Source of the DNA: Pelagerythrobacter marensis
GTDB lineage: Bacteria > Pseudomonadota > Alphaproteobacteria > Sphingomonadales > Sphingomonadaceae
Direction of reading: 5' to 3'
NCBI RefSeq assembly: GCF_036700095.1
Contig: NZ_CP144918.1
Coordinates: 1,055,001-1,119,000 of the forward strand
DNA length: 64,000 nt
The notes beneath the pieces were generated by a model. The model saw only the letters and a program-made list of their open reading frames with translations, was not told the origin of the DNA and did not search any database. The translations under genes were made by a program, and so were the position numbers. Below are positions 1 through 64,000 of the stretch, piece by piece (within the stretch, counting starts at the first letter, position 1; each line of letters begins with the position of its first letter).

Positions 1-1
1 C

Positions 2-1465
2 CACCTGATCCCCTATATCGAAGCGGAGAAGGAGGAAGGCGCACGAGCCAAGGGCACGATCGTCATGGCGACCGTGAAGGGCGACGTGCACGATATCGGC
101 AAAAACATCGTCGGCGTCGTGCTGCAATGCAACGGATACGAGGTGATCGATCTCGGCGTGATGGTGCCTTGGTCGAAGATCCTCGAGAGTGCCAACGACA
201 ACCAGGCCGATATGATCGGGCTTTCGGGCCTGATCACGCCCTCGCTCGACGAGATGGTGACCGTGGCCGAGGAGATGCAGGCCGCGGGCATGACCATGCC
301 CCTGCTGATCGGCGGCGCGACCACGAGCAAGGTCCACACCGCGCTCAGAATCGATCCGGCTTACGACGGGCCGGTGATCCACGTGCTCGACGCCAGCCGC
401 GCGGTCGGGGTGGCCAGCCGTCTGCTGTCCGATACCCAGTGCGATGCCTTCGTCGCGGATATCGCCGGCGAATACGAGAAAGTGCGCGCCGCGCGCGAGG
501 GCAAGAACAAGAGCGTGCTGCTCAGCTTGGAAGAAGCGCGGGCGAACTTCTACGACGCCTACCTCAGCGACAAGCCCGCGCCGCCGAATGCGCCGGGCCT
601 GCACGTCTTCGACGACTGGTCGTTGGAGGACTTGCGCGAATATATCGACTGGACGCCGTTCTTCCGCGCCTGGGAATTGCACGGCACCTGGCCGTCGATC
701 CTCGACGACGATGTCGTGGGCGAAACGGCGCGCAGCCTGAAGGACGATGCCGACGCTCTGCTTTCCCGGATCGTCGAGGAAAAGTGGCTGACCGCCAGAG
801 GCGTTGCCGGGCTCTGGCCCTGCGCGCGCGATGGCGACGACGTGACCGTCCATCTCGACGACCGCGAAGAGCGGGTCGTGTTGCCGTTCCTGCGCCAGCA
901 GGTGAAGAAGTCGCGCGATCGGGCCAATATGTGCCTGGCCGATTTCATCGATCCGGCGGGCGACTGGATCGGCGGTTTTGCGGTCGGCATCCACGGGATC
1001 GATCCCTATTCCGCACGATTCCGCGAGGCGAAGGACGATTATTCGGACATCCTGCTCAAGGCGCTTGCCGACCGCCTGGCCGAGGCGTTTGCCGAGCGGC
1101 TTCACAAACATGTCCGCATGGAGCTGTGGGGCTATGCGCCGGACGAGCAACTCACCAACGAGGCGCTGATCAAGGAGCAGTATCGCGGCATTCGCCCTGC
1201 GCCGGGCTATCCCGCGTGCCCCGATCACAGCCTCAAGCCGATCCTGTTCGGCCTGCTCGACGCCGAAAGGAACGCGGGGCTGGAATTGACCGAAAGCTTC
1301 GCCATGTGGCCCACGGCCGCGGTGAGCGGGTTCTATTTCGGGCATCCCGAAGCGGAATACTTCGGCGTCGCGCGGATCGGGCGCGACCAGCTGGAGGACT
1401 ATGCCGCCCGCCGGGGGGTCGATCTGTCCACCGCGGAACGCTGGCTGCGGCCCAATCTCGATTGA
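2..1465 (+). CDS. metH: Methionine synthase, cobalamin-dependent, C-terminal part (5' end outside window)
   Basis: The protein transfers a methyl group from methyltetrahydrofolate to homocysteine using cobalamin. The open frame runs in from the left edge, so the homocysteine and folate modules are missing here. The visible part begins in the B12-binding domain: the motif DVHDIG supplies the cobalamin-ligating His (codon 89-91), followed by the SGLITPSLDEM stretch and the GGATTS loop typical of the Rossmann-like B12 domain. The last 330 residues are the AdoMet-dependent reactivation domain, with the AdoMet-binding signature RPAPGYPACPDH near nt 1192-1227. It ends at TGA 1463-1465, 66 bp before the glycine riboswitch. 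Lying upstream of the glycine cleavage operon, it links methionine synthesis and the one-carbon pool. No frameshift is seen in the visible part. Confidence 0.97.
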   Translation, partial: HLIPYIEAEKEEGARAKGTIVMATVKGDVHDIGKNIVGVVLQCNGYEVIDLGVMVPWSKILESANDNQADMIGLSGLITPSLDEMVTVAEEMQAAGMTMPLLIGGATTSKVHTALRIDPAYDGPVIHVLDASRAVGVASRLLSDTQCDAFVADIAGEYEKVRAAREGKNKSVLLSLEEARANFYDAYLSDKPAPPNAPGLHVFDDWSLEDLREYIDWTPFFRAWELHGTWPSILDDDVVGETARSLKDDADALLSRIVEEKWLTARGVAGLWPCARDGDDVTVHLDDREERVVLPFLRQQVKKSRDRANMCLADFIDPAGDWIGGFAVGIHGIDPYSARFREAKDDYSDILLKALADRLAEAFAERLHKHVRMELWGYAPDEQLTNEALIKEQYRGIRPAPGYPACPDHSLKPILFGLLDAERNAGLELTESFAMWPTAAVSGFYFGHPEAEYFGVARIGRDQLEDYAARRGVDLSTAERWLRPNLD

Positions 1466-1528
1466 CCGCGGCGCCGGGATCGCGCAGGGAACGATCCGTC
1501 GATCGGGGAAGCGATTCCCCGGGAACGT

Positions 1529-1710
1529 CGCGCGGGAGAGATCGCGGGTCCTTGCGGCTCGCGGCGCCGAAGGAGCAACCGCCCCGGAAACTCTCAGGCA
1601 CCCGGACCGCGCGCCGGATGACACTCTGGAAAGCGTCCCGTGCAAGCGGGGCCACCGAAGGTGTAAGCCGGCATCGCCGGCCAGGCTCTCAGGTTTCCCG
1701 ACAGAGGGGG
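1529..1710 (+). ncRNA. Tandem glycine riboswitch (two aptamers) in the gcvT leader
   Basis: The leader between metH and gcvT contains two successive glycine aptamers. In the first (about 1529-1617), GGGAGAG at 1534-1540 is followed by the core GCGCCGAAGGAGCAA at 1564-1578 and by ACTCTCAGGCACCCGGAC at 1590-1607. The second (about 1619-1710) has ACACTCTGG at 1621-1629, the core CCACCGAAGGTGTAAGCC at 1652-1669 and GCTCTCAGGTTTCCCGACAG at 1685-1704. The GCCGAAGG..GCAA and CTCTCAGG segments are the conserved parts of the family. In known cases glycine binding turns on the downstream glycine cleavage genes. The last 54 nt before the gcvT ATG would be the expression platform. I see no clear U-tract terminator there, so control may be translational. 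Confidence 0.93.
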
Positions 1711-1763
1711 CAGGTGGAAGGGCGCTTCGCAGCGAGGCGTCGCCATGCCGGTCGGGACGATAG

Positions 1764-2900
1764 ATGAGCGAAACCGAAGACAACGCCGAACCCGCAAAGC
1801 TGCCGCTCGATGCCTGGCATCGCGACCAGGGCGCGCGCATGGTGCCCTTCGCGGGATATGAAATGCCGATCCAGTATGAAGGGATCGTGGCCGAACACGA
1901 ATGGACCCGCACCCATGCCGGGCTGTTCGACGTCAGCCACATGGGGCAGCTCCTGGTCAGCGGCGCGGACGCGGCGGCCGCGCTGGAGGCCTTGCTGCCG
2001 GGCGACATTTCCGCCCTGAAGCCCGGCCGCCTGCGCTATTCGCTGCTGCTCGACGACAACGGCGGCATTCTGGACGACCTGATGGTGACGAACGTCACCG
2101 CCGAAGGCGGCGTGCCGACCTATTACCTGGTGGTCAACGGCGCGACCAAGTGGGACGACATTGCCCATTTGCGCGAAAATCTGCCCGACGAAATCACCCT
2201 GACCCATCTTGCGGACCGGGCGCTGCTCGCGGTGCAGGGGCCGGAGGCGGCGACCGCGCTGCGCCGCGTGTTCCGCGATGCCATGGGCGACCTCAGGTTC
2301 ATGCAGGGCACCAGATTCGATTTCGGCGAGATCGAGATCGGCATCAGCCGTTCGGGCTATACCGGAGAGGACGGATTCGAGCTGTCGGTGCCGGCCGAGC
2401 ATGCCGAAACGATCGCCGGGCGCCTCTGCGCGGAAATCGAGATCAAGCCCATCGGCCTCGGCGCGCGCGATTCGCTGCGTCTGGAAGCGGGGCTGCCGCT
2501 CTATGGCCACGATCTTTCGTCCGAAACCGATCCGGTGAGCGCCGACCTGGGCTTCGCGATCAGCAAGCGTCGCCGCAGCGAAGGCGGTTTTCCCGGTGCC
2601 GAACGTATCCTGAGCCTGCTTGCTAGCGGGACCGGGACGAAGCGCGTGGGCCTGGCGCTCGAAGGCCGGCTCCCGGCGCGCGAAGGCGCGCCGATCTTCA
2701 ATGGCGAGACCGAAGTCGGCAAAGTCACCAGCGGCGGTTTCGCGCCCACGCTGGGGCATCCGATCGCGATGGGATATGTCGCCAGCGACTGTGCGAACGA
2801 GGGCACCGCTCTCGAAATCGAAGTCCGGGGCAAGCGTCTGCCGGCAACGGTCACGGCCATGCCGTTCGTGCCCCATAACTATTACCGCGGAGACAAGTGA
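1764..2900 (+). CDS. gcvT: Aminomethyltransferase, T protein of the glycine cleavage system
   Basis: GcvT takes the aminomethyl group from the lipoyl arm of GcvH and releases ammonia and 5,10-methylene-tetrahydrofolate. The 378-residue product has the family's usual length and hallmarks: the near-invariant FDVSHMGQ stretch at about residues 54-61, [14 protein letters not shown] at about 93-106, [11 protein letters not shown] at about 198-208, and a C-terminal beta-barrel domain ending in VPHNYY. Start ATG 1764 follows the glycine riboswitch by about 54 nt, with only a weak purine-rich site in front. It is the first gene of gcvT-gcvH-gcvPA-gcvPB and its TGA overlaps the gcvH ATG by one base, so the operon is expected to respond to glycine. 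Confidence 0.97.
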
Positions 2901-3271
2901 TGGCCCGATACTATACCGACGAGCATGAATGGATCGATGTCGAGGGCGACACCGCCACGGTCGGAATTACCGATTACGCGCAAGGCCAGCTCGGCGACAT
3001 CGTGTTCGTCGAACTGCCGGCGGTCGGCACATCGGTCGAGAAAGGCAAGGACGCGGCCGTGGTCGAAAGCGTCAAGGCGGCAAGCGACGTCTACGCGCCG
3101 ATCGACGGCGAGGTGACCGAGACCAACGATGCGCTCGACGACGATCCGGCACTGGTCAATTCCAGCCCCGAGGACGGTGGCTGGTTCTTCAAGCTGACCA
3201 TCGCCGACACGTCGCAGCTCGAAGGGCTGATGGACGAGGCGGCCTACCAGAGCTTCGTCGAAGGGCTGTGA
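2900..3271 (+). CDS. gcvH: Glycine cleavage system H protein (lipoyl carrier)
   Basis: GcvH carries the lipoyl group that shuttles the aminomethyl intermediate between the P, T and L proteins. The 123-residue product starts [12 protein letters not shown] and carries the lipoylation site ESVKA with the acceptor Lys at residue 59, followed by the GEVTETND and LVNSSPE stretches typical of H proteins. The ATG at 2900 shares its A with the gcvT TGA. A GTG three bases upstream (2897) is also in frame, but ATG is preferred because it gives the usual H-protein N-terminus. About 100 bp with a short hairpin separate it from gcvPA. Confidence 0.97.
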
Positions 3272-3336
3272 CAGCGATCCGAGGGCCCGGCGATGGTCGG
3301 GACCTCGGGCAACCGGCGCTCCGCCAATGGCACGAG

Positions 3337-3356
3337 GCCCCCGCCTTCGCGGGGGC
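3337..3356. repeat. Short GC-rich palindrome between gcvH and gcvPA
   Basis: GCCCCCGC at 3337-3344 pairs with GCGGGGGC at 3349-3356 around a CTTC loop. It sits in the only real gap inside the gcv operon. No T-tract follows, so it is more likely a REP-like unit or an mRNA processing or stability stem than a terminator. Confidence 0.6.
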
Positions 3357-3371
3357 GCAGGATAGAACACT

Positions 3372-4733
3372 ATGCGCTACCTTCCCCTGACCGATACCGA
3401 TCGCGAAGCAATGCTCGCAAAAGTGGGTGCCTCGTCGATCGACGACCTCTTTGCCGATGTGCCGGAGGAAGCGCGCCTTTCCGGCCCGATCGAGGGATTG
3501 CCGCTCCACGCCAGCGAGATGGCGGTCGAACGGCACATGCGGCGCCTGTCGAAGAAGAACCTCGCGGCGGCGGACGCGCCGTTCTTCCTCGGCGCAGGGG
3601 CCTATCGCCATCACGTTCCGGCCACCGTCGATCATATCATCCAGCGCGGCGAGTTTCTGACCGCCTACACGCCCTATCAGCCGGAAATCGCGCAGGGCAC
3701 GCTGCAGATGCTGTTCGAGTTCCAGACGCAGGTCGCACGCCTTTATGGCTGCGCGGTCGCCAATGCCTCGATGTACGATGGCTCCACCGCCTGCTGGGAA
3801 GCGGTCGCGATGGCGGCGCGCGTGACCCGGCGCAAGCGCGTGGTTCTCTCGGGCGCGCTGCACCCGCACTATGCCGAAGTCGTGCGGACGATGGCCAAGT
3901 TCACCGACGACGAGATCGCCGATGCGCTCCCCTCGCTGCAGGGCACGCCCGACAACGACGGGCTGATCGCGCGGATCGACGACGAGACCTCGTGCGTCGT
4001 CGTGCAGTATCCCGACATCCTCGGCCGCATTCCCGATCTCGCCGCGATCGCCGACGCCGCGCATGCCAGGGGCGCGCTGCTGATCGCGGTCAATACCGAG
4101 CCGGTGGCGCTCGGCGCGATCCGGTCGCCGGGCGAGCTGGGCGCGGATATCGTTGTGGGCGAAGGGCAGGCGATCGGCGTCGGCCTGCAGTTCGGCGGTC
4201 CGTACCTCGGTCTGTTCGCGGTGCGCGATGCCAAACATGTGCGTCAGATGCCGGGGCGGCTGTGCGGCGAAACCGTCGATGCTGAGGGCAAGCGAGGCTT
4301 CGTGCTGACGCTTTCCACCCGCGAACAGCATATCCGGCGGGAGAAAGCGACCAGCAATATCTGCACCAACAGCGGGTTGTGCGCCCTCGCCTTTTCGGTC
4401 CACATGACTCTGCTGGGCGAGAAAGGGTTGCGGCAACTCGCCGCCTGGAACCATTCGCTTGCGTGCAAAGCTGCCGACCGGTTGACGCAGATCCCCGGCG
4501 TGCGTCTGTTGAACGACAATTTCTTCAACGAATTCACGGTCACGCTGGGCACCGACGCGCGCCGGGTCGTGCGCAAGCTGGCGGACGACGGGGTCCTCGC
4601 CGGGGTCTCGCTCGGCCGGCTTTTCCCGCAGGCCGAGGCGCTGAAGGATGGCCTGCTGGTCGCCGTCACCGAGACCACTACGGAGGAGGACATCGAAACG
4701 CTGGCCTCCGCCCTGCAGGAGGCGCTGGCATGA
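3372..4733 (+). CDS. gcvPA: Glycine dehydrogenase (decarboxylating) subunit 1
   Basis: This is the first half of the P protein, which decarboxylates glycine with PLP and loads the aminomethyl group on GcvH. The 453-residue chain starts [19 protein letters not shown] and shows the split-subunit signatures [34 protein letters not shown] and [10 protein letters not shown], plus the late [15 protein letters not shown] stretch. The catalytic lysine lies in the partner GcvPB. Splitting P into two genes is normal in many alphaproteobacteria and Gram-positives, in contrast to the single long GcvP of enterobacteria. Its TGA overlaps the gcvPB ATG by 4 bp (ATGA), so equimolar, coupled translation is expected. 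Confidence 0.96.
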
Positions 4734-6307
4734 AAGCTCCGAACAAGTCCGGCTGGAAGCCCGAAATGAACGCCGCCGAAGACGGTATGCACGAAGGTCC
4801 CGCCACGGCCACCGGCAACCGCGCGCTGATGCTGGAAGAGCCGCTGATTTTCGAGATCGGCCATGCGCAGACCAGCGGCGTCGACTTGCCCGCAATCGAC
4901 CGGAGCGGCCCCGACCGCCTTGGCGGCATGGCTCGCACCGAGCCGATCGGCTTGCCGGGATTGTCGGAGCCGGAGACGATCCGCCACTACACCCGCCTCA
5001 GCCGGCAGAACTATGCCATCGATCTCGGGCTCTTCCCGCTCGGCAGCTGCACGATGAAGCACAATCCGCGGCTGAACGAGAAAGTCGCGCGCATGCCCGG
5101 CTTCGCCGACGTGCATCCGCTGCAGCCGGTATCGACCGTGCGCGGCGCGCTGGAGGTGATCAATGAGCTTGCCTTCTGGCTGATCGAGCTGACCGGGATG
5201 CACGGCGTGGCGATGAGCCCCAAGGCGGGGGCGCATGGCGAGCTGTGCGGCATTCTGTGCATTCGCGCCGCGCTGGAGGCACGGGGCGATGCGCGCGAGG
5301 TGATCCTCGTGCCCGAAAGCGCGCATGGCACCAATCCGGCCACGGCGGCCTTCGCCGGCTACCGGGTGGAAAACATCCCCGCCAATGCCGACGGCCGGGT
5401 CGATCTCGAGGCGCTGAAAGCCCGCCTCGGGCCGGATGTGGCTGCGGTGATGATCACCAATCCCAACACCTGCGGCCTGTTCGAACGCGACATGAAGGCG
5501 ATTTCCGACGCGGTCCATGCCGCGGGGGGCTTCGTCTATTGCGACGGGGCGAACTTCAACGCCATCGTGGGCAAAGTGCGGCCCGGCGATCTCGGCGTCG
5601 ATGCCATGCACATCAACCTGCACAAGACCTTCTCGACCCCGCACGGGGGCGGCGGGCCGGGCTCCGGGCCGGTGGTCCTGTCCGAAGCCCTGTCGCCCTA
5701 TGGCCCGCTGCCGTTCACCGCGCGCACGGCCGATGGCGTGGTGCATCTGGTGGAGGAGGAGAACGCCGCCGCGTTCGAGCACACGCAGGCCTTCGGCCGC
5801 ATGACGGCTTTCCATGGCCAGATGGGCATGTTCACTCGTGCGCTGGCTTACATTCTCAGCCATGGCGCGGATGGGCTGAAGCAGGTGGCGGAAGACGCCG
5901 TGCTCAACGCCAACTATATCCTGCGCAGCCTGGACGATCTGCTGGAGGCCCCCTTCGGCCACAGCGGCCCCTGCATGCACGAGGCGCTGTTCGGCGACAA
6001 AGGCTTCGGCGAAGGGCTTTCGACGCTCGATCTTGCCAAATCGCTGATCGACGAGGGGTATCATCCGATGACGATGTACTTCCCGCTGGTCGTCCACGGC
6101 GCGATGTTGATCGAGCCGACGGAGACCGAGAGCAAGGCGGGCCTCGACCAGTTCATCGCCGCGCTTCGCAGCGTGGCCGAGCGGGCGAAATCGGGCGACG
6201 CGCGCATGAAGCGGGCGCCCTATTATGCGCCTCGCCGGCGGCTCGACGAAACGCAGGCCGCGCGCAAGCCGGTGCTTGCGTGGCAGGAACCGGACAGCGC
6301 CCGATAG
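4730..6307 (+). CDS. gcvPB: Glycine dehydrogenase (decarboxylating) subunit 2, PLP-binding
   Basis: This is the PLP-bearing half of the glycine decarboxylase. The 525-residue product has the PLP lysine in [19 protein letters not shown] (Lys at residue 299, codon 5624-5626), an upstream [15 protein letters not shown] motif, NPNTCGLFE, and [10 protein letters not shown] near the N-terminus. The frame stays open upstream into gcvPA, but the ATG at 4730 is the natural start because it forms an ATGA overlap with the gcvPA stop and gives the expected N-terminus. It is the last gene of the operon. No gene for the L protein (lipoamide dehydrogenase) is present here, as is usual because it is shared with other complexes. 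Confidence 0.96.
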
Positions 6308-6355
6308 AGGCGCGGGGCGCGGGCCGGTGCCGCTTCAGCCTGGCTGAAAACGGCT

Positions 6356-7621
6356 CTAGCCGATTCCGTCGTGCTTGCGTTCGACGGTGATCTTGATCTG
6401 CTGGAGCGAGATGATCGCGACCCAGAATCCGATCACCGCCAATGCGCTGGAGCCGAGCACGGCAAAGGCCGCGCCTTTCAACCCGTTCCAGCCCATCGCC
6501 GTTTCTAGCAGCAGCAGCGCCAGGACCGTCGGCACTGCCCGGACCAGGAAGGCCGTGCCTGCGCGCCCGGCCGAAACCAGCAGCGATTCCAGGCTCGCCC
6601 CGACCAGTTCGATCGCGCCGGCGATCGCCAGGATCACCATGGCCCAGTAGACCACGCCGAATTCCGGCCCCGCGATCGCCTCCAGCCCCCAGCGGCCGAA
6701 GATCAGCGCGATCAGCACCGCCAGCGCGCCGCCGACCAGCGCGATATTCGCCATGCGGCGCGCCATATCGTGCGCCTCGTCCTGCGCATGGACCAGTTCG
6801 GGATAGATCGCCTTCGATACCGTCTGCGCCAGCTGCACCAGCGCCTGGCCCAGTTGCGACGCCACGCGGAAACCGCCGGCGAAGGCTTCGCCGCCGATGG
6901 CGCCGACGAGCAGGATCATCGCCTGCTTGCCGCCGACCGTCAGGCTGCCCGACATATTGGTCGACCATACGAAACGCCAGGCGCCCGGATGTTCGCGCGG
7001 AAGCCGCCAGAGGCTGATCTGCGAAAAGTCGATCTTCTCGCGCCATGCGGCGGCGGCCCACAGCGCCACCGCCACCGCGACTTCGGCAGCGGCCCAGGCG
7101 AGGATGAAGCCGAGCACGGTGGGCATGAACAGGGCCGCCAGGATCGCGCCTGCGGCCCGGACGACCGGCTGCACCGCCTCGGCCGCCGTGGCGCGCCCGA
7201 ACTGGAAGCGCAGGCGCAGGAGGCCGGTGGGCGTCGAGCGCATGGCCAGCAGGGAAACGATGCAATATCCGAACGCCACCCACAACAGGTCGTCCGCCAG
7301 CGGCAGCCAGTGCTGCGCGCTCCAGACCAGTGCGGCCGCGATCACGGTTCCGATCAGAACGCTGAGAAAATCGAGTGCAATCGCGAACCCGGTCGCTTCG
7401 CCCGGCCCCTGCGGCTCGCTGCCCCAGCGAACCACGAACTGCCAGGTCTGGAAGTTGGCGAGACCGGTCACGGTCTGGCCGAGCGCGATGATCAGCGCGA
7501 AATAGCCGAACGCCTCGATCCCCAGCGTGCGCGTCGCCAACGCGAGGTAGACGAGGCTGAGCACGGCATTGACCGCGCGGCCGCTGAGCAGCCAGCCGAT
7601 ATTTCGCAACAGCCGCCGCAT
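6356..7621 (-). CDS. Lipopolysaccharide/polysaccharide flippase family membrane protein
   Basis: This 421-residue, very hydrophobic protein starts MRRLLRNIGWLLSGRAVNAV and continues with LATRTLGIEAFGYFALIIA, the typical opening of Wzx/MATE-like polysaccharide exporters, where a first helix is followed by a G-x-E-x-F/Y-G-x-F/Y motif. I count roughly 12 membrane segments. Members move lipid-linked glycans, or sometimes other precursors, across the inner membrane. It lies 17 bp downstream of a nucleotidyltransferase gene on the same strand, so the two probably form an operon for a surface or inositol-phosphate-type glycolipid. The substrate cannot be told from sequence. A short TTCAGCC-T-GGCTGAA stem at 6334-6348 lies between its stop and that of the convergent gcvPB. 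Confidence 0.8.
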   Translation of the reverse strand: MRRLLRNIGWLLSGRAVNAVLSLVYLALATRTLGIEAFGYFALIIALGQTVTGLANFQTWQFVVRWGSEPQGPGEATGFAIALDFLSVLIGTVIAAALVWSAQHWLPLADDLLWVAFGYCIVSLLAMRSTPTGLLRLRFQFGRATAAEAVQPVVRAAGAILAALFMPTVLGFILAWAAAEVAVAVALWAAAAWREKIDFSQISLWRLPREHPGAWRFVWSTNMSGSLTVGGKQAMILLVGAIGGEAFAGGFRVASQLGQALVQLAQTVSKAIYPELVHAQDEAHDMARRMANIALVGGALAVLIALIFGRWGLEAIAGPEFGVVYWAMVILAIAGAIELVGASLESLLVSAGRAGTAFLVRAVPTVLALLLLETAMGWNGLKGAAFAVLGSSALAVIGFWVAIISLQQIKITVERKHDGIG

Positions 7622-7638
7622 TGCACCCTACGGCGGCG

Positions 7639-8430
7639 TCAACCCGCCGCCGCCCGCTTGGCAAGCAGGCGCTCGGTGACTTCGAACGTGCGCTCGTTGT
7701 CGACATCCACCGCGTATTCGCCGCGCGACAGCACGATCGGCACCAGCTTGAAACCGAACCGGCGCGAAACCTGGGCGAACAGCTTCTCCTTCGAACCCCA
7801 GCCGAGATAGAACCGCACGAGGTTGAGCAGGCCGAACGCCTTGGCGATCCGGCGCGGGTATTTCACGAACTGCCCGCCGCTGCGCATGATTTCGGCCGCG
7901 GAAAGCGCCTCCGCACCGCCGATCCAGTAGGTGTTGCAGTTCGAATAGCTGCCATCGGCGAATTCGTAGAACCGTTTCTGCCCCTCGGGATCGGCGGCGT
8001 TCACGTCTTCCTTGCGCGCGAGGGCCGCAGCGGCGCCGGCCTCTTCCGCCAGGGCCTTTTCGATGAATTCGCCATATCCTTCGGCAGTGACGAGGCAGTT
8101 GTCGGCCGTGGTTATCAGCAGTGGGAAGCGCGCGCCTTCCGCGCCGGAGAACACGCTGTCGACGAGGTTGAAGGCACCGGGCCGGAACGCCAGCCGCCCC
8201 TCGCCCGCCAGCTTCGCCACCAGCGGAATGGCGGCGATCTCGTCCGGCTCGTGCGCGACGATGCGGATCTCGCCCACTTGCGGGCAAGCGGCGACCGCCT
8301 CGACGACATGTTCGATCATCGGCTTGCCGCCCACGGGGACGACGCATTTCTGCGCCACGCCCGCGCGCGCCGCGAGCGGATCGCGCACGCCCGAACGCTT
8401 CCCGGCCATGATGAGTGCAGTGACGGTCAC
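7639..8430 (-). CDS. NTP transferase domain protein (MobA-like nucleotidyltransferase)
   Basis: The 263-residue product begins MTVTALIMAGKRSGVRDPLA and continues KCVVPVGGKPMIEHVVEA, matching the N-terminal nucleotide-binding signature of MobA/GlmU/IspD-type nucleotidyltransferases (A-G-x-R-S-G followed by K-x-x-x-P-V-x-G-x-P-M). The central LLITTADNCLVT supplies the metal-binding Asp. It would transfer a nucleotidyl group to a sugar- or polyol-phosphate. The C-terminal third is not one I recognise. The flippase gene follows 17 bp downstream, so the pair probably makes and exports a lipid-linked or surface polar headgroup. It could also be annotated as a MobA-like protein, but no molybdopterin-cofactor synthesis genes surround it. 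Confidence 0.78.
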   Translation of the reverse strand: MTVTALIMAGKRSGVRDPLAARAGVAQKCVVPVGGKPMIEHVVEAVAACPQVGEIRIVAHEPDEIAAIPLVAKLAGEGRLAFRPGAFNLVDSVFSGAEGARFPLLITTADNCLVTAEGYGEFIEKALAEEAGAAAALARKEDVNAADPEGQKRFYEFADGSYSNCNTYWIGGAEALSAAEIMRSGGQFVKYPRRIAKAFGLLNLVRFYLGWGSKEKLFAQVSRRFGFKLVPIVLSRGEYAVDVDNERTFEVTERLLAKRAAAG

Positions 8431-8502
8431 GCCCGCTCCCTAGACCCATGGGCCGGATTGGCAACCCTTGCCAGCGCCGTGCCCGCCCGGCAGGGGCGGG
8501 GA

Positions 8503-9237
8503 ATGCGCGTGATCCTCAGCCGGAAAGGTTTCGACAGCGCGGCAGGCGGCGGGGCGTCGCCGATCGTCGACGGCCGGCCCGTCAGCCTGCCGATCCCCGC
8601 CGGGGGAGCGTCTCGCACGACCTACGGTGCGCTCGGACTGGGCGAACATGTCCAGCGCGCCAGCCGCGGCCGCCACGGTCCGAACGATCGGTGCCACCAC
8701 GACCCGATGTTCCTGGCGGACGGCACCTGCCTGTTCGGCCAGTGCGGCGCGGCGCAGACCCACCTCGCCAATCGCGGGGTCGGCGTGGGCGACGTGTTCC
8801 TGTTCTTCGGCCTGTTCCGCGACGAAGGGGTGGGGGAGCCGCATCATCGAATCTTCGGATACCTCGAAGTGACCGAACCGATAGCGCTCGCCGACTGTGC
8901 GCCCGCGCAGCGCGAGGCGCTGCTGCGCCATGCCCATCCCCATGCCATCGCCATGAGCGCGGCCAACGACACGATCTATCGCGGACCGGGCCGCACCGCC
9001 GCCACTACTTGCGAAGCGCTGCGTCTGACGGTTCCGGGCGGGCCGCCCAGCCTGTGGCGCCGGCCGGCCTGGCTGCGACGCGGGGGCTTGTCGTACCACG
9101 ACCGTCCCGATCGCTGGCTGCCGGGCGGGCGCCTGCGGGCGGTGTCGCGCGGGCAGGAATTCGTCGCCGATATCGGCCGCCGCAAGGCCCCGCGCGAATG
9201 GCTCGAAGCGGTGATCGCGGCGATCAGAGCGACTTGA
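8503..9237 (+). CDS. Nmad3-family putative nucleotide-modification protein
   Basis: The 244-residue product starts MRVILSRKGFDSAAGGGASP and carries FGQCGAAQTHLANRGVG, FLFFGLFRD, SLWRRPAW, LSYHD and SRGQEFVADIG. From memory these match the 'nucleotide modification associated domain 3' (Nmad3), a family proposed by comparative genomics to act on modified DNA bases. Its biochemistry is not settled. The frame is open far upstream, but ATG 8503 follows a GGGGCGGGG purine run and gives the family N-terminus. It is convergent with mmsB, and their last 14 bp overlap (9224-9237). No restriction enzyme, methylase or phage gene lies near it, which is unusual for a DNA-modification gene. The family call rests on motif recall only. 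Confidence 0.7.
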   Translation: MRVILSRKGFDSAAGGGASPIVDGRPVSLPIPAGGASRTTYGALGLGEHVQRASRGRHGPNDRCHHDPMFLADGTCLFGQCGAAQTHLANRGVGVGDVFLFFGLFRDEGVGEPHHRIFGYLEVTEPIALADCAPAQREALLRHAHPHAIAMSAANDTIYRGPGRTAATTCEALRLTVPGGPPSLWRRPAWLRRGGLSYHDRPDRWLPGGRLRAVSRGQEFVADIGRRKAPREWLEAVIAAIRAT

Positions 9238-10090
9238 TGATGGCCGAAAAGTCGAGTGCCCCGTGCTCGGCCGCGAAGGCTTCGTAGAGGTCTTTCGCGT
9301 GCCGCCCCAGCGGGGTGCTGGCGCCGGACGTTTCGGCAGCCTCCATCGCGAGCTTCAGGTCCTTGAGCATCAGCGCGCTCGCGAACCCGCCCTTGTAGCC
9401 GTTGTCCGACGGGCTTTGCGGGCCGACGCCGGGGACGGGGCAATAGCTGGTCATCGACCACGACTGGCCGGTCGCTTTCGAGGATATGTCGTAAAAGACC
9501 TGCGGATCGAGCCCGAGCTTCTCGGCCAGCCTGAACCCCTCGCACGTCGCGATCATCGTCGCGGCGAGGATCAGGTTGTTGCACAGCTTGGCAGCCTCGC
9601 CCGCGCCCGCGTCGCCGGCGTGGATCACCGCCTTGCCCATTGCCGCCAGAATCGGCTCGGCGCGCGCGAAGGCTTCGCCCGTGCCGCCGACCATGAAGGT
9701 CAGCGTGCCGCCGTTCGCCGCCGCGATCCCGCCCGAGACCGGCGCGTCGACCATCAGGTAGCCCTTGGCGGTCGCGGCTTCGGACAGCGCGCGGGTGGTG
9801 GCGACATCGATCGTCGAGCAGTCGAGCACGATCGCGCCTGCGGGCGCATGACCGAACACTTCGTTTTCCAGCACGGCCTTCACGATTTCGCCGTTGGGCA
9901 GCATCGTGACGACGGCCTCGACGCCCTGCACGGCCTCTTTCGCGTCGTCGAACACCGCGCAGCCATTGCCTTGCGCCGCGGCGCGCGCCTCGTCGCTGAG
10001 ATCGAACGCGCGCACCTCGTGCCCCGCTTTAACCAGGTTCGCAGCCATCCCGCCGCCCATATTGCCGAGGCCGATGAAGGCGATTTTCAT
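9224..10090 (-). CDS. mmsB: 3-hydroxyisobutyrate dehydrogenase
   Basis: This enzyme oxidises 3-hydroxyisobutyrate to methylmalonate semialdehyde with NAD in valine breakdown. The 288-residue protein has the Rossmann signature MKIAFIGLGNMGGGMAANLV, the substrate motif DAPVSGGIAAANGGTLTFMV (about residues 116-135) and the catalytic lysine in GAGEAAKLCNNLI. A longer frame adds MNGERH, but the ATG at 10090 is the family start. It is the last gene of the leftward operon, about 140 bp after the enoyl-CoA hydratase gene, with a pair of palindromic repeats in between. Confidence 0.95.
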   Translation of the reverse strand: MKIAFIGLGNMGGGMAANLVKAGHEVRAFDLSDEARAAAQGNGCAVFDDAKEAVQGVEAVVTMLPNGEIVKAVLENEVFGHAPAGAIVLDCSTIDVATTRALSEAATAKGYLMVDAPVSGGIAAANGGTLTFMVGGTGEAFARAEPILAAMGKAVIHAGDAGAGEAAKLCNNLILAATMIATCEGFRLAEKLGLDPQVFYDISSKATGQSWSMTSYCPVPGVGPQSPSDNGYKGGFASALMLKDLKLAMEAAETSGASTPLGRHAKDLYEAFAAEHGALDFSAIIKSL

Positions 10091-10109
10091 GTGTCTTTCT
10101 CCGTTCAAG

Positions 10110-10219
10110 CCCTCTCCCCTTCAGGGGAGAGGGGGGAGCCGCGCAACGTTCCCCTCTCCAACTTCGGCTAGCGAGCAAGCTCGCAAGCCTTCGTATCCTC
10201 TCCCCTGAAGGGGAGAGGG
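10110..10219. repeat. Inverted pair of palindromic repeats (REP/BIME-like)
   Basis: CCCTCTCCCC-TTCA-GGGGAGAGGG at 10110-10133 is followed, after about 63 bp, by its inverted copy CCTCTCCCC-TGAA-GGGGAGAGG at 10197-10218. Each unit is a hairpin, and the two are inverted relative to each other. The block fills the gap between the enoyl-CoA hydratase and mmsB genes and resembles bacterial interspersed mosaic elements. It could also dampen transcription into mmsB. Confidence 0.8.
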
Positions 10220-10227
10220 CTATGGCG

Positions 10228-11013
10228 TCACCGCCCCTTCCACTGCCCGTCGCGCTTTTCGATGAAGGCCGCCATGCCTTCCTTCTTGTCCTCGCTCGCG
10301 GCGAGGATCTGGAAGATGCGGCGTTCGATCACCAGGCCCTGGTCGAGCGCGGTTTCGAAAGCGGCATTGACCATTTCCTTGTTCGCGATCGCGGCCATCG
10401 GCGGCATTGAGGCGATCTCGGCCGCGGTCTTCAGCGCTTCGTCGAGCAGCCGGTCATGCGGCACCACGCGGGCAACGAGATTGCTGCGTTCGGCTTCCTC
10501 GGCGTCCATCATCCGGCCGGTCAGGCACATTTCCATCGCCTTGGCCTTGCCCACGGCGCGGGTCAGGCGCTGGCTGCCGCCCATGCCGGGGGCAACGCCG
10601 AGCTTGATTTCGGGCTGGCCGAACTTTGCCTTGTCGCTGGCGATAATGAAGTCGGCCATCATCGCCAATTCGCACCCGCCACCCAGCGCAAAGCCGTTCA
10701 CCGCGGCAATCCAGGGCTTGCGCGTTTTCTTGACGATCTCGTGGGTCCAGGGGGCGAAGAAATCTTCCAGATAGAAGTCGGCGGCTTCCTTCTCGCTCAT
10801 TTCCTTGATGTCGGCGCCGGCGGCGAAGGCCTTGTCGCCCGATCCGGTCAAAACCGCGCAGAGCTGGCTGCTGTCGGCCTGATAGGCGGCAAAGGCTTCG
10901 ATCAATTCCTCAAGGACCTTGGAATTGAGCGCATTGAGCGCCTTCGGCCGGTTGAGCGTGATCAGCGTGACGGCGTCGCGCTGTTCGACGGTGATGGTTT
11001 CGTGGTCGGCCAT
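10228..11013 (-). CDS. Enoyl-CoA hydratase of the valine operon
   Basis: The enzyme hydrates methacrylyl-CoA (or other 2-enoyl-CoAs) to the 3-hydroxyacyl-CoA. The 261-residue crotonase-fold protein shows [11 protein letters not shown], forming the oxyanion hole, and both catalytic glutamates of the family, in [14 protein letters not shown] and in [17 protein letters not shown] chose ATG 11013, seven codons inside the longest frame, because GGAGAG lies just upstream of it. It sits between the 3-hydroxyisobutyryl-CoA hydrolase and mmsB genes, which fits step three of valine degradation. By sequence alone it could equally serve short-chain fatty acid oxidation. Confidence 0.92.
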
Positions 11014-11032
11014 TCGACTCTCCAAATTCGTC

Positions 11033-11115
11033 ACCCTGAACGTGTTTCAGGGTCTATGCTTCAATCGGCACCGTTCGTGCACCGCGCACGTTGGATGCTG
11101 AACCAAGTCCAGCAT
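11033..11115. repeat. Two short hairpin repeats between two crotonase-family genes
   Basis: ACCCTGAA-N5-TTCAGGGT at 11033-11053 and ATGCTG-N9-CAGCAT at 11095-11115 lie in the gap between the enoyl-CoA hydratase and 3-hydroxyisobutyryl-CoA hydrolase genes. The CACCCTGAAC..TTTCAGGGTC and GGATGCTGAAC..CAGCATGACG wording is common as an intergenic repeat in sphingomonads (from memory). Confidence 0.6.
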
Positions 11116-11128
11116 GACGGTGCAAGGT

Positions 11129-12178
11129 TCAGGTCAGCGGCGTCCACTCCTCGCCTTCGGGCAGCGGGGCGAAAATCTTGTCGAGCAGGTCCTCGCTCAC
11201 GCCTTCGGGCGTGGCCGGGTCCCATTGCGGGTCGTTGGTCTTGTCGACGATCACCGCGCGCACGCCCTCGGCGAAATCGGGGCGGGTGAGAACGCGGCTG
11301 GCGATGCGATATTCCATCCGCATGTTGTCGGCAAAGCTGTCGAGCTTTTCGCTCTCCGCCAGCTGGCGCAGCGCGACCTTGCAGGTCTGCGGGCTCTTGG
11401 TGCGCAATGTGGCCAGTTCCTTCGCCGCCCATTCGCCGTCATCGGCAGCGAGGCTGGCGAGGATGTCCTCCAATCGGTCCGAAGCAAAGTGCTTCTCGAT
11501 GAGCGCGGCATTCTTTTCGATCCGTGCGGCTGGCGGGGTGACCGAAAGCTCGGACAGGATACCACCGATCCGGCCCGGATGCTCGATGATCCGCGCTTTG
11601 GCTTCGGCCAGCTTGTCGGACGGGAGATAGTGCGTCGCGATGCCCGCCCAGAGGCATTCCGCCCCGTCGAGCCGCGCACCGGTGAGGGCGAGGAACCGGC
11701 CGAGCCGCCCATGAAGGCGCGAAAGATGCCAGCCGCCGCCGACGTCGGGGAACAGGCCGATCCCGCTTTCGGGCATGGCGAAGCGCGTGTTCTCGGTCGC
11801 GACGCGGAACTTGCACGGCAGGGCAATGCCCACGCCGCCGCCCATGGTGATGCCGTCCATGAACGCCACGATCGGCTTGCCATATTCGAATATCTGGTGG
11901 TTGAGCCGGTATTCGTCGTGGAAGAAGGCGCGCCCGCTCTCCCCCCCATCGTTGAGCGCCGAATGGCGGAGCAGTGTGATGTCGCCGCCCGCGCAGAAAC
12001 CGCGCCCTTCGGCATGGTCGAGAATGACGGCTTCGATCGCGTCGTCCCCGGCCCAGTCGGTCAGCGCCGCGCTCATCGCATGGCACATGTCCAGCGTTAG
12101 CGCATGCAGCGCCTTGGGGCGATTGAGCGAGAGATGGCCCGTATTGCCATGGCTGTGAATATTCACTTCGTCGGTCAA
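11129..12178 (-). CDS. 3-hydroxyisobutyryl-CoA hydrolase
   Basis: This crotonase-superfamily thioesterase releases CoA from 3-hydroxyisobutyryl-CoA, the committed step of valine catabolism. The 349-residue product is longer than a plain enoyl-CoA hydratase and has the hydrolase signatures GFCAGGDITLL, DGITMGGGVGIALPCKFRVA and MPESGIGLFPDVGGGWHLSR, the last carrying the Glu/Asp active-site pair. The start codon is TTG at 12178-12176, preceded by CGGAG with 7 nt between. The next in-frame ATG, about 30 codons in, would remove the conserved SLNRPKALHALTLDM region. It follows the acyl-CoA dehydrogenase gene by 85 bp on the same strand. Confidence 0.93.
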   Translation of the reverse strand: MTDEVNIHSHGNTGHLSLNRPKALHALTLDMCHAMSAALTDWAGDDAIEAVILDHAEGRGFCAGGDITLLRHSALNDGGESGRAFFHDEYRLNHQIFEYGKPIVAFMDGITMGGGVGIALPCKFRVATENTRFAMPESGIGLFPDVGGGWHLSRLHGRLGRFLALTGARLDGAECLWAGIATHYLPSDKLAEAKARIIEHPGRIGGILSELSVTPPAARIEKNAALIEKHFASDRLEDILASLAADDGEWAAKELATLRTKSPQTCKVALRQLAESEKLDSFADNMRMEYRIASRVLTRPDFAEGVRAVIVDKTNDPQWDPATPEGVSEDLLDKIFAPLPEGEEWTPLT

Positions 12179-12263
12179 GACTGTCTCCGTTCGGTTCGGG
12201 CGAAGCCGATATCCGTTCGCGCCGTGTGCCCCGGCTTTGCCCGGCGCGAACGGAATGGGCTGC

Positions 12264-13409
12264 CTACTGGCGCAAGAGGTCGCGGCCCACGATCATGCGC
12301 ATGACCTGGTTGGTGCCTTCGAGAATCGAGTGGACGCGCAGATCGCGCCAGAACCGCTCGATCGGATATTCCTTGAGATAGCCGTATCCGCCGAAGAGCT
12401 GCAGCGCGTTGTTGACCACGTTGCTGCCGCTGTCGGTCGCAAGCCGTTTCGCCATGGCGGAAAACTTGCTCTTGTCCGGCGCATTGTCGGTGACCTTGAC
12501 TGCCGCGAGATAGAGCAGCGCTCGCGCCGCTTCCAGCTCGGTCGCCATGTCGGCCAGCATGAACTGCGTGTTCTGGAAATCGGCGATCGGCTGGCCGAAC
12601 TGCTGGCGATCCTTGGTATAGGCGACCGCTTCGTCGAGGCAGCGTTGCGCGCCGCCCAGCGAGCAGGCGCCGATGTTCAGGCGGCCGCCGTCGAGCCCCA
12701 TCATGGCGAAGCGGAACCCTTCGCCTTCGTCGCCGACGCGGTTCGCCACAGGGACGCGCGCATCCTCGAAAATGACCTGCGCGGTGGGGCTGGCGTTCCA
12801 GCCGAGCTTCCGTTCGGGCTTTCCGAAACTCACCCCCGGCGTATCCTTCTCGACCACCAGGCAGGTCACGCCTTTCGTCTTGTGCTCGCCGGTGCGGACC
12901 ATGACGACGTAGACATCGTTGAAACCGCCGCCGGATATGAACTGCTTGGTGCCGTTGAGCACATAGTCGTCGCCGTCGCGGCGCGCGGTGGTCTTGAGGG
13001 CGGCGGCGTCGGACCCCGAACCCGGCTCGGTCAAGGCATAGCTGGCGATCTTTTCCATGGTCACCAGTTGCGGCAGGAATTTTGCCTTGACCTCGGCGCT
13101 GCCGAAGCTGTCGATCATCCACGCCGCCATATTGTGGATCGAGACATAGGCGCTTGTCGCGGGGCAGCCGTAGGCCATCGCTTCCATGATCAGGGCCGCT
13201 TCCAGCCGGCCGAGCGCAATCCCGCCGCTTTCTTCCGAGACGTAGATCGCGCCGAAGCCCAGTTCGCCGGTCTTCTGGATCACGTCGCGCGGGAAGTGGT
13301 GCTTCTCGTCCCATTCGGCGGCGAAAGGGGTGATGTTGTCGGCGGTGAACCGCCGCGCCATTTCCTGAATGGCGAGCTGGTCGTCGGTCAGCTGGAATTG
13401 TCCGGTCAT
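12264..13409 (-). CDS. Acyl-CoA dehydrogenase, probably isobutyryl-CoA dehydrogenase
   Basis: This FAD enzyme oxidises an acyl-CoA to its 2,3-enoyl form. The 381-residue protein shows YALTEPGSGSDAAALKTTA for FAD/substrate binding, GFRFAMMGLDGGRLNIGACS, the QLFGGYGYLKEYPIERFWRD stretch and VHSILEGTNQVMRMI, where the Glu of LEGTNQV matches the usual catalytic base. The start ATG 13409 was chosen over a longer frame because the family opens close to a FQLTDDQLAIQEMARRF-type helix. Its place upstream of the 3-hydroxyisobutyryl-CoA hydrolase and hydratase genes points to isobutyryl-CoA rather than straight-chain substrates. Substrate is inferred from context. Confidence 0.92.
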   Translation of the reverse strand: MTGQFQLTDDQLAIQEMARRFTADNITPFAAEWDEKHHFPRDVIQKTGELGFGAIYVSEESGGIALGRLEAALIMEAMAYGCPATSAYVSIHNMAAWMIDSFGSAEVKAKFLPQLVTMEKIASYALTEPGSGSDAAALKTTARRDGDDYVLNGTKQFISGGGFNDVYVVMVRTGEHKTKGVTCLVVEKDTPGVSFGKPERKLGWNASPTAQVIFEDARVPVANRVGDEGEGFRFAMMGLDGGRLNIGACSLGGAQRCLDEAVAYTKDRQQFGQPIADFQNTQFMLADMATELEAARALLYLAAVKVTDNAPDKSKFSAMAKRLATDSGSNVVNNALQLFGGYGYLKEYPIERFWRDLRVHSILEGTNQVMRMIVGRDLLRQ

Positions 13410-13530
13410 TGGCAAGCTCTGGTTCCGCGGCGCCTCTGCGGCGGGCACGGGGGGAGGGGAAAGGCGGTGCGGCAGGCAGGGCCCGGCCGGATAGCCGACC
13501 GGGCCGCTGCAAGGCCTGTGCCGCGTGCGG

Positions 13531-13836
13531 TCACCCGCAAGTGACGTCGGTGATGGTCATCGCCTCGTCGTACATCACATTGACCCGGCCCTGGCGGAAA
13601 TCCATCGTGAAGGCGGCGCCGGGCGGGCCCCAGCGGAGCTGACGCGCGCCAGTGTCCTGCAGGATCCGCGTGCCGATCTGCCCGGTCGCCTTCTGGCCGA
13701 CATAGGCGCTGGCCGCGTCGGCGTCGCAGGTGCCGGGTCCGCTGCCCGGGCCTCCGGGACCGTCGGCCGTGGTCGCGCATGCGGCGAGCATCGCGGCAGG
13801 GGCAAGAGCGGCAAGGGGTTTCAGGCTGGTCATCAT
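13531..13836 (-). CDS. Peptidase inhibitor I78 family lipoprotein
   Basis: The 101-residue product has a lipoprotein signal ending in the lipobox LAAC at Cys 20, a Gly/Pro-rich linker, then the I78 domain: CDADAASAYVGQKAT with a conserved Cys, GTRILQDTGARQLRWGPPGA, TMDFRQGRVNVMYDE and a terminal TDVTCG. I78 inhibitors resemble potato inhibitor I and are thought to block serine proteases in the periplasm. The start ATG at 13836 (a second ATG follows at once) overlaps the stop of the upstream lipoprotein gene as ATGA. Finding it inside a valine catabolism operon is odd, and it may simply share the transcript. Confidence 0.85.
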   Translation of the reverse strand: MMTSLKPLAALAPAAMLAACATTADGPGGPGSGPGTCDADAASAYVGQKATGQIGTRILQDTGARQLRWGPPGAAFTMDFRQGRVNVMYDEAMTITDVTCG

Positions 13837-14333
13837 GCGTCTCCTTCGGCCGGACATGCGATATAGCGCAGGGGTTCGGGCATGGCATCTTCGCCATATT
13901 CGGTGCGGATCAGCGCCTCGCCGCCGTCTGCGGCTTCGAGCGCCATGTCGCGCGTCCATTCCATGCCTTCGCCGGTGAAGGCGAAAGTTGCGCGGATCGA
14001 ATCGCCGTCCCTCTCGGCGACATCGCCCAGCGTGGCGCGCGATTCGTAGAAGGTCACGGCTTCGCCGTTCACCTCGGTCAGGCCCTTGGCATCGCCGCGG
14101 GTGGAGGTGCAATCGGCGGCCACGAGCCCCCAGCGGCCGTGCAGCGCGGTCGGTATGCCCCCCGCGGCATCGGCGCCGGGCGGGGTTGCGCCATCGCCGA
14201 TCCCGCCATCGGGTTCGACCGGCATCGCGTCTTCGGTGCCGTCGGGGGTGGGGGTGTCGGCATTGTCGTCCGGGGCCCCGCACGCTGCGAGCGCCAGGGC
14301 CGGCAGGGCCGCAAGGAATGAAATCGGTCGCAT
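13833..14333 (-). CDS. Hypothetical lipoprotein in the valine operon
   Basis: This 166-residue protein has a signal peptide with lipobox ALAAC (Cys 18), an acidic Pro/Gly-rich linker (about residues 20-60) and a C-terminal globular part starting LHGRWGLVAADCTS and ending RYIACPAEGDA, with two cysteines that could form a disulphide. I do not recognise a named family. The length, lipobox and W-G-L..D-C pattern fit small outer-membrane or periplasmic lipoproteins of sphingomonads. It overlaps the I78 inhibitor gene by 4 bp, so the two are probably co-translated and may work together. Confidence 0.75.
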   Translation of the reverse strand: MRPISFLAALPALALAACGAPDDNADTPTPDGTEDAMPVEPDGGIGDGATPPGADAAGGIPTALHGRWGLVAADCTSTRGDAKGLTEVNGEAVTFYESRATLGDVAERDGDSIRATFAFTGEGMEWTRDMALEAADGGEALIRTEYGEDAMPEPLRYIACPAEGDA

Positions 14334-14384
14334 CGGGTTCTCCTGTCTACGTCATCCACGTCAACTCGCGAACCGAGTATCCGT

Positions 14385-15881
14385 TCACCCCATTGTCGGG
14401 ATGACGAAGGCGTTGCTACCGTCGCCCGCGCCGTCGGGCCAGCGCTGGGTGACGGTCTTGACCTTGGTCCAGAACCTGAGGCCCTCGGTCCCGTACTGAT
14501 TTGTATCGCCAAAGGCGCTGCGCTTCCAGCCGCCGAAGCTGTGATAGCTGACCGGGACCGGGATCGGCACGTTGATCCCGACCATGCCGACGTTCACGCG
14601 GGCGGCGAACTCGCGCGCCGCATGGCCGTTGCGGGTGAAGATCGCCACGCCGTTGCCGTACTGGTGGTCGCTCGGCAGGCGCACCGCCTCCTCGAAATCC
14701 GCCGCGCGCACGATCTGCAGGACAGGGCCGAAGATCTCCTCCCGATAGGATTCCATCTTGGGCGTCACCCGGTCGAGCAGGGTCGGGCCGACGAAGAAGC
14801 CGTTCTCATGGCCCTGCAGGCTGAACCCGCGCCCGTCGATCACGACTTCGGCGCCTTCCGCTTCGGCAGTGTCGATCCACCGTTCGATCCGCGCCTTGTG
14901 CTCGGGCGTGACCACCGGGCCATAGTGGGCGTCGGGATCGTTCGACACGCCGACCCGCAGGCCCTCTATCGCAGGGATCAGCTTTTCGCGCAGGCGCTCG
15001 GCCGTATCCTCGCCCACCGGCACCACCACCGGCAGCGCCATGCACCGTTCGCCCGCAGAGCCGAAGGCGGCGCCGGCCAGGTCGTTCACCACCTGGTCGA
15101 GATCGGCGTCGGGCATGACGATGCCGTGGTTCTTCGCCCCGCCCATCGCCTGCACGCGCTTGCCGTTCTCGACCCCGCGCTTGTAGACGTAATGCGCGAT
15201 ATCGCTGCTGCCGACGAAGCTGACGCCTGCGATATCGGGGTGGTCGAGGATCGCATCGACCATTTCCTTGTCGCCGTGGACGACCTGCAGCAGCCCTTCG
15301 GGCGCGCCTGCTTCCAGGAACAGTTCGGCAAGCCGCACGGGTACGCTGGGATCGCGCTCGCTCGGCTTGAGGATGAAGGCGTTGCCCGCCGCGATCGCCA
15401 TGCCGAACATCCACATCGGGATCATCGCGGGGAAGTTGAACGGCGTGATGCCCGCCCCGATGCCCAGCGGCTGACGCATCGAATAGACATCGATCCCCGG
15501 CCCGGCGCCGAGCGTGTATTCGCCTTTCAGCACTTGCGGGATGCCGCAGGCATATTCGATCACTTCCAGCCCGCGCTGAACGTCGCCCTTGGCATCGTCG
15601 ACCACTTTGCCGTGCTCGCTCGACAGCAGTTCGGCCAGATCCTGCATATTGGCCTCGATCAGTTCCTTGAACCGGAACATGACACGGGCCCGCCTCTGCG
15701 GGTTGGTCTTGGCCCAGGCGGGCTGGACCTCCTTCGCCGCCGCAACCGCCCGCTCGAGCAGCGCCGCATCGCCCAGCGAAACCTCAGCCTGCACTTCCCC
15801 CGTCGAGGGATTCCACACCCGGTGCGTGCGCCCCGCGCCCCCGCCGGCGCCCCCAACGACAAAATGATCCACATGGCGCAT
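14385..15881 (-). CDS. mmsA: Methylmalonate-semialdehyde dehydrogenase (CoA-acylating)
   Basis: MmsA converts methylmalonate semialdehyde to propionyl-CoA with NAD and CoA, the last specific step of valine breakdown. The 498-residue aldehyde dehydrogenase has the catalytic Cys in FGSAGERCMALPVVV and NHGIVMPDADLDQVVND, where most other ALDHs have the general-base Glu, as expected for this CoA-dependent subfamily. ITPFNFPAMIPMWM and NAFILKPSERDPS bind the cofactor. Start ATG 15881 has AGGAGAG upstream; a longer frame adds 24 unlikely residues. It heads the leftward operon and is divergent from a LysR gene, the shared 102 bp holding palindromic sites. Confidence 0.96.
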   Translation of the reverse strand: MRHVDHFVVGGAGGGAGRTHRVWNPSTGEVQAEVSLGDAALLERAVAAAKEVQPAWAKTNPQRRARVMFRFKELIEANMQDLAELLSSEHGKVVDDAKGDVQRGLEVIEYACGIPQVLKGEYTLGAGPGIDVYSMRQPLGIGAGITPFNFPAMIPMWMFGMAIAAGNAFILKPSERDPSVPVRLAELFLEAGAPEGLLQVVHGDKEMVDAILDHPDIAGVSFVGSSDIAHYVYKRGVENGKRVQAMGGAKNHGIVMPDADLDQVVNDLAGAAFGSAGERCMALPVVVPVGEDTAERLREKLIPAIEGLRVGVSNDPDAHYGPVVTPEHKARIERWIDTAEAEGAEVVIDGRGFSLQGHENGFFVGPTLLDRVTPKMESYREEIFGPVLQIVRAADFEEAVRLPSDHQYGNGVAIFTRNGHAAREFAARVNVGMVGINVPIPVPVSYHSFGGWKRSAFGDTNQYGTEGLRFWTKVKTVTQRWPDGAGDGSNAFVIPTMG

Positions 15882-15935
15882 GGCATCTCTCCTCTTGGCT
15901 CTCGCTAGCGCGCGATCTGGCGCGGATCGTGCCGA

Positions 15936-15989
15936 TTGCAAGCGTGCAGACAACCTTCAATCCTGCAGGTAGAGGCTGCAATCATGCAG
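15936..15989. promoter_or_regulatory. Candidate LysR-type operator cluster between mmsA and its regulator
   Basis: The divergent gap holds TTGCA-AGCG-TGCAG (15936-15949), the palindrome CCTGCAGG (15962-15969) and a perfect CTGCA-ATCA-TGCAG (15976-15989). The outer two share the form YTGCA-N4-TGCAG, with centres 40 bp apart. The last overlaps the regulator's start codon, which suggests autoregulation. The spacing fits a LysR tetramer, but no binding data exist here. Confidence 0.6.
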
Positions 15990-16880
15990 GATATCAACTG
16001 GAACGATCTGCGCGTGTTCCTGGCCGTGGCGGAAGCCGGGCAGATTGCGCGCGCCGCGCGTGCGCTCCGGCTCGACCCGACCACGCTCGGGCGCCGCTTG
16101 CGGCGGCTCGAACGGCAGTTGGAAACCACGCTGTTCGAACGCACGCGCGAAGGGCAGACGCTGACCAAAGCGGGCGAAGGGTTGCTGGCGAGAGCCGAAA
16201 CCATGGCGCGCGCGGTGCGTTCGATCGACAGCGCGCGCGAACGGCGATCGGGGCTGGGGGGCAGCCTTCGCCTGAGCGTGTCGGAAGGTTTCGGCAGCCG
16301 CTTTCTCACGCCCTACCTCCCCGATTTCGCCCGTGCGCATCCGGATCTGTCGATCGAACTGGTGGCGAGCAGCGGCTTCCTCAGCCCTTCGCGGCGCGAA
16401 GCCGACCTGGCGGTCATGCTGTCGCGGCCGGAGGCGGGGCCGGTGATTTCGCGCAAGCTGGCCGATTACAGCCTTCGGCTATACGCCAGCGCCGATTACC
16501 TGGAGGCCGCCGGCACGCCGCGCACGCCGGCCGACCTGGCGCGCGGGCACAGGCTGGTCAGCTACATCCCCGAATTGCTCTATGCGCCCGAACTCAACTA
16601 TCTCGACGATTTCCACGCGGGCCTCTCGGCCGACATCCGGTCGACCAGCATCAACGCGCAAAGCCGGCTGATCGAGGAAGGGGCGGGGATCGGTGTCCTG
16701 CCATGCTTTATCGGCGATCGCGCGCCGGGGCTGGTCCCGGTGTGCGCCGACCGGACGATCCAGCGCAGCTTCTGGATCGTCATCCATCGCGACATGCACG
16801 GGCTGCCGCGGGTGCGGATCGCACGCGACTGGCTGCTCGATTGCGTCCGCAAGGGCCGTTCGCTGCTCATGCCCGATTGA
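15984..16880 (+). CDS. LysR-family transcriptional regulator, likely controls the valine operon
   Basis: The 298-residue protein has an N-terminal winged helix-turn-helix (about residues 1-60: LRVFLAVAEAGQIARAARAL, then TTLGRRLRRLERQLETTLFER) and a LysR substrate-binding domain from about residue 90, with the late EEGAGIGVLPCFIGD stretch. The start ATG 15984 is 48 bp inside the longest frame and gives the usual LysR N-terminus. It is divergent from mmsA, so it is the natural candidate to sense a valine catabolite and control mmsA through mmsB. Classic mmsR of Pseudomonas is AraC-type, so this would be a different control circuit. The target is inferred from position. Confidence 0.88.
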   Translation: MQDINWNDLRVFLAVAEAGQIARAARALRLDPTTLGRRLRRLERQLETTLFERTREGQTLTKAGEGLLARAETMARAVRSIDSARERRSGLGGSLRLSVSEGFGSRFLTPYLPDFARAHPDLSIELVASSGFLSPSRREADLAVMLSRPEAGPVISRKLADYSLRLYASADYLEAAGTPRTPADLARGHRLVSYIPELLYAPELNYLDDFHAGLSADIRSTSINAQSRLIEEGAGIGVLPCFIGDRAPGLVPVCADRTIQRSFWIVIHRDMHGLPRVRIARDWLLDCVRKGRSLLMPD

Positions 16881-16921
16881 CCGCGGCTTCCCACGTTCAG
16901 AACATTGGCGTGTCGACGGCT

Positions 16922-17232
16922 CTACCAGTTCCAAAGGGTGCCGTCCTCGAGCCGAGCGATCGGCAGGCACGCGGGGTCGTACGGGTACCTGGCGGCGAGC
17001 TGCTCGTCGATCGTGACGCCGTGCCCGGGCGCTTCGCCGCAAATCAGGTGGCCGTCCTCGAAGCGGTAATCGTGCGGAAAGACCGCGTCGGTCTCCGGTG
17101 TGTGGCGCATGTACTCCTGAATGCCGAAGTTCGGCACCCAGGTGTCGAAGTGCAGCGCCGCGCCCATGCTCACCGGGGAGAGGTCGGTCGCGCCATGACT
17201 GCCGGTGCGCACCTGATAGAGCGCGGCGAGAT
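16922..17232 (-). pseudogene. C-terminal remnant of a mannonate dehydratase (ManD/RspA-like)
   Basis: Read leftward, the frame gives [20 protein letters not shown], then a stretch with [26 protein letters not shown] and [19 protein letters not shown], ending at TAG. This matches the last 100 or so residues of enolase-superfamily D-mannonate dehydratases of about 400 residues. Upstream of about 17232 the homology stops and unrelated sequence, including an IS remnant, begins. The catalytic metal-binding domain is missing, so the protein cannot be active. It is probably a relic of a sugar-acid locus truncated by an insertion or deletion. Confidence 0.8.
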
Positions 17233-17242
17233 CATGTTGTCC

Positions 17243-17397
17243 GGCATGGCGCTGATCCTGCTCGGAGAGGCGGTCCCGCCTTTTCGGACAGAGTGCTAAG
17301 CTAGTCCCGACCTGAGAATGGACGGGAAATGAAGAAGACGAGGAAGCGCTGCAGCGCGGAGTTCAAGGCGCCTGGCGGCAATGCGTTGTTGGCATAA
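17243..17397 (+). mobile_element. Remnant of an IS3-type insertion sequence (orfA start)
   Basis: A short frame at 17329-17397 encodes [14 protein letters not shown] and then quickly ends. This closely matches the opening of OrfA transposase subunits of IS3-family elements (MKKxRxRxxAEFKAKVALEA type). The upstream 80 bp, including CGGTCCCGCCTTTTCGGACA at 17271-17290, may be the left end of the element. Only the tip is left. It touches the break point of the mannonate dehydratase remnant, so the insertion probably caused that truncation. Identification is by motif recall. Confidence 0.6.
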
Positions 17398-17451
17398 CCT
17401 CTGCAAACCGTCAGTGGCGTATCGATACTATTTTCAAGGGCAATTGGGCGT

Positions 17452-20400
17452 ATGACAGACTGGCAGTTCTGGATCGATCGAGGCGGCACCTTCACCGACG
17501 TGGTGGCGCGCGATCCCTCCGGCCATCTGCATACCGCCAAAGTGCTGAGCGAGAATCCGGCGCGCTACAGCGACGCTGCGACGGCAGGCATACGAACGAT
17601 CCTCGGGATCGATTTCGACGCACCGCTGCCGCGAAAGGCGATCGCGGCGGTCAAGATGGGGACGACCGTCGCGACCAATGCGCTTCTGGAGCGCAAGGGT
17701 GCGGGCACGGCCTTGATCGTGAACCGCGGCTTCGGCGATTTGCTGCGCATCGGCCACCAGGCGCGCCCGGACTTGTTCGCCCTGGATATCCGCCTTCCCG
17801 ATACGCTCTACGAACGTGTCGAAGAGGTGATCGGCCGCGTAGACGCTGAGGGTGGAATTGTCGCTCCGCTGGACGAGGCTGCGGCGCGGAAAAGCCTCGA
17901 GCGCTTGAGGAATTCCGGCCTCGACGCCTGTGCGATCGTCCTTGCCCATGCGTGGAAATACCCGGAAATGGAAATCCGGCTCGGCGAACTCGCTCGCGAG
18001 GCGGGCTTCTCGCAAATCTCCCTCAGCCATGAAGTCAGCGCCCTGATCGGTCTGGTCCCGCGAGGGCAGACAACGGTGGTCGACGCATATCTGTCGCCGG
18101 TCCTGCGCAATTACGTGGAGAAAGTCGAAAACGAGCTCAAGGAGACGCCGCTCTTCTTCCTGCGCTCCGACGGCGGCCTGGCGGCTGCGGCGGATTTCCA
18201 CGGACGAGATGCGATTCTCTCGGGGCCCGCTGGCGGGGTGGTCGGTGCTGCGCGAACCGCCGCAGCGATTGGCGAGAACAAGATCATCGGGTTCGACATG
18301 GGCGGCACCTCCACCGACGTGGCGCTTTTCGCCGGCGAGTTCGAACGCGCCTACGATACCGAAGTGGCCGGTGTCGCGATGCGGGTTCCCATGATGGACA
18401 TCGAGACGATCGCCGCCGGCGGCGGTTCGGTGCTGAAGTTCGACGGAACTCGCTTCCGGGTCGGGCCCGACAGCGCCGGCGCGAATCCCGGCCCTGCGTG
18501 CTATCGCCAGGGCGGGCCGCTGACCATTACCGACGCCAACGTGATGTGCGGCAAGGTGAGCCCGAAGCACTTCCCTGCAATCTTCGGTCCCGACGGGAAT
18601 CTCGAACTCGATGCGCAGATCGTCGAGCAGATGTTCGAGGATCTGGCGGCCGAAGTTGCCGACGGTCGCTCCGGCCGGGAAGTGGCTGAGGGCTTTCTGA
18701 AGATCGCTGCAGCCAATATGGCCGCGGCGATCAAGCGGGTCGCTCTGGAACGCGGGCACGATGCGACCGAGTTTACCCTGAACTGCTTTGGCGGCGCAGG
18801 CGGGCAGCATGCCTGCATGGTCGCCGACGAGTTGGGGATGAGCCGCATTCTCATACATCCTCTCGCCGGTGTGCTCTCAGCCTACGGCATCGGCTTGGCC
18901 GACCGGAGCGCGTCCCGCGAAGCCACTCTGGAGATTCCCTTCAGCGAGACCAGCCTGCCGGAAATCGCGGCCGCGGCGAAACGCATGGCGAACGAGGCGA
19001 TGGAGGAACTGGGGCGGAGCGACCGGGCGAGGACCGAAGTTGCGCTGCGCATGCGTTACGAGGGCAGCGATACGAGCCTGCCGGTGCCATTGTCGGATGC
19101 CGCCGCAATGCGGGCGCAGTTCGAGAAGCTGCATGCCGATCGGTTCGGCTTTTCCACTCCGGAGCGGCCCGTCGTGGCGGCAGACCTGATGGTCGAAGTG
19201 ATCGCGCCGGGCGGCGAGATGTCGCCATTGTCCGCTGCAACGGCGCAGGAGCAAGACGAAGATCTGATCGGCGAGGTGGAGATCTGGACGGCCGGTGCGA
19301 TGCACCAGGCGTCGGTTCACGACCGCAGGTTCCTGTCTGCCGGGCAGGTTTTGACAGGACCGGCGCTGATCCGGGAAGAGAACTCGACCACTATGGTCGA
19401 GCCGGGCTGGAGGGCGGAAGTCCTGCCGGGTGGAGAACTGGTCCTCACCCGCAATGCCGAACTCCGGCGGGAGAAGATCGGAACCGATGAAGCCGATCCG
19501 GTCATGCTCGAATTGTTCAACAATCTCTTCATGAGCGTGCCGGAGCAGATGGGCGCGATCCTGCAGCACACCTCGACCAGCGTGAACATCAAGGAACGGC
19601 TGGACTTTTCATGCGCGCTGTTCGACGCGGATGGCTCGCTCATAGCGAACGCGCCGCACGTGCCGGTGCACCTCGGCGCCATGGGCGAGAGCGTTCGCAC
19701 GATTCTGGAGAGCCGCCGCGGATCGATGCAGCCCGGCGACAGCTATGTCCTGAACAATCCCTACAACGGCGGCACGCACCTTCCGGACGTGACGGTCGTC
19801 ACCCCGGTCTTCGACGACAGCGACCAGGCCACCCTGCGATGTTTCGTCGCCAACCGGGGGCACCACGCGGATATTGGCGGAACCACGCCAGGCTCGGCGC
19901 CGCCGAACTCCACCACGTTGGCCGAGGAGGGCGTGCTGATCGACGACTTCCTGATCGTTCGCGAGGGCGTGTTTCGGGAGGCCGAGTTCCGCGATCTGTT
20001 GACCGGCGCCCCATGGCCTGCGCGCGACCCGGATGCGAACGTGGCCGATATCAGGGCGCAGCTCGCTGCGAATGCCGCCGGGGTGCGCGAGATCCGCGGT
20101 CTGGTGGCGCGATACGGGTGGAAGGTCCTATCCGCCTACATGCGCTTTGCGATGGAGAACGGCGAGGAGAGCATCAGGCGAGTCATCGGGCGCCTGAAGG
20201 ATGGTGCCTTCGATTACGAGATGGACGATGGCTCGCGGTTGAGCGTCAAGGTCGGCATCGATGCCGCGTCTCGCAGCGCGACGATCGACTTTACAGGGAC
20301 AAGCCCCCAGCGGCCCGGGAACATGAACGCGCCGCGCGCGGTGACCCGGGCGGTGGTGCTCTACGCCTTCCGATGCCTGGTGGACGAGGATCTCCCGCTG

Positions 20401-21054
20401 AACGAGGGTTGCCTCAGACCGCTCAAGCTCATCGTTCCCCCCGGGTCGTTTCTCGCGCCAGAGCCTGGTGCGGCGGTCGTCGCGGGCAACACCGAAGTGA
20501 GCCAGGCGGCGTGCGACGCCTTGCTGGGCGCACTCGGGGCGGCGGCGGGTTCTCAGGGAACGATGAACAACTTTCTGTTCGGCAACGGCAGGTACCAGTA
20601 CTACGAAACGATCTGCGGCGGGGCAGGCGCGGGCCCCGGCTTCCACGGCGCGAGCTGTGTGCATACGCATATGACGAACACCCGGATCACCGATCCGGAG
20701 ATCCTCGAGGTGCGATACCCGGTCCTGCTTGAAACCTTCGCTATCCGTCGATCCTCGGGGGGAGACGGCGCATGGCGCGGCGGAGCAGGGGCCAGGCGCG
20801 CGATCAGGGCGCGCGAGGCCATGTCGGCGACATTGATCAGTTCGCGCCGCACGCGGCCGCCGATCGGACTTGCGGGCGGTAGTCCGGGGGCTGTCGGCCG
20901 GCAGTGGGTGGAACGCGCTGACGGGACGATCGACATCTTGCCCGGACATGCCGAAGTCGAGCTGCAGGCCGGCGACCTGATCGTTATCGAAACGCCCGGG
21001 GGCGGCGGCTTCGGCGAACCGGCAAAGCGCTTGGCTGAAAGGTCGAATCGATAG
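17452..21054 (+). CDS. Fused hydantoinase A/B, 5-oxoprolinase-like ATP-dependent amidohydrolase
   Basis: This 1200-residue protein joins a HyuA domain (about 1-680) to a HyuB domain (about 685-1195). HyuA shows the actin-like ATPase loops [16 protein letters not shown] at the N-terminus and [14 protein letters not shown] near residue 280. HyuB shows [32 protein letters not shown] and [16 protein letters not shown]. Fused proteins of this layout include 5-oxoprolinase (OPLAH), which opens 5-oxoproline to glutamate with ATP, but hydantoins or other cyclic imides are possible substrates. It stands alone between an IS/mannonate dehydratase scar and tRNA-Gly. No partner regulator or transporter is visible. 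Confidence 0.9.
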
Positions 21055-21185
21055 CGGCGGTGCGCAGGCGGTTGCGCTGCAGCGATTGCGGCTGGCGCGA
21101 GCCCTGTATCGGGCCGACGTTTCGGGACCAGAGCGACTTGTCATGCCGCCGCAATTCGGCCATGTGCGCATCGCCCGACGGCACG

Positions 21186-21207
21186 CAATGTTGGAAATCC
21201 AACATTG
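21186..21207. repeat. Perfect 22-bp palindrome upstream of tRNA-Gly
   Basis: CAATGTTGGA at 21186-21195 is mirrored by TCCAACATTG at 21198-21207 around AA. A further ATGTTGGA half copy follows at 21211-21218. The palindrome lies in the 209-bp gap between the hydantoinase gene and tRNA-Gly, where I see no gene. It has no T-tract, so an operator or a recombination-related site is more likely than a terminator. Confidence 0.6.
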
Positions 21208-21263
21208 ACGATGTTGGAAGGATCGTTCCTTGCGGAATGAAAGGCGCTGCAAATCAAGGGTTT

Positions 21264-21337
21264 GCGGGTGTAGCTCAATGGTAGAGCAGCAGCTTCCCAA
21301 GCTGACGACGAGGGTTCGATTCCCTTCACCCGCTCCA
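21264..21337 (+). tRNA. tRNA-Gly (anticodon CCC)
   Basis: The acceptor stem GCGGGTG (21264-21270) pairs with CACCCGC (21327-21333), followed by discriminator T and an encoded CCA. The D arm reads AGCTCAATGGTAGAGC, the anticodon stem GCAGC/GCTGA encloses the loop TTCCCAA with anticodon CCC (reads GGG), and the T arm is GAGGGTTCGATTCCCTT. It is a complete 74-nt cloverleaf. tRNA genes are common integration sites, and the region to its left looks rearranged. Confidence 0.96.
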
Positions 21338-21353
21338 GAATCTCGCCGAAAGG

Positions 21354-21980
21354 TCAGCTCGCTGTCGGGGGGATACCGCCGGGCAGGAGGAACAAGGGCA
21401 GGATGCGCGCGATCAGGTCGCGCATCGCGTCGTCCTCGCGGTCCAGCATTTCGCGCACGTGCGGGCCGATAACCGCGTCGCCGAAAGCGCAGACCGCCAT
21501 CATCAGCACGGCCGACCGCACCCGGTTGTCCGCATTGTCGTCCTGCGCCTGGCCGACGATCGCGTCGACCAGCGCGCGCACGGCATCGCGCACCGGAGCG
21601 AGTTGCTGGACGTCGCCGGTCAGGATGATCCACGCGGCCAGCTGGCCTGCCCCGCCCTGGTCGAATGCGTCGAACACTTTGTCCGTCACCGCGCGGGGCG
21701 CGGCGGCATCGGTCTTGAGCATTTCGACGACATTGTCGAGCGCGTCGGTCAGATCGCGGATCATCGATCCCATCAGCGCCGATTGCAGGCTGGCCGCCGA
21801 TCCGAAATGATGCAGGACATTGGCATGCGACATGCCGATCTCGCTGCCCACATTGGCGACCGTAACCGCAGAAGGCCCGCGCTCGAGCAGGAGCCTGCGC
21901 GCCGCGACGAGTGCCTCTTCGCGAACCTCTTCACCCATCCGCTTGCGCCGCCGGACTCGCTGGTCCTTTGGGTGTGCCAT
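21354..21980 (-). CDS. TetR-family transcriptional regulator
   Basis: The 208-residue protein starts MAHPKDQRVRRRKRMGEEVR and has a TetR helix-turn-helix at about residues 20-65 (ALVAARRLLLERGPSAVTV, then IGMSHANVLHHFGS). The C-terminal ligand domain is not family-specific. ATG 21980 was chosen because GGAGGGA precedes it closely; a longer frame adds 17 residues. It is divergent from the metal-dependent hydrolase gene, and an overlapping pair of palindromes sits in that gene's promoter spacer, which makes repression of that gene its likely role. Confidence 0.88.
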   Translation of the reverse strand: MAHPKDQRVRRRKRMGEEVREEALVAARRLLLERGPSAVTVANVGSEIGMSHANVLHHFGSAASLQSALMGSMIRDLTDALDNVVEMLKTDAAAPRAVTDKVFDAFDQGGAGQLAAWIILTGDVQQLAPVRDAVRALVDAIVGQAQDDNADNRVRSAVLMMAVCAFGDAVIGPHVREMLDREDDAMRDLIARILPLFLLPGGIPPTAS

Positions 21981-22069
21981 TTGTCCCTCCGTATTCGCGC
22001 CAGCCGATCTGACGTATGCGCTTGATAGCACATACAGATGTGCCCGCGCGCGTCACCCTCGGAAAAGCA

Positions 22070-22098
22070 TTTACATTGACATCAATGTCAACTATATG
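22070..22098 (+). promoter_or_regulatory. Promoter with palindromic TetR-type operator
   Basis: A -35-like TTTACA (22070-22075) and a -10-like TATATG (22093-22098) are 17 bp apart. Nearly the whole spacer is palindromic in two registers: ACATTGA-CA-TCAATGT (22073-22088) and TTGACAT-CA-ATGTCAA (22076-22091). This is the classic position for a repressor to block RNA polymerase. The downstream gene starts at 22125. Confidence 0.7.
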
Positions 22099-22124
22099 AG
22101 TCGGGACAGCGAAGGAGTTCGACT

Positions 22125-22979
22125 ATGTCCACGACCCAGACACCCGACAATATCGCGATCCAGAAGCGCAACTGGAAGTTCGGTCGCGGCTCGCCACACC
22201 GGCGCTGGTGGCATGGCGGCGATCCCGGGCGCACGGCCTTTTTCAACGCCCTGTCGTCCACTTTCCCGGTTGGCGAGAAGTTCTTCATGACCGCGGTGCG
22301 CCACTATCGCGACGACGCGCCGGCGGCGTTGCGCGCGCAGATCGACGATTTCGTCTACCAAGAATCGATGCACACGCGCGAACATGTGTTCTTCAACAAG
22401 CAGGCGCGCGAGGCGGGGTTCGACATCGGCCCGTCCGAGGACCGGGCGGCGCGAACGATCGCCTGGGCAAAGCGCCGGCCGCCGATCATGCAACTGGCGG
22501 CCACGTGCGCGCTCGAACACTTTACCGCCTCGCTGGCCAACGCGGTTCTGTCCGATCCCAGGCATCTCGCCGGGGCCGATCCGGAAGCGCATCGGATGTG
22601 GCGCTGGCACGCGATCGAGGAGATCGAGCACAAGGCCGTGGCCTACGATACATGGCTGCATGCCACGCGCCATCTGCCGGGCTGGCGCCGGTGGTTGAGG
22701 CGCTCGTTCGCCATGGGCGCGGCCACGGTGCGGTTCCACTACGTTATCTTCGCCAATACCGCCAATCTGCTGGCCCAGGACGGGCTCAACGACTTCAGGA
22801 CGTGGCGCAAGCTGCTTGCCTACCTCTATGGCAAGGGCGGCGCGATGCGGCTGCTGGTGAGGAGCGCGATCGGGTACATGCGGCCCGGCTTCCACCCCTG
22901 GCAGCACGACGACCGCGCGCTCGTTGCCGAGGCGCTGCAAAGCCTGACGCCGCCCGCTGCCGCAAAGGTGCCGGCATGA
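22125..22979 (+). CDS. Metal-dependent hydrolase, COG3687 family
   Basis: The 284-residue protein has the family opening KFGRGSPHRRWWHGGDPGRT, then FFNALSSTFPVGEKFFM and His/Glu clusters likely to bind a di-iron or similar metal centre: YQESMHTREHVFFN, CALEHFTA and MWRWHAIEEIEHKAVAYD. The family is annotated as predicted metal-dependent hydrolase but its reaction is not established; the E-x-x-H pattern resembles ferritin-like di-metal proteins. Start ATG 22125 has GAAGGAG upstream. It overlaps the DUF2147 gene by ATGA and is divergent from a TetR gene, so expression is probably repressed until a lipid-like or toxic ligand appears. Confidence 0.85.
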   Translation: MSTTQTPDNIAIQKRNWKFGRGSPHRRWWHGGDPGRTAFFNALSSTFPVGEKFFMTAVRHYRDDAPAALRAQIDDFVYQESMHTREHVFFNKQAREAGFDIGPSEDRAARTIAWAKRRPPIMQLAATCALEHFTASLANAVLSDPRHLAGADPEAHRMWRWHAIEEIEHKAVAYDTWLHATRHLPGWRRWLRRSFAMGAATVRFHYVIFANTANLLAQDGLNDFRTWRKLLAYLYGKGGAMRLLVRSAIGYMRPGFHPWQHDDRALVAEALQSLTPPAAAKVPA

Positions 22980-23401
22980 GAAGGCTGACGATACTGGCCG
23001 CGCTCGCGATGGCGACGGTTCCGGCAGCGGCCTGGGCCGGATCGGGGATCACCGGAGTCTGGGCCACGGGCAGCGAGGGCGGAAAAGTCGAGATCTACCG
23101 CTGCGGCAGCGCGCTGTGCGGCAAGATCGTTGACGCCAGCCGGCTGCGTGCCAATCCCGACCTTCGCGACTTGCGCAATCCCGACAAGTCGTTGCGCAAC
23201 CGCAAGCTCAAGGGCCTGGTGGTTCTGCGCGGCTTCAAGGGCGGCCCGACCGAATGGAAAGGCGGGCCGGTCTACGACCCGGAATCGGGCGACGGCGCCG
23301 CGACGGGGTATCTGACGCTGCGCGGCGACGGCAAGCTCGAGGTCAAAGGCTGCAAGGCCGCGATCTTCTGCCGCACCAAAGTCTGGACCCGGGCGAAGTG
23401 A
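22976..23401 (+). CDS. DUF2147 exported protein
   Basis: The 141-residue product has a Sec signal peptide (about residues 1-22, cut near AWAGSG) and a DUF2147 domain: GVWATGSEGGKVEIYRCGSA with LCGKIV, a basic middle RNPDKSLRNRKLKGLVVLRGF, then KGGPVYDPESGDGA and a closing CKAAIFCRTKVWTR. DUF2147 proteins are small periplasmic beta-rich proteins of unknown function, common near envelope and lipid genes. It overlaps the hydrolase gene by 4 bp and should be co-expressed under the same TetR control. Confidence 0.88.
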   Translation: MRRLTILAALAMATVPAAAWAGSGITGVWATGSEGGKVEIYRCGSALCGKIVDASRLRANPDLRDLRNPDKSLRNRKLKGLVVLRGFKGGPTEWKGGPVYDPESGDGAATGYLTLRGDGKLEVKGCKAAIFCRTKVWTRAK

Positions 23402-23528
23402 CGGAGCGCCGGCGCGGGGGCGGCCCCGTGGCCGCTCCGCGCCGCCGCCGTCATCGGTCCCGGCGATAGATGCCGATGCCGGCGGCGAGCCACGGCAAGA
23501 TGCGACAATGGCCGTTGATGAACGGCCG

Positions 23529-25217
23529 CTATCGGGAGGCGCAGTCGACGGCTTTCCACTGGTAGGCTTGCACGGTTTCGCCGCGCGGCAGGTATTCGAT
23601 TTCGAACTGCCGGCCGTTTCTCTCGACGACCAGGCGCAGTCTGGCCTCTTGATCGCCCTGCATTGCGTCCTGCGGAAACCGGTTCACGATCCGGTCGCCG
23701 TTGCGCAGGCCGGCCTTTGCGGCCTGTGAGTCCGGCTTGAGGCCGGAAACGATCCGCTCCGGGGCGACGAGCACGGCCGGATCGAAGCCGAGATCGAAGC
23801 GCCGCATGGGCTTTGTCACGCGCGTGAAGCAGGGGCCGAACGCGGCCGGAGACGGCAGGACCGTCGCGCCGGCCAGCATGGCCTCGAAATCCGCCAGCCC
23901 TTGCTCGCCGAGTTCGGCGAACAGGAGCCGTTCCCACAATGCGCGGTCCATCGGCCGGCCCGCCCGACGCTCGGCCAGCATTGTGCGCACGATATCGTCG
24001 AGACTGCGCTCGCCATCCGAAGCGGCGCGAATCTGCTCGTCGACCGTCGCGAAATAGAGCGAGCCACGATCGTAAGGCAGGACCCGAATGCGCGTATCGC
24101 GCCAGAATCCCTCGGGGATGCGGTCGTTGGGCGTGCCGATCAGCGCATTGGTGTAATAGCGCCCCGCCGTTTCGTTCAGATCGGCAAGAAACGCTTCGTC
24201 GTCGATCAGCCCGGCGCGCCACGGCAGCAGCCGTTGGTAATGCACTGCCAGCCCTTCGCCGAACCAGGATGACGCGAGCCCGTTCGCCGCATCCATGCTA
24301 TCGCCCAGCGATCGCACCCAAGCGTGCAGCATCTCGTGCGCGAGCAGGCCTTTCAAGTCGTCCGCCGAAACGTTCGCGTCGAAAGTGAACGCGAAACTGT
24401 CGGTCAGCCCGATGCCGCTGCCGGGGTTGAGCGCATTGGTACGGGCGAAGACCCCGAAGTTTTCCGGCTTGTGGCGAAAGAAGCGTCCGTAGAAGTCGTG
24501 CAGCCGCGCAGCCCATGCCATCAGGTCCTGCCCGGGGAACGACAGCGTGCCCTGCCAGGCTGCGAAAAAGCCCGGGGAGCGATAGAGCCCCGGTCGGCCG
24601 GCCATGTAGTAAGTGGAGGCGATCTCGACAGGCCGCAGCGGACGGTCGGACCGGGCGTCGCCCACGCCGAGGCTGGAGACCGCGACGGCGCCTTCCGGCA
24701 ATGCGGCAAGGTCCCACTCGATGGCGACCTCGCGCGCGAGATCGTCGTCGGGCAGCAGCAGGAATGCCGTCCCCGCGCCCGACACCCCCTGCGGTCCAGT
24801 GCGCAGCTCGTACTGGGGGAGGGCCAGGAACGGCCGGTCCGGGTCGATTTCCAGAGTGTAGCGCACCGTGACCGCGCCATCGGCCGGGCGCGCCATATCC
24901 CAGTAGCGAACGGCATTCGATCCGTCCGCCCGCTCGTCTCGCGTCTTGGCGGTCAGCGGCCCGCGCCGATCGGCGAACGATAGCCCGGCAATGTCCCGGG
25001 CCGAGGTTTCGACGTTGTTGGCGACAAGCGGCAGGCGGTAGGTTGCCGGCGCCGCAGTCACGGTCATCGCGATATCGAGCGTTTCGATCGTTCCGTCGCC
25101 GTCGCGATCGTGCGGAGCAAGAACGATGTCGAGCGTCTTCTGCGTCTCCTCCGCAGCGGCAGGGGCGGCGATAGCGAGCGCGGCGAGCAGGGCGGCGGTG
25201 CGGGATAGGAAAGTCAT
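23529..25217 (-). CDS. M61-type metallopeptidase with C-terminal PDZ-like domain, secreted
   Basis: The 562-residue protein has a Sec signal (about residues 1-22, ending APAAAEE), a beta-sandwich N-terminal region, and the zinc motif HEMLH at about residue 294 (LLAHEMLHAWVRSLGD), with the third ligand Glu likely in SSWFGEGLAVHYQ. This is the layout of the glycyl-aminopeptidase M61 family. The C-terminal part (GLKPDSQAAKAGLRNGDRIV) looks like a PDZ domain. It probably trims peptides or damaged proteins in the periplasm. It faces the Lrp gene across 90 bp and may belong with the peptide locus to its right, although it is read in the opposite direction to the nearest catabolic genes. Confidence 0.85.
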   Translation of the reverse strand: MTFLSRTAALLAALAIAAPAAAEETQKTLDIVLAPHDRDGDGTIETLDIAMTVTAAPATYRLPLVANNVETSARDIAGLSFADRRGPLTAKTRDERADGSNAVRYWDMARPADGAVTVRYTLEIDPDRPFLALPQYELRTGPQGVSGAGTAFLLLPDDDLAREVAIEWDLAALPEGAVAVSSLGVGDARSDRPLRPVEIASTYYMAGRPGLYRSPGFFAAWQGTLSFPGQDLMAWAARLHDFYGRFFRHKPENFGVFARTNALNPGSGIGLTDSFAFTFDANVSADDLKGLLAHEMLHAWVRSLGDSMDAANGLASSWFGEGLAVHYQRLLPWRAGLIDDEAFLADLNETAGRYYTNALIGTPNDRIPEGFWRDTRIRVLPYDRGSLYFATVDEQIRAASDGERSLDDIVRTMLAERRAGRPMDRALWERLLFAELGEQGLADFEAMLAGATVLPSPAAFGPCFTRVTKPMRRFDLGFDPAVLVAPERIVSGLKPDSQAAKAGLRNGDRIVNRFPQDAMQGDQEARLRLVVERNGRQFEIEYLPRGETVQAYQWKAVDCASR

Positions 25218-25307
25218 GACGGGCAGCGTACAGCGCCGGCGCCCGCAAAGCCTATGCGAAGGCCCGTCCCCGGCCGGCGGAGAAGCATAATTGATGCGAT
25301 GTCCACC

Positions 25308-25781
25308 TCAGTTCGAGGGGAGCGGTATGCGATGGGTGCACTTGAGTTCGGACAGCGTGGCAGTCGAGCGAACATCCTCGACCCCAGGCAGCCGCAACAG
25401 GCGGCGGAACGTGAAATTCTGGTACCAGGCGATATTGGGGGCGAGAACTTTGAGGATCACGTCCATTTCGCCGAACAGGGTATAGGCCTCGGTCACCTCG
25501 TCGATATCCTGCAGTGCGCTGACGAAGCGTTCGCGCTGGTCGTCGCTCAGGCGCGACATCTTGAGCTGGGCGAAGATATACATGCTTTCGCCGAACTTCT
25601 CGCGATCGAGAATTGCGACCTGTCGCTTGACGTACCCCTCTTCCTTCAACCGCTGAATTCGCCGCCAGCACGGCGATTGCGAAAGTCCCACATGCTCGGC
25701 AATCGCGCTGGAGGATTCGCCCGCATCGATTTGCAGCCTGTCCAGAATTTTGAGATCGAGACGATCGAGATCGTTGGACAT
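25308..25781 (-). CDS. Lrp/AsnC-family transcriptional regulator
   Basis: The 157-residue protein starts MSNDLDRLDLKILDRLQIDA and has the Lrp helix-turn-helix (SSSAIAEHVGLSQSPCWRRI, about residues 23-42) followed by RLKEEGYVKRQVAILD and a RAM ligand-binding domain with FGEMDVILKVLAPN. Lrp-type proteins sense amino acids and often control a neighbouring permease or catabolic enzyme. It is divergent from the ornithine cyclodeaminase-family gene (144 bp gap), which is the most likely target, along with other genes of the peptide locus. Confidence 0.92.
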   Translation of the reverse strand: MSNDLDRLDLKILDRLQIDAGESSSAIAEHVGLSQSPCWRRIQRLKEEGYVKRQVAILDREKFGESMYIFAQLKMSRLSDDQRERFVSALQDIDEVTEAYTLFGEMDVILKVLAPNIAWYQNFTFRRLLRLPGVEDVRSTATLSELKCTHRIPLPSN

Positions 25782-25924
25782 ATTATGCTCCCAAGGCCTT
25801 CGGCGGCGATAAACGATGCCGCGATCTACGTCTTTACGCCATGAAAAACAATTCTCTGCAGTCGGCGTCGGTTAATCTCAACCGTATTCGGCATGATTTG
25901 CGGCAGCGATCGACGAGGAACGGG

Positions 25925-26881
25925 ATGCAGAAATCAGAACTGGCGATTTTCGACAGCAAATATGTCCGCAAGCATCTCGATTACCGTTCCTGCATCCGGG
26001 TCGTTCGGGAGGCGATGGCCGCCTTGTCCGAGGGGCGCACCAGGCAGTTGCTGCGGACCATGTTCCAGATGGGCGAAGGCCGCACGTTCGCGCAGATGCC
26101 CGGCGCGCTCGGCGACAGCGATATGTTCGGGGCGAAAATGATCAGCGTCTTTCCCGATCCCGCCAACCCGGGCTCGCGCAGGCACCGGGGCGTGATCGCA
26201 ATGTTCGAACCGGAGGAAGGGAAACCGGTTTGCATCGTCGATGCGGAAGAGGTCACGCATATTCGCACTGCCGCCGCCACGGCCATGGCGACCGACATCC
26301 TCGCCCGGCGCGATGCCCGGCGGCTGTTGATAATGGGCACCGGCGGGCAGGCGCGAACGCATCTGCGCGCCTTGCCACTGGTGCGCAATTTCGACCGGAT
26401 CGCGATCTGGGGGCGGGACCCGGCCAAAGCGCGCAAGCTGGTCGGCGAGTTTTCCGGCGCGCTCCCGGTCAAACCGGCCGGGGACATTGCGGCTGAGGCG
26501 GCAAATGCCGATGTCATCTGCACTTTGACGGGTGCCAGCGAGCCGATTCTGCACGGCCGCTGGCTGCGCCCGGGGTGCCATGTGAATATCGTCGGTTCCA
26601 GCGGGCCGGGCCCGGTGGAAGTGGACAGCGACCTGGTTGTCCGGTCGCGCTATTTCGCCGACAGCCGGGCCTCGGCGCTGGACGCGGCGGCCGAATTCCT
26701 CGTGGCGCGGGAGGAAGGGCTGGTTACCGACGACCATATCGTGGCCGAGATCGGCGAAGTCGTGCTCGGCAAGCGAAACGGTCGCCAGGCGGACGACGAA
26801 ATCACGGCCTACAAGTCGCTGGGCCACGCGGTGCAGGATCTCGCCGCCGCGGCCCACCTTTACAGGAGTTCCCGAGCATGA
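25925..26881 (+). CDS. Ornithine cyclodeaminase / mu-crystallin family protein
   Basis: The 318-residue product has VVREAMAALSEGRTRQLLRT, AKMISVFPDP, VCIVDAEEVTHIRTAAATAM and the Rossmann motif MGTGGQARTHLRALPLVRNF, as in ornithine cyclodeaminase, alanine dehydrogenase, ketimine reductase and delta1-pyrroline-2-carboxylate reductase. Sequence alone does not fix which. The start ATG 25925 gives the usual N-terminus (a longer frame adds 28 residues). It overlaps the amidohydrolase gene by ATGA. With a prolidase-like amidohydrolase next door, a role in cyclic imino-acid (proline or hydroxyproline type) metabolism is a reasonable guess. Confidence 0.86.
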   Translation: MQKSELAIFDSKYVRKHLDYRSCIRVVREAMAALSEGRTRQLLRTMFQMGEGRTFAQMPGALGDSDMFGAKMISVFPDPANPGSRRHRGVIAMFEPEEGKPVCIVDAEEVTHIRTAAATAMATDILARRDARRLLIMGTGGQARTHLRALPLVRNFDRIAIWGRDPAKARKLVGEFSGALPVKPAGDIAAEAANADVICTLTGASEPILHGRWLRPGCHVNIVGSSGPGPVEVDSDLVVRSRYFADSRASALDAAAEFLVAREEGLVTDDHIVAEIGEVVLGKRNGRQADDEITAYKSLGHAVQDLAAAAHLYRSSRA

Positions 26882-28902
26882 GCCGACCCCGCTGCCTTCG
26901 CGCTGCACTCATTCTGGCCATGATGGCCGGCGCTTCGACGGCCGCGATCGCGGAAACCGAGCGCTACTCGGTCGTCGCCAACGGCGAAAAGGTCGGCTTC
27001 CTGGTGGCCGAGACCGAGGGCGAGCGGGTCGAGGTCACCTACGATGTAAAGAACAACGGCCGCGGGCCGACCATGCGCGAGACGATCGTTCTCGACGACA
27101 GCGGCCTGCCGCTGCGCTGGCATCTGGAGGGCACGTCCACCTTCGAGAACGCGATCGACGAGACGTTCCGGCGCGAAGGGGATGGGGCCAGGTGGACCGA
27201 TTCGACCGGCAGCGGTTCGGCCGAAGTGGCAGGCCCCGCGATCTACGTTGCGCAAGAAGGCAGTCCGTGGGCTCTCGGGCTCTATGCCCGGGCGCTGCTT
27301 GCCGATGAGGATCGCACGATCCCGGCGCTTCCCGGCGGGACGTTGAGCCTCAGCGAAGGGGCCCCGGTGACGCTGGGCGAGCGGAGCTTCCGCGCGGTTT
27401 CGATCCACGGCATCGGCCTTTCGCCCGATACCGTCCTGCTCGATGCCGACGGCGCCCTGTTCGCGCGCATATCGCCCGGTTCGGTCACCGTGCGCGAGGG
27501 GTTCGAAGACCATGCGGACGAACTTTCGGAGATTGCCGCGCGCCGGGGGGCGGAACGGTTCGCGCAGATCCAGGAGCGGGTCGCGCACGATTTCGACGGT
27601 CCGGTGCGCCTGCACAACGTGCGGATCTTCGACCCGGCCAGCGGAACGATCGGCGATCCCGTGTCGCTGGTGTTCCACGGCGAAGAGATCGCGGCCATCG
27701 AGCCGCTCGACAGTCCCCCGACGCCCGGCGAAGTGCTGGTCGACGGCGCCGGGCGCACCGTTCTGCCCGGCCTGCACGACATGCATGCCCATGTCTCGCT
27801 GCAATCGGCGCTACTCTATATCGCTTCCGGCGTCACCTCGGTGCGCGACATGGGCAACGACAATGCCTTCCTTCTCGACCTGACCGGCCGTATCGCGCGG
27901 GGCGAAGTGGCCGGCCCGCGGATCGTGCGCAACGGGTTCCTCGAAGGGCGCAGCGAGTATTCGTCGCGCAATGGCTTCATCGTCGACAGCGCGCAGGAAG
28001 CGCGCGAGGCGGTGCGCTGGTACGCCGCCCGCGGATACTGGCAGATCAAGATCTACAACAGCATGAACCCGGACTGGGTCGGCGACATAGCGGACGAGGC
28101 GCACAAGCACGGGCTGGGGATCACCGGACATGTCCCGGCGTTCACCAATGCCGACGCGATGATCGCCGGCGGCTACGACGAACTGACCCATATCAACCAG
28201 CTCATGCTCGGCTGGGTTCTCGAGCCGGGTGAGGACACGCGCACTCTCCTGCGCCTCACGGCGATGAAGCGCACGGCCGGGCTGGACCTGTCGGCGCCGC
28301 GCGTGCGCGCCACGCTCGATACCATGCAGGCCGGCGGGATCGCGATCGATCCGACCGCCGTCACGCTGGAACTGCTGATGCTCAGCCGCGACGGGACGAT
28401 CAGCCCGGCGGTGGCCAGCTATTTCGACCACTTGCCGATCGGCCTTCAGCGCCGGCGGCGTCAGGGTATCGCGAAGATCGAGAACGCGGCCGACGATGCC
28501 GCCTATCTCGGCGCGTTCGACAGCATCAAGCGCCTGCTGGCCGAGATGCACGGTCGCGGGATCAGGATCCTGCCCGGCACCGACGACGCCACCGGCCTTT
28601 CGGTCCATCGCGAGCTGCAGATCTATGCCGAGGCCGGGATTGCGCCGGCGGACGTGCTGCACATGGCGACGCTGGGGCCGGAGCAGTATCTCGGACGGGA
28701 TCAGCGGCTCGGCTCGATAGCGAAAGGCAAGCTGGCCGATTTCATCCTCGTCGATGGCAACCCGCTCGACGACATGGCCGCCCTTCATCGCATCGCGATG
28801 GTCGTGAAAGGGGGAACGGTCTATTTCCCCGAGGAGATCTGGAAGGAAGTGGGCGTCCGGCCGTTCGCGGCGGCGCCCGCCGTTACCCTCCCGGCGGAGT
28901 GA
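26878..28902 (+). CDS. Exported amidohydrolase, imidazolonepropionase/prolidase-like
   Basis: The 674-residue protein has a signal peptide (about residues 1-25, ending TAAIAET), a unique N-terminal domain of about 240 residues and an amidohydrolase TIM barrel. Metal ligands are visible as LHDMHAHVS (HxH, about residue 300), the likely carboxylated Lys in YWQIKIYNSM, His in GITGHVPAF and in ELTHIN, and Asp in LPGTDDATG; the C-terminal GSIAKGKLADFILVDGNPL is typical. Relatives hydrolyse Xaa-Pro or N-acyl amino acids in the periplasm. The long N-terminal extension is not one I recognise. It overlaps the cyclodeaminase-family gene by 4 bp, so the two should be made together. Confidence 0.88.
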   Translation: MSRPRCLRAALILAMMAGASTAAIAETERYSVVANGEKVGFLVAETEGERVEVTYDVKNNGRGPTMRETIVLDDSGLPLRWHLEGTSTFENAIDETFRREGDGARWTDSTGSGSAEVAGPAIYVAQEGSPWALGLYARALLADEDRTIPALPGGTLSLSEGAPVTLGERSFRAVSIHGIGLSPDTVLLDADGALFARISPGSVTVREGFEDHADELSEIAARRGAERFAQIQERVAHDFDGPVRLHNVRIFDPASGTIGDPVSLVFHGEEIAAIEPLDSPPTPGEVLVDGAGRTVLPGLHDMHAHVSLQSALLYIASGVTSVRDMGNDNAFLLDLTGRIARGEVAGPRIVRNGFLEGRSEYSSRNGFIVDSAQEAREAVRWYAARGYWQIKIYNSMNPDWVGDIADEAHKHGLGITGHVPAFTNADAMIAGGYDELTHINQLMLGWVLEPGEDTRTLLRLTAMKRTAGLDLSAPRVRATLDTMQAGGIAIDPTAVTLELLMLSRDGTISPAVASYFDHLPIGLQRRRRQGIAKIENAADDAAYLGAFDSIKRLLAEMHGRGIRILPGTDDATGLSVHRELQIYAEAGIAPADVLHMATLGPEQYLGRDQRLGSIAKGKLADFILVDGNPLDDMAALHRIAMVVKGGTVYFPEEIWKEVGVRPFAAAPAVTLPAE

Positions 28903-28941
28903 GGCAGTGCCGGCGCCGTTTCGGTCTTGCCGGGAAGGGCG

Positions 28942-30240
28942 CTAGCGCCGGTTGACGCGGCGCGGGAAGTACCATGCCGCGCCGACCAGCCCCCATACCG
29001 CGAGCAGCGCGTAGGGGCGCCAGTCGGCTTCGAGACCGGTGAAAATCAGCGCACCCGCACAGATCGCGCCCGCGTTGCCGAGCGCGATGACCGCGCCGCG
29101 GCGAGGGCGGAAAGCGGCCGCGGCGTGAATATCGGGATGCAGGCGGGCGACTTTGGCGGCGACAAGGCAGATGCTCCCGTATTTCACCAGGTTGGGGATA
29201 TTGACCGCCAGGAACAGGAACGTCAGTTCCATCGGCAGCAGGAGACCGGCGCATCCCAGCGCGAACACCGATAGCAGCGCGATATAGGGCACGTGCCAGC
29301 GCGGATGGACCCGCGCGAGCGCACGGGGCAGGACGCCGGCTTCCCCCATCGCCATCAGGCTGCGGCTGAAGAGGGTGAAGATCGCGTTGAGGCTGGTTCC
29401 GATCGCGACCACCGCGGCAAGCACGACCAGCGGCCGCGCGGCCGGTCCCATGAACCGCTCCGCCGCTTCCAGTATCGGCGCTTCGCTGGTGGCCAGGGCG
29501 TCCCAGCCCATCACACCCACGGCGACGAAGGCCACTGCCAGATAGAGGATCGTGGCCGAGCCGATCGACAAGGCGATGCCGAGCGGGATGCTGCGCCGGC
29601 TCTCGCGGACTTCGGCCCCGGCTTCGGTCGCCGCTTCGATGCCGAAGAACAGGCCCATCAGCAAAGGCGCAGCGGCGAGGACACCGGATATGCCCTGCGG
29701 GAAGAAGGGTGTCAGGTGCACCGTCTCGACCGTGCCCGCACCCCATGCCACGAAGACCGCGAACAGCAGCACGAGCATGCCGATCATGATCGTCTGGCTG
29801 CGCGCCGCGGTTCGCACGCCGAAAAGGTTGGCGATCAGCGCGAGCAGGAGAAAGCCGAACATCGCCGGCTTGGTCGGCAGGGGAACGATCATCGAGATAT
29901 AGCGCGTCAGGACGAGCGCGAGCACGACCATCGCCCCCATGTTCGCGACGATCCGCATCCAGGCGATGAAGAAGCCGAGCGCGGGGTGCAGGAAGCGCGA
30001 CGGCCAGACGAACGAGGCACCCGATACCGGCAACGCCGAGCCGAGGAAGGCGTAGCTGACCGCGATCAGGTACATCGGCAGGGCCGCGACCAGCACGGAC
30101 AGCAGCATGCCCGGGCCCGCCAGCCCCGAGGCGGGCGAAACCGCCGAGAATATCGAAACGCCGACCGCAGTGCCGAGCCCCAGCGACACCACGCCCCACA
30201 GCCCGATCCCCTGGCGCAGCCGGTTGTCGCCCCCGCTCAC
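28942..30240 (-). CDS. APC-superfamily amino acid permease
   Basis: The 432-residue membrane protein has about 12 hydrophobic segments, with the first carrying GLWGVVSLGLGTAVGVSIFS, a form of the APC substrate-binding G-x-G motif, and AAPLLMGLFFGIEAATEAGAE in TM6. It starts with GTG at 30240, overlapping the S10 peptidase stop as GTGA; a longer frame upstream is an extension into the peptidase gene. It would carry amino acids across the inner membrane. Position after an aminotransferase and a carboxypeptidase suggests it imports products released from peptides in the periplasm. Confidence 0.9.
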   Translation of the reverse strand: MSGGDNRLRQGIGLWGVVSLGLGTAVGVSIFSAVSPASGLAGPGMLLSVLVAALPMYLIAVSYAFLGSALPVSGASFVWPSRFLHPALGFFIAWMRIVANMGAMVVLALVLTRYISMIVPLPTKPAMFGFLLLALIANLFGVRTAARSQTIMIGMLVLLFAVFVAWGAGTVETVHLTPFFPQGISGVLAAAPLLMGLFFGIEAATEAGAEVRESRRSIPLGIALSIGSATILYLAVAFVAVGVMGWDALATSEAPILEAAERFMGPAARPLVVLAAVVAIGTSLNAIFTLFSRSLMAMGEAGVLPRALARVHPRWHVPYIALLSVFALGCAGLLLPMELTFLFLAVNIPNLVKYGSICLVAAKVARLHPDIHAAAAFRPRRGAVIALGNAGAICAGALIFTGLEADWRPYALLAVWGLVGAAWYFPRRVNRR

Positions 30241-31688
30241 GGGCAGCCGTCCGCTGCGATGAACGACCGCATGTCTTCGAGAAAGGCCTCGCGCGCCGCG
30301 GCGTCGGAGTAGAACATATGCCCGGCCCCGTATTCTTCCGCGCGGTAGCGAGCCGGCGGCAGCGAGGTCTGCGCGAAAAGATAGTCCGCGGCGCCGATCG
30401 TCGTCGTCAGGTCGAAGATTCCGGTGCCTACGAAGAGGCGCAGGCACGCGTTCGAACGGGCGGCCTGTTCCACGATCTCCATGAAAGGCCAGTCCGCGAA
30501 CGGCGAATCCGCGCCGCCGTAGCGCCAGGTGCCCTCCGGCCGGGCAATCACCTTGTAAGTGCCGGCGTCCAGGTGCGGCAGGATCGTGCCCAGGTATCCG
30601 GGCATCGCAGCCGCATAGAGGTCGGACACCGCGGAAAAGGCGTCGGGCCCCACGACCGGACCGGCGTCCTCGGGCCGCGGAGCAAGATAGCGCGCATCGT
30701 ATCGGCCGATCACTTTGCCGGCATCGCGCAGCAGCTCCACCCGAAAGCGCTCCTTCGAAATCCGCAGGTCGTGCGCAAGGTAGAAGGCGGCCGAAATGCC
30801 GCTCAGCGCCTCCAGTCGGGCGGCGATCCGGTGGCGTTCCGCATCGGGCAGGGTCTCTCCCGCGAACAGGGCCGGCAGATATTCCTCATGCGCGAAACGC
30901 GCCGCTTCGTCGGCTATCGCTTGCGGGGTGCAAGGCTGGCTCGCCTTGCCATGATAGCAGGCGATCGCCGCCAGCGAAGGCAGCGAGACGACGTAGCTTA
31001 TGATATTGTCGGGCCGCTGCGAGGTCTCGATCATGTTGAGCGCTTGCCCGAGCAGGACGACGCCGCGGATCGAAGGCGCGCTCTCGAGCGCGGCGAAAGC
31101 GTCGAGCATCGCCACCGCGCGGATCGTGCCGTAGCTCTCACCCAGAATATAGACCGGCGCGTCGCTCCGCCCGTTCGCGGCAAGCCAGGCGTCGACGGCT
31201 TGCGCGACCGCTCGCGCATCGCCCGATACGCTGTTGTAGACCTCCGCATCCGCCCCCTCGCGCGAGGAGAAGCCGGTGCCGGGCGGGTCGAGAAACACGA
31301 TATCGGCGATGTCCAGCAGGTTGCCGGTGTTGGCCGCGACCGGCGCCCTGGCGGGCAGGTGCGCCGTGGGGTCCTGCGGAACCTCGAGTCTGGCGGGGCC
31401 GAGCACGCCGAGATGGAGGAACGTCGAAGATGCGCCAGGCCCGCCGTTGAACGCGAACAGGACCGGCCGGTTCGCATCGTCCGCCGCGGTGTAGGCGATG
31501 TAGCCGACGCTGGCATCGGGGACGTCGCCGTTGCTCGAGACCGCTATCGTGTCGGCCTCGATCGCAATCCCCGGTGGGATCGCCGGTTCCGCCTGGCTCT
31601 GCGCCGGGACGAGCGTCGCCGCGGCAAAGGCCAGGATACGGGCCGCTCCGCGCAGGTTCTTCAGCCTTCCGGCGACGGTTCGCATCAT
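30237..31688 (-). CDS. S10 serine carboxypeptidase, secreted (copy 1)
   Basis: The 483-residue protein has a signal peptide (about residues 1-33, ending PAQSQAE) and the S10 serine carboxypeptidase signatures: VLFAFNGGPGASSTFLHLG, VFLDPPGTGFSSREG, GESYGTIRA with nucleophile Ser at about residue 185, GTGIFDLTT with the Asp, and EYGAGHMFYSD with the His. S10 enzymes remove C-terminal residues and work well at acidic pH, some at proline. It starts ATG 31688 (a second ATG follows at once), overlapping the aminotransferase stop (ATGA), and is followed by the permease with a GTGA overlap. This three-gene run is one operon. Confidence 0.9.
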   Translation of the reverse strand: MMRTVAGRLKNLRGAARILAFAAATLVPAQSQAEPAIPPGIAIEADTIAVSSNGDVPDASVGYIAYTAADDANRPVLFAFNGGPGASSTFLHLGVLGPARLEVPQDPTAHLPARAPVAANTGNLLDIADIVFLDPPGTGFSSREGADAEVYNSVSGDARAVAQAVDAWLAANGRSDAPVYILGESYGTIRAVAMLDAFAALESAPSIRGVVLLGQALNMIETSQRPDNIISYVVSLPSLAAIACYHGKASQPCTPQAIADEAARFAHEEYLPALFAGETLPDAERHRIAARLEALSGISAAFYLAHDLRISKERFRVELLRDAGKVIGRYDARYLAPRPEDAGPVVGPDAFSAVSDLYAAAMPGYLGTILPHLDAGTYKVIARPEGTWRYGGADSPFADWPFMEIVEQAARSNACLRLFVGTGIFDLTTTIGAADYLFAQTSLPPARYRAEEYGAGHMFYSDAAAREAFLEDMRSFIAADGCP

Positions 31689-32875
31689 CGTTGCTTCATC
31701 CTGGTTTCGCCGGCCCGCGTTCGCGCATCGCGATAGCTGTGCATTGCCTCGGTCATCACTTCCAGCCCCAGTTCGAGGCGGGCAGCGTCGATTCCGAAAC
31801 CCAGACGGACGTGACCGGGCGCGCCGAAATACTCGCCGGGTGCGACGATAACGCCGCGCTCCTCGGCGAGCCATTCGGAAAACGTCCCGGTATCCTCGAT
31901 CCCGACCAGCCGGGGAAAGGCGATGCACCCGTGTTCGGGCAGTTCGCCTTCCACCAGCCCTTCGGCCAGCCAGCGCGCGTGATAGGCGTCGATAAACGGC
32001 CGGGCGCCTGAAACGATCGCCGCGGTCCGCTCGCGATAGGCATCCGGGTCCTCGAGAATCCGCGCCGCAATGGCGTGCGAGAGCTTGGAGATCGCAAATT
32101 CGACCTCGCGGTTGAGCGCGCGCACCGGTTCCATCACTTTCGCGTCCGCCACGATCCATCCGCAGCGAAGCGTGCTGAGACCATAGATTTTGGTGAGACT
32201 GTTGATCGAAATGATCCGCGGGGAAATGCCCAGGGTGACCGCCGGCTTCGCCGCATCGCCCGCGTAGGGAGCATAGACTTCGTCGACGACGAGATAGACC
32301 TCGTGCCGGTCGGCAATCTCGCCCAGGGCTCGCAGCACGTCTTCCGATACCATGAAACCCGAGGGATTGTGCAGGTTGGAAATCACGATCAGCCGCGTGT
32401 CCGGGCCGATTGCCCGCTCGACCGTTTCCGGATCGATCGCGAAGCGCGGCCCCGAACGCTCGAAAGTGTCGACGCCCAGGCCATAGGAACGCGCCAGTAT
32501 GCCGAAGAGGTCGAAACCCGGATTTTCGACCAGCAGCCGGTCTCCCGGCCTCAGCAGGGCGCGATAGAGCAGCGACAGCGCACCGGTGGCCCCGGTGGTC
32601 GAGAGCACTTGTTCCTTCGCCACGGCGTATTCGCGCGCCAGCGTCTCGATGACGTGCGGGTTCCCGCTCGCGAAGGCGCTTTCGTAATGCCTGGTGACAG
32701 CGCCGCCGAAGCTGTCGCTCACCAGCTCCGCCAGCAGTTCGAGCGGCTCGGGGACCGAGCTTTCGAACAGACTGACGAGCCTGTCGCGCTGCGGTTCCAT
32801 CCGGGCGAGCACCTGCCGAACCCACTGTGAATACGAGACCGGAGCCGGGCGGACGGAGGGGCGGGACGTCATCAA
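31685..32875 (-). CDS. Class I/II PLP-dependent aminotransferase
   Basis: The 396-residue protein has fold-type I signatures: STTGATGALSLLYRALLRPG, VISNLHNPSGF, YLVVDEVYAPYAGDA and the PLP-lysine region INSLTKIYGLSTLRCGWIVA, with Arg in HVRLGFGID for the substrate carboxylate. It has no signal peptide, so it acts in the cytoplasm and would deaminate amino acids brought in by the permease. The substrate is not clear from sequence. It starts ATG 32875, 119 bp after the TonB receptor gene, with a strong hairpin in that gap. Confidence 0.88.
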   Translation of the reverse strand: MMTSRPSVRPAPVSYSQWVRQVLARMEPQRDRLVSLFESSVPEPLELLAELVSDSFGGAVTRHYESAFASGNPHVIETLAREYAVAKEQVLSTTGATGALSLLYRALLRPGDRLLVENPGFDLFGILARSYGLGVDTFERSGPRFAIDPETVERAIGPDTRLIVISNLHNPSGFMVSEDVLRALGEIADRHEVYLVVDEVYAPYAGDAAKPAVTLGISPRIISINSLTKIYGLSTLRCGWIVADAKVMEPVRALNREVEFAISKLSHAIAARILEDPDAYRERTAAIVSGARPFIDAYHARWLAEGLVEGELPEHGCIAFPRLVGIEDTGTFSEWLAEERGVIVAPGEYFGAPGHVRLGFGIDAARLELGLEVMTEAMHSYRDARTRAGETRMKQR

Positions 32876-32947
32876 TATCTCACTTGCCGGTTGTCGCTGC
32901 CGACCGGGGACGCTTCGTTCCGGTCGTGCCTTCTTTTTTCTTTTGTC

Positions 32948-32981
32948 GGCGCGGGTTCACGCTGGTGCGTGTGCCCGCGCC
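32948..32981. other. Strong intercistronic hairpin between the TonB receptor and aminotransferase genes
   Basis: GGCGCGGG (32948-32955) pairs with CCCGCGCC (32974-32981), and inside it CACGC (32958-32962) pairs with GCGTG (32967-32971) around TGGT, making a nested stem with a small internal loop. On the minus-strand transcript no U-run follows, so it is probably an mRNA-stability or processing stem that lets the receptor be made in excess of the enzymes. Confidence 0.6.
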
Positions 32982-32994
32982 GTTTCGACGATCG

Positions 32995-35900
32995 TCACAT
33001 CCGAACCTTGATTCCGGCCCAGAACCGGCGGCCGAGAATGTCGCCGTAGGAGATTTGCGGATAGGACGGCTGCTCGTCAGTGAGATTGTCGACGCCCAGA
33101 CGGAAGGTCATCGCTCCGGCTTCGAACTGCGCGGAGAGGCTGTGCGTCAGGTTGCTCGACAGGATCGGGTGCGGGTTGTTTTCGATGGTCGCATCGGAAT
33201 CCGCCTTGGTCTCGTCGAGGTAGTAGGCCTGATAGCTTACCCGGACCGGTCCTTTCTCCCAGTCGAGGTTGAAGCGCCCCTCCCACGTCGGTTTCAGGTA
33301 AGTGTTGTCGGTGCGCACGAACGTCTCGCCCGTGACCGAGGTGGTCAGCAGCGTGTTGTGGGTCGCATCGATCCCGACATGGAACCGGCCGAGGTCGCCG
33401 CCTGCCGGTTCGAAGCGGTAGTCGATCGCGTAGATCTCGCCGCGATACTTGACGACGCCGGCGTTGAAAGTGGTTGTCGTCCCCTTCAGAATGGTCCCGC
33501 CGGGGTTCAGGCCGTCGGGATTGGCGATCCTGTCGAATGCGGCGCAGACCTCGGGATCGGGGTTGACGTTGTCGTAGCAGGCGGCGGCGAAATCCTCCGT
33601 GGTGAACGGCGACAGGCCGTCCTCCAGGTCGATTTCGACCCTGTCCGCGCTGATCGTGAGCCCGGGGATGAACGCCGGCTGCAGGACGATGCCGTAGGTG
33701 AAGGTGTCGGACACCTCGTTGCGCAGATCGGGGTTGCCGCCGGTGGTGATGGTCGCCCGCTGGAAATTCTCCGCCGGGCTCTGAAAGCCGGCGAGCCGGT
33801 CGGCGGCGCTCGCCCCGGCATTGGACCCGTCGGCTTCCACGCCATAGCCGGGATTTGCCTCGAACAGCGCCAGACAATTGGCATAGCGCACGTCGGGGTT
33901 GGGTCCGCTGGAAATCCGATCCGCATCGCATGGGTCGGTCCCCGCCGAATCGAGCGAGGTGGTCGACGGCGCAAAGAGCTGCGTCAGGGTCGGTGCACGG
34001 AAGTTGCGGCTGCGCGAGGCGCGCACGGTTACGCCGTAGACGGGCTGCCAGCGCAGGCTCAGGTCCCAGACCTCTTCCTTGCCGGCGATGGAGTTGTCGA
34101 CATACCGGCCGGCAGCGCTCAGCTCGAGCGTTTCGACCAGCGGCACCTCCATGCCGCTGCCGATGATCGGAACCAGCAACTCGCCCGAAAACTCGTCGGT
34201 ATTGTACCCGCCCGACTGCGCCAGTTCCATCGTGCCCCCGCCGAACAGGCCGAGACGGTTCGCTTCCAGCGGCATGAAGGAAACCTGCTCGTCGCGATGC
34301 TCGTAAGCGAGGCTGAACTGCACGTCGCCCCCGGGCAGGCGGACGAGATCGCCGCCCAGAGTGGCGAGGAAATCGATCTGTTCGTTGGTGTAGTCCTGCC
34401 CGGCCTGCAGGCTGACATATTCGCGCGCGCCCTGGCTGACATTGCCGTTGCCGAACGGGTTGATCGGATCGCAGGCCGGATCGTCGTTGTCCGGGTCGGC
34501 ATCGGCATTGATCGCGCAGACGATCGCGCCGCCCGAACGGACCGCATTGATGGCGTTGTTGTATTTCGCGTTGTCGACTTCCCAGCGGCGCTGGGAGCCT
34601 TCGACGCGGGCATAGCTGCCCGAAACGGTCCAGTAGAAGTCCCGCCACCCGGCGGCGAAGTCGCCTTCCAGGCCGATCACGCCGCGATAGGTTTCGGTTT
34701 CGGTTGTCTGGCTGTTCGACGGGGTGAGGTCGTAGAAATATTTCGAAAGGAACAGCGGCGCGCCGGCCGCGAAGCCGGGGTTCGCCGCAGACAGCGTGTT
34801 GCGGGCGGAAGCGCTCAGGAAAGGATTGTCGATCGTGAAGATCACCGGCCCGGCATAGCTGCCGGCGTTCAGGATCGTGCGGCTCTGGCCCTGGGGGATT
34901 TCCTCGCCCTCGGTCCGGGCATAGAGCAGCTCCGCCTTCGCCGTGACCGCGCTCGACAGCTCGTAGCTGGCGATCATATTGCCGGTGAGCCGCTCCACCC
35001 CGGTCCGCAGGCCGACCAGATCGCGATAGGCGAAACCGTCGCCGCCGCTGGCGAAGGGAATGCCGACTTCTTCGCCGGGATCGAAGGCCATCAGGCCGCC
35101 GTCGGGCGCGAATTGCAGCGGCGTTCCGTCGAGCTGGGTCAGGAACCGGGTGAACGGAGCGGGCGCGTTGAAGAGCACGCCGTTCGCGTTGAATTCCCAG
35201 AAATGGGCGTCGAGCAGCTCCTTCCTGGACGGAATACCGTCGTCGGGGGTCTCATTCTCCGGATTGGTAACCGTCAGGCGTCCGAGCGCGGACAGCGGCC
35301 GGTCGGCGAAGCGCAAGATGGGGGACTTGGCATAGTTGATGTCGACCGCGACATTCCCGCGCCCGTCGGCGAAATTGGTCCCCGCGGTGCCGCGCAGGCT
35401 GTAGGTGTGAAAGTCACCCCGCGACGAGATGCCGTTCTGGGCGTCCAGCTCCAGCCCTTCGAAATCGTCCTTCAGGACATAGTTGACCACGCCGGCGATG
35501 GCGTCCGACCCGTAGACCGCGGCCCCGCCGCCCTGAATCACTTCGACCCGTTCCAGCAGGCCGAGCGGAATGATGTTCGCGTCCACCTGTGCGTCGCCGA
35601 GGCCGGAAGATGTGGTGACCATGCGCCGCCCGTTGACCAGCGTCAGCGTGCGGCCGGGGCCGAGCCCGAAGAGATTGGGAAACTGCTGGCCCGACCCGCT
35701 GCTTTCGCCGCTGTTGTCGGCCTGGCTGAGCTGCGGCGAGTTGCTGGTGAGGGTGTTGAGGGCCTGGGCCGCGCTGGTATAGCCACGGCTTTCGACAACC
35801 TCTTCGCTCAGCACGACACGCGGTGCGGATTCGTCGGCCGGATCGCGGCGAATGCGCGACCCGGTGACGACGATCGGTGCATTCTCGGCCGCAGCGGTCG

Positions 35901-36027
35901 CGAATGGATCGCTTTCCTGTTCCTGCGCGCTCGCGGCGGCGGGTAGCGTGGCCAGAGCGGCCAGAGCGGATGTCGCCAGGAGTGTGGTGCGAGCGCCGCC
36001 GATCCGGCTGTAGCGTTGAATGAACAT
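32995..36027 (-). CDS. TonB-dependent outer-membrane receptor
   Basis: The 1010-residue protein has a signal peptide (cut near AAASAQEQ), a TonB-box-like region ENAPIVVTGSRIRRDP, a plug domain with LGPGRTLTLVNGRRMV and VEVIQGGGAAVYGSDAIAGV, and a 22-strand barrel ending in an aromatic-rich GRRFWAGIKVRM. It belongs to the large CirA-like receptors, which import peptides, sugars or siderophores with energy from TonB. ATG 36027 is preferred over ATGATG at 36042 because GAGGA lies in front of it. Its neighbours are peptidases and amino-acid enzymes rather than iron genes, so the ligand is likely a peptide. It heads the leftward run with aminotransferase, S10 and permease. Confidence 0.93.
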   Translation of the reverse strand: MFIQRYSRIGGARTTLLATSALAALATLPAAASAQEQESDPFATAAAENAPIVVTGSRIRRDPADESAPRVVLSEEVVESRGYTSAAQALNTLTSNSPQLSQADNSGESSGSGQQFPNLFGLGPGRTLTLVNGRRMVTTSSGLGDAQVDANIIPLGLLERVEVIQGGGAAVYGSDAIAGVVNYVLKDDFEGLELDAQNGISSRGDFHTYSLRGTAGTNFADGRGNVAVDINYAKSPILRFADRPLSALGRLTVTNPENETPDDGIPSRKELLDAHFWEFNANGVLFNAPAPFTRFLTQLDGTPLQFAPDGGLMAFDPGEEVGIPFASGGDGFAYRDLVGLRTGVERLTGNMIASYELSSAVTAKAELLYARTEGEEIPQGQSRTILNAGSYAGPVIFTIDNPFLSASARNTLSAANPGFAAGAPLFLSKYFYDLTPSNSQTTETETYRGVIGLEGDFAAGWRDFYWTVSGSYARVEGSQRRWEVDNAKYNNAINAVRSGGAIVCAINADADPDNDDPACDPINPFGNGNVSQGAREYVSLQAGQDYTNEQIDFLATLGGDLVRLPGGDVQFSLAYEHRDEQVSFMPLEANRLGLFGGGTMELAQSGGYNTDEFSGELLVPIIGSGMEVPLVETLELSAAGRYVDNSIAGKEEVWDLSLRWQPVYGVTVRASRSRNFRAPTLTQLFAPSTTSLDSAGTDPCDADRISSGPNPDVRYANCLALFEANPGYGVEADGSNAGASAADRLAGFQSPAENFQRATITTGGNPDLRNEVSDTFTYGIVLQPAFIPGLTISADRVEIDLEDGLSPFTTEDFAAACYDNVNPDPEVCAAFDRIANPDGLNPGGTILKGTTTTFNAGVVKYRGEIYAIDYRFEPAGGDLGRFHVGIDATHNTLLTTSVTGETFVRTDNTYLKPTWEGRFNLDWEKGPVRVSYQAYYLDETKADSDATIENNPHPILSSNLTHSLSAQFEAGAMTFRLGVDNLTDEQPSYPQISYGDILGRRFWAGIKVRM

Positions 36028-36180
36028 GTCGATCCTCATCATTTTATTGCTGTCGTTGCCGAGTCCCCCGCGGCAACTGCCAAGACTAGGCCGGGTCGCG
36101 GCGCAAATTGTTGCAAACAGGGGTGGGGCGGCTGCGTCGTCTGCATAACTGCTCGAGGCTTAGCATCGGATAGGCATAAT

Positions 36181-37653
36181 TTAGCTCGCAAACGCGCTTC
36201 GGCGTGGATTGCCAAGGAAGGAACGGACGTCGGACCCGAATTTTTTGGCTACTGCCGGATCGTCGTACATCATGTGTCCGCCCCGATAGCAGTGGAGCCG
36301 AATTCGCGGCGCGACGTCGCGCGGAAGCGTGGCCACCGTTGCTTCGTTGGCCGCACAGCTGTTGAGCGAATCGTAAAGTCCGGCGGCCACGAAGACGCGC
36401 ATCGCCGGCATCTTCTGCAAGGCCCGCAGCGTCCATGGCCGGGAGGGGCTGGGCGGGCCTTCGCCCGCCATCGCCCGTGCCAGCGACTCTTCGGTGATCG
36501 GCGCCTGATCGTATTGCCATTGCCCGCCGACGGGAAAGGCATCCACCTCGATCCCCGCGTAGTCGCCGGCCTGATAGCCGAGCGTCCGGTTGTAGTAGCG
36601 CAGAACCGCGCTTTCCTCCTGCGGGCTGGCCGCGCGCTGGCCGGTCTTGCGCATATCGAACACGTTCAGAGTCAATCCCTCGTCGGCGAGGAGGGCCGTG
36701 CGGAAGTCGCGGGGCGAGATCCACAGCGTATCGGCGTCGACCGCGGACGGAGCGATGCCATGATACCGTGCGAGCGCCGCAACCGTCCGCTTTCGCCGGT
36801 CCGGGTCCAGCGCCGCCGGATCGGCGAGTGCCGGATGCCAGACCTCGCGCGCCCATTCTTCGGCCTCGGCGATCGCGGCGTCGACATCGGACTGGAGTTC
36901 GGGTGCCAGCCGGCCGTGCGCTGCCGCGGATGCCGTTCGGCCGGGAAGCGAAAGCGCGCGCATCAGCGCCCTGTCGCCGTAGTCGCCCAGCGGGATTCCG
37001 CCCGAGATCAGGCCGATTCCCGCCACGCTTTCGCCCCGATCCGCCAACCGTTCCGCCACCCCGGCGGCACGCCAGGTGCCGAAGCTTTCCCCGATCAGGA
37101 ACAGCGGCGAATGCGTGCGGCCGTAAGCCAGGCGGAAGCCGACGATGAAATCGGTCGTGGCGGCAATGTCGCCGACGGTGGAATAGAGCCGCTTTCTCGC
37201 TTCCGCCGATCGTGTTCGGCTGAAGCCGGTATCGGCCGGGTCGAGGAAGACCAGATCGCTGGCGTCGAGCGGGCTGGCCGCATTGTCGACCAGGGCCCCG
37301 TCTTTCAGCACCCTGGGGCCAAGGGCCTCGAAGTGAAGCAGGCGGGAGTCCGCGCCGGGCCCGCCGTTCCAGACGAAGGTCAGCGGCCGCTCGCCCGCGT
37401 CGCGCGCGCCGGGCACCAAGTATGCTGTATAGAACAGGTCGGCGAGCGGTTCGCCGTCGTCGCCGCGCACTGTCAGTGTCCCGGCGCAGGCGGCATAGTC
37501 CAGGCTCTTTCCGCCGATGACGGCGCTATGCACCGTGCGCACCGCACCTTCGGCACATGCCGGGGCCATCGCGCGTCGATCCTGCGAGGCGCTGGCGCAT
37601 CCGGCCAGCACAAGGGCCGCGCCGGCGATAAAAATGGAAAGGGTTTTCGTCAT
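36181..37653 (-). CDS. S10 serine carboxypeptidase, lipoprotein form (copy 2)
   Basis: The 490-residue protein has a lipobox LVLAGC (Cys 19), so it should be lipid-anchored in the periplasm or outer membrane. S10 features are TFVWNGGPGADSRLLHFEAL, VFLDPADTGFSRTRS (Ala replaces the usual Pro/Gly), GESFGTWRA with nucleophile Ser at about residue 190, AGLYDSLNS with the Asp, and YRGGHMMYDD with the His. It is more diverged than the two other S10 proteins of the locus, which may mean a different side-chain preference. It lies upstream of the TonB receptor gene on the same strand (about 140 bp gap) and is divergent from the class V PLP enzyme. A near-repeated 22-bp sequence flanks it at 36107 and 37801. 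Confidence 0.88.
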   Translation of the reverse strand: MTKTLSIFIAGAALVLAGCASASQDRRAMAPACAEGAVRTVHSAVIGGKSLDYAACAGTLTVRGDDGEPLADLFYTAYLVPGARDAGERPLTFVWNGGPGADSRLLHFEALGPRVLKDGALVDNAASPLDASDLVFLDPADTGFSRTRSAEARKRLYSTVGDIAATTDFIVGFRLAYGRTHSPLFLIGESFGTWRAAGVAERLADRGESVAGIGLISGGIPLGDYGDRALMRALSLPGRTASAAAHGRLAPELQSDVDAAIAEAEEWAREVWHPALADPAALDPDRRKRTVAALARYHGIAPSAVDADTLWISPRDFRTALLADEGLTLNVFDMRKTGQRAASPQEESAVLRYYNRTLGYQAGDYAGIEVDAFPVGGQWQYDQAPITEESLARAMAGEGPPSPSRPWTLRALQKMPAMRVFVAAGLYDSLNSCAANEATVATLPRDVAPRIRLHCYRGGHMMYDDPAVAKKFGSDVRSFLGNPRRSAFAS

Positions 37654-37782
37654 GCCAAGCCTCCCGCGATCGATCGTAACCCGGCGCCTCGATCAAATTT
37701 ATGCGAAAGGTTGCCCGATCCGGTGCGCCGGTCCGGCGCTGGATTCGGAGGAATCCATTTCGGCTGCAACTAGGGATTATTT

Positions 37783-39084
37783 ATGCGTGAGAGGGCCGAT
37801 ATTGTGCAAACAATGGGTGGGGATATCATTACGGCTGCACCGAAATTGTCACGCCGCGGGTTAATCGCCGGGGCCACCTGTCTTCCCGTCGCCGCCGGGC
37901 TGGCCGCCCGCTCGCGTCGCGCGGTGCCCGCAACGGCTTCGGCCGCTGCGCTGTTTGCGCCGATGGACGGGACCTACCTCGATTCCGGGACGATGCACCC
38001 GATACCGCTGGGCGCAAAGGCGTCTGTCGAGCGATATCTCGATAGCCATGCGCGGGGAGCGCGCTGGCCGAGCGGAGAGGTCGAGCGGCGCGTGAAATCC
38101 TCTTTCGCCAGGCTGGTCAATGCCGCGCCGGAGGAACTGGCTTTCGTTCAGAGCACGACTGCGGGCGAGCAGCTGGTGGTGGATGCGCTCGACATCCCCA
38201 GCAGCGGGGGCAGGATCGTGACCGACACGCTGCACTTCTTCGGCTCGTTCTGGATGTACGAGCAACTGGCCGAACGCGGGATGGATGTGGTCTGGTTGCA
38301 CCCGCAAGATGGTCGGATCGATCCCGCGGCCTACGAACGGGCGATCGACGGCAATACCCGGCTCGTCAGCCTGTCCCTGGTCTCGACCTACAACGGCTTC
38401 GAGCACGATCTTGCGCGGATCTGCGAGATTGCCCACGCGCACGGTGCGTTCGTCTATGCCGATATCATCCATGCAGCCGGCACGGTGCCGGTCGATCTGC
38501 ACGCAACCGGCGTCGATTTCGCCGCCTGCGCAAGCTACAAGTGGCTGATGGGCGATTTCGGGCTGGGTTTCCTCTATGCCCGGGCCGACCGGCTGGAACA
38601 GCTTCGCCGCACTCGCTTCGGCTATTACCAGCTCGCCCGGTTCCGATCTCACGTCTACCCTTTCGATCCGCCCGGCAGCAGTGTTGCCGACATGGCCCCG
38701 CGCAACGACGCGGAAGGGCTGTTCGCAATGGGGACCCGGTCGCATTCGGTGATGGCCCAGCTCGACTGGTCGCTTGCGGCGCTGCTCGACATCGGGGTCG
38801 ATCGGATCGCCGCCAGCCGCCAGCCGCTGCTCGCCCGCCTGCACGAGGCGCTGCCGGCCAAGGGATACCGGGTCGCGACCCCGCGCGACAGCCGGACACC
38901 GCTGCTGACCTGCGTGCTGGAGGGCGCGCACGAGCGGCTCTCCCCGGCGTTGGACCGGGCCGGAGTGCGGATCACGCTGTCGCGCAACCGCTTCCGCGTG
39001 TGTCTTTCGTTTTTCAACACTGCCGACGATGTGGAGCGGCTGATCGACGTGCTCCCCGATCTGTCACATGAGGATATGCGATGA
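37783..39084 (+). CDS. Tat-exported class V aminotransferase-fold PLP enzyme (isopenicillin N epimerase/PvdN-like)
   Basis: The 433-residue protein carries a twin-arginine signal (LSRRGLIAGATCLPVAAGLA, about residues 22-41), so it should be folded with PLP in the cytoplasm and exported. The class V fold shows FVQSTTAGEQLVVDAL, TYNGFEHDLARICEIAHAHG, FVYADIIHAAG and CASYKWLMGDFGLGFLY with the PLP Lys at residue 253. Periplasmic PLP enzymes are rare; the known example PvdN modifies a pyoverdine side chain. The start is uncertain: ATG 37783 or ATG 37813, neither with a good Shine-Dalgarno site. It overlaps the third S10 gene by ATGA, which points to a joint action on a peptide substrate. Confidence 0.85.
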   Translation: MRERADIVQTMGGDIITAAPKLSRRGLIAGATCLPVAAGLAARSRRAVPATASAAALFAPMDGTYLDSGTMHPIPLGAKASVERYLDSHARGARWPSGEVERRVKSSFARLVNAAPEELAFVQSTTAGEQLVVDALDIPSSGGRIVTDTLHFFGSFWMYEQLAERGMDVVWLHPQDGRIDPAAYERAIDGNTRLVSLSLVSTYNGFEHDLARICEIAHAHGAFVYADIIHAAGTVPVDLHATGVDFAACASYKWLMGDFGLGFLYARADRLEQLRRTRFGYYQLARFRSHVYPFDPPGSSVADMAPRNDAEGLFAMGTRSHSVMAQLDWSLAALLDIGVDRIAASRQPLLARLHEALPAKGYRVATPRDSRTPLLTCVLEGAHERLSPALDRAGVRITLSRNRFRVCLSFFNTADDVERLIDVLPDLSHEDMR

Positions 39085-40592
39085 AAACCGGCCGAAACCT
39101 GATCCTGACGCTTGCCGCCGCCTCGCTGGCGCTGGGGGCGTCCCCTTCCGCCGCGCAAGAGTTCGACCGGCCGATGCCGCCGTCGTTCCTGAAGGCGATG
39201 GAGCCGATGGTGCCCCGCGAGCGGGCGAGCGATCGGACCGTCACCACCCGGCACCGGGGTTCGTTCAACGGCAAAGCCGTGGCCTACGATGCCATCGTGA
39301 CCGAAACGCCAGTGGCCAATGCGGCGGGGGAGACCGCCGCGGTGGTCGTCACATATGCCTATGTCGCGCGGAACGCAGGCGATGCGTCCGACCGACCGGT
39401 CCTGTTCATTTTCAACGGCGGACCCGGCGCATCGTCGTCTCCGCTGCACATGCATGCATTCGGGCCGCGCGTTATCGGGTCGGACGGGAGCGGGCTTGTG
39501 AACAACGAGTACAGCCCGCTCGACGTCGCCGATCTCGTGTTCGTCGATCCGCCCGGCACCGGCGCCAGCATGCCGGTTGCGGGGGCCGACCCGTCCAGCC
39601 TCTTTTCCGTGGCCGGCGATGCCGGCGCCGTGGCCGAAGTGGTGGAGGCATGGCGCGAGGCGAACGGACGGACGGCTTCGCCTTATGCCCTCGTCGGGGA
39701 AAGCTACGGCTCGGCGCGCGCGCTGGCGATGCTCGGCGCACAGATGGAAGCCGGACTGCCGCTGCCCGACGGGGTTGGCCTGCTTTCGATGTCGATCGGC
39801 GATACCAGCGGGCCGGTGATCGCGGACGTGGTGCTCCTCCCGACACTGGCGGCGGTGGCGTGGTATCATGGAGCGGTGGCGCGTGAGGGGCGGACGGCGC
39901 GGGATGTCTACGATGCGGCGCTTCGCTTTGCGCAGGACGAATATGCCACCGCCCTGATCCGCGGCCCCTCGCTGCCCGACGGGGAAAGGCGCGCCCTCGC
40001 CGCGCGCCTGTCGGCCCTGATCGGCCTTCCGGCGGAGGTTCTGCTGGAGAACGACCTGCGGCTGGACAAGCAGGGCTTCATGCTCGGCCTCCTTGCCGAT
40101 CGGGGGCTGCGCACGGGGCAGCTGGACGCCCGGGCGACGCGCAGCATTGCCGAATCCAATTTCCAGCCGCCGTTCGACGATCCTTCGATGACGCTGGGCA
40201 CATCGACCAGCGAGACGATCGAGGCCTATCTTGCCGGAGAACTCGGCTATCCGCTTCCCAGCCCCTATCGCAGTCTCAATCTGGGCATCAATTTCAAATG
40301 GGGCTGGGGAGAGGGGACCAGCTATCGCACAGCGCGCTTCACCCCCCATCTCGCGAAAGCCATGGCGCAGAAGCCGGGGATGACCGTGTTCACTGTGGGC
40401 GGACTGTACGACATAACGACGCCGGCCTATGCGGGAATCTTCGCGCTGGACCAGGCGGGCATTCCGCTCGACCGGCGCAGCACCCATCTCTATCCCGCGG
40501 GCCATTCGGTTTTCGAAGACCCGGAGGGGCTGGCGGCGCTGTCCGCGGACATTCGCCGCTGGGCCGGGGAACTGCGGCGAACCAAACGCTGA
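39081..40592 (+). CDS. S10 serine carboxypeptidase, secreted (copy 3)
   Basis: The 503-residue protein has a Sec signal (about residues 1-25, cut near SPSAAQE) and S10 motifs VLFIFNGGPGASSSPLHMHA, VFVDPPGTGASMP, GESYGSARA with nucleophile Ser 208, GGLYDITTP with the Asp, and YPAGHSVFEDPEG with the His. Start ATG 39081 overlaps the stop of the Tat-exported PLP enzyme. This coupling suggests both work on the same periplasmic substrate. It is closer in style to copy 1 than to the lipoprotein copy 2. No gene follows on the same strand before tRNA-Leu. Confidence 0.9.
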   Translation: MKTGRNLILTLAAASLALGASPSAAQEFDRPMPPSFLKAMEPMVPRERASDRTVTTRHRGSFNGKAVAYDAIVTETPVANAAGETAAVVVTYAYVARNAGDASDRPVLFIFNGGPGASSSPLHMHAFGPRVIGSDGSGLVNNEYSPLDVADLVFVDPPGTGASMPVAGADPSSLFSVAGDAGAVAEVVEAWREANGRTASPYALVGESYGSARALAMLGAQMEAGLPLPDGVGLLSMSIGDTSGPVIADVVLLPTLAAVAWYHGAVAREGRTARDVYDAALRFAQDEYATALIRGPSLPDGERRALAARLSALIGLPAEVLLENDLRLDKQGFMLGLLADRGLRTGQLDARATRSIAESNFQPPFDDPSMTLGTSTSETIEAYLAGELGYPLPSPYRSLNLGINFKWGWGEGTSYRTARFTPHLAKAMAQKPGMTVFTVGGLYDITTPAYAGIFALDQAGIPLDRRSTHLYPAGHSVFEDPEGLAALSADIRRWAGELRRTKR

Positions 40593-40655
40593 GGTCTGCA
40601 CGGGCGGCAGCGGCGATGCCGGCAGCCACCGGCGCATTTTTCCCGGAAGTGAACT

Positions 40656-40742
40656 TGGTGCGGTCGAGAAGACTCGAACTTCCACGGGCGTTAGCCCACA
40701 ACGACCTCAACGTTGCGCGTCTACCAGTTCCGCCACGACCGC
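40656..40742 (-). tRNA. tRNA-Leu (anticodon GAG)
   Basis: Read on the minus strand, the acceptor stem GCGGTCG pairs with CGACCGC, followed by A and an encoded CCA. The D arm is GGCGGAACTGGTAGACGC, the anticodon stem CAACG/CGTTG encloses TTGAGGT with anticodon GAG (reads CUC/CUU), the long variable arm TGGGCTAACGCCC marks a class II tRNA, and the T arm is GGAAGTTCGAGTCTTCT. The gene is complete, 87 nt long. Confidence 0.96.
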
Positions 40743-40847
40743 ACAGTCAGAAGGACGACGGGCGTCCTCGGGGGGTAGGCGGGCGCCCCTAGCAACAGGA
40801 TTGCCGCATCGCAAGCGGTTTGAGCGGGTGGATGCCCGCCCCGGCCG

Positions 40848-41729
40848 TCAGTCGGGCTTCCATCCGATTTCGGCGAACTTGGCGGACTTGGGCACGTCGG
40901 TCACCGCCTCGTTGATCGTCACGCTTTCGCCCGGGGCCAGGCGGCGCTGAGGCGGGGACACTTCCCAGCTGTAGACGATCCGGTCGCGCGCGTCGCGCAT
41001 GACGATCAGGATCGAAGGCAGGCTGCGGGTTTCGCGGCCGACATTGGTGATCGTGCCGCTGGCGCCGAAGAATTCGGTGCCGTTGGGCAAAGTGCGGCGA
41101 TCCTGCTGATCGGCCGGAAATTCCAGCACCAGGTCGGGCTGTTCGACGGCAAAGGTCGGCCGGCTGATCGGCACCCAGTCGGGCAGGCCCCAATAGCTGA
41201 CCGCGGCAACCGTGCCGACCGCGATGGCGGCGAATGCGGCCGCCGCGATAGTCCAGACCCTGAGAGGGTTCCGGCGCGGGCGGAACGGCGGTTCGGCGGC
41301 GAAGGGCGAGCGGACGTCGTCTCCCGGCTCCGCGTCTTGCGGCCACCCGTCGTCCGGCGAAGAGGGCGGCGGTGCCGGTGGAGGCGGTTGCTCGTCCACC
41401 GGCGGCGTCCGTATCGCCGCATCAGGACCATGCACTGGCGCCGCTTCTTCCGGCCCGGGCGCGGCGGTGCCGGGCCCCGTACCCGTCGGCGACCCTGTCT
41501 TTGCCGGCGAGGCGTCGGATGCCGGTGCAACCGGCGGTGGCGGGGAGGAAGCGGGACGTGCGACCGGGCGGTCTTCGGCCCGATTCTCCGCGCGATCGGG
41601 GTCGGCCCCGCTGCCATCCTGAAACCAGCTGTGGCGGCATTTGGCGCATCGCACCGTACGCCCGTCGACGCCGATGGCACTGTCGGGAACGACATAGCGC
41701 GTCGAACAGGCGGGGCAGGCGATGATCAT
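40848..41729 (-). CDS. Zinc-ribbon and DUF3426 membrane protein
   Basis: The 293-residue protein opens with [20 protein letters not shown] and [12 protein letters not shown], the MJ0042-type zinc ribbon with two Cys pairs. A long Pro/Ala-rich acidic linker (about residues 45-155) follows, then one membrane helix ([20 protein letters not shown]) and a periplasmic DUF3426 domain ending [11 protein letters not shown]. The start at 41729 gives the usual family N-terminus; an in-frame ATG lies 4 codons upstream. Function is unknown. The gene is divergent from ftsE, an arrangement I recall in several sphingomonads, which hints at a link with cell division or envelope work. Confidence 0.87.
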
Positions 41730-41884
41730 CGTAACCGCCATCCTTACGGCGCCGGACGAATCGCAACAAGGCTCCGCCGGAGAGGCGAGGTGCGCGAGCG
41801 GCTTTTTTCCACATCGAAGCGCCGCTATAGCCGCGCGCAGATGCGCATTTGCCCTTCTCCGACCATGCAGGCGACCGCCCGGCC

Positions 41885-42637
41885 ATGAACGATTTCGACT
41901 CCGCGAGCGATTTCGACAGCGAGATCGTATCGTTCGACAATGTCGGGCTGCGGTACGGCACCGATGGCGAAGTGCTGCGCGATGTGTCCTTCACGCTCTA
42001 TCCGGGCAGCTTCTATTTCCTCACCGGCGCCAGCGGGGCAGGCAAGACCTCGCTGCTGAAGCTGCTCTATCTGGCGCAGCGCCCCTCGCGCGGGGCGATC
42101 CGCATGTTCGGGACCGACGTGATCACTCTGCCCCGCGCGCGCCTGCCCCGGTTCAGGCGGCGTCTGGGCGTCGTCTTCCAGGATTTCCGGCTTGTTCCGC
42201 ACCTCTCCGCGTTCGACAACGTCGCCTTGCCGCTGCGGGTGGCGGGCGTGGACGAGGCGGACGTGGCCAAGCCGGTCTCCGACATGCTCGAATGGGTCGG
42301 GCTTTCGCACCGCCGCGACGCGCGGCCGGCGACGCTGTCGGGCGGGGAACAGCAGCGGGTCGCCATTGCCCGCGCAGTGATCGGCCGCCCCGATATGCTG
42401 GTGGCGGACGAGCCGACCGGAAACGTCGACCCCGAAATGGCGCTGAAACTGCTCCGCCTGTTCGAAGCGCTCAACCGTCTGGGCACGACGGTCGTGGTGG
42501 CGACCCACGACGTTCACTTGTTGAAGAAAGTGCCCGATTCCCTGATCATGCGGCTCGACAAGGGGCGCCTTTCCGATCCCACCGGCGTGTTGCGCTATCC
42601 CCCGCGCACTGCACGCGGGGGCCGGGGGACGCCATGA
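41885..42637 (+). CDS. ftsE: Cell division ATP-binding protein FtsE
   Basis: FtsE is the ATPase of the FtsEX complex that activates peptidoglycan hydrolases at the division septum. The 250-residue protein has Walker [10 protein letters not shown], the ABC signature [15 protein letters not shown], Walker [16 protein letters not shown] and the H-loop VATHDVH. It has a 20-residue acidic N-terminal tail ([19 protein letters not shown]) before the usual FtsE start. It overlaps ftsX by ATGA. The family is well defined and the operon order supports the call. Confidence 0.94.
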
Positions 42638-43566
42638 CCGCCCGCCCCGGGCTCAACCGCGCCCTGCGCAAGGGCTTCGCGCCGTTCGCGGGCGAGCGTG
42701 CGGCGCGCCTGGTGCCGCAAGCGCGCCTGGCGGGGCCGATGCCGTGGGTTATCGCGATCATGGTCGCGCTGACGGTGATCGCGGCAGCCGGCGGGCTGGC
42801 ATTGCAGAACATGGCCGAGGCGGCGCGCGCCGAACTCGCCGGCGGGGCCACCGTGCAAGTGCTCGAGGCTTTGCCGGAAGAGCGCGAGCAGCAGGCGCGC
42901 GCGGTGGAGGCGGCCCTCTCCGCCGATCCCGCGGTCGCGAGCTATCGGCGCGTGCCCGAAGGCGAGCTGGAGGCGCTGCTCGAGCCCTGGCTGGGCACCG
43001 GGATCGGCCAGGCGACGGTTCCTGTTCCCGCGCTGATCGACGTGCGCTTGCGCGGGGCGGCGGATGCCGATGCCGTGGCCGGATTGCAGGCCCGGCTGGC
43101 CGAAATCGCGCCCGATGCGCGGGTCGATGCCCAGTCGAGCTGGCTCGGCCCGGTGTTCGATGTCATCGCGGCTCTGCAATGGCTCGCGATCGCTCTCGTC
43201 GTCCTGCTGGCCCTTACCAGCGCAACGGCGGTCTGGCTTGCGGCACGCTCGGCATTGGGGAGCAATCGCAACACGATCGAGATCATCCACCTGCTCGGCG
43301 GCACCGACGGGCAGATCGCACGCATTTTCCAGCGGTCGATTGCGCGCGACGCGCTGATCGGCGGAATTGTCGGGCTGGCGCTCGGCTTCGGCGCGATGTT
43401 GGTTCTCGGGCGGCAGTTCGCGCAGCTGGGATCCGGGATGGTCGCCGGCGGCGGACTGGACACCCGCGACTGGATCGCGCTGGCCGCAATCCCGCTGGCC
43501 GGCGTTGCGATCGCGATCGTTACTGCGCGGTTTACGGTCCTGTCGGCGCTTCGGAGGATACTATGA
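42634..43566 (+). CDS. ftsX: Cell division protein FtsX
   Basis: FtsX is the membrane half of FtsEX and links the ATPase to periplasmic amidase activators. The 310-residue protein has four membrane segments (about residues 35-55, 170-195, 230-260, 280-300), a periplasmic loop of about 110 residues between the first two, and the conserved RNTIEIIHLLGGTDGQIARIF cytoplasmic loop. The sequence diverges from enterobacterial FtsX, as is usual in alphaproteobacteria. It starts inside the ftsE stop (ATGA) and its own stop overlaps the next gene (ATGA), so ftsE-ftsX-DUF218-plsC are translated together. Confidence 0.92.
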   Translation: MTARPGLNRALRKGFAPFAGERAARLVPQARLAGPMPWVIAIMVALTVIAAAGGLALQNMAEAARAELAGGATVQVLEALPEEREQQARAVEAALSADPAVASYRRVPEGELEALLEPWLGTGIGQATVPVPALIDVRLRGAADADAVAGLQARLAEIAPDARVDAQSSWLGPVFDVIAALQWLAIALVVLLALTSATAVWLAARSALGSNRNTIEIIHLLGGTDGQIARIFQRSIARDALIGGIVGLALGFGAMLVLGRQFAQLGSGMVAGGGLDTRDWIALAAIPLAGVAIAIVTARFTVLSALRRIL

Positions 43567-44102
43567 TCCGGCGCCTGGTTTCCGCCGCGGTGCTTGCATG
43601 GGCGCTGGGCTTCCTGTGGTTCGCGATCGCCCTGCCCGGTCCGGTCGAAGCGGCGAAGACCGATGCCGTCATCGTGCCCACCGGCGCGGCAGGCCGGATC
43701 GAGCGAGGCCTGGAGGTTCTGCGCGCCGGCGATGCACGCGCCCTGCTTGTCACCGGAGTCGACCCCGAAGTGCGCCCGGCCGAGTTCGCCGGGCAATTCG
43801 ACGTGCCCGTGGCAACGATGGAATGCTGCGTCTCGCTGGGCTTTTCCGCGGTCGATACGCGCGGCAATGCGACCGAGACGGCGGAGTGGGTGCGGGCGCG
43901 CCGGGTTCGCTCGCTGCGGCTGGTGACCACGGACTGGCATATGCGCCGGGCAGCCGGGGAGTTGAAGCGGACTCTGCCCGACGGGGTGGAGGTCGTGCGC
44001 GACGCGGTTCCTTCGCAGCCTTCGCTGCGCATCCTGTTTCTGGAATATCACAAGCTGCTGGCCAGCGTCGTGTCGCGGTTGTGGCGGGGGGCGAAGGGGT
44101 GA
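43563..44102 (+). CDS. YdcF-like DUF218 domain protein
   Basis: The 179-residue protein has an N-terminal membrane anchor (about residues 5-28) and a DUF218 fold: KTDAVIVPTGAAGRIERGLE, LLVTGVDPE, FSAVDTRGNATETAEWVR and VTTDWHMRRAAGELKR. YdcF and relatives are proposed to act in envelope glycan or vancomycin-resistance-linked chemistry, but the reaction is unproven. It overlaps ftsX and plsC by 4 bp each (ATGA and GTGA), so it belongs to the ftsEX operon and probably supports cell-envelope growth. Confidence 0.9.
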   Translation: MIRRLVSAAVLAWALGFLWFAIALPGPVEAAKTDAVIVPTGAAGRIERGLEVLRAGDARALLVTGVDPEVRPAEFAGQFDVPVATMECCVSLGFSAVDTRGNATETAEWVRARRVRSLRLVTTDWHMRRAAGELKRTLPDGVEVVRDAVPSQPSLRILFLEYHKLLASVVSRLWRGAKG

Positions 44103-44797
44103 TCCTGCTGCGCAACCTCGCATTCTATCCGGCGTTCTACCTCGGCAGCGTCCTCTACGTGCTGGCCGCCCTGGCGATGGCGCCGGCCGGCGGTTCCGCG
44201 CTGGCGAACGTGGTGTCGCAATGGTGCCGGTTCCACCGGTTCTGTTCGCGCGTCCTGCTGGGTATCGAGATACGGATCGAAGGCGCGCCGCCGGCCGGGC
44301 CGGCGCTTTACGCCATTCGACACGAAAGCTTCTTCGAGGCGATCGACCTTCCGTGCCTGTTCGGCCACCCGGTGCCTTTCGCCAAGCGGGAGCTGTTCGC
44401 CATTCCCGGCTGGGGCCGCGCGGCGCGCGCCTATGGCTGCATTTCGGTTTCCCGCGACGAAGGGGCGCGGGCCCTGCGCGCGATGGTCGCGGCGGCGCGC
44501 GGGTTCGTGGCCGAGGGGCGGCCGCTGGTGATCTTCCCCGAGGGGACCCGCGTCGCGCACGGCGATCGCGCCCCGCTACAGGCCGGTTTTGCCGGGCTTT
44601 ACAAGTTGCTGGGTTTGCCGGTCGTGCCGGTCGCGGTGGACAGCGGCCCGCTCTATCACCGCCGGCTGAAGCGGCCGGGGACGATCACTTATCGCTTCGG
44701 AGAGCCGATCGCGCCCGGCCTGCCGCGCGCCGAGATCGAGGCGAAAGTCGGCGAAGCGATCAATGCTCTCAACTCCGACCCTTCGCGGCGGTCGTAG
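44099..44797 (+). CDS. plsC: 1-acyl-sn-glycerol-3-phosphate acyltransferase
   Basis: PlsC adds the second acyl chain to lysophosphatidic acid in phospholipid synthesis. The 232-residue protein has an N-terminal hydrophobic anchor, motif I as RHESFFEAID (an HX4E form in place of the classic HX4D, which I recall in alphaproteobacterial relatives), motif III VIFPEGTRVAHG and motif IV GLPVVPVAVDSG. It starts with GTG at 44099, overlapping the DUF218 stop as GTGA. It is convergent with tyrC, 6 bp apart. The functional assignment is good, but the exact acyl preference is unknown. Confidence 0.9.
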   Translation: MILLRNLAFYPAFYLGSVLYVLAALAMAPAGGSALANVVSQWCRFHRFCSRVLLGIEIRIEGAPPAGPALYAIRHESFFEAIDLPCLFGHPVPFAKRELFAIPGWGRAARAYGCISVSRDEGARALRAMVAAARGFVAEGRPLVIFPEGTRVAHGDRAPLQAGFAGLYKLLGLPVVPVAVDSGPLYHRRLKRPGTITYRFGEPIAPGLPRAEIEAKVGEAINALNSDPSRRS

Positions 44798-44803
44798 CGC
44801 GCC

Positions 44804-45730
44804 TCACCGGCAGTTTCCGGGCTCCGTATGGTCGGCGCGCCCGAAATCGGGGCGGGCATCGTCCTGCCCCTGTTCGACGATCGAGCGGCGGATATCCCGC
44901 GTGCGGGCGAACAGGTCGAACAGCGCCTCCCCGTCGCCGCGCCGGATCGCGCGCTGCAGCGCGGTCAGATCCTCGGTGAAACGGCCCAGCATCTCCAGCA
45001 CCGCTTCGCGGTTGGAGAGGAAGACGTCGCGCCACATCGTGGGATCGCTCGCGGCGATGCGGGTGAAATCGCGGAACCCGCCGGCCGAATACTTGATCAC
45101 CTCGCTGCGGGTCACTTCCTCCAGGTCGGACGCGGTGCCGACGATGGTATAGGCGATCAGATGCGGGATGTGGCTGGTGACCGCGAGCACGAGATCGTGG
45201 TGCGCGGCATCCATGATCTCGACTTTGGCGCCAAGCGCTTCCCAGAAGCGGCGCAGCGCCTCGACCGCGTCCGGGTCGGCATCGTCCGGCGGCGTGAGAA
45301 TGCACCAGCGCCGGCGGAACAGGCTGGCGAAGCCGGCGTCGGGGCCGCTGCGTTCGGTCCCCGCGACCGGGTGCGCGGGGATTACGCGGTGCCCGGGCAA
45401 GGCGCGCGACAGCGCCTCGCCGACCGAAGCCTTCGACGATCCGACATCGGACACGATTGCCCTTGCCGGCAGGGCGGCGGCACAGGCCCGGGCGGCGGCC
45501 TCCATCGCGCCGACCGGAACGCAGAACAGCACCAGGTCCGCGTCGCGCACGGCATCCTCGGGCGTCTCGCAGATCGTGCCGGCCAGGCCCCGCTCGGCGG
45601 CGCGCTGGCGGACTTGCGGATCGGCGTCGTAACCGGTCGTTGCGACCCCGGGCAGGCATTCGGCGACCGCCAGCCCGACCGAACCGCCCAGCAGGCCGAG
45701 CCCCACGATGGCAACGCGCTCGATCGTCAT
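44804..45730 (-). CDS. tyrC: Prephenate/arogenate (cyclohexadienyl) dehydrogenase
   Basis: The 308-residue protein catalyses the NAD-dependent oxidative decarboxylation of prephenate or arogenate in tyrosine synthesis. It has the dinucleotide motif [47 protein letters not shown] and the later [15 protein letters not shown], as in TyrA/TyrC. There is no fused chorismate mutase domain. Its ATG overlaps the hisC stop (ATGA), so the aminotransferase, which often also acts on aromatic substrates, is made with it. Confidence 0.93.
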
Positions 45731-46827
45731 CGCGCCTTGTCCGCCAGATCGCGCAGAACGCCGGCAATCGCATCCATCTGCGCGCGCGTTCCGATCGTGA
45801 TCCGCAGCCCGTGCCCCAGTCCCTGGCCCGGCAGGTGCCGCACGGCATAGCCTGCACGGGCGATCGCCTCGTGCGCTTCGACCGCGCTCGGCGCCCCTTC
45901 GAACAGTACGAGCACGAAGTTGCCGGCGCTGGGCAGGGCGCGCAGGCCGCGGTTGCCCAGCGCGCCGATCGCTTCGATAAAGCGCGCGCGTTCGGCCGCA
46001 TTATGCCGGCGCGAGCGTTCGATGAAGTCCTGGTCCTCGACGGCCGCCAGCGCCGCGGCCTGGCCGCGCCCGGTAACGTTGAACGGCCCGCGAATGCGGT
46101 TGAGCGTGTCGAGGATCGCCGGCGCGCCCGTGGCCCACCCGATCCGCTCGCCCGCGAGGCCGTAGATCTTGGAGAACGTTCGCGTGACGAGGACGTTCGC
46201 ATGGCGCGCGGCGAGCTCCAGCCCGCGGTCGTCGTCCTGCGGGTCGAGATATTCGGCATAGGCCTGGTCGAGCACGAACAGGACGTCGCCCGGCAATCCG
46301 GCATGGAGGCGGGCGATTTCCCCGGCGGACAGCAGGCTGCCGGTCGGGTTGTTCGGATTGGCGAGGAACACGACCCGCGTTCTCGGCGTGACCGCGGCGA
46401 GCAGCGCGTCCACGTCGGCGCCGTAGTCGGCATCGGGCGCTTCGACCGGCACGGCGCCGCAACGCCGGGCGGCGATCTCGTAAACCGCGAAGCTGTAGCG
46501 CGGGAACAGCACCTCGTCCCCCGGCCCGGCATAGCCCTGCGCGGCGAGGTTGAGCAGTTCGTCGGATCCCGTGCCGCATACGATGCGTGCCGGATCGAGG
46601 CCGTGCACCCGGCCGATCGCCGCGCGCAGGGCGAGGGAATCGGGGTCGGGATAGCGGGCGGGCGGACTGGCGCTCTCCAGTGCCGCCAGCGCCGCCGGGC
46701 TGGTTCCCAGCGGGTTCTCGTTGGCCGAGAGCTTGACCAGTTCGCGGCCGGCGGCGTCTTTCGACTGCCCGGGCACATAGGCGTGGATGCCCTCGATCCA
46801 GGGCTTGCGGGCAGGTTGCTGGGCCAT
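45727..46827 (-). CDS. hisC: Histidinol-phosphate aminotransferase, probably also aromatic
   Basis: This 366-residue PLP enzyme shows [52 protein letters not shown] and the PLP-Lys region [20 protein letters not shown]. It transfers an amino group to imidazole-acetol phosphate, and HisC proteins next to tyrC often handle tyrosine and phenylalanine too. ATG 46827 is preferred; ATG 46842 (five codons earlier) is also possible and neither has a clear ribosome site. It is divergent from metX. Confidence 0.92.
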
Positions 46828-46940
46828 GATGGCCGGGCGCATAGCCTGCCTGACCGGCGAATCGAAGCAAATCCTGCTTGCCCCGGCTAAGGGCGGATGT
46901 GTTGACACGCGCGCGGCCGCCGCCCAATCCCCGCGGCGCA

Positions 46941-48053
46941 ATGACCGCCGCCGATCCCTCGCAAAGCTATACGCTGCCCGATCCGCTGCCGCTGGATGGC
47001 GGGCAGGTGCTGGCAGGCGCGACGATCGCCTACCAGACTTATGGCGAACTTGCGGCGGACAAGGGCAATGCGATCCTCGTCTGCCACGCGCTGACCGGCG
47101 ACCAGTATCTCGCCAGCGCCCATCCGGTGACCGGCAAGCCGGGGTGGTGGGAGCGAATGGTGGGGCCGGGCAAGCCGATCGATACCGACCGGTATCACGT
47201 CATCTGCGCCAATGTGATCGGCAGCTGCATGGGATCGACCGGGCCGGCGAGCACGGCGCCCGACGGCAAGCCCTGGGGGATGCGCTTCCCCGTCATCACC
47301 GTGCGCGACATGGTTCGCGGGCTCGTCGCGCTGCTCGACGGGCTGGGGATCGCGCGGCTCCATGCGGTCGTCGGCGGGTCGATGGGCGGGATGCAGGCGC
47401 TGAGCCTCGCCGCCAATTTCCCCGAGCGGGCGGCGCGAGTCCTCGCCATTGCCACCACCGCGCGCCATTCGGCGCAGAACATCGCCTTCCACGAAGTCGG
47501 GCGGCAGGCGATAATGGCCGATCCCAACTGGCGCGACGGCAATTACTACGCCCACGGCAGCGCGCCCGACGCGGGACTGGCGGTCGCGCGGATGGCGGCG
47601 CACATCACTTATCTTTCCGAAGCGGGCCTGACCGAGAAGTTCGGCCGCCGCCTGCAGGACCGGTCGGCCAAGAGCTTCGGCTTCGACGCCGATTTCCAGG
47701 TCGAAAGCTATCTGCGTTATCAGGGCAGCGGTTTCACCCGGCGGTTCGATGCCAATTCCTACCTCTATATTACCCGCGCGATGGACTATCTCGACATTGC
47801 CGAGGAGCACGGCGGCAAGCTGGCCGATGCCTTCGCCGGCCACGCGATGGGCAAGGGCGCGCGGTTCTGCCTGGTCAGTTTCGACACCGACTGGCTCTAT
47901 CCCACGGCCGAAAGCCGCCACGTCGTCCACGCGCTCAACGCGGCGGGCGCGCCGGTCAGTTTCGTCGAGCTGTCCTCCCCCTTCGGACACGACAGCTTCC
48001 TGCTCGACGTGCCCGCGCTCGACCGGGTGGTGAAAGGTTTCCTCGATGGTTGA
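46941..48053 (+). CDS. metX: Homoserine O-acetyltransferase/succinyltransferase
   Basis: MetX acylates homoserine to start methionine synthesis. The 370-residue alpha/beta hydrolase shows the nucleophile Ser 147 in [19 protein letters not shown] with the Asp, and [11 protein letters not shown] with the His, plus the early [12 protein letters not shown] and [13 protein letters not shown] longer frame exists, but ATG 46941 gives the usual start. Whether acetyl- or succinyl-CoA is used cannot be told safely from sequence. Its end overlaps metW by 8 bp, and MetX-MetW pairs act together in alphaproteobacteria. Confidence 0.94.
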
Positions 48054-48648
48054 CGCGGCAACCCTGCGCCCCGACCTCGCGGTCATTGCGCGCCAGGTTC
48101 CCTCCGGCGTGCGCGTGCTCGACGTCGGCTGCGGCGACGGCGCGCTGATGGCCGCGCTGCAGCAGAGCCGGAATGTCGATGCGCGCGGGATCGAAATCGA
48201 CCCCGAGCTGGTCGAACGCTGCGTCGCGCGCGGGCTCAGCGTGGTGCAGGGCGATGCCGACCGCGATCTCGCCTTCTATCCCGACGGCGCATTCGACATC
48301 GCGATCCTCAGCCAGACGCTGCAGACCGCCGCGCGGCCCGACCGGATGCTGGCGGAGCTGCTGCGCGTGGGCCGCCGCGCCTTCGTCTCTTTCCCCAACT
48401 TCGCTTACTGGCGGATGCGCTGGGCGCTGATGCGCCGCGGCCGCATGCCGGTGACGCGCCACCTGCCGGTGACCTGGTACGAAACGCAGAACATCCACCA
48501 TGTGACGGTGAAGGACTTCGAGGAGCTGACCGCGCAGCTCGGCATCGCGATCGAAAGCCGCTGGTTCTTCACCGCCGACCGCGAAGTGGCGGCGCGCGGC
48601 GCGAACTGGCGCGCGGAATACGCGCTGTTCGAAGTGCGGCGGCGTTGA
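48046..48648 (+). CDS. metW: Methionine biosynthesis protein MetW
   Basis: The 200-residue protein has a Rossmann methyltransferase-like core with [15 protein letters not shown] (SAM-binding motif I), [32 protein letters not shown] and [13 protein letters not shown], all typical of MetW. It is needed together with MetX for the homoserine acyltransferase step. No transferase chemistry of its own has been shown to my knowledge. It overlaps metX by 8 bp. Confidence 0.93.
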
Positions 48649-48668
48649 TCCAGCCACTGACAAGTTGT

Positions 48669-48745
48669 GAGCCCCAGCGCAGGCTGGGGCCTCCCTCCAC
48701 CCGCGGAACGCCAGCGGCCTGAGGCCCCAGCCTGCGCTAGGGCTC
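48669..48745. repeat. Inverted pair of 23-bp palindromic repeats downstream of metW
   Basis: A 23-bp unit at 48669-48691 (containing the hairpin GCCCCAGC-GCAG-GCTGGGGC) recurs inverted at 48723-48745 with one mismatch. It lies in the 256-bp gap after metW and could act as the operon's terminator or as a REP-type element. A 29-bp stretch at 48709-48737 recurs with two changes at 50441-50469. Confidence 0.8.
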
Positions 48746-48759
48746 GGTAAGAGGGGTTG

Positions 48760-48838
48760 TCACCCCAACCGCTCCACATGCCACTTCACATGTTCGGCCA
48801 TGAAGGTGGAGATGAAGTAGTACGAATGGTCGTAGCCC
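48760..48838 (-). pseudogene. Duplicated 3' fragment of fghA
   Basis: These 79 bp match the last 79 bp of fghA (49530-49608, stop codon included) with one mismatch. They encode the C-terminal GYDHSYYFISTFMAEHVKWH of the hydrolase, with Val for Ala just after it, and end at the same stop codon. No upstream part of the gene is present, so it is a dead fragment. With the intact copy it makes 79-bp direct repeats around the small exported-protein gene. Confidence 0.9.
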
Positions 48839-48904
48839 CGATTCCTTTGAACGCCGCGCCGAAGCATGGACCGCGTGATGCACGGCGTCCTGCGAAAGTC
48901 GGGC

Positions 48905-49462
48905 CTAGTTGGACAACCCCGATAGAAGACCCGAAGATTCCGGATCATATTTCAAGGCGAGCGAACGGAAGGCGTCGGCCAGATCGTTCAACTCGGTCTT
49001 GCCGGCGCAACTATGCTGCGAGGCGCTGATTCTTTTTCCGTTTCGCGCCGTTTCCAGCGTGAGAGACGCGCCATCTGAGCAAATTGCATCGTCGGCACCG
49101 TAATACGGAAGCGCGCCCAGGCGCCGGAGCGCTGCGCCGGTTATGCGTTCGGAGATCTCTGCGGCGTCCGAATCCGCGATCGGTCGTTCGAGCCGCCTCG
49201 TGACCACTTCGCCCGCCTTCCATCGAAATCCTGCGATCCGAACGAACCACTCACCTTCGAGCCTGTAGATTACAACCTGTTGCGATGCCGGCGGCGGCGT
49301 AAGGCTGGCCGCGAACGTCGCCGAGTAGACTGGTCCGTCGCCGAACGCGGGATCGCAGACGTCGGCCAGATGATAGTCGACCGAACGGCGCTCGTTCACG
49401 CATTCCTCTTCGAAGGAGCCGGCTGAAAGGACCAGGAACGCGGAAATCATCGAATGGAGCAT
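48905..49462 (-). CDS. Hypothetical exported protein between fghA direct repeats
   Basis: The 185-residue product begins MLHSMISAFLVLSAGSFEEE, a likely signal peptide, and has six cysteines after it (EECVN, ADVCD, AICSD, HSCAG among the visible contexts), an SLTPPPASQQVVIYRLEGEW stretch and a C-terminal KTELNDLADAFRSLALKYD helix. I do not recognise a family. ATG 49462 was chosen because it is the first that gives a signal peptide; a longer frame runs into the fghA end. It lies wholly between the two copies of the fghA 3' end, so it was probably inserted or duplicated there. Codon use looks like that of its neighbours, with slightly lower GC. Confidence 0.65.
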   Translation of the reverse strand: MLHSMISAFLVLSAGSFEEECVNERRSVDYHLADVCDPAFGDGPVYSATFAASLTPPPASQQVVIYRLEGEWFVRIAGFRWKAGEVVTRRLERPIADSDAAEISERITGAALRRLGALPYYGADDAICSDGASLTLETARNGKRISASQHSCAGKTELNDLADAFRSLALKYDPESSGLLSGLSN

Positions 49463-49529
49463 GATGCCTCTGCCAAGCGATCGCTTGATCAGGCAGATAC
49501 TCCCTAAAGATGACAATTGCACCAAACCC

Positions 49530-50372
49530 TCACCCCAACCGCTCCGCATGCCACTTCACATGTTCGGCCATGAAGGTGGAGATGAAGTAGTACGAATGGT
49601 CGTAGCCCGGCTGAAGGCGGATCGTGGCGTCGAGGCCGGCAGTGTCGCAGGTTTCGGCGAGGCGATGGGTGCGCAGCTGTTCGACGAGGAAATTGTCGGC
49701 CGTGCCCTGGTCGACGAGGATGTGGGGATGGCGCGCGCCGTCCTCGATCAGGGCGACGGCGTCGTACTCGCGCCATGACGCGCGGTCGCTTCCCAGATAG
49801 CGGCCGAGGGCCTTTTCGCCCCATGGCACCTCGCTCGGCGCGACGATCGGGGAAAAGGCGCTGATCGAGCGGAAGCGATCGGGGTTGCGCAGGCCGATGG
49901 TGAGCGCCCCGTGGCCGCCCATCGAATGGCCGGCGATCGACTGGCGGTCCATGTCGGCGGCCGGGACGTTCGCCGCGATCACCTGGGGCAGTTCGCGCTC
50001 GATATAGCTGCGCATCCGATAGTTCTTCGCCCACGGCTCCTGTGTGGCATCGACGTAGAATCCCGCGCCCTGGCCGAAATCGTATTCGTCCGCCGCGTCG
50101 GGCACGTCCTCGCCGCGCGGACTGGTGTCGGGGGCGACGAAGATCACCCCGTGTTCGGCGCATGCCCGCCGGTATTCGCCCTTTTCGGTGACATTGGCGT
50201 GGGTGCAGGTGAGGCCCGAGAGATACCAGAGCACGGGGAGCTTCGCGCCCTCGGCATGGTCGGGAACGAAGACCGAGAAGGTCATATCGGTGCCGGTTTC
50301 GGCCGAACGGTGCGAATAGACGCCCTGCGTGCCGGCGTGGGAGCGGGTCTGGCTGACGGTTTCGAGAGTCAT
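49530..50372 (-). CDS. fghA: S-formylglutathione hydrolase
   Basis: The enzyme hydrolyses S-formylglutathione to formate and glutathione in formaldehyde detoxification. The 280-residue esterase has LPVLWYLSGLTCTHANVTEK, the nucleophile in IAGHSMGGHGALT, ADNFLVEQL and the His in PGYDHSYYFISTF, as in FrmB/FghA. The start ATG 50372 fits the family length. Its partner, glutathione-dependent formaldehyde dehydrogenase, lies 0.7 kb upstream on the same strand, separated by a small VOC gene. The final 79 bp are duplicated at 48760-48838. Confidence 0.95.
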   Translation of the reverse strand: MTLETVSQTRSHAGTQGVYSHRSAETGTDMTFSVFVPDHAEGAKLPVLWYLSGLTCTHANVTEKGEYRRACAEHGVIFVAPDTSPRGEDVPDAADEYDFGQGAGFYVDATQEPWAKNYRMRSYIERELPQVIAANVPAADMDRQSIAGHSMGGHGALTIGLRNPDRFRSISAFSPIVAPSEVPWGEKALGRYLGSDRASWREYDAVALIEDGARHPHILVDQGTADNFLVEQLRTHRLAETCDTAGLDATIRLQPGYDHSYYFISTFMAEHVKWHAERLG

Positions 50373-50440
50373 GGGGGGCTCCTATCCGTTCGGGCGGCGC
50401 ATGTCGAAGGGTGCGAGGGGCCGCAAGCTATCGGGCGAAG

Positions 50441-50627
50441 CGCCAGCGGCCTGAGGTCCCCGCCTGCGCGGGACTCGCACTCGTTTCACTCCTCCCCATC
50501 GTCTTGCGATGGGGAGGTGGGCGACGCCGCAGGCGTCGGTCGGAGGGGCTGTGCCGGGAATGGCCCCTCCACCACGAGCCGCTTCGCGTCTCGCGGTCCC
50601 CCTCCCCATCGCAAGTCGATGGGGAGG
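50441..50627. repeat. Dispersed palindromic repeats upstream of fghA
   Basis: The 281-bp gap between fghA and the VOC gene contains a 29-bp copy (50441-50469) of the repeat at 48709-48737, plus a hairpin CCTCCCCATCG-N5-CGATGGGGAGG at 50491-50517 whose inverted copy (one mismatch) is at 50601-50627. No gene is seen in this gap. The paired, inverted, self-complementary units are the usual build of REP/BIME elements. Confidence 0.8.
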
Positions 50628-50653
50628 ATAAATCGGTCAGGTGGGGCGTGCGT

Positions 50654-51055
50654 TCAGGCTTTCGCCCGATGAACCGCGCAGAGCTTGTTGCCGGAAGGAT
50701 CGCGTACGTAGCTGAGGTACATGGCCCCGAGCGCGCTGCCCTCGCGCAGGCCCGGCGGGTCCTCGATCGACGTGCCGCCATTGGCGACACCGGCGTCGTG
50801 GAAGGCCTTTACCTGCTCGGGCGAATCGCATTTGAAGCCGATCGTCCCGCCGTTGGCGCCCGTCGCAGGCTCGCCGTTGATCGGTTCGGACACGCAGAAC
50901 GTGCCGCCGTTGTGGACGTAGAACAGGCGGGTATGGCCGCTGCCGGAGACATTGCGCATCGCCTCGCCGGTGAAGCCCAGCGTGCCGAGCACGGCGTCGT
51001 AGAACGTCTTCGATTGCTCGATGTCGTTCGCACCGACCATGATATGGTTGAACAT
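50654..51055 (-). CDS. VOC-family protein (glyoxalase/bleomycin resistance-like)
   Basis: The 133-residue protein starts MFNHIMVGANDIEQSKTFYD and has a single VOC fold with HIMVG..D at the start, the mid-chain GHTRLFYVHNGGTFCVSEP, IGFKCDSPEQVKAFHDAGV, and YLSYVRDPSGNKLCAVHRA at the end. VOC proteins bind metal and act on small molecules or glutathione adducts. It sits between fghA and the formaldehyde dehydrogenase, a frequent neighbour, so a glutathione-linked detoxification role is likely. GGGAGG lies in front of the start at 51055. The exact reaction is unknown. Confidence 0.88.
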   Translation of the reverse strand: MFNHIMVGANDIEQSKTFYDAVLGTLGFTGEAMRNVSGSGHTRLFYVHNGGTFCVSEPINGEPATGANGGTIGFKCDSPEQVKAFHDAGVANGGTSIEDPPGLREGSALGAMYLSYVRDPSGNKLCAVHRAKA

Positions 51056-51113
51056 TGCAGGACCTCCCAAGGTAAGTTTCGATTAGCTACCTATATCGAT
51101 GGCGAGGCCGCGG

Positions 51114-52226
<1,113 letters not shown>

Positions 52227-52268
52227 CGGGGGTACTCCTGCAGGGGTCTGTCGTCGAATCGTTGCGAC

Positions 52269-52296
52269 AAACTAACCAATAGTTCGATAAAGTCAA
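52269..52296 (-). promoter_or_regulatory. Promoter of the formaldehyde dehydrogenase gene with overlapping palindrome
   Basis: On the minus strand TTGACT (52296-52291) and TAGTTT (52274-52269) are 16 bp apart, a fair sigma-70-like promoter. The palindrome AACTA-ACCAA-TAGTT (plus-strand 52270-52284) overlaps the -10 element, as expected for a repressor site. No local regulator gene is seen. Confidence 0.55.
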
Positions 52297-52329
52297 GCAA
52301 AAAACGCCAAATAGGTTATGACGTCGCGA

Positions 52330-53760
52330 TCAGCCTTCGTGGACGGCCTTGGGCACCATGCAGGCCATCACGCCTTCGCGGCCGTCCTCGCTGCCATAGC
52401 CCGACCATTTGACCCCGCCGAACGGGGCGTCGACCGCCGAAACGCTGGCGCCGTTGATCGCCAGCATCCCGGTCTCGATCTCGGCCGCGAGCCGGCGGCG
52501 GCGCGCCGGATCGTCGGTCCAGGCATAGGCGGCGAGGCCATAGGGCAGGCGGTTCGCTTCCTCGATCATGGCCTCTTCGCCCGCCATCGGGTTGATCAGC
52601 GCCACGGGGCCGAAGGGCTCGTGGTTCATGATATCGGCATCTTGCGGCACTTCGCTCAGCACCGTGGGTTCGTGGAAGAACCCGCGGTTCCCGATCCGCG
52701 ACCCGCCGGCGAGCAGCTTCGCGCCCTTGTCCTGCGCGTTGCCGAGCAGTTTTTCCATCGAATCGAGCCCGCGCGAATTGGCCATCGGGCCCATCTCGGT
52801 CCCGTCCTCGAACCCGTTGCCGACGACGACTTTCTTCGCGCGTTCGACGAAGCCGTCGCGGAATTTCTCGAACGCCGGCTCCTCGACCAGGAAGCGCGTC
52901 GGGCTGACGCAGACCTGGCCGGCGTTGCGGTATTTGGCCGGCACCATCGTATCGAGAACCGCGTCGATATCGCTGTCGGCGAACACCAGCACGGGGGCGT
53001 GGCCGCCCAGTTCCATCGTCGCGACCTTGAGATCGTCGGCAGCGAGCCGGGCGAGGTGCTTGCCGACCGCGGTCGAGCCGGTGAAGGTGACCTTGCGGAT
53101 GACGGGGGAGGCCAGCAGGTGGCGGCTGACGGTGTCGGGCACACCGAACACGCACTGCACCGCGTCGCCCGGAACGCCGGCGTCGAGCAGCGCCTGAACC
53201 ATCGCGATCCCGCCAGCCGGGGTCTCCTCGCTCGGCTTGACGATCACCGAGCAGCCGGCGGCGAGCGCGCCGCCGATCTTGCGCATGACGTTGATCGCGG
53301 GGAAGTTCCACGCGGCGAAACCGGCCACGGGGCCGATCGGGTGATACTGCACCTCGACCCGCTGGCCCGCCGGGCGCACCAGCGTGCGGCCGTAAATGCG
53401 CTTGATCTCCTGCGCGTAGAATTCCAGCAGCATGGCGCAATAGATCGTTTCGCCGATCGCTTCCTTGACCGGCTTGCCCTGCTCGCGGGTCATGGCCTGG
53501 CCGATGTCGCGCGCACGCTCGCGGATGAGCGCCGCGGCCTTGGTCAGGATCGCGGCACGCTTGTCGGCGGAGGTGTCGCGCCATTCGCGAAAGCCGCGGC
53601 GCGCCCCTTCCAGCGCGCGGTCGAGATCCTCGCCGGTCGCGCGCGGCAGCGTTCCGATCGTCTCGCCGGTCGCCGGATCGACGACGTCTTCGCTTTCGCG
53701 GCCGCCGCCGGACAGCTGTTCCCCGCCGATCAGCAGGTGGAGAGAGGGATAGTCGGCCAT
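52330..53760 (-). CDS. gabD: NAD(P)-dependent succinate-semialdehyde-type aldehyde dehydrogenase
   Basis: The 476-residue aldehyde dehydrogenase shows GPVAGFAAWNFPAINVMRKI, VIVKPSEETPAGGI, FTGSTAVGKHLARLAADDLK, the general base in MELGGHAPVLVF, the catalytic Cys in YRNAGQVCVSPTRFLVE and the closing FGGVKWSGYGSEDGREG. This pattern fits the GabD/succinate-semialdehyde group. Start ATG 53760 is preferred; a long upstream frame is spurious. It lies 104 bp from the formaldehyde dehydrogenase gene on the same strand but has its own gap, so co-regulation is uncertain. Substrate is from similarity only. Confidence 0.88.
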   Translation of the reverse strand: MADYPSLHLLIGGEQLSGGGRESEDVVDPATGETIGTLPRATGEDLDRALEGARRGFREWRDTSADKRAAILTKAAALIRERARDIGQAMTREQGKPVKEAIGETIYCAMLLEFYAQEIKRIYGRTLVRPAGQRVEVQYHPIGPVAGFAAWNFPAINVMRKIGGALAAGCSVIVKPSEETPAGGIAMVQALLDAGVPGDAVQCVFGVPDTVSRHLLASPVIRKVTFTGSTAVGKHLARLAADDLKVATMELGGHAPVLVFADSDIDAVLDTMVPAKYRNAGQVCVSPTRFLVEEPAFEKFRDGFVERAKKVVVGNGFEDGTEMGPMANSRGLDSMEKLLGNAQDKGAKLLAGGSRIGNRGFFHEPTVLSEVPQDADIMNHEPFGPVALINPMAGEEAMIEEANRLPYGLAAYAWTDDPARRRRLAAEIETGMLAINGASVSAVDAPFGGVKWSGYGSEDGREGVMACMVPKAVHEG

Positions 53761-53866
53761 GTGCAGCTCCTCGGTGTTCGTCGTTGGGCGGGGGATGGCC
53801 GCGCGCGGGCAGTGCGTCAACCGGCCCGTTGGCAAGCGTTCATCGGCCCGCGTATAAACGGCGGGA

Positions 53867-54238
53867 ATGATCCGGTCGATATTCCCCGCCCTCGCGCTCC
53901 TCGCCGTCTCGCCTGCCTTGGCGCAGGCTTCCGCACCGCGGGCGGATGTTCCCCTCGACGTGAGCCAGCGAACGGCCTTGCGCTGTTCGGTCGCTTTCGC
54001 GCTCGTTGCGGAGGGGCAGGCGCGGGGCGACCCGGCGATGGCCGCTTTCCCGCAGCTTGGCGAGCGCGGACGCGAGTTCTTCGTTCGGACCGCGGCCCGG
54101 ATCATGGACCAGACCGGGCTCGACCGTGAGGCGGTCGCCGGGCTGCTGGCGGCGGAACTGGAGGACTTGCGCGCCGGGGGTGCGCTGGAGGACGTCATGC
54201 CGCCCTGCCTGCTGCTGCTCGACGCCTCGGGGCTTTGA
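53867..54238 (+). CDS. Hypothetical exported protein (123 residues)
   Basis: The product has a signal peptide (about residues 1-19, ending ALAQASA), then a short helical domain with an FALVAEGQARGD helix, FPQLGERGREFFVRTAARIM and a final DVMPPCLLLLDASGL. Two cysteines, in ALRCSVAF and MPPCLLLL, could form a disulphide. The layout resembles small alphaproteobacterial periplasmic proteins of unknown function. It is divergent from gabD across about 105 bp and is followed by another small exported protein gene. Confidence 0.75.
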   Translation: MIRSIFPALALLAVSPALAQASAPRADVPLDVSQRTALRCSVAFALVAEGQARGDPAMAAFPQLGERGREFFVRTAARIMDQTGLDREAVAGLLAAELEDLRAGGALEDVMPPCLLLLDASGL

Positions 54239-54318
54239 CCGCACGGCTCGTCGCGGCGTTCACCGCCGGGTCAGGCGCGCGCCGGCAATGCCGGTGCGAA
54301 CGATTCGGAGACTGTCCC

Positions 54319-54768
54319 ATGCGCATTCTCGCCCTGTCCGCCGCCGCCATGCTGGCCCTGCCGGCCGCCGCGCAGGCGCAGGCCGCGGGCGATCCGCCGG
54401 TGCTCGACTATTCGGCGGACGATGCCCCCCTGTCGCAGCAATTGCGCGATCCCGCGATGCAGGATGGCCTTGCCGCGACCGTGGCCGTTCTCGGCGAAAT
54501 CCTGCTCGACCTCCCCCTGGCCCCGATCGTCGAGCCGATGGCCGAAGCCGCGGGCCGCGATCCGGGCGATGTCGATCCCGATCTCACCTTGCGCAAGATG
54601 CGGCCCGAAGCGGGCGATCTGCCGGCCCGCGCGGCGGAGGAGCTGCCGCGTGCGATGGACCGGATGGCGGCAATGGCCGGCGGTATCGAGGCGATGGCCC
54701 CCGCGCTGCGCGATCTGGCGGGCCAGCTCGAGTTCGCGCTCGATCGGGCGCGCCGCCAGGGGCGGTAG
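54319..54768 (+). CDS. Hypothetical exported protein (149 residues)
   Basis: The product starts MRILALSAAAMLALPAAAQA, a clear signal peptide, and has a predicted helical remainder with repeated acidic and Ala-rich segments (SQQLRDPAMQDGLAATVAVL, ARAAEELPRAMDRMAAMAGG). I do not recognise a family. ATG 54319 has GGAG 8 bp before it, whereas the longest frame starts in the previous gene's tail. It is probably a periplasmic helper; nothing shows its role. Confidence 0.75.
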   Translation: MRILALSAAAMLALPAAAQAQAAGDPPVLDYSADDAPLSQQLRDPAMQDGLAATVAVLGEILLDLPLAPIVEPMAEAAGRDPGDVDPDLTLRKMRPEAGDLPARAAEELPRAMDRMAAMAGGIEAMAPALRDLAGQLEFALDRARRQGR

Positions 54769-54840
54769 CGCGCCGCCGAAAGCCCTTTTCCGCATGCGCG
54801 CAGGGCTGGACGGCCCCGCGCGCATGCGGCATGAGCATGC

Positions 54841-55518
54841 ATGCATATGTGGCGCCTCTACCAGTTCCCGCTCTGCCCGTTCAGCCGCAAGGTTCGCCTG
54901 CTTCTGAGCGAGAAAGGCGTGGGCTACGAACTCTGGCGGGAGAACCCGTGGGACGCGAGCGACGAGTTCTGGGCGCTCAATCCCGCTGGCCGGACGCCGG
55001 TGCTCCACGATCCCGAACGCCGCATTGCGCTCGCCGACAGCCGCGCGATCTGCGAATATTTCGAAGAAACGGTGGACAAGGCGCCGATGATCAACGGCAC
55101 CGCCACCAACCGGGCGGAGATCCGCCGGCTGGTCGCACTGTTCGACGAGAATTTCTTCGGCGACGTCACCATGCCGCTGCTGCACGAACGGATGAAGAAG
55201 CGGCTGGTGCTGCGCCAGCCGCCCGATTCGCGCATCCTGCGCGAGGCGATGAAGCTGGCGCACGGACACCTCGACTATATCGACTGGCTGATCGACAATC
55301 GCACCTGGCTGGCCGGGGCGACGATGAGCCTTGCGGACCTTGCCGCCGCAGCCCAGATCTCGGTTGCCGACTATCTCGGCGGGATCGACTGGACCGGGCA
55401 TGAGCAGACGCGCGGATGGTATTCGGTGTTCAAGAGCCGCCCGTCGTTCCGCCCGCTTCTGTCCGAACGGATGGAAGTGATCCAGCCCCCGCGCCACTAT
55501 GCGGAACTGGACGTCTGA
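54841..55518 (+). CDS. Glutathione S-transferase family protein
   Basis: The 225-residue protein has a GST N-terminal thioredoxin-fold start WRLYQFPLCPFSRKVRLLLS with a Cys-Pro-Phe-Ser active-site-like motif, ALNPAGRTPVLHDPE and a cis-Pro region, then ADSRAICEYFEETV, and a helical C-terminal domain with LAGATMSLADLAAAAQI. It could conjugate or reduce with glutathione, in line with the nearby glutathione-dependent genes. ATG 54841 or 54847 are both possible. It precedes msrB by about 45 bp and may share its transcript. Confidence 0.9.
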   Translation: MHMWRLYQFPLCPFSRKVRLLLSEKGVGYELWRENPWDASDEFWALNPAGRTPVLHDPERRIALADSRAICEYFEETVDKAPMINGTATNRAEIRRLVALFDENFFGDVTMPLLHERMKKRLVLRQPPDSRILREAMKLAHGHLDYIDWLIDNRTWLAGATMSLADLAAAAQISVADYLGGIDWTGHEQTRGWYSVFKSRPSFRPLLSERMEVIQPPRHYAELDV

Positions 55519-55563
55519 GCCAGCGCCGCGGCCCGGCAACCGCCTATTCACAGGAGGCCTGCG

Positions 55564-55962
55564 ATGCCTGACAAGATCGAGCTTTCCGACGCCGAATGGC
55601 GCGAACGACTGACGCCCGAACAGTTCCGGGTCCTGCGCGAAGGCGGGACCGAGCGGGCCTTCACCGGCAAGTACGAAAAGAACAAGCAGCCCGGCGAATA
55701 TCGCTGCGCCGCCTGCGGCCAGGTCCTGTTCGCCAGCGACGCCAAGTACGACAGCGGCTCCGGCTGGCCCAGCTTCACCGCGCCGGCCGATGGCGAGGCG
55801 GTGGAGGAACACCGCGACAGCAGCCACGGCATGGTTCGCACCGAAGTCGTCTGCGCCCGCTGCGAAGGGCATCTGGGCCACGTCTTCCCCGACGGCCCGG
55901 GGCCGGACGGGCTGCGGTATTGCATCAACAGCGCCGCGCTCGACTTCAAGCCTGAGGAATAG
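55564..55962 (+). CDS. msrB: Peptide methionine (R)-S-oxide reductase
   Basis: MsrB repairs methionine-R-sulfoxide in proteins. The 132-residue protein has the zinc-binding CAACG and [10 protein letters not shown] pairs, the signature [11 protein letters not shown] and the catalytic Cys 120 in [12 protein letters not shown]. It is a single-domain form without MsrA. A good GAGG-type site (AGGAGG) lies about 7 bp before the start at 55564. Confidence 0.96.
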
Positions 55963-56060
55963 TCGCCCCGGCCCGTTCACGCCGGGTTACAACTCGCCTA
56001 TGCATCGGGCGGGATGCGAAAAATCGGGCGGTCCGCCCGCAAAGAGGTAAGCAGGAATCG

Positions 56061-58247
56061 ATGGCGAAGCGGGGCAGCCGACGGCAAGGCGCCAGGTCCG
56101 GTGGCAAGGGCGGGCCGACAGGCTGGAAACGCTGGTTGCGCCGTCTCGCGATCTGGGGCGGCGTGCTTGCGCTGCTGGGGGCGCTGTTCCTGGGCCTCGC
56201 GGTGGCTTTCGCCGCGCGTTCGCTGCCCACCTATTCCGAACTGAAGGCGTCGCAGACCGGGCAGACGATCGTCGTGCGCGCGCGCGACGGGACCGAGATC
56301 GTCGAACTCGGCCCCAGTTACGGGGAGTGGCTGGACAGTTCGGAAATCCCGCAGGTGATGAAGGATGCGATGATCTCGGTCGAAGATCGCCGCTATCGCT
56401 CGCATCCCGGAATCGATCCCTACGGCCTGGTGCGCGCGCTGTGGGTGGCGGTGACCGGCGACGGGCGCATTTCCGCGACTTCGACGATCACCCAGCAGCT
56501 CGCCCGGAACATCTTCCTCAATTCCAACCGCACGCTCGACCGCAAGCTGCGCGAGGCGGTGCTGGCGCTGGCGCTGGAATGGAAGTTCTCGAAGGAGCAG
56601 ATCCTCGAGCTGTACCTCAACAAGGTCTATTTCGGGGGCGGAGCTTACGGCGTCGACAGCGCGAGCCGCAAGTTCTTCAGCCATCCGGCGACCGAGCTTT
56701 CGACGGCGGAGGCCGCGATCATCGCCGGGCTGGTCAAGGCGCCGAGCCGCTATTCCCCGACTGCCGATGTCGATGCCGCGGTCGGCCGGGCCAACGTGGT
56801 CCTGCGCCTGATGCGCGAACAGGGGCGCATTTCGGCGAGCGAAGCGAACGTCGACCCTTCGGCCGTGAAGCTGAAAGAGGACCGCGGCCAGAACTCGGTC
56901 CGCTATTTCACCGACTGGGCGCTGCCCCAGCTCGACCTGCTGCTGCCCGAAACGTTCGAGCCGATCGAGGTCTGGACCACGATCGACGTGGGAATGCAGC
57001 GCGCGGCGACCGCGGCGATCAAGTCGAACACTCCCGACGGAGCGCAGGGCGCGCTGGTCAGCCTCGATCGCGACGGGGCGATCCTGGCCATGGTCGGCGG
57101 CACCGATTACGTCACCACCAATTACAACCGCGCCACCGACGCCGTGCGCCAGCCGGGATCGGCGTGGAAGCTGTTCGTCTATCTCTCCGCGCTGGAGGCA
57201 GGCTATACCCCGGAAGACCGGGTGGTCGACGCACCGGTCACGATCGACGGGTGGAGCCCGCGCAATTCGGGGGGCAGCTTCGCCGGTGAAATCGACCTGC
57301 GAACGGCCTTTGCCTATTCGAAGAACACCGTCGCCGCCCAGCTCGGCAACGAAGTGGGCTTCGGCACCGTCGCCTCGATGGCCAAGCGGTTCGGGATCAC
57401 GACCCCGATCTCCACTTATCCGGCAATGGTCCTGGGCAGTTCCGAAGTGCGCGTGATCGACATGACCCGCGCTTTCGCCGCGATCTCGGCCGGGGGCAAT
57501 TCGGTCGAACCCTACGGCATCGTCAAAGTGACGACCGCCGGCGGCGAAACGCTGTACCAGCACGAACCACCGCGCTCGACGCCGCTGGTGCCGGACTACG
57601 TGACCGCGGGGATCACCGACCTGCTCCAGACCACGGTCAACACCGGCACCGGGCGGGCGGCGCAGATCGGGCGGCCGGTGGCGGGCAAGACTGGCACGAC
57701 CAATTCGAACAAGGACGGCTGGTTCCTCGGCTTTTCCAGCGGGATCACGACCGGCGTGTGGATGGGGCGCGACGATGCCAGGGCCGTTCCCGGCCTCCAG
57801 GGCGGGCGGGCGCCGGCGCAGGCCTTCGCCGCCTATATGCGCTATGCCGTGAAGGATCGCCCGGTGGAGAAGTTCGATACCGAGCTGCAATTGCCCGAAT
57901 GGCAGCTGGAGCCGGACGACGAATATTATTACGGCGACCCGGACGATTATTACTACATCGACGAGCAGGGGAACCTGATCGAGCCGGGCCGGCCGGAGCA
58001 GCCGGGCGAACTGCCCTTCCCGATCGAAGGCGAACTGCCGCCGGCCGACCGCCCGCGCCAGCCGGGCCCCGCCCCGACGAACGAGGCCGGCGGCAACGGA
58101 CAGGCGGCAAGCGACGATTTCCTCGACCGCGCGACCGGGCGCGACGAACCGCAGAGCCGCACTGCGCCGCAACCGCCCCGCGCCGCCCCGCAGCCTGCGC
58201 CCGCGCCGCAGCCGCTGCGCCTGCCGGGGCCGGCGGCGGAGGAGTAG
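56061..58247 (+). CDS. Penicillin-binding protein 1A family bifunctional transglycosylase/transpeptidase
   Basis: This 728-residue class A PBP has a membrane anchor (about residues 30-52), a glycosyltransferase 51 domain (Glu 108 in SVEDRRYRSHPGIDP, then STITQQLARNIFL and YLNKVYFGGGAYGVDSASR) and a transpeptidase domain with Ser 367 in QPGSAWKLFVYLSA and KTGT at about Lys 543. It builds peptidoglycan in the periplasm. The C-terminal 110 residues are a Pro/acidic tail with EYYYGDPDDYYYID, not part of the catalytic domains. It stands alone with a terminator behind it. Could be called PBP1A or PBP2D; I keep the broad name. Confidence 0.93.
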   Translation: MAKRGSRRQGARSGGKGGPTGWKRWLRRLAIWGGVLALLGALFLGLAVAFAARSLPTYSELKASQTGQTIVVRARDGTEIVELGPSYGEWLDSSEIPQVMKDAMISVEDRRYRSHPGIDPYGLVRALWVAVTGDGRISATSTITQQLARNIFLNSNRTLDRKLREAVLALALEWKFSKEQILELYLNKVYFGGGAYGVDSASRKFFSHPATELSTAEAAIIAGLVKAPSRYSPTADVDAAVGRANVVLRLMREQGRISASEANVDPSAVKLKEDRGQNSVRYFTDWALPQLDLLLPETFEPIEVWTTIDVGMQRAATAAIKSNTPDGAQGALVSLDRDGAILAMVGGTDYVTTNYNRATDAVRQPGSAWKLFVYLSALEAGYTPEDRVVDAPVTIDGWSPRNSGGSFAGEIDLRTAFAYSKNTVAAQLGNEVGFGTVASMAKRFGITTPISTYPAMVLGSSEVRVIDMTRAFAAISAGGNSVEPYGIVKVTTAGGETLYQHEPPRSTPLVPDYVTAGITDLLQTTVNTGTGRAAQIGRPVAGKTGTTNSNKDGWFLGFSSGITTGVWMGRDDARAVPGLQGGRAPAQAFAAYMRYAVKDRPVEKFDTELQLPEWQLEPDDEYYYGDPDDYYYIDEQGNLIEPGRPEQPGELPFPIEGELPPADRPRQPGPAPTNEAGGNGQAASDDFLDRATGRDEPQSRTAPQPPRAAPQPAPAPQPLRLPGPAAEE

Positions 58248-58272
58248 AAGCGCAAGAAGAGTGGCCCACGAA

Positions 58273-58300
58273 AAAGGCCCTCCGGCAAGGGAGGGCCTTT
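58273..58300. terminator. Intrinsic terminator between PBP1A and Do-protease genes
   Basis: AAAGGCCCTCC (58273-58283) pairs with GGAGGGCCTTT (58290-58300) around a six-base loop. The outer A and T runs make it usable from both sides, so it can end both convergent transcripts (PBP1A rightward and the Do protease leftward). Confidence 0.85.
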
Positions 58301-58334
58301 CGGTCGGTTCGGCAGTGCGCTCGCGCCGTCGGCG

Positions 58335-59882
58335 TCAGCGCATCCTGACCGCGACGTAGAACGGGTTGATCTGGCCGACGCGCTGGATGCGCAGCAATAC
58401 CGAATCGCGCCCGTTGCGCCGCGCCTCGTCGACGATCTCTTCGAGTTCGGCGGGCGAGGTGACATCGTTGTAATTGGCGCTCAGGATAATGTCGCCGCGC
58501 GTGACTTTGCGGCCCGCGTCGGTCGAGCGATCGACCGCGGCGATCACCACGCCGCGCGTATCGTTGGGCGCACGCAGCTGGCGGGCGATCTGCGGCGTCA
58601 GCTCGATCACCTGGATGCCGAGCCGCTCCGCCACCGCGCCGGTCTGCGGGGTGTCGCTCATGTCCGGCTCGTCTTCCGGGTCGAACGTCTGCTGTTCCTG
58701 CGCCAGCGCTTCTTCGGTCGGGAACTGGCCCAGCGTCACGGTGACCGTGCGCCGCTGCCCATTGCGATAGAGCGTTACCGGCAGGCGCGTGCCCGGCGCG
58801 GTGTTGGCGACGATGTAGGATACGCTGCGTTCGGGCGTAACGGCCTGCCCGCCGACTTCGACGATGATGTCGCCCGGGCGAATGCCGGCGCGATCGGCCG
58901 GGTCGCCTTCGCGCACGCTCTGCACGAATTCGCCCATACGCCGGTCCAGCCCCACCGAATCGGCGATGTCCTCGTCCACCGGCCCCAGCGAAACGCCCAG
59001 GAAGCCGCGCTCCACGCGCTGGCCGCGCCGCAGCTGCTCGACGATCGGGGCGGCGATGTCTGCTGGGATCGCGAAGCCGATGCCGACACTGCCCCCGGTG
59101 GGGGAAATGATCGCGTTGTTGATCCCGATCACATTGCCGCGCATGTCGAACAGCGGGCCGCCCGAATTGCCGCGATTGATGCTGGCGTCGGTCTGGATAT
59201 AGCGGTCGTAGGCGCCCACGACCTGCTGCCCGTTGACCGGCGGTGTGCGATAGACCGCGGAAACGATCCCGCTGGTCACCGTGCCGCCGAGGCCGAAGGG
59301 ATTGCCGATCGCGATCACCCAGTCGCCCACGCGCGCCTGGTCGGAATCGCCGAATTCGACGAAGGGGAAGGGTTCGTCGCGCGAGATCTTGAGCACCGCG
59401 AGGTCGGACTGCGCGTCCGATCCGACCAGCTCGGCCGGATATTCGGTGCCGTCGGGCGTCGTCACCGTGATCTCTTCGACCGTCGCGCCCCGCGCGCCGG
59501 GAGCGATAACGTGATTGTTGGTGACCACGTAGCCGTCGGCGGAAATGATGAAGCCGGACCCGAGCGACTGCCCTTCGCGATATTGCGGCTGCTGTCCGCG
59601 GCGCCGGCCGAAGAAACCTTCGAACGGCGTGCCGGCGAACGGGTTTATCGACTGCACTTCGACCCGCTGCTTGGTCGAGATATTGACCACCGCGGGCTGG
59701 AGCTGCGCGGTCAGGTCGGCGAAACTTTCGGGGGCACCGGCGCGCGGAACGGCGCCGGCAATGCGGCTTTCGTCGTTCTGGGCGACTTGCGCACCCGCGG
59801 GATAGCCGGTCGCGAGCGAGATCGCCGCGCCGCCGACAAGGAGTGCCGAAGTCAGGCCATAGGCGTATTTCACGGGCTTCAC
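58335..59882 (-). CDS. Do-family (DegP-type) periplasmic serine protease
   Basis: The 515-residue protein has a signal peptide (about residues 1-31), a trypsin-like domain with His in VVTNNHVIAPG, Asp in SDLAVLKIS and Ser 240 in GNSGGPLFDM, and two PDZ domains (about 300-390 and 420-510). It degrades or refolds misfolded periplasmic proteins. The start is GTG at 59882; a second GTG at 59873 would give the very common MKYAYG start and is also credible. It follows hflC on the same strand by about 120 bp, with all of hflKC-protease acting in envelope quality control. Confidence 0.94.
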   Translation of the reverse strand: MKPVKYAYGLTSALLVGGAAISLATGYPAGAQVAQNDESRIAGAVPRAGAPESFADLTAQLQPAVVNISTKQRVEVQSINPFAGTPFEGFFGRRRGQQPQYREGQSLGSGFIISADGYVVTNNHVIAPGARGATVEEITVTTPDGTEYPAELVGSDAQSDLAVLKISRDEPFPFVEFGDSDQARVGDWVIAIGNPFGLGGTVTSGIVSAVYRTPPVNGQQVVGAYDRYIQTDASINRGNSGGPLFDMRGNVIGINNAIISPTGGSVGIGFAIPADIAAPIVEQLRRGQRVERGFLGVSLGPVDEDIADSVGLDRRMGEFVQSVREGDPADRAGIRPGDIIVEVGGQAVTPERSVSYIVANTAPGTRLPVTLYRNGQRRTVTVTLGQFPTEEALAQEQQTFDPEDEPDMSDTPQTGAVAERLGIQVIELTPQIARQLRAPNDTRGVVIAAVDRSTDAGRKVTRGDIILSANYNDVTSPAELEEIVDEARRNGRDSVLLRIQRVGQINPFYVAVRMR

Positions 59883-60003
59883 TTCCTTTGCTTCCTCTTC
59901 ATGTCCAGTGCGTTTCCATGCCTCTGCCGCGAGGCGGCTTGCAGTCCCGGCGCGATAGATGAACCCGGGCCCTTAATGCGCCTTGAATAGGCGCCGGTCC
60001 GGC

Positions 60004-60849
60004 TCAACGCTGGCCGCGGAACTGCCGCAGATACTCGTTGTCCGGCGACAGGATCATCGTGCTTTCGCCGTTGCCCTGCTCGAACGTCCGGCGATAGCTC
60101 TCCATCGCGCGGTAGAAATCGTAGAACTGCGGATCCTTGCCATAGGCTTCGGCATATGTAGCGGCCGCCTGCGCGTCGGCCTCGGCACGGATGATCTGGG
60201 CGTTCTTGTCGCCCTGCGCGCGGATGGTCGCCGCCTCTTCCTGGCGGTCGGTCTGCATCCGGGTGAAGGCGGCGTTGAGCGGGGTGCCGTCGGGCAGGTC
60301 GGCCCGCTTGATTCTGACGTCGATCACTTGCGCGCCATAGTTGCGCGCCTCGCGGTCGAGCGCGTCGCGGATATTGGCCATCGCGCTGCCGCGCTCCGCC
60401 GTCAGCAGCGCCGCGAACGGCCGGCGGCCCAGTTCCTGGCGCAGGACCGAGGTGAGGATCGGCGAAAGCTGCGTGCGCAGGATCTCCTCCGACCCGGCGT
60501 TCTCGACCATCAACACCGGGTTGATGACGCGGAAACGGGCATAGGCGTCGACCTGCAGGCGCTGCTGGTCGCTGGAGAGCACCTGCTGGCGATCCATGTC
60601 GAGATCGAGCACGCGCTTGTCGACCATCTGGACGCGCTCGTATCCGGGCACGCGGAAGACGATGCCCGCCCCCGTCTCGCCATATGCCGCATCGGACTTG
60701 AACTGGTTCGCCACCCGATCCGGGCGGCCGCCCTGGATGATGACCGCCTGGTGCGTTTCGGGCACGATGACGACCGAGGCGAGCAAGGCCAGCAGCGCGA
60801 CGCCGACGGCGATCACGCTGCCCTTGTGATTGTTCCAGATATTGCTCAT
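60004..60849 (-). CDS. hflC: HflC, FtsH protease modulator
   Basis: The 281-residue protein has an N-terminal membrane anchor (about residues 10-30) and a prohibitin/SPFH domain with IIQGGRPDRVANQF, GIVFRVPGYERVQMVDKRVL, DQQRLQVDAYARFRVINP and the C-terminal helical ADAQAAATYAEAYGKDPQFY. HflK and HflC form a large complex around FtsH in the inner membrane that tunes membrane-protein degradation. It starts 1 bp after the hflK stop, so the pair is translationally linked. Do protease follows. Confidence 0.95.
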   Translation of the reverse strand: MSNIWNNHKGSVIAVGVALLALLASVVIVPETHQAVIIQGGRPDRVANQFKSDAAYGETGAGIVFRVPGYERVQMVDKRVLDLDMDRQQVLSSDQQRLQVDAYARFRVINPVLMVENAGSEEILRTQLSPILTSVLRQELGRRPFAALLTAERGSAMANIRDALDREARNYGAQVIDVRIKRADLPDGTPLNAAFTRMQTDRQEEAATIRAQGDKNAQIIRAEADAQAAATYAEAYGKDPQFYDFYRAMESYRRTFEQGNGESTMILSPDNEYLRQFRGQR

Positions 60850-60850
60850 G

Positions 60851-62017
60851 TCACTGCCCCTCCGGCGCGTTTACCACTGCGGGCGGGGAGCCGGCTCCGG
60901 CCGCCCGGGCGCGGCGATTGACTTCGGGCAGTGGGAGATAGGGGGTCACGCCCTCGGCCTCGACGATCGTCTTGTCGGTCTTGCTCAGAACGCTTTCCAT
61001 CGTTTCGTAATAGAGGCGCCTGCGCGTCACCTCGGGCGCCATCCGGTATTCTTCGTATATCTTGTCGAACGCCGCTGCATCGCCCTGCGCGCGGGCCAGC
61101 ATCCGCTGGGCATAGGCGCGCGCGCTGTTGACCGCGGTTTCGGCATCCTGCTGCGCGGCGGAAACGTCCTTGAACGCCTCCACCACTTCGGCCGGCGGAT
61201 CGGTCTTCTCGATCTCGATCCCCTGGACCGCCACGCCCGCGCGATAGGCGTCGAGGATCGACTGCATTCGCGTGCGCACGCGCTCTTCGATTTCGGCGCG
61301 GCCTTCGCCCGAAAGAACGGAGTCCAGCTCCTGCTCCGCGACCGACGCGCGCATCGCCGCCTCGGCCACCTCGCGAATGGTTTCCTCAGGGTCGGCGAGC
61401 TGGAACTTGAACTGCTTCAGATCCTTGATGTTCCAGCGGATCAGATAGGACAAGTCGACCAGGTTCTGGTCGCCGGTAAGGATCAGCTTTTCCTCGTTCG
61501 TCCCTGGAATGCTTTCCGACCGGATCTGGCTGACGTTCTCGATCTCGACGACCTGTACCGGCCAAGGGAAAGTGAAGTTCAGGCCCGGCGAAAGCGTGCG
61601 CGAATATTTGCCGCCGAGCCAGGTGACGATCCCCTGTTCGCGCGGGGCGACCTGGTGGACGCTGGTGGCGAACAGCCACAGCGCGGCGATCGCGGCGATC
61701 GCCAGCGGGAACCAGTTGCGGCCGCCGGGACCTTCGGGCAGGCGGAACCGCGGCCCGCCGCCGCCACGCCGCGGCCCCTCCGGCCCGCGATGCCTGAAAA
61801 TATCTTCGATATTGGCGGAACGGCGCGGTTCTTCGCCGCTGCCGCCGGGCAGCCAGGGATTGCGCGGCCCGCGGCCGGGATCGCCGGCCGGCGCGGGATC
61901 GTCGGCAGGCCCGTCGCCCCCGTCTCCGCCCGATCCGCCCTTCGGCTTGCCGCCCCAGGGGCTCTTGCCGGCCATTGCCAGCGCAATGCGTTTTTGAAAT
62001 CCGCCCAAGATGTCCAT
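60851..62017 (-). CDS. hflK: HflK, FtsH protease modulator
   Basis: The 388-residue protein has a Gly/Pro-rich cytoplasmic N-terminus (PWGGKPKGGSGGDGGDG), one membrane helix (NWFPLAIAAIAALWLFATSV), and the SPFH domain starting VHQVAPREQGIVTWLGGKYS and including DLSYLIRWNIKDLKQFKFQL. A helical tail holds SARAYAQRMLARAQGDAAAF. ATG 62017 gives the usual start and has an AGGGTGG-like site ahead. It is divergent from the mrp gene across about 105 bp and lies 1 bp before hflC. Confidence 0.94.
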   Translation of the reverse strand: MDILGGFQKRIALAMAGKSPWGGKPKGGSGGDGGDGPADDPAPAGDPGRGPRNPWLPGGSGEEPRRSANIEDIFRHRGPEGPRRGGGGPRFRLPEGPGGRNWFPLAIAAIAALWLFATSVHQVAPREQGIVTWLGGKYSRTLSPGLNFTFPWPVQVVEIENVSQIRSESIPGTNEEKLILTGDQNLVDLSYLIRWNIKDLKQFKFQLADPEETIREVAEAAMRASVAEQELDSVLSGEGRAEIEERVRTRMQSILDAYRAGVAVQGIEIEKTDPPAEVVEAFKDVSAAQQDAETAVNSARAYAQRMLARAQGDAAAFDKIYEEYRMAPEVTRRRLYYETMESVLSKTDKTIVEAEGVTPYLPLPEVNRRARAAGAGSPPAVVNAPEGQ

Positions 62018-62121
62018 GCCACCCTTTATAGGTGCCAATGCCGGGAAAAACAGGGGCAGCGGCGGGGAATCTCGCCGGCAATGCTTCCGCGCGTGCCGAA
62101 CATCCTCTAGGGACCTCCACG

Positions 62122-63087
62122 ATGACCGAAGAGGAGCTTAGAGCCCGTTTGCCCGCGCCGATCGCCGCGCGGGTCCAATCGCTGAAAGTGGCGGAGGGCA
62201 AAGTGACCGCCATCCTCGACGCCACCGGACTGGATGCCGCCGCGCGCGACAGTCTGGAAGGCGCGACGCGGGATATCCTGGCCCAGGGCGAAGACGTGCG
62301 GGACGTCCGGGTCGCCACGATCGCCGACCGGCCGCAGCGCCGGATCGTCGCGATCGGGTCGGGCAAGGGCGGGGTGGGCAAGTCCACGCTCACCGCCAAT
62401 CTCGCGGTCGCTCTCGCCCGGGCGGGGCACAAGGTCGGGATCGTCGATGCCGACATCTACGGCCCTTCGCAGCCGCGGCTGCTCGACAACGAAAGCGAGC
62501 GCCCCGTTGCCGAAGGCGACAAGCTGGTGCCGGTCGCCAGCAAGTGGGGCGTGCCCGTGCTGTCGATGGGGCATCTGGTCGATCCGGGGCGGGCGATCGC
62601 CTGGCGCGGACCGATGGCGGGGCGCGCGCTGGGGCAGCTGATCGACGCGAACTGGGGCGATACCGAGCTGCTGCTGGTGGACCTCCCGCCCGGCACCGGC
62701 GACGTGCAGATCACCATGCTGCAACGGTTCAAGCCCGCCGGCGCGGTGATCGTGTCGACGCCCCAGGACCTCGCGCTGATCGATGCCACGCGCGCGACGC
62801 AGATGTTCGAGGCGGGCGGCGTTCCGGTGCTCGGCCTGGTCGAGAACATGGCCGGTTACGTCTGCCCGCATTGCGGCGAGACGAGCGATCCGTTCGGAAG
62901 CGGGGGCGCGGAAACGGAGGCCGAGCGCAAGGGCATACCGTTCCTGGGCCGCATCCCGCTGGCGCTGGCGATCCGCGAAGCGAGCGACGCGGGGACGCCG
63001 CCGGCCGCGAGCGAAGGCGGGCAGGGCGATGCCTTCCGCGCGATCGCCGAACGGCTGGCGCAGCGTCTGGCGGAAGGAACGGCCTGA
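62122..63087 (+). CDS. mrp: Mrp/ApbC-type iron-sulphur carrier ATPase
   Basis: The 321-residue protein has a short DUF59-like N-terminus (about residues 1-65), Walker A GSGKGGVGKSTLTANLAVAL at about residue 78, switch VDADIYGPSQPRLL, Walker B LLLVDLPPGTGDVQITML and the C-terminal CPHC pair (VCPHCGETSDPFG) used to bind a bridging Fe-S cluster. It assembles or carries Fe-S clusters. ATG 62122 has AGGGACC in front; a longer frame adds 30 unlikely residues. It ends just before a molybdenum hydroxylase gene, which itself needs Fe-S partners, though that link is only positional. Confidence 0.93.
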   Translation: MTEEELRARLPAPIAARVQSLKVAEGKVTAILDATGLDAAARDSLEGATRDILAQGEDVRDVRVATIADRPQRRIVAIGSGKGGVGKSTLTANLAVALARAGHKVGIVDADIYGPSQPRLLDNESERPVAEGDKLVPVASKWGVPVLSMGHLVDPGRAIAWRGPMAGRALGQLIDANWGDTELLLVDLPPGTGDVQITMLQRFKPAGAVIVSTPQDLALIDATRATQMFEAGGVPVLGLVENMAGYVCPHCGETSDPFGSGGAETEAERKGIPFLGRIPLALAIREASDAGTPPAASEGGQGDAFRAIAERLAQRLAEGTA

Positions 63088-63089
63088 CC

Positions 63090-64000
63090 GTGCCGATCAG
63101 CCGCCGCGGTGTGCTGATCGGTGCCGCTGTGGGCGGAGGGCTTGTCGCCGCATGGACGCTGCGCCCGCGCAGGTTCGCCGATCCGCTGCCGCCGGGCCGC
63201 GGCGAACATGCTTTCGGCGCCTGGCTCAAGATCGCGCAGGACGGCGTGATCGCGATTGCGGTCCCCCAGCTCGAAATGGGCCAGGGCGCGACCACCGTGC
63301 TGCCGCAAGTCGTCGCGCAGGAACTGGGGGCCGACTGGCGGCAGGTCGCGGTCGAGCCGGCGCCGGTCAGCGGGGCCTATGCCAATGTGCCGCTCGCGGC
63401 CCGGTGGGCGCCGTTGTGGATGCCGGTCCTGCCCGGACTGGCCGACCGGCCCGACGACATTCTCGCCCGACGATTCGCCGAATCGAGCCGTTTCACCGCG
63501 ACGGCCGACGGCACCACGCTGGCGGCGTACGAAATGCCGTGTCGCGAGGCCGCGGCCGCCGCGCGCGCGGTGCTGTGCATGGCCGCGGCCGGGCGCTGGG
63601 GCGTGGCATGGGAAGAATGCGAGGCCGCAGCCGGGTTCGTGCTGCACGACGGGAAGCGGCTGAGCTTCGCCGCGCTCGCGGCGGAGGCGGCGGAGATGAC
63701 CGCGCCCGACCCCCCGCCGCTGCGGGCCCGGCCTCCCGCCGAAACGCCGATTCCGGGCGAAGCCGATGCGGCGACGTCCTACGCCCGGCTGGACCTGCCG
63801 GCCAAAGTGGACGGCACGTTCCTCTTTGCAGCGGACGTGCGGCTGCCCGGCATGGTCTATGCCGCGATCAAGCACGGCCCCGCCGGAGTGGCGGAACTGA
63901 CCGATTTCGATCCGCGCGCCGCCGCGCATATCGGCGAGCTGGTGCAAGTGATCGAGGGCAAGCGATGGCTCGCCGCGGTGGCGACCAACTGGTGGGCGGC
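63090..64000 (+). CDS. Molybdenum hydroxylase large subunit, xanthine dehydrogenase/IorB-type (3' end outside window)
   Basis: From GTG 63090 the frame opens VPISRRGVLIGAAVGGGLVA, a Tat signal with the twin Arg, then HAFGAWLKIAQDGVIAIAVP, PQLEMGQGATTVLPQVVAQE and, further on, ARLDLPAKVDGTFLFAADVR and LPGMVYAAIKHGP. The EMGQGATTVLPQVVAQEL run is the molybdopterin-binding start of IorB-like subunits of isoquinoline or aldehyde oxidoreductases. At least 303 codons are visible without a stop and the rest is beyond the window. The Tat signal fits a periplasmic enzyme loaded with cofactor before export. The start follows mrp by 2 bp, so the two may be co-transcribed. Confidence 0.85.
   Translation, partial: MPISRRGVLIGAAVGGGLVAAWTLRPRRFADPLPPGRGEHAFGAWLKIAQDGVIAIAVPQLEMGQGATTVLPQVVAQELGADWRQVAVEPAPVSGAYANVPLAARWAPLWMPVLPGLADRPDDILARRFAESSRFTATADGTTLAAYEMPCREAAAAARAVLCMAAAGRWGVAWEECEAAAGFVLHDGKRLSFAALAAEAAEMTAPDPPPLRARPPAETPIPGEADAATSYARLDLPAKVDGTFLFAADVRLPGMVYAAIKHGPAGVAELTDFDPRAAAHIGELVQVIEGKRWLAAVATNWWA

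Follow-up and report, generated by a model that had tools for sequence, protein, structure and literature searches.

What does a marine alphaproteobacterium gain from encoding a TonB-dependent receptor among exported peptidases, an amino acid permease and PLP enzymes? This question is raised by positions 23529-40592 of a stretch of the Pelagerythrobacter marensis genome (2.91 Mb; assembly GCF_036700095.1, contig NZ_CP144918.1). Hereafter, the window denotes the whole 64,000-nucleotide stretch of DNA that was analysed. The original prediction was of a system that takes up an oligopeptide across the outer membrane, trims it in the periplasm and imports the products. We examined the gene content of the locus, its recurrence in other genomes, its promoters and its individual proteins, and then weighed what the combination would do.

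Gene content and layout of the locus

As shown in Table 1, the open reading frame listing and Pfam matched in place every family that had been named for 23529-40592, namely a TonB receptor, three exported S10 proteins, an amidohydrolase, an M61 peptidase, a permease, PLP enzymes and an Lrp regulator. On the (-) strand, S10b, the TonB receptor, AT, S10a and the permease follow one another in a single direction between 37653 and 28942, and a second run on this strand, from 25781 to 23529, comprises Lrp and then M61. The (+) strand carries two pairs, OCD with the amidohydrolase and PLPV with S10c. The overlaps of 4 bp on which the original prediction had remarked were exact in four neighbouring pairs (OCD/amidohydrolase, permease/S10a, S10a/AT and PLPV/S10c). 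The cluster consists of several transcription units on both strands, and a one-operon layout is ruled out. Export signals, read by eye, indicate that M61, the amidohydrolase and each of the S10 proteins are carried across the inner membrane. Consistent with the reported absence of iron genes, Pfam detected no iron-related family within 23529-40592. A hydantoinase/oxoprolinase gene at 17452-21054 was considered as part of the cluster and rejected, having no counterpart in homologous loci. We found no published description of this gene set in the open-licence literature, which gives partial coverage, whether under S10-TonB linkage, lasso-type loci or PvdN-like enzymes, and the exact set of about eleven linked genes seems to be undescribed.

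Table 1. Genes and predicted operators of the cluster, in window coordinates.
Feature	Description	Coordinates	Strand	Evidence
M61	Exported M61-family metallo-aminopeptidase, PDZ-like end	23529..25217	-	PF05299, signal peptide by eye
Operator	Predicted operator CGCAAAGCCTATGCG, M61/Lrp gap	25244..25258	.	13.7 bits, third-best in window
Operator	Predicted operator AGCATAATTGATGCG, M61/Lrp gap	25284..25298	.	16.7 bits
Lrp	Lrp/AsnC-family regulator, predicted local	25308..25781	-	PF01037/PF13412/PF13404
Operator	Predicted operator over Lrp start, Lrp/OCD divergent promoter	25775..25789	.	11.4 bits, fourth-best in window
OCD	OCD/mu-crystallin family protein; start perhaps 25925	25841..26881	+	PF02423 8e-61
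Amidohydrolase	Exported amidohydrolase, ~230-aa N-terminal extension	26878..28902	+	PF01979
Permease	APC-family amino acid permease, inner membrane	28942..30240	-	PF13520 4e-35; TIGR00909 180 bits
S10a	Exported S10 protein	30237..31688	-	PF00450 44.7 bits; triad and NGGPG invariant
AT	Cytosolic fold-type I (class I/II) PLP enzyme	31685..32872	-	PF00155 6e-39
TBDR	TonB-dependent receptor, 1015 aa	32995..36042	-	PF07715, PF00593
S10b	Exported S10 protein, lipoprotein-type signal LAGC	36181..37653	-	PF00450 41 bits
Operator	Predicted operator GGGATTATTTATGCG, S10b/PLPV divergent promoter	37773..37787	.	17.0 bits, best in window
PLPV	Class V PLP enzyme, Tat-exported	37783..39084	+	PF00266 6e-33
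S10c	Exported S10 protein	39081..40592	+	PF00450 41.9 bits; S208, D444, H475 invariant

Conservation and distribution

Of the cytosolic members of the cluster AT is the least generic, and we therefore took it as the anchor for comparative searches. Scanning one genome per species with an AT alignment yielded 48 close loci, with haloarchaeal AT relatives (~30% identity) excluded from the counts. The loci span Sphingomonadales, Caulobacterales, Hyphomonadaceae and Steroidobacteraceae. Their hosts include Pelagerythrobacter, Novosphingobium, Sphingomonas, Sphingopyxis and Rhizorhabdus and, outside Sphingomonadales, Asticcacaulis, a Caulobacteraceae MAG, Ponticaulis and a Steroidobacteraceae MAG. 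Among the 48 loci, gene calls identified S10 in 47, the permease in 46, the amidohydrolase in 44, M61 in 33, PLPV in 31, OCD in 30 and Lrp in 29, with many of the absences coinciding with the ends of contigs or of examined stretches. A TonB receptor was present in nearly all complete AT loci and belonged either to a long class or to a distinct class of ~757 aa. One Caulobacteraceae locus (L085) also contains a sigma/FecR pair.

Co-occurrence in other genomes had been named as a check on the original prediction, and the same families were found together in the 48 AT loci. Because they recur jointly to this extent, the association is far beyond chance and the gene set is a genuine unit. The loci display 26 gene arrangements, some of which are truncations of others, so inherited order alone does not explain the conserved content. 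For example, all ten families are found in N. pokkalii in another order, with Lrp, OCD, PLPV and the receptor lying a few kilobases beyond the rest of the locus.

Among 79 relatives, a strong AT was carried by five of the six that belong to the genus, all five with the whole cluster in the same order, and by one further species. PLPV orthologs with at least 52% identity were confined to the AT-bearing genomes of this set. Across the family, AT occurred in 20 of 398 genomes and 11 of 96 genera, a patchy distribution implying that it has been lost or moved often. An AT relative at 39% identity stands without the cluster in one locus (L159) and thereby marks the limit of the AT family.

A palindrome common to the cluster promoters

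To describe the promoters, we assembled 171 promoter-containing gaps from the 48 loci and the window. An iterated palindromic model gave the consensus CGCATAAWTTATGCG. GCATAA/TTATGC occurred in 80 of these gaps, as against an expectation of 9.7 by shuffling; for GCAT-N5-ATGC the figures were 21 and about 1. Sites scoring above 11 bits reached a density of 3.54 per kb in cluster gaps, whereas other gaps had 0.12 per kb and coding sequence about 0.04-0.05. The palindrome is positioned in the PLPV/S10b, Lrp/OCD, Lrp/M61 and Lrp/S10a gaps, as well as ahead of AT or the receptor in loci where either is the first gene of a unit, and it was found in none of 27 TBDR/AT gaps, which are internal to a unit. 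The top four sites of the 64-kb window are all inside the cluster. The whole genome contains six sites with two or fewer mismatches, two of which are the AGCATAATTGATGCG and GGGATTATTTATGCG sites of the cluster.

Since the operator model was learned on these same loci, we tested it out of sample. A model built from the common arrangement alone identified sites in 16 of 45 gaps of rearranged loci at 13 bits, as against 1 in the shuffled control and 0 of 41 non-cluster gaps. Training on the rearranged loci alone produced a GC-rich artefact, and hence only the forward cross-test counts. In further cluster genomes, the palindrome occupied the same gap types in six of six, including CGCAAAATTTATGCG twice. 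Co-regulation was another check that had been named in advance, and the common promoter palindrome predicts joint control in silico. The obvious reader of these computed sites would be the cluster's own Lrp, whose recognition helix (SQSPCWRR) is identical in both cluster types.

Exported hydrolases and the TonB receptor

Judging by conserved positions, the catalytic residues of the S10 proteins, M61 and the amidohydrolase are intact. The S10 proteins pass the PF00450 cut-off with matches spanning just model positions ~24-148 of 420, and across 20 aligned S10 proteins of the cluster the Ser-Asp-His triad (S208, D444, H475), E207 and the NGGPG oxyanion loop (N112-P115) do not vary. S10b appears to be a lipoprotein. 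M61 scored 26 bits with PF05299 (cut-off 22), and its HEMLH motif at 294-298 (H294, E295, H298) and Glu321 are invariant in 31 sequences. The amidohydrolase is akin to Xaa-Pro and Xaa-Arg dipeptidases, with Cc2672 (3mtw) and 2qs8 among its relatives. Its metal site of HxH, carboxylated Lys, His, His and Asp (H303, H305, K391, H418, H438, D569) is invariant in 41 sequences, and it missed the cut-off of NCBIfam NF051886 (91.7 bits versus 500). The same peptidase family as the cluster M61 includes an aminopeptidase of Sphingomonas capsulata (Byun 2001, as cited in PMC13104608). The cluster is present, with an M61 gene, in N. capsulatum NBRC 12533 (L080).

No close relative of the receptor with a known ligand was found. 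Because it is part of the same regulon as the peptidases, the receptor is most simply read as the predicted entry gate for a peptide. It is mainly in Bacteroidota that TonB receptors with peptide ligands are known. In Sphingomonadales, lasso-peptide isopeptidase loci of the AtxE2 type position a TonB receptor beside a periplasmic serine hydrolase. Those loci combine lasso genes with an isopeptidase of the S9 type. The cluster has neither, all three hydrolases being S10 and no S9-type isopeptidase adjoining the receptor, so we rejected a lasso peptide isopeptidase locus. RagAB of Porphyromonas gingivalis likewise performs TonB-dependent peptide uptake across the outer membrane, with RagA partnered by the lid lipoprotein RagB (cited in PMC8599685 and PMC11817032). 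The cluster has no such lid, and its receptor differs from RagAB in being accompanied by genes for S10 peptidases and PLP enzymes.

Cytosolic enzymes AT and OCD

AT belongs to a clade containing GntC, VioD, OrfR and the S. suis protein 3op7, which is uncharacterised. Its nearest characterised relatives, GntC and OrfR, are arginine enzymes. AT has the active-site residues that correspond to GntC Lys219, Asp186, Tyr189, Phe108 and Arg346, and the guanidine-facing T84 of GntC aligns with an invariant T96 in AT (residues per PMC10367076). In contrast, GntC H250 aligns with F259 in AT, and the setting of AT is catabolic rather than biosynthetic. With the N-terminus unaligned, the invariant S38-S39 of AT lie 190 residues before Lys228, the corresponding distance being 194 in GntC and OrfR, and AT has no Glu at the spacing of E9 (16 residues before the double Ser). 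AT fell short of the NCBIfam arginine-cyclase cut-offs, with 184.9 bits versus 415 for GntC and 168 versus 390.9 for a second model. Given the missed cut-offs and differing residues, AT was rejected as an arginine cyclase of the GntC/VioD/OrfR type. Its structure model was of middling confidence, with a pLDDT of 71.

The gene originally called a cyclodeaminase-family enzyme does belong to the OCD family by Pfam, but it is closer to cyclic-imine reductases than to cyclodeaminase. The best solved relative is pyrroline-2-carboxylate reductase (6t3e), with mu-crystallin also near, and the family is single copy in the genome. OCD obtained 109 bits with the cyclodeaminase model PRK07589, missing its cut-off of 350. 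The motif of true ornithine cyclodeaminases is GGDCPG, with the catalytic Asp after GG; the motif in OCD is VGSSGPGP, without the Asp. The missed cut-off and absent Asp led us to reject a true ornithine cyclodeaminase, and OCD is probably a cyclic imine (ketimine) reductase. In the plant pipecolate route, the class I/II aminotransferase ALD1 is followed by SARD4, a ketimine reductase of the mu-crystallin/OCD family. AT and OCD would similarly combine an aminotransferase with an OCD-family reductase, which is an analogy of enzyme pairing alone. Together they would convert a diamino or guanidino acid to a cyclic imine and this in turn to an imino acid. Elsewhere, the genome encodes PutA and one further clear APC permease.

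A periplasmic PLP enzyme

PLPV more likely starts at GTG 37804 or ATG 37813. It possesses a twin-arginine signal (SRRGLIAG) that is kept in complete orthologs, and Lys253 is invariant in the ortholog alignment. By this conserved Tat signal, PLPV is a periplasmic enzyme that would be exported folded, with its cofactor. Fold searches returned just generic SufS-type (cysteine desulfurase) matches for a structure model of middling confidence (pLDDT 74). A SufS-type cysteine desulfurase was rejected at 92 bits versus a cut-off of 475, the similarity being one of fold alone, and the match to PvdN reached only 27 bits. None of AT, OCD, PLPV and the amidohydrolase reached a curated NCBIfam equivalog cut-off. 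PLPV relatives in G065 and G074 adjoin signalling or unrelated amino acid genes and offer no substrate clue.

Proteins of the RidA family remove reactive enamines and imines. Five cluster loci (L071, L072, L076, L081 and L158) encode RidA, export signals being evident in at least the first three, and a sister locus, L145, has it as well. Because exported RidA accompanies PLPV in some loci, the periplasmic PLP reaction likely releases an imine or enamine. Neither the Tat export of PLPV nor the RidA partner of other loci figured in the original prediction, and both imply chemistry beyond peptide trimming.

Proposed function and alternatives

We consider the locus to be a dedicated peptide-catabolism regulon with a probability of roughly 70%. 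The TonB receptor would carry a short peptide or peptide-like compound across the outer membrane, after which amino acids would be released in the periplasm by carboxypeptidases of the S10 family, by the M61 aminopeptidase and by the amidohydrolase in the role of a dipeptidase. In the same compartment, to which its signal assigns it, Tat-exported PLPV may act on a free alpha-amino group, with exported RidA in some genomes clearing the reactive imine or enamine. The APC permease would then import the key amino acid. AT could deaminate this amino acid to a keto acid that becomes a cyclic imine, and OCD could reduce the imine to a proline- or pipecolate-like acid open to further catabolism, PutA of this genome being one candidate enzyme. 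This cyclic-imine route through AT and OCD is the least certain step and a tentative one, for which cationic amino acids such as Lys, Orn or Arg fit best. Lrp is expected to sense an amino acid and to control the units by binding at the computed CGCATAAWTTATGCG sites.

An alternative, unlikely but worth weighing, is that the locus feeds on or detoxifies one peptide natural product, such as one with a non-protein amino acid, and that the two PLP enzymes and RidA deal with the odd residue. This would account for a periplasmic PLP enzyme and an exported RidA, both superfluous for ordinary peptides, and would suit an AT clade of odd arginine chemistry, the patchy distribution (20/398 genomes) and the swapping of two receptor classes between loci. 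However, three S10 proteins, M61 and a dipeptidase are suited to broad trimming as well, control by Lrp typically goes with amino acid nutrition, and the conserved genes include none for self-resistance or efflux. A siderophore or metallophore uptake locus, in which periplasmic hydrolysis of a peptide scaffold would release the metal and PLPV would provide PvdN-like tailoring, is very improbable. Genes for an iron reductase, an ABC transporter or siderophore synthesis are absent from the conserved set, the common operator is Lrp-type and the cytosolic enzymes are catabolic, although a TonB receptor is present, a periplasmic class V PLP enzyme recalls PvdN (at only 27 bits) and L085 has its sigma/FecR pair. 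It is scarcely credible that these are separate amino acid genes of general proteolysis, merely syntenic by descent. Identical order inside the genus could reflect inheritance, but the same families appear in 26 arrangements across several bacterial orders, rearranged loci have the operator in common, and strong PLPV and AT orthologs occur jointly. From sequence evidence, TonB-linked peptide utilisation with a periplasmic PLP/RidA element is the best explanation of the locus.

What residue such a peptide-catabolism regulon would handle is weakly indicated as cationic and arginine-like. An arginine-like residue is weakly favoured because AT is near GntC and OrfR, the amidohydrolase is near Cc2672 (an Arg carboxypeptidase), and L145, a sister locus with a receptor, amidohydrolase, PLPV, S10 and RidA, lies next to AstD-AstA of arginine breakdown. 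These hints come from distant relatives and one sister locus. The proline or hydroxyproline peptides that had been suggested as substrates found little support, the hints being a prolidase-like amidohydrolase and an imine reductase, families with other substrates too. The fullest version of the proposal, an undescribed class of TonB-linked regulon in which PLPV and RidA carry out periplasmic chemistry on amino acids from peptides and a GntC-clade enzyme completes the breakdown of an unusual, arginine-like residue inside the cell, is doubtful as a whole.

For Alphaproteobacteria, the cluster represents a defined locus whose regulator, operator, importers and enzymes are all predicted. It would be unusual for nutrition to involve PLP and RidA chemistry in the periplasm. 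The predicted operator provides a route to the inducer, and hence to the food, without guessing.

Flanking gene and broken reading frames

Immediately left of the cluster lies a hydantoinase/5-oxoprolinase fusion gene, followed by a tRNA-Gly gene. We considered the fusion as a cluster member and rejected it, as it falls outside the set of families recurring across the compared loci. The divided amidohydrolase and S10 peptidase genes of two Novosphingobium genomes are frameshifts or sequencing errors.

Features of the left flank and compared loci (coordinates local to each sequence)
Feature	Sequence	Positions	Remarks
HyuA-HyuB fusion, large hydantoinase/5-oxoprolinase	window	17452-21054	
Amidohydrolase in two frames	L042	14031-16120	Novosphingobium sp. 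ST904
Split S10	L068	3969-5464	Novosphingobium sp. JCM 18896
PLPV relative with neighbours	L143 (G074:C21)	2587-10925	44%
PLPV relative with neighbours	L144	6772-11181	
PLPV relative with neighbours	L146	6212-10580	
Sister system	L145 (G016:C34)	4571-14610	TonB receptor, amidohydrolase, PLPV relative, S10, RidA, MFS transporter
Second system, diverged	L147 (G034:C34)	821-11998	N. pokkalii
ECF sigma/FecR pair upstream of TonB receptor	L085	14492-18878	Caulobacteraceae MAG

Related systems and receptor variants

Relatives of the Tat-exported class V PLP enzyme (PLPV) occurred in other neighbourhoods. At L143, the relative lay next to a permease and a pair of aminotransferases of class I/II, together with an APH-type kinase, an M24 peptidase and an AstE/AspA deacylase, an assortment reminiscent of ectoine-type catabolic sets. 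The relatives at L144 and L146 had the same kind of flanking genes, one for a methyl-accepting chemotaxis protein and one for a protein of GGDEF-EAL type. The arginine succinyltransferase pathway genes AstD and AstA directly adjoined the sister system. The second N. pokkalii system comprised a PLPV relative, permease, FCD-type regulator, OCD, TonB receptor, two S10 peptidases and an amidohydrolase different from the cluster's; the cytosolic class I/II PLP enzyme was absent from it.

In the Caulobacteraceae MAG, the sigma/FecR/receptor stretch adjoined the cluster permease. A distinct, shorter TonB receptor class (~757 aa) stood in for the 1015-aa receptor in rearranged clusters (L066-L070, L074, L075, L079 and L142), a pattern that points to exchange of receptors or to another ligand.
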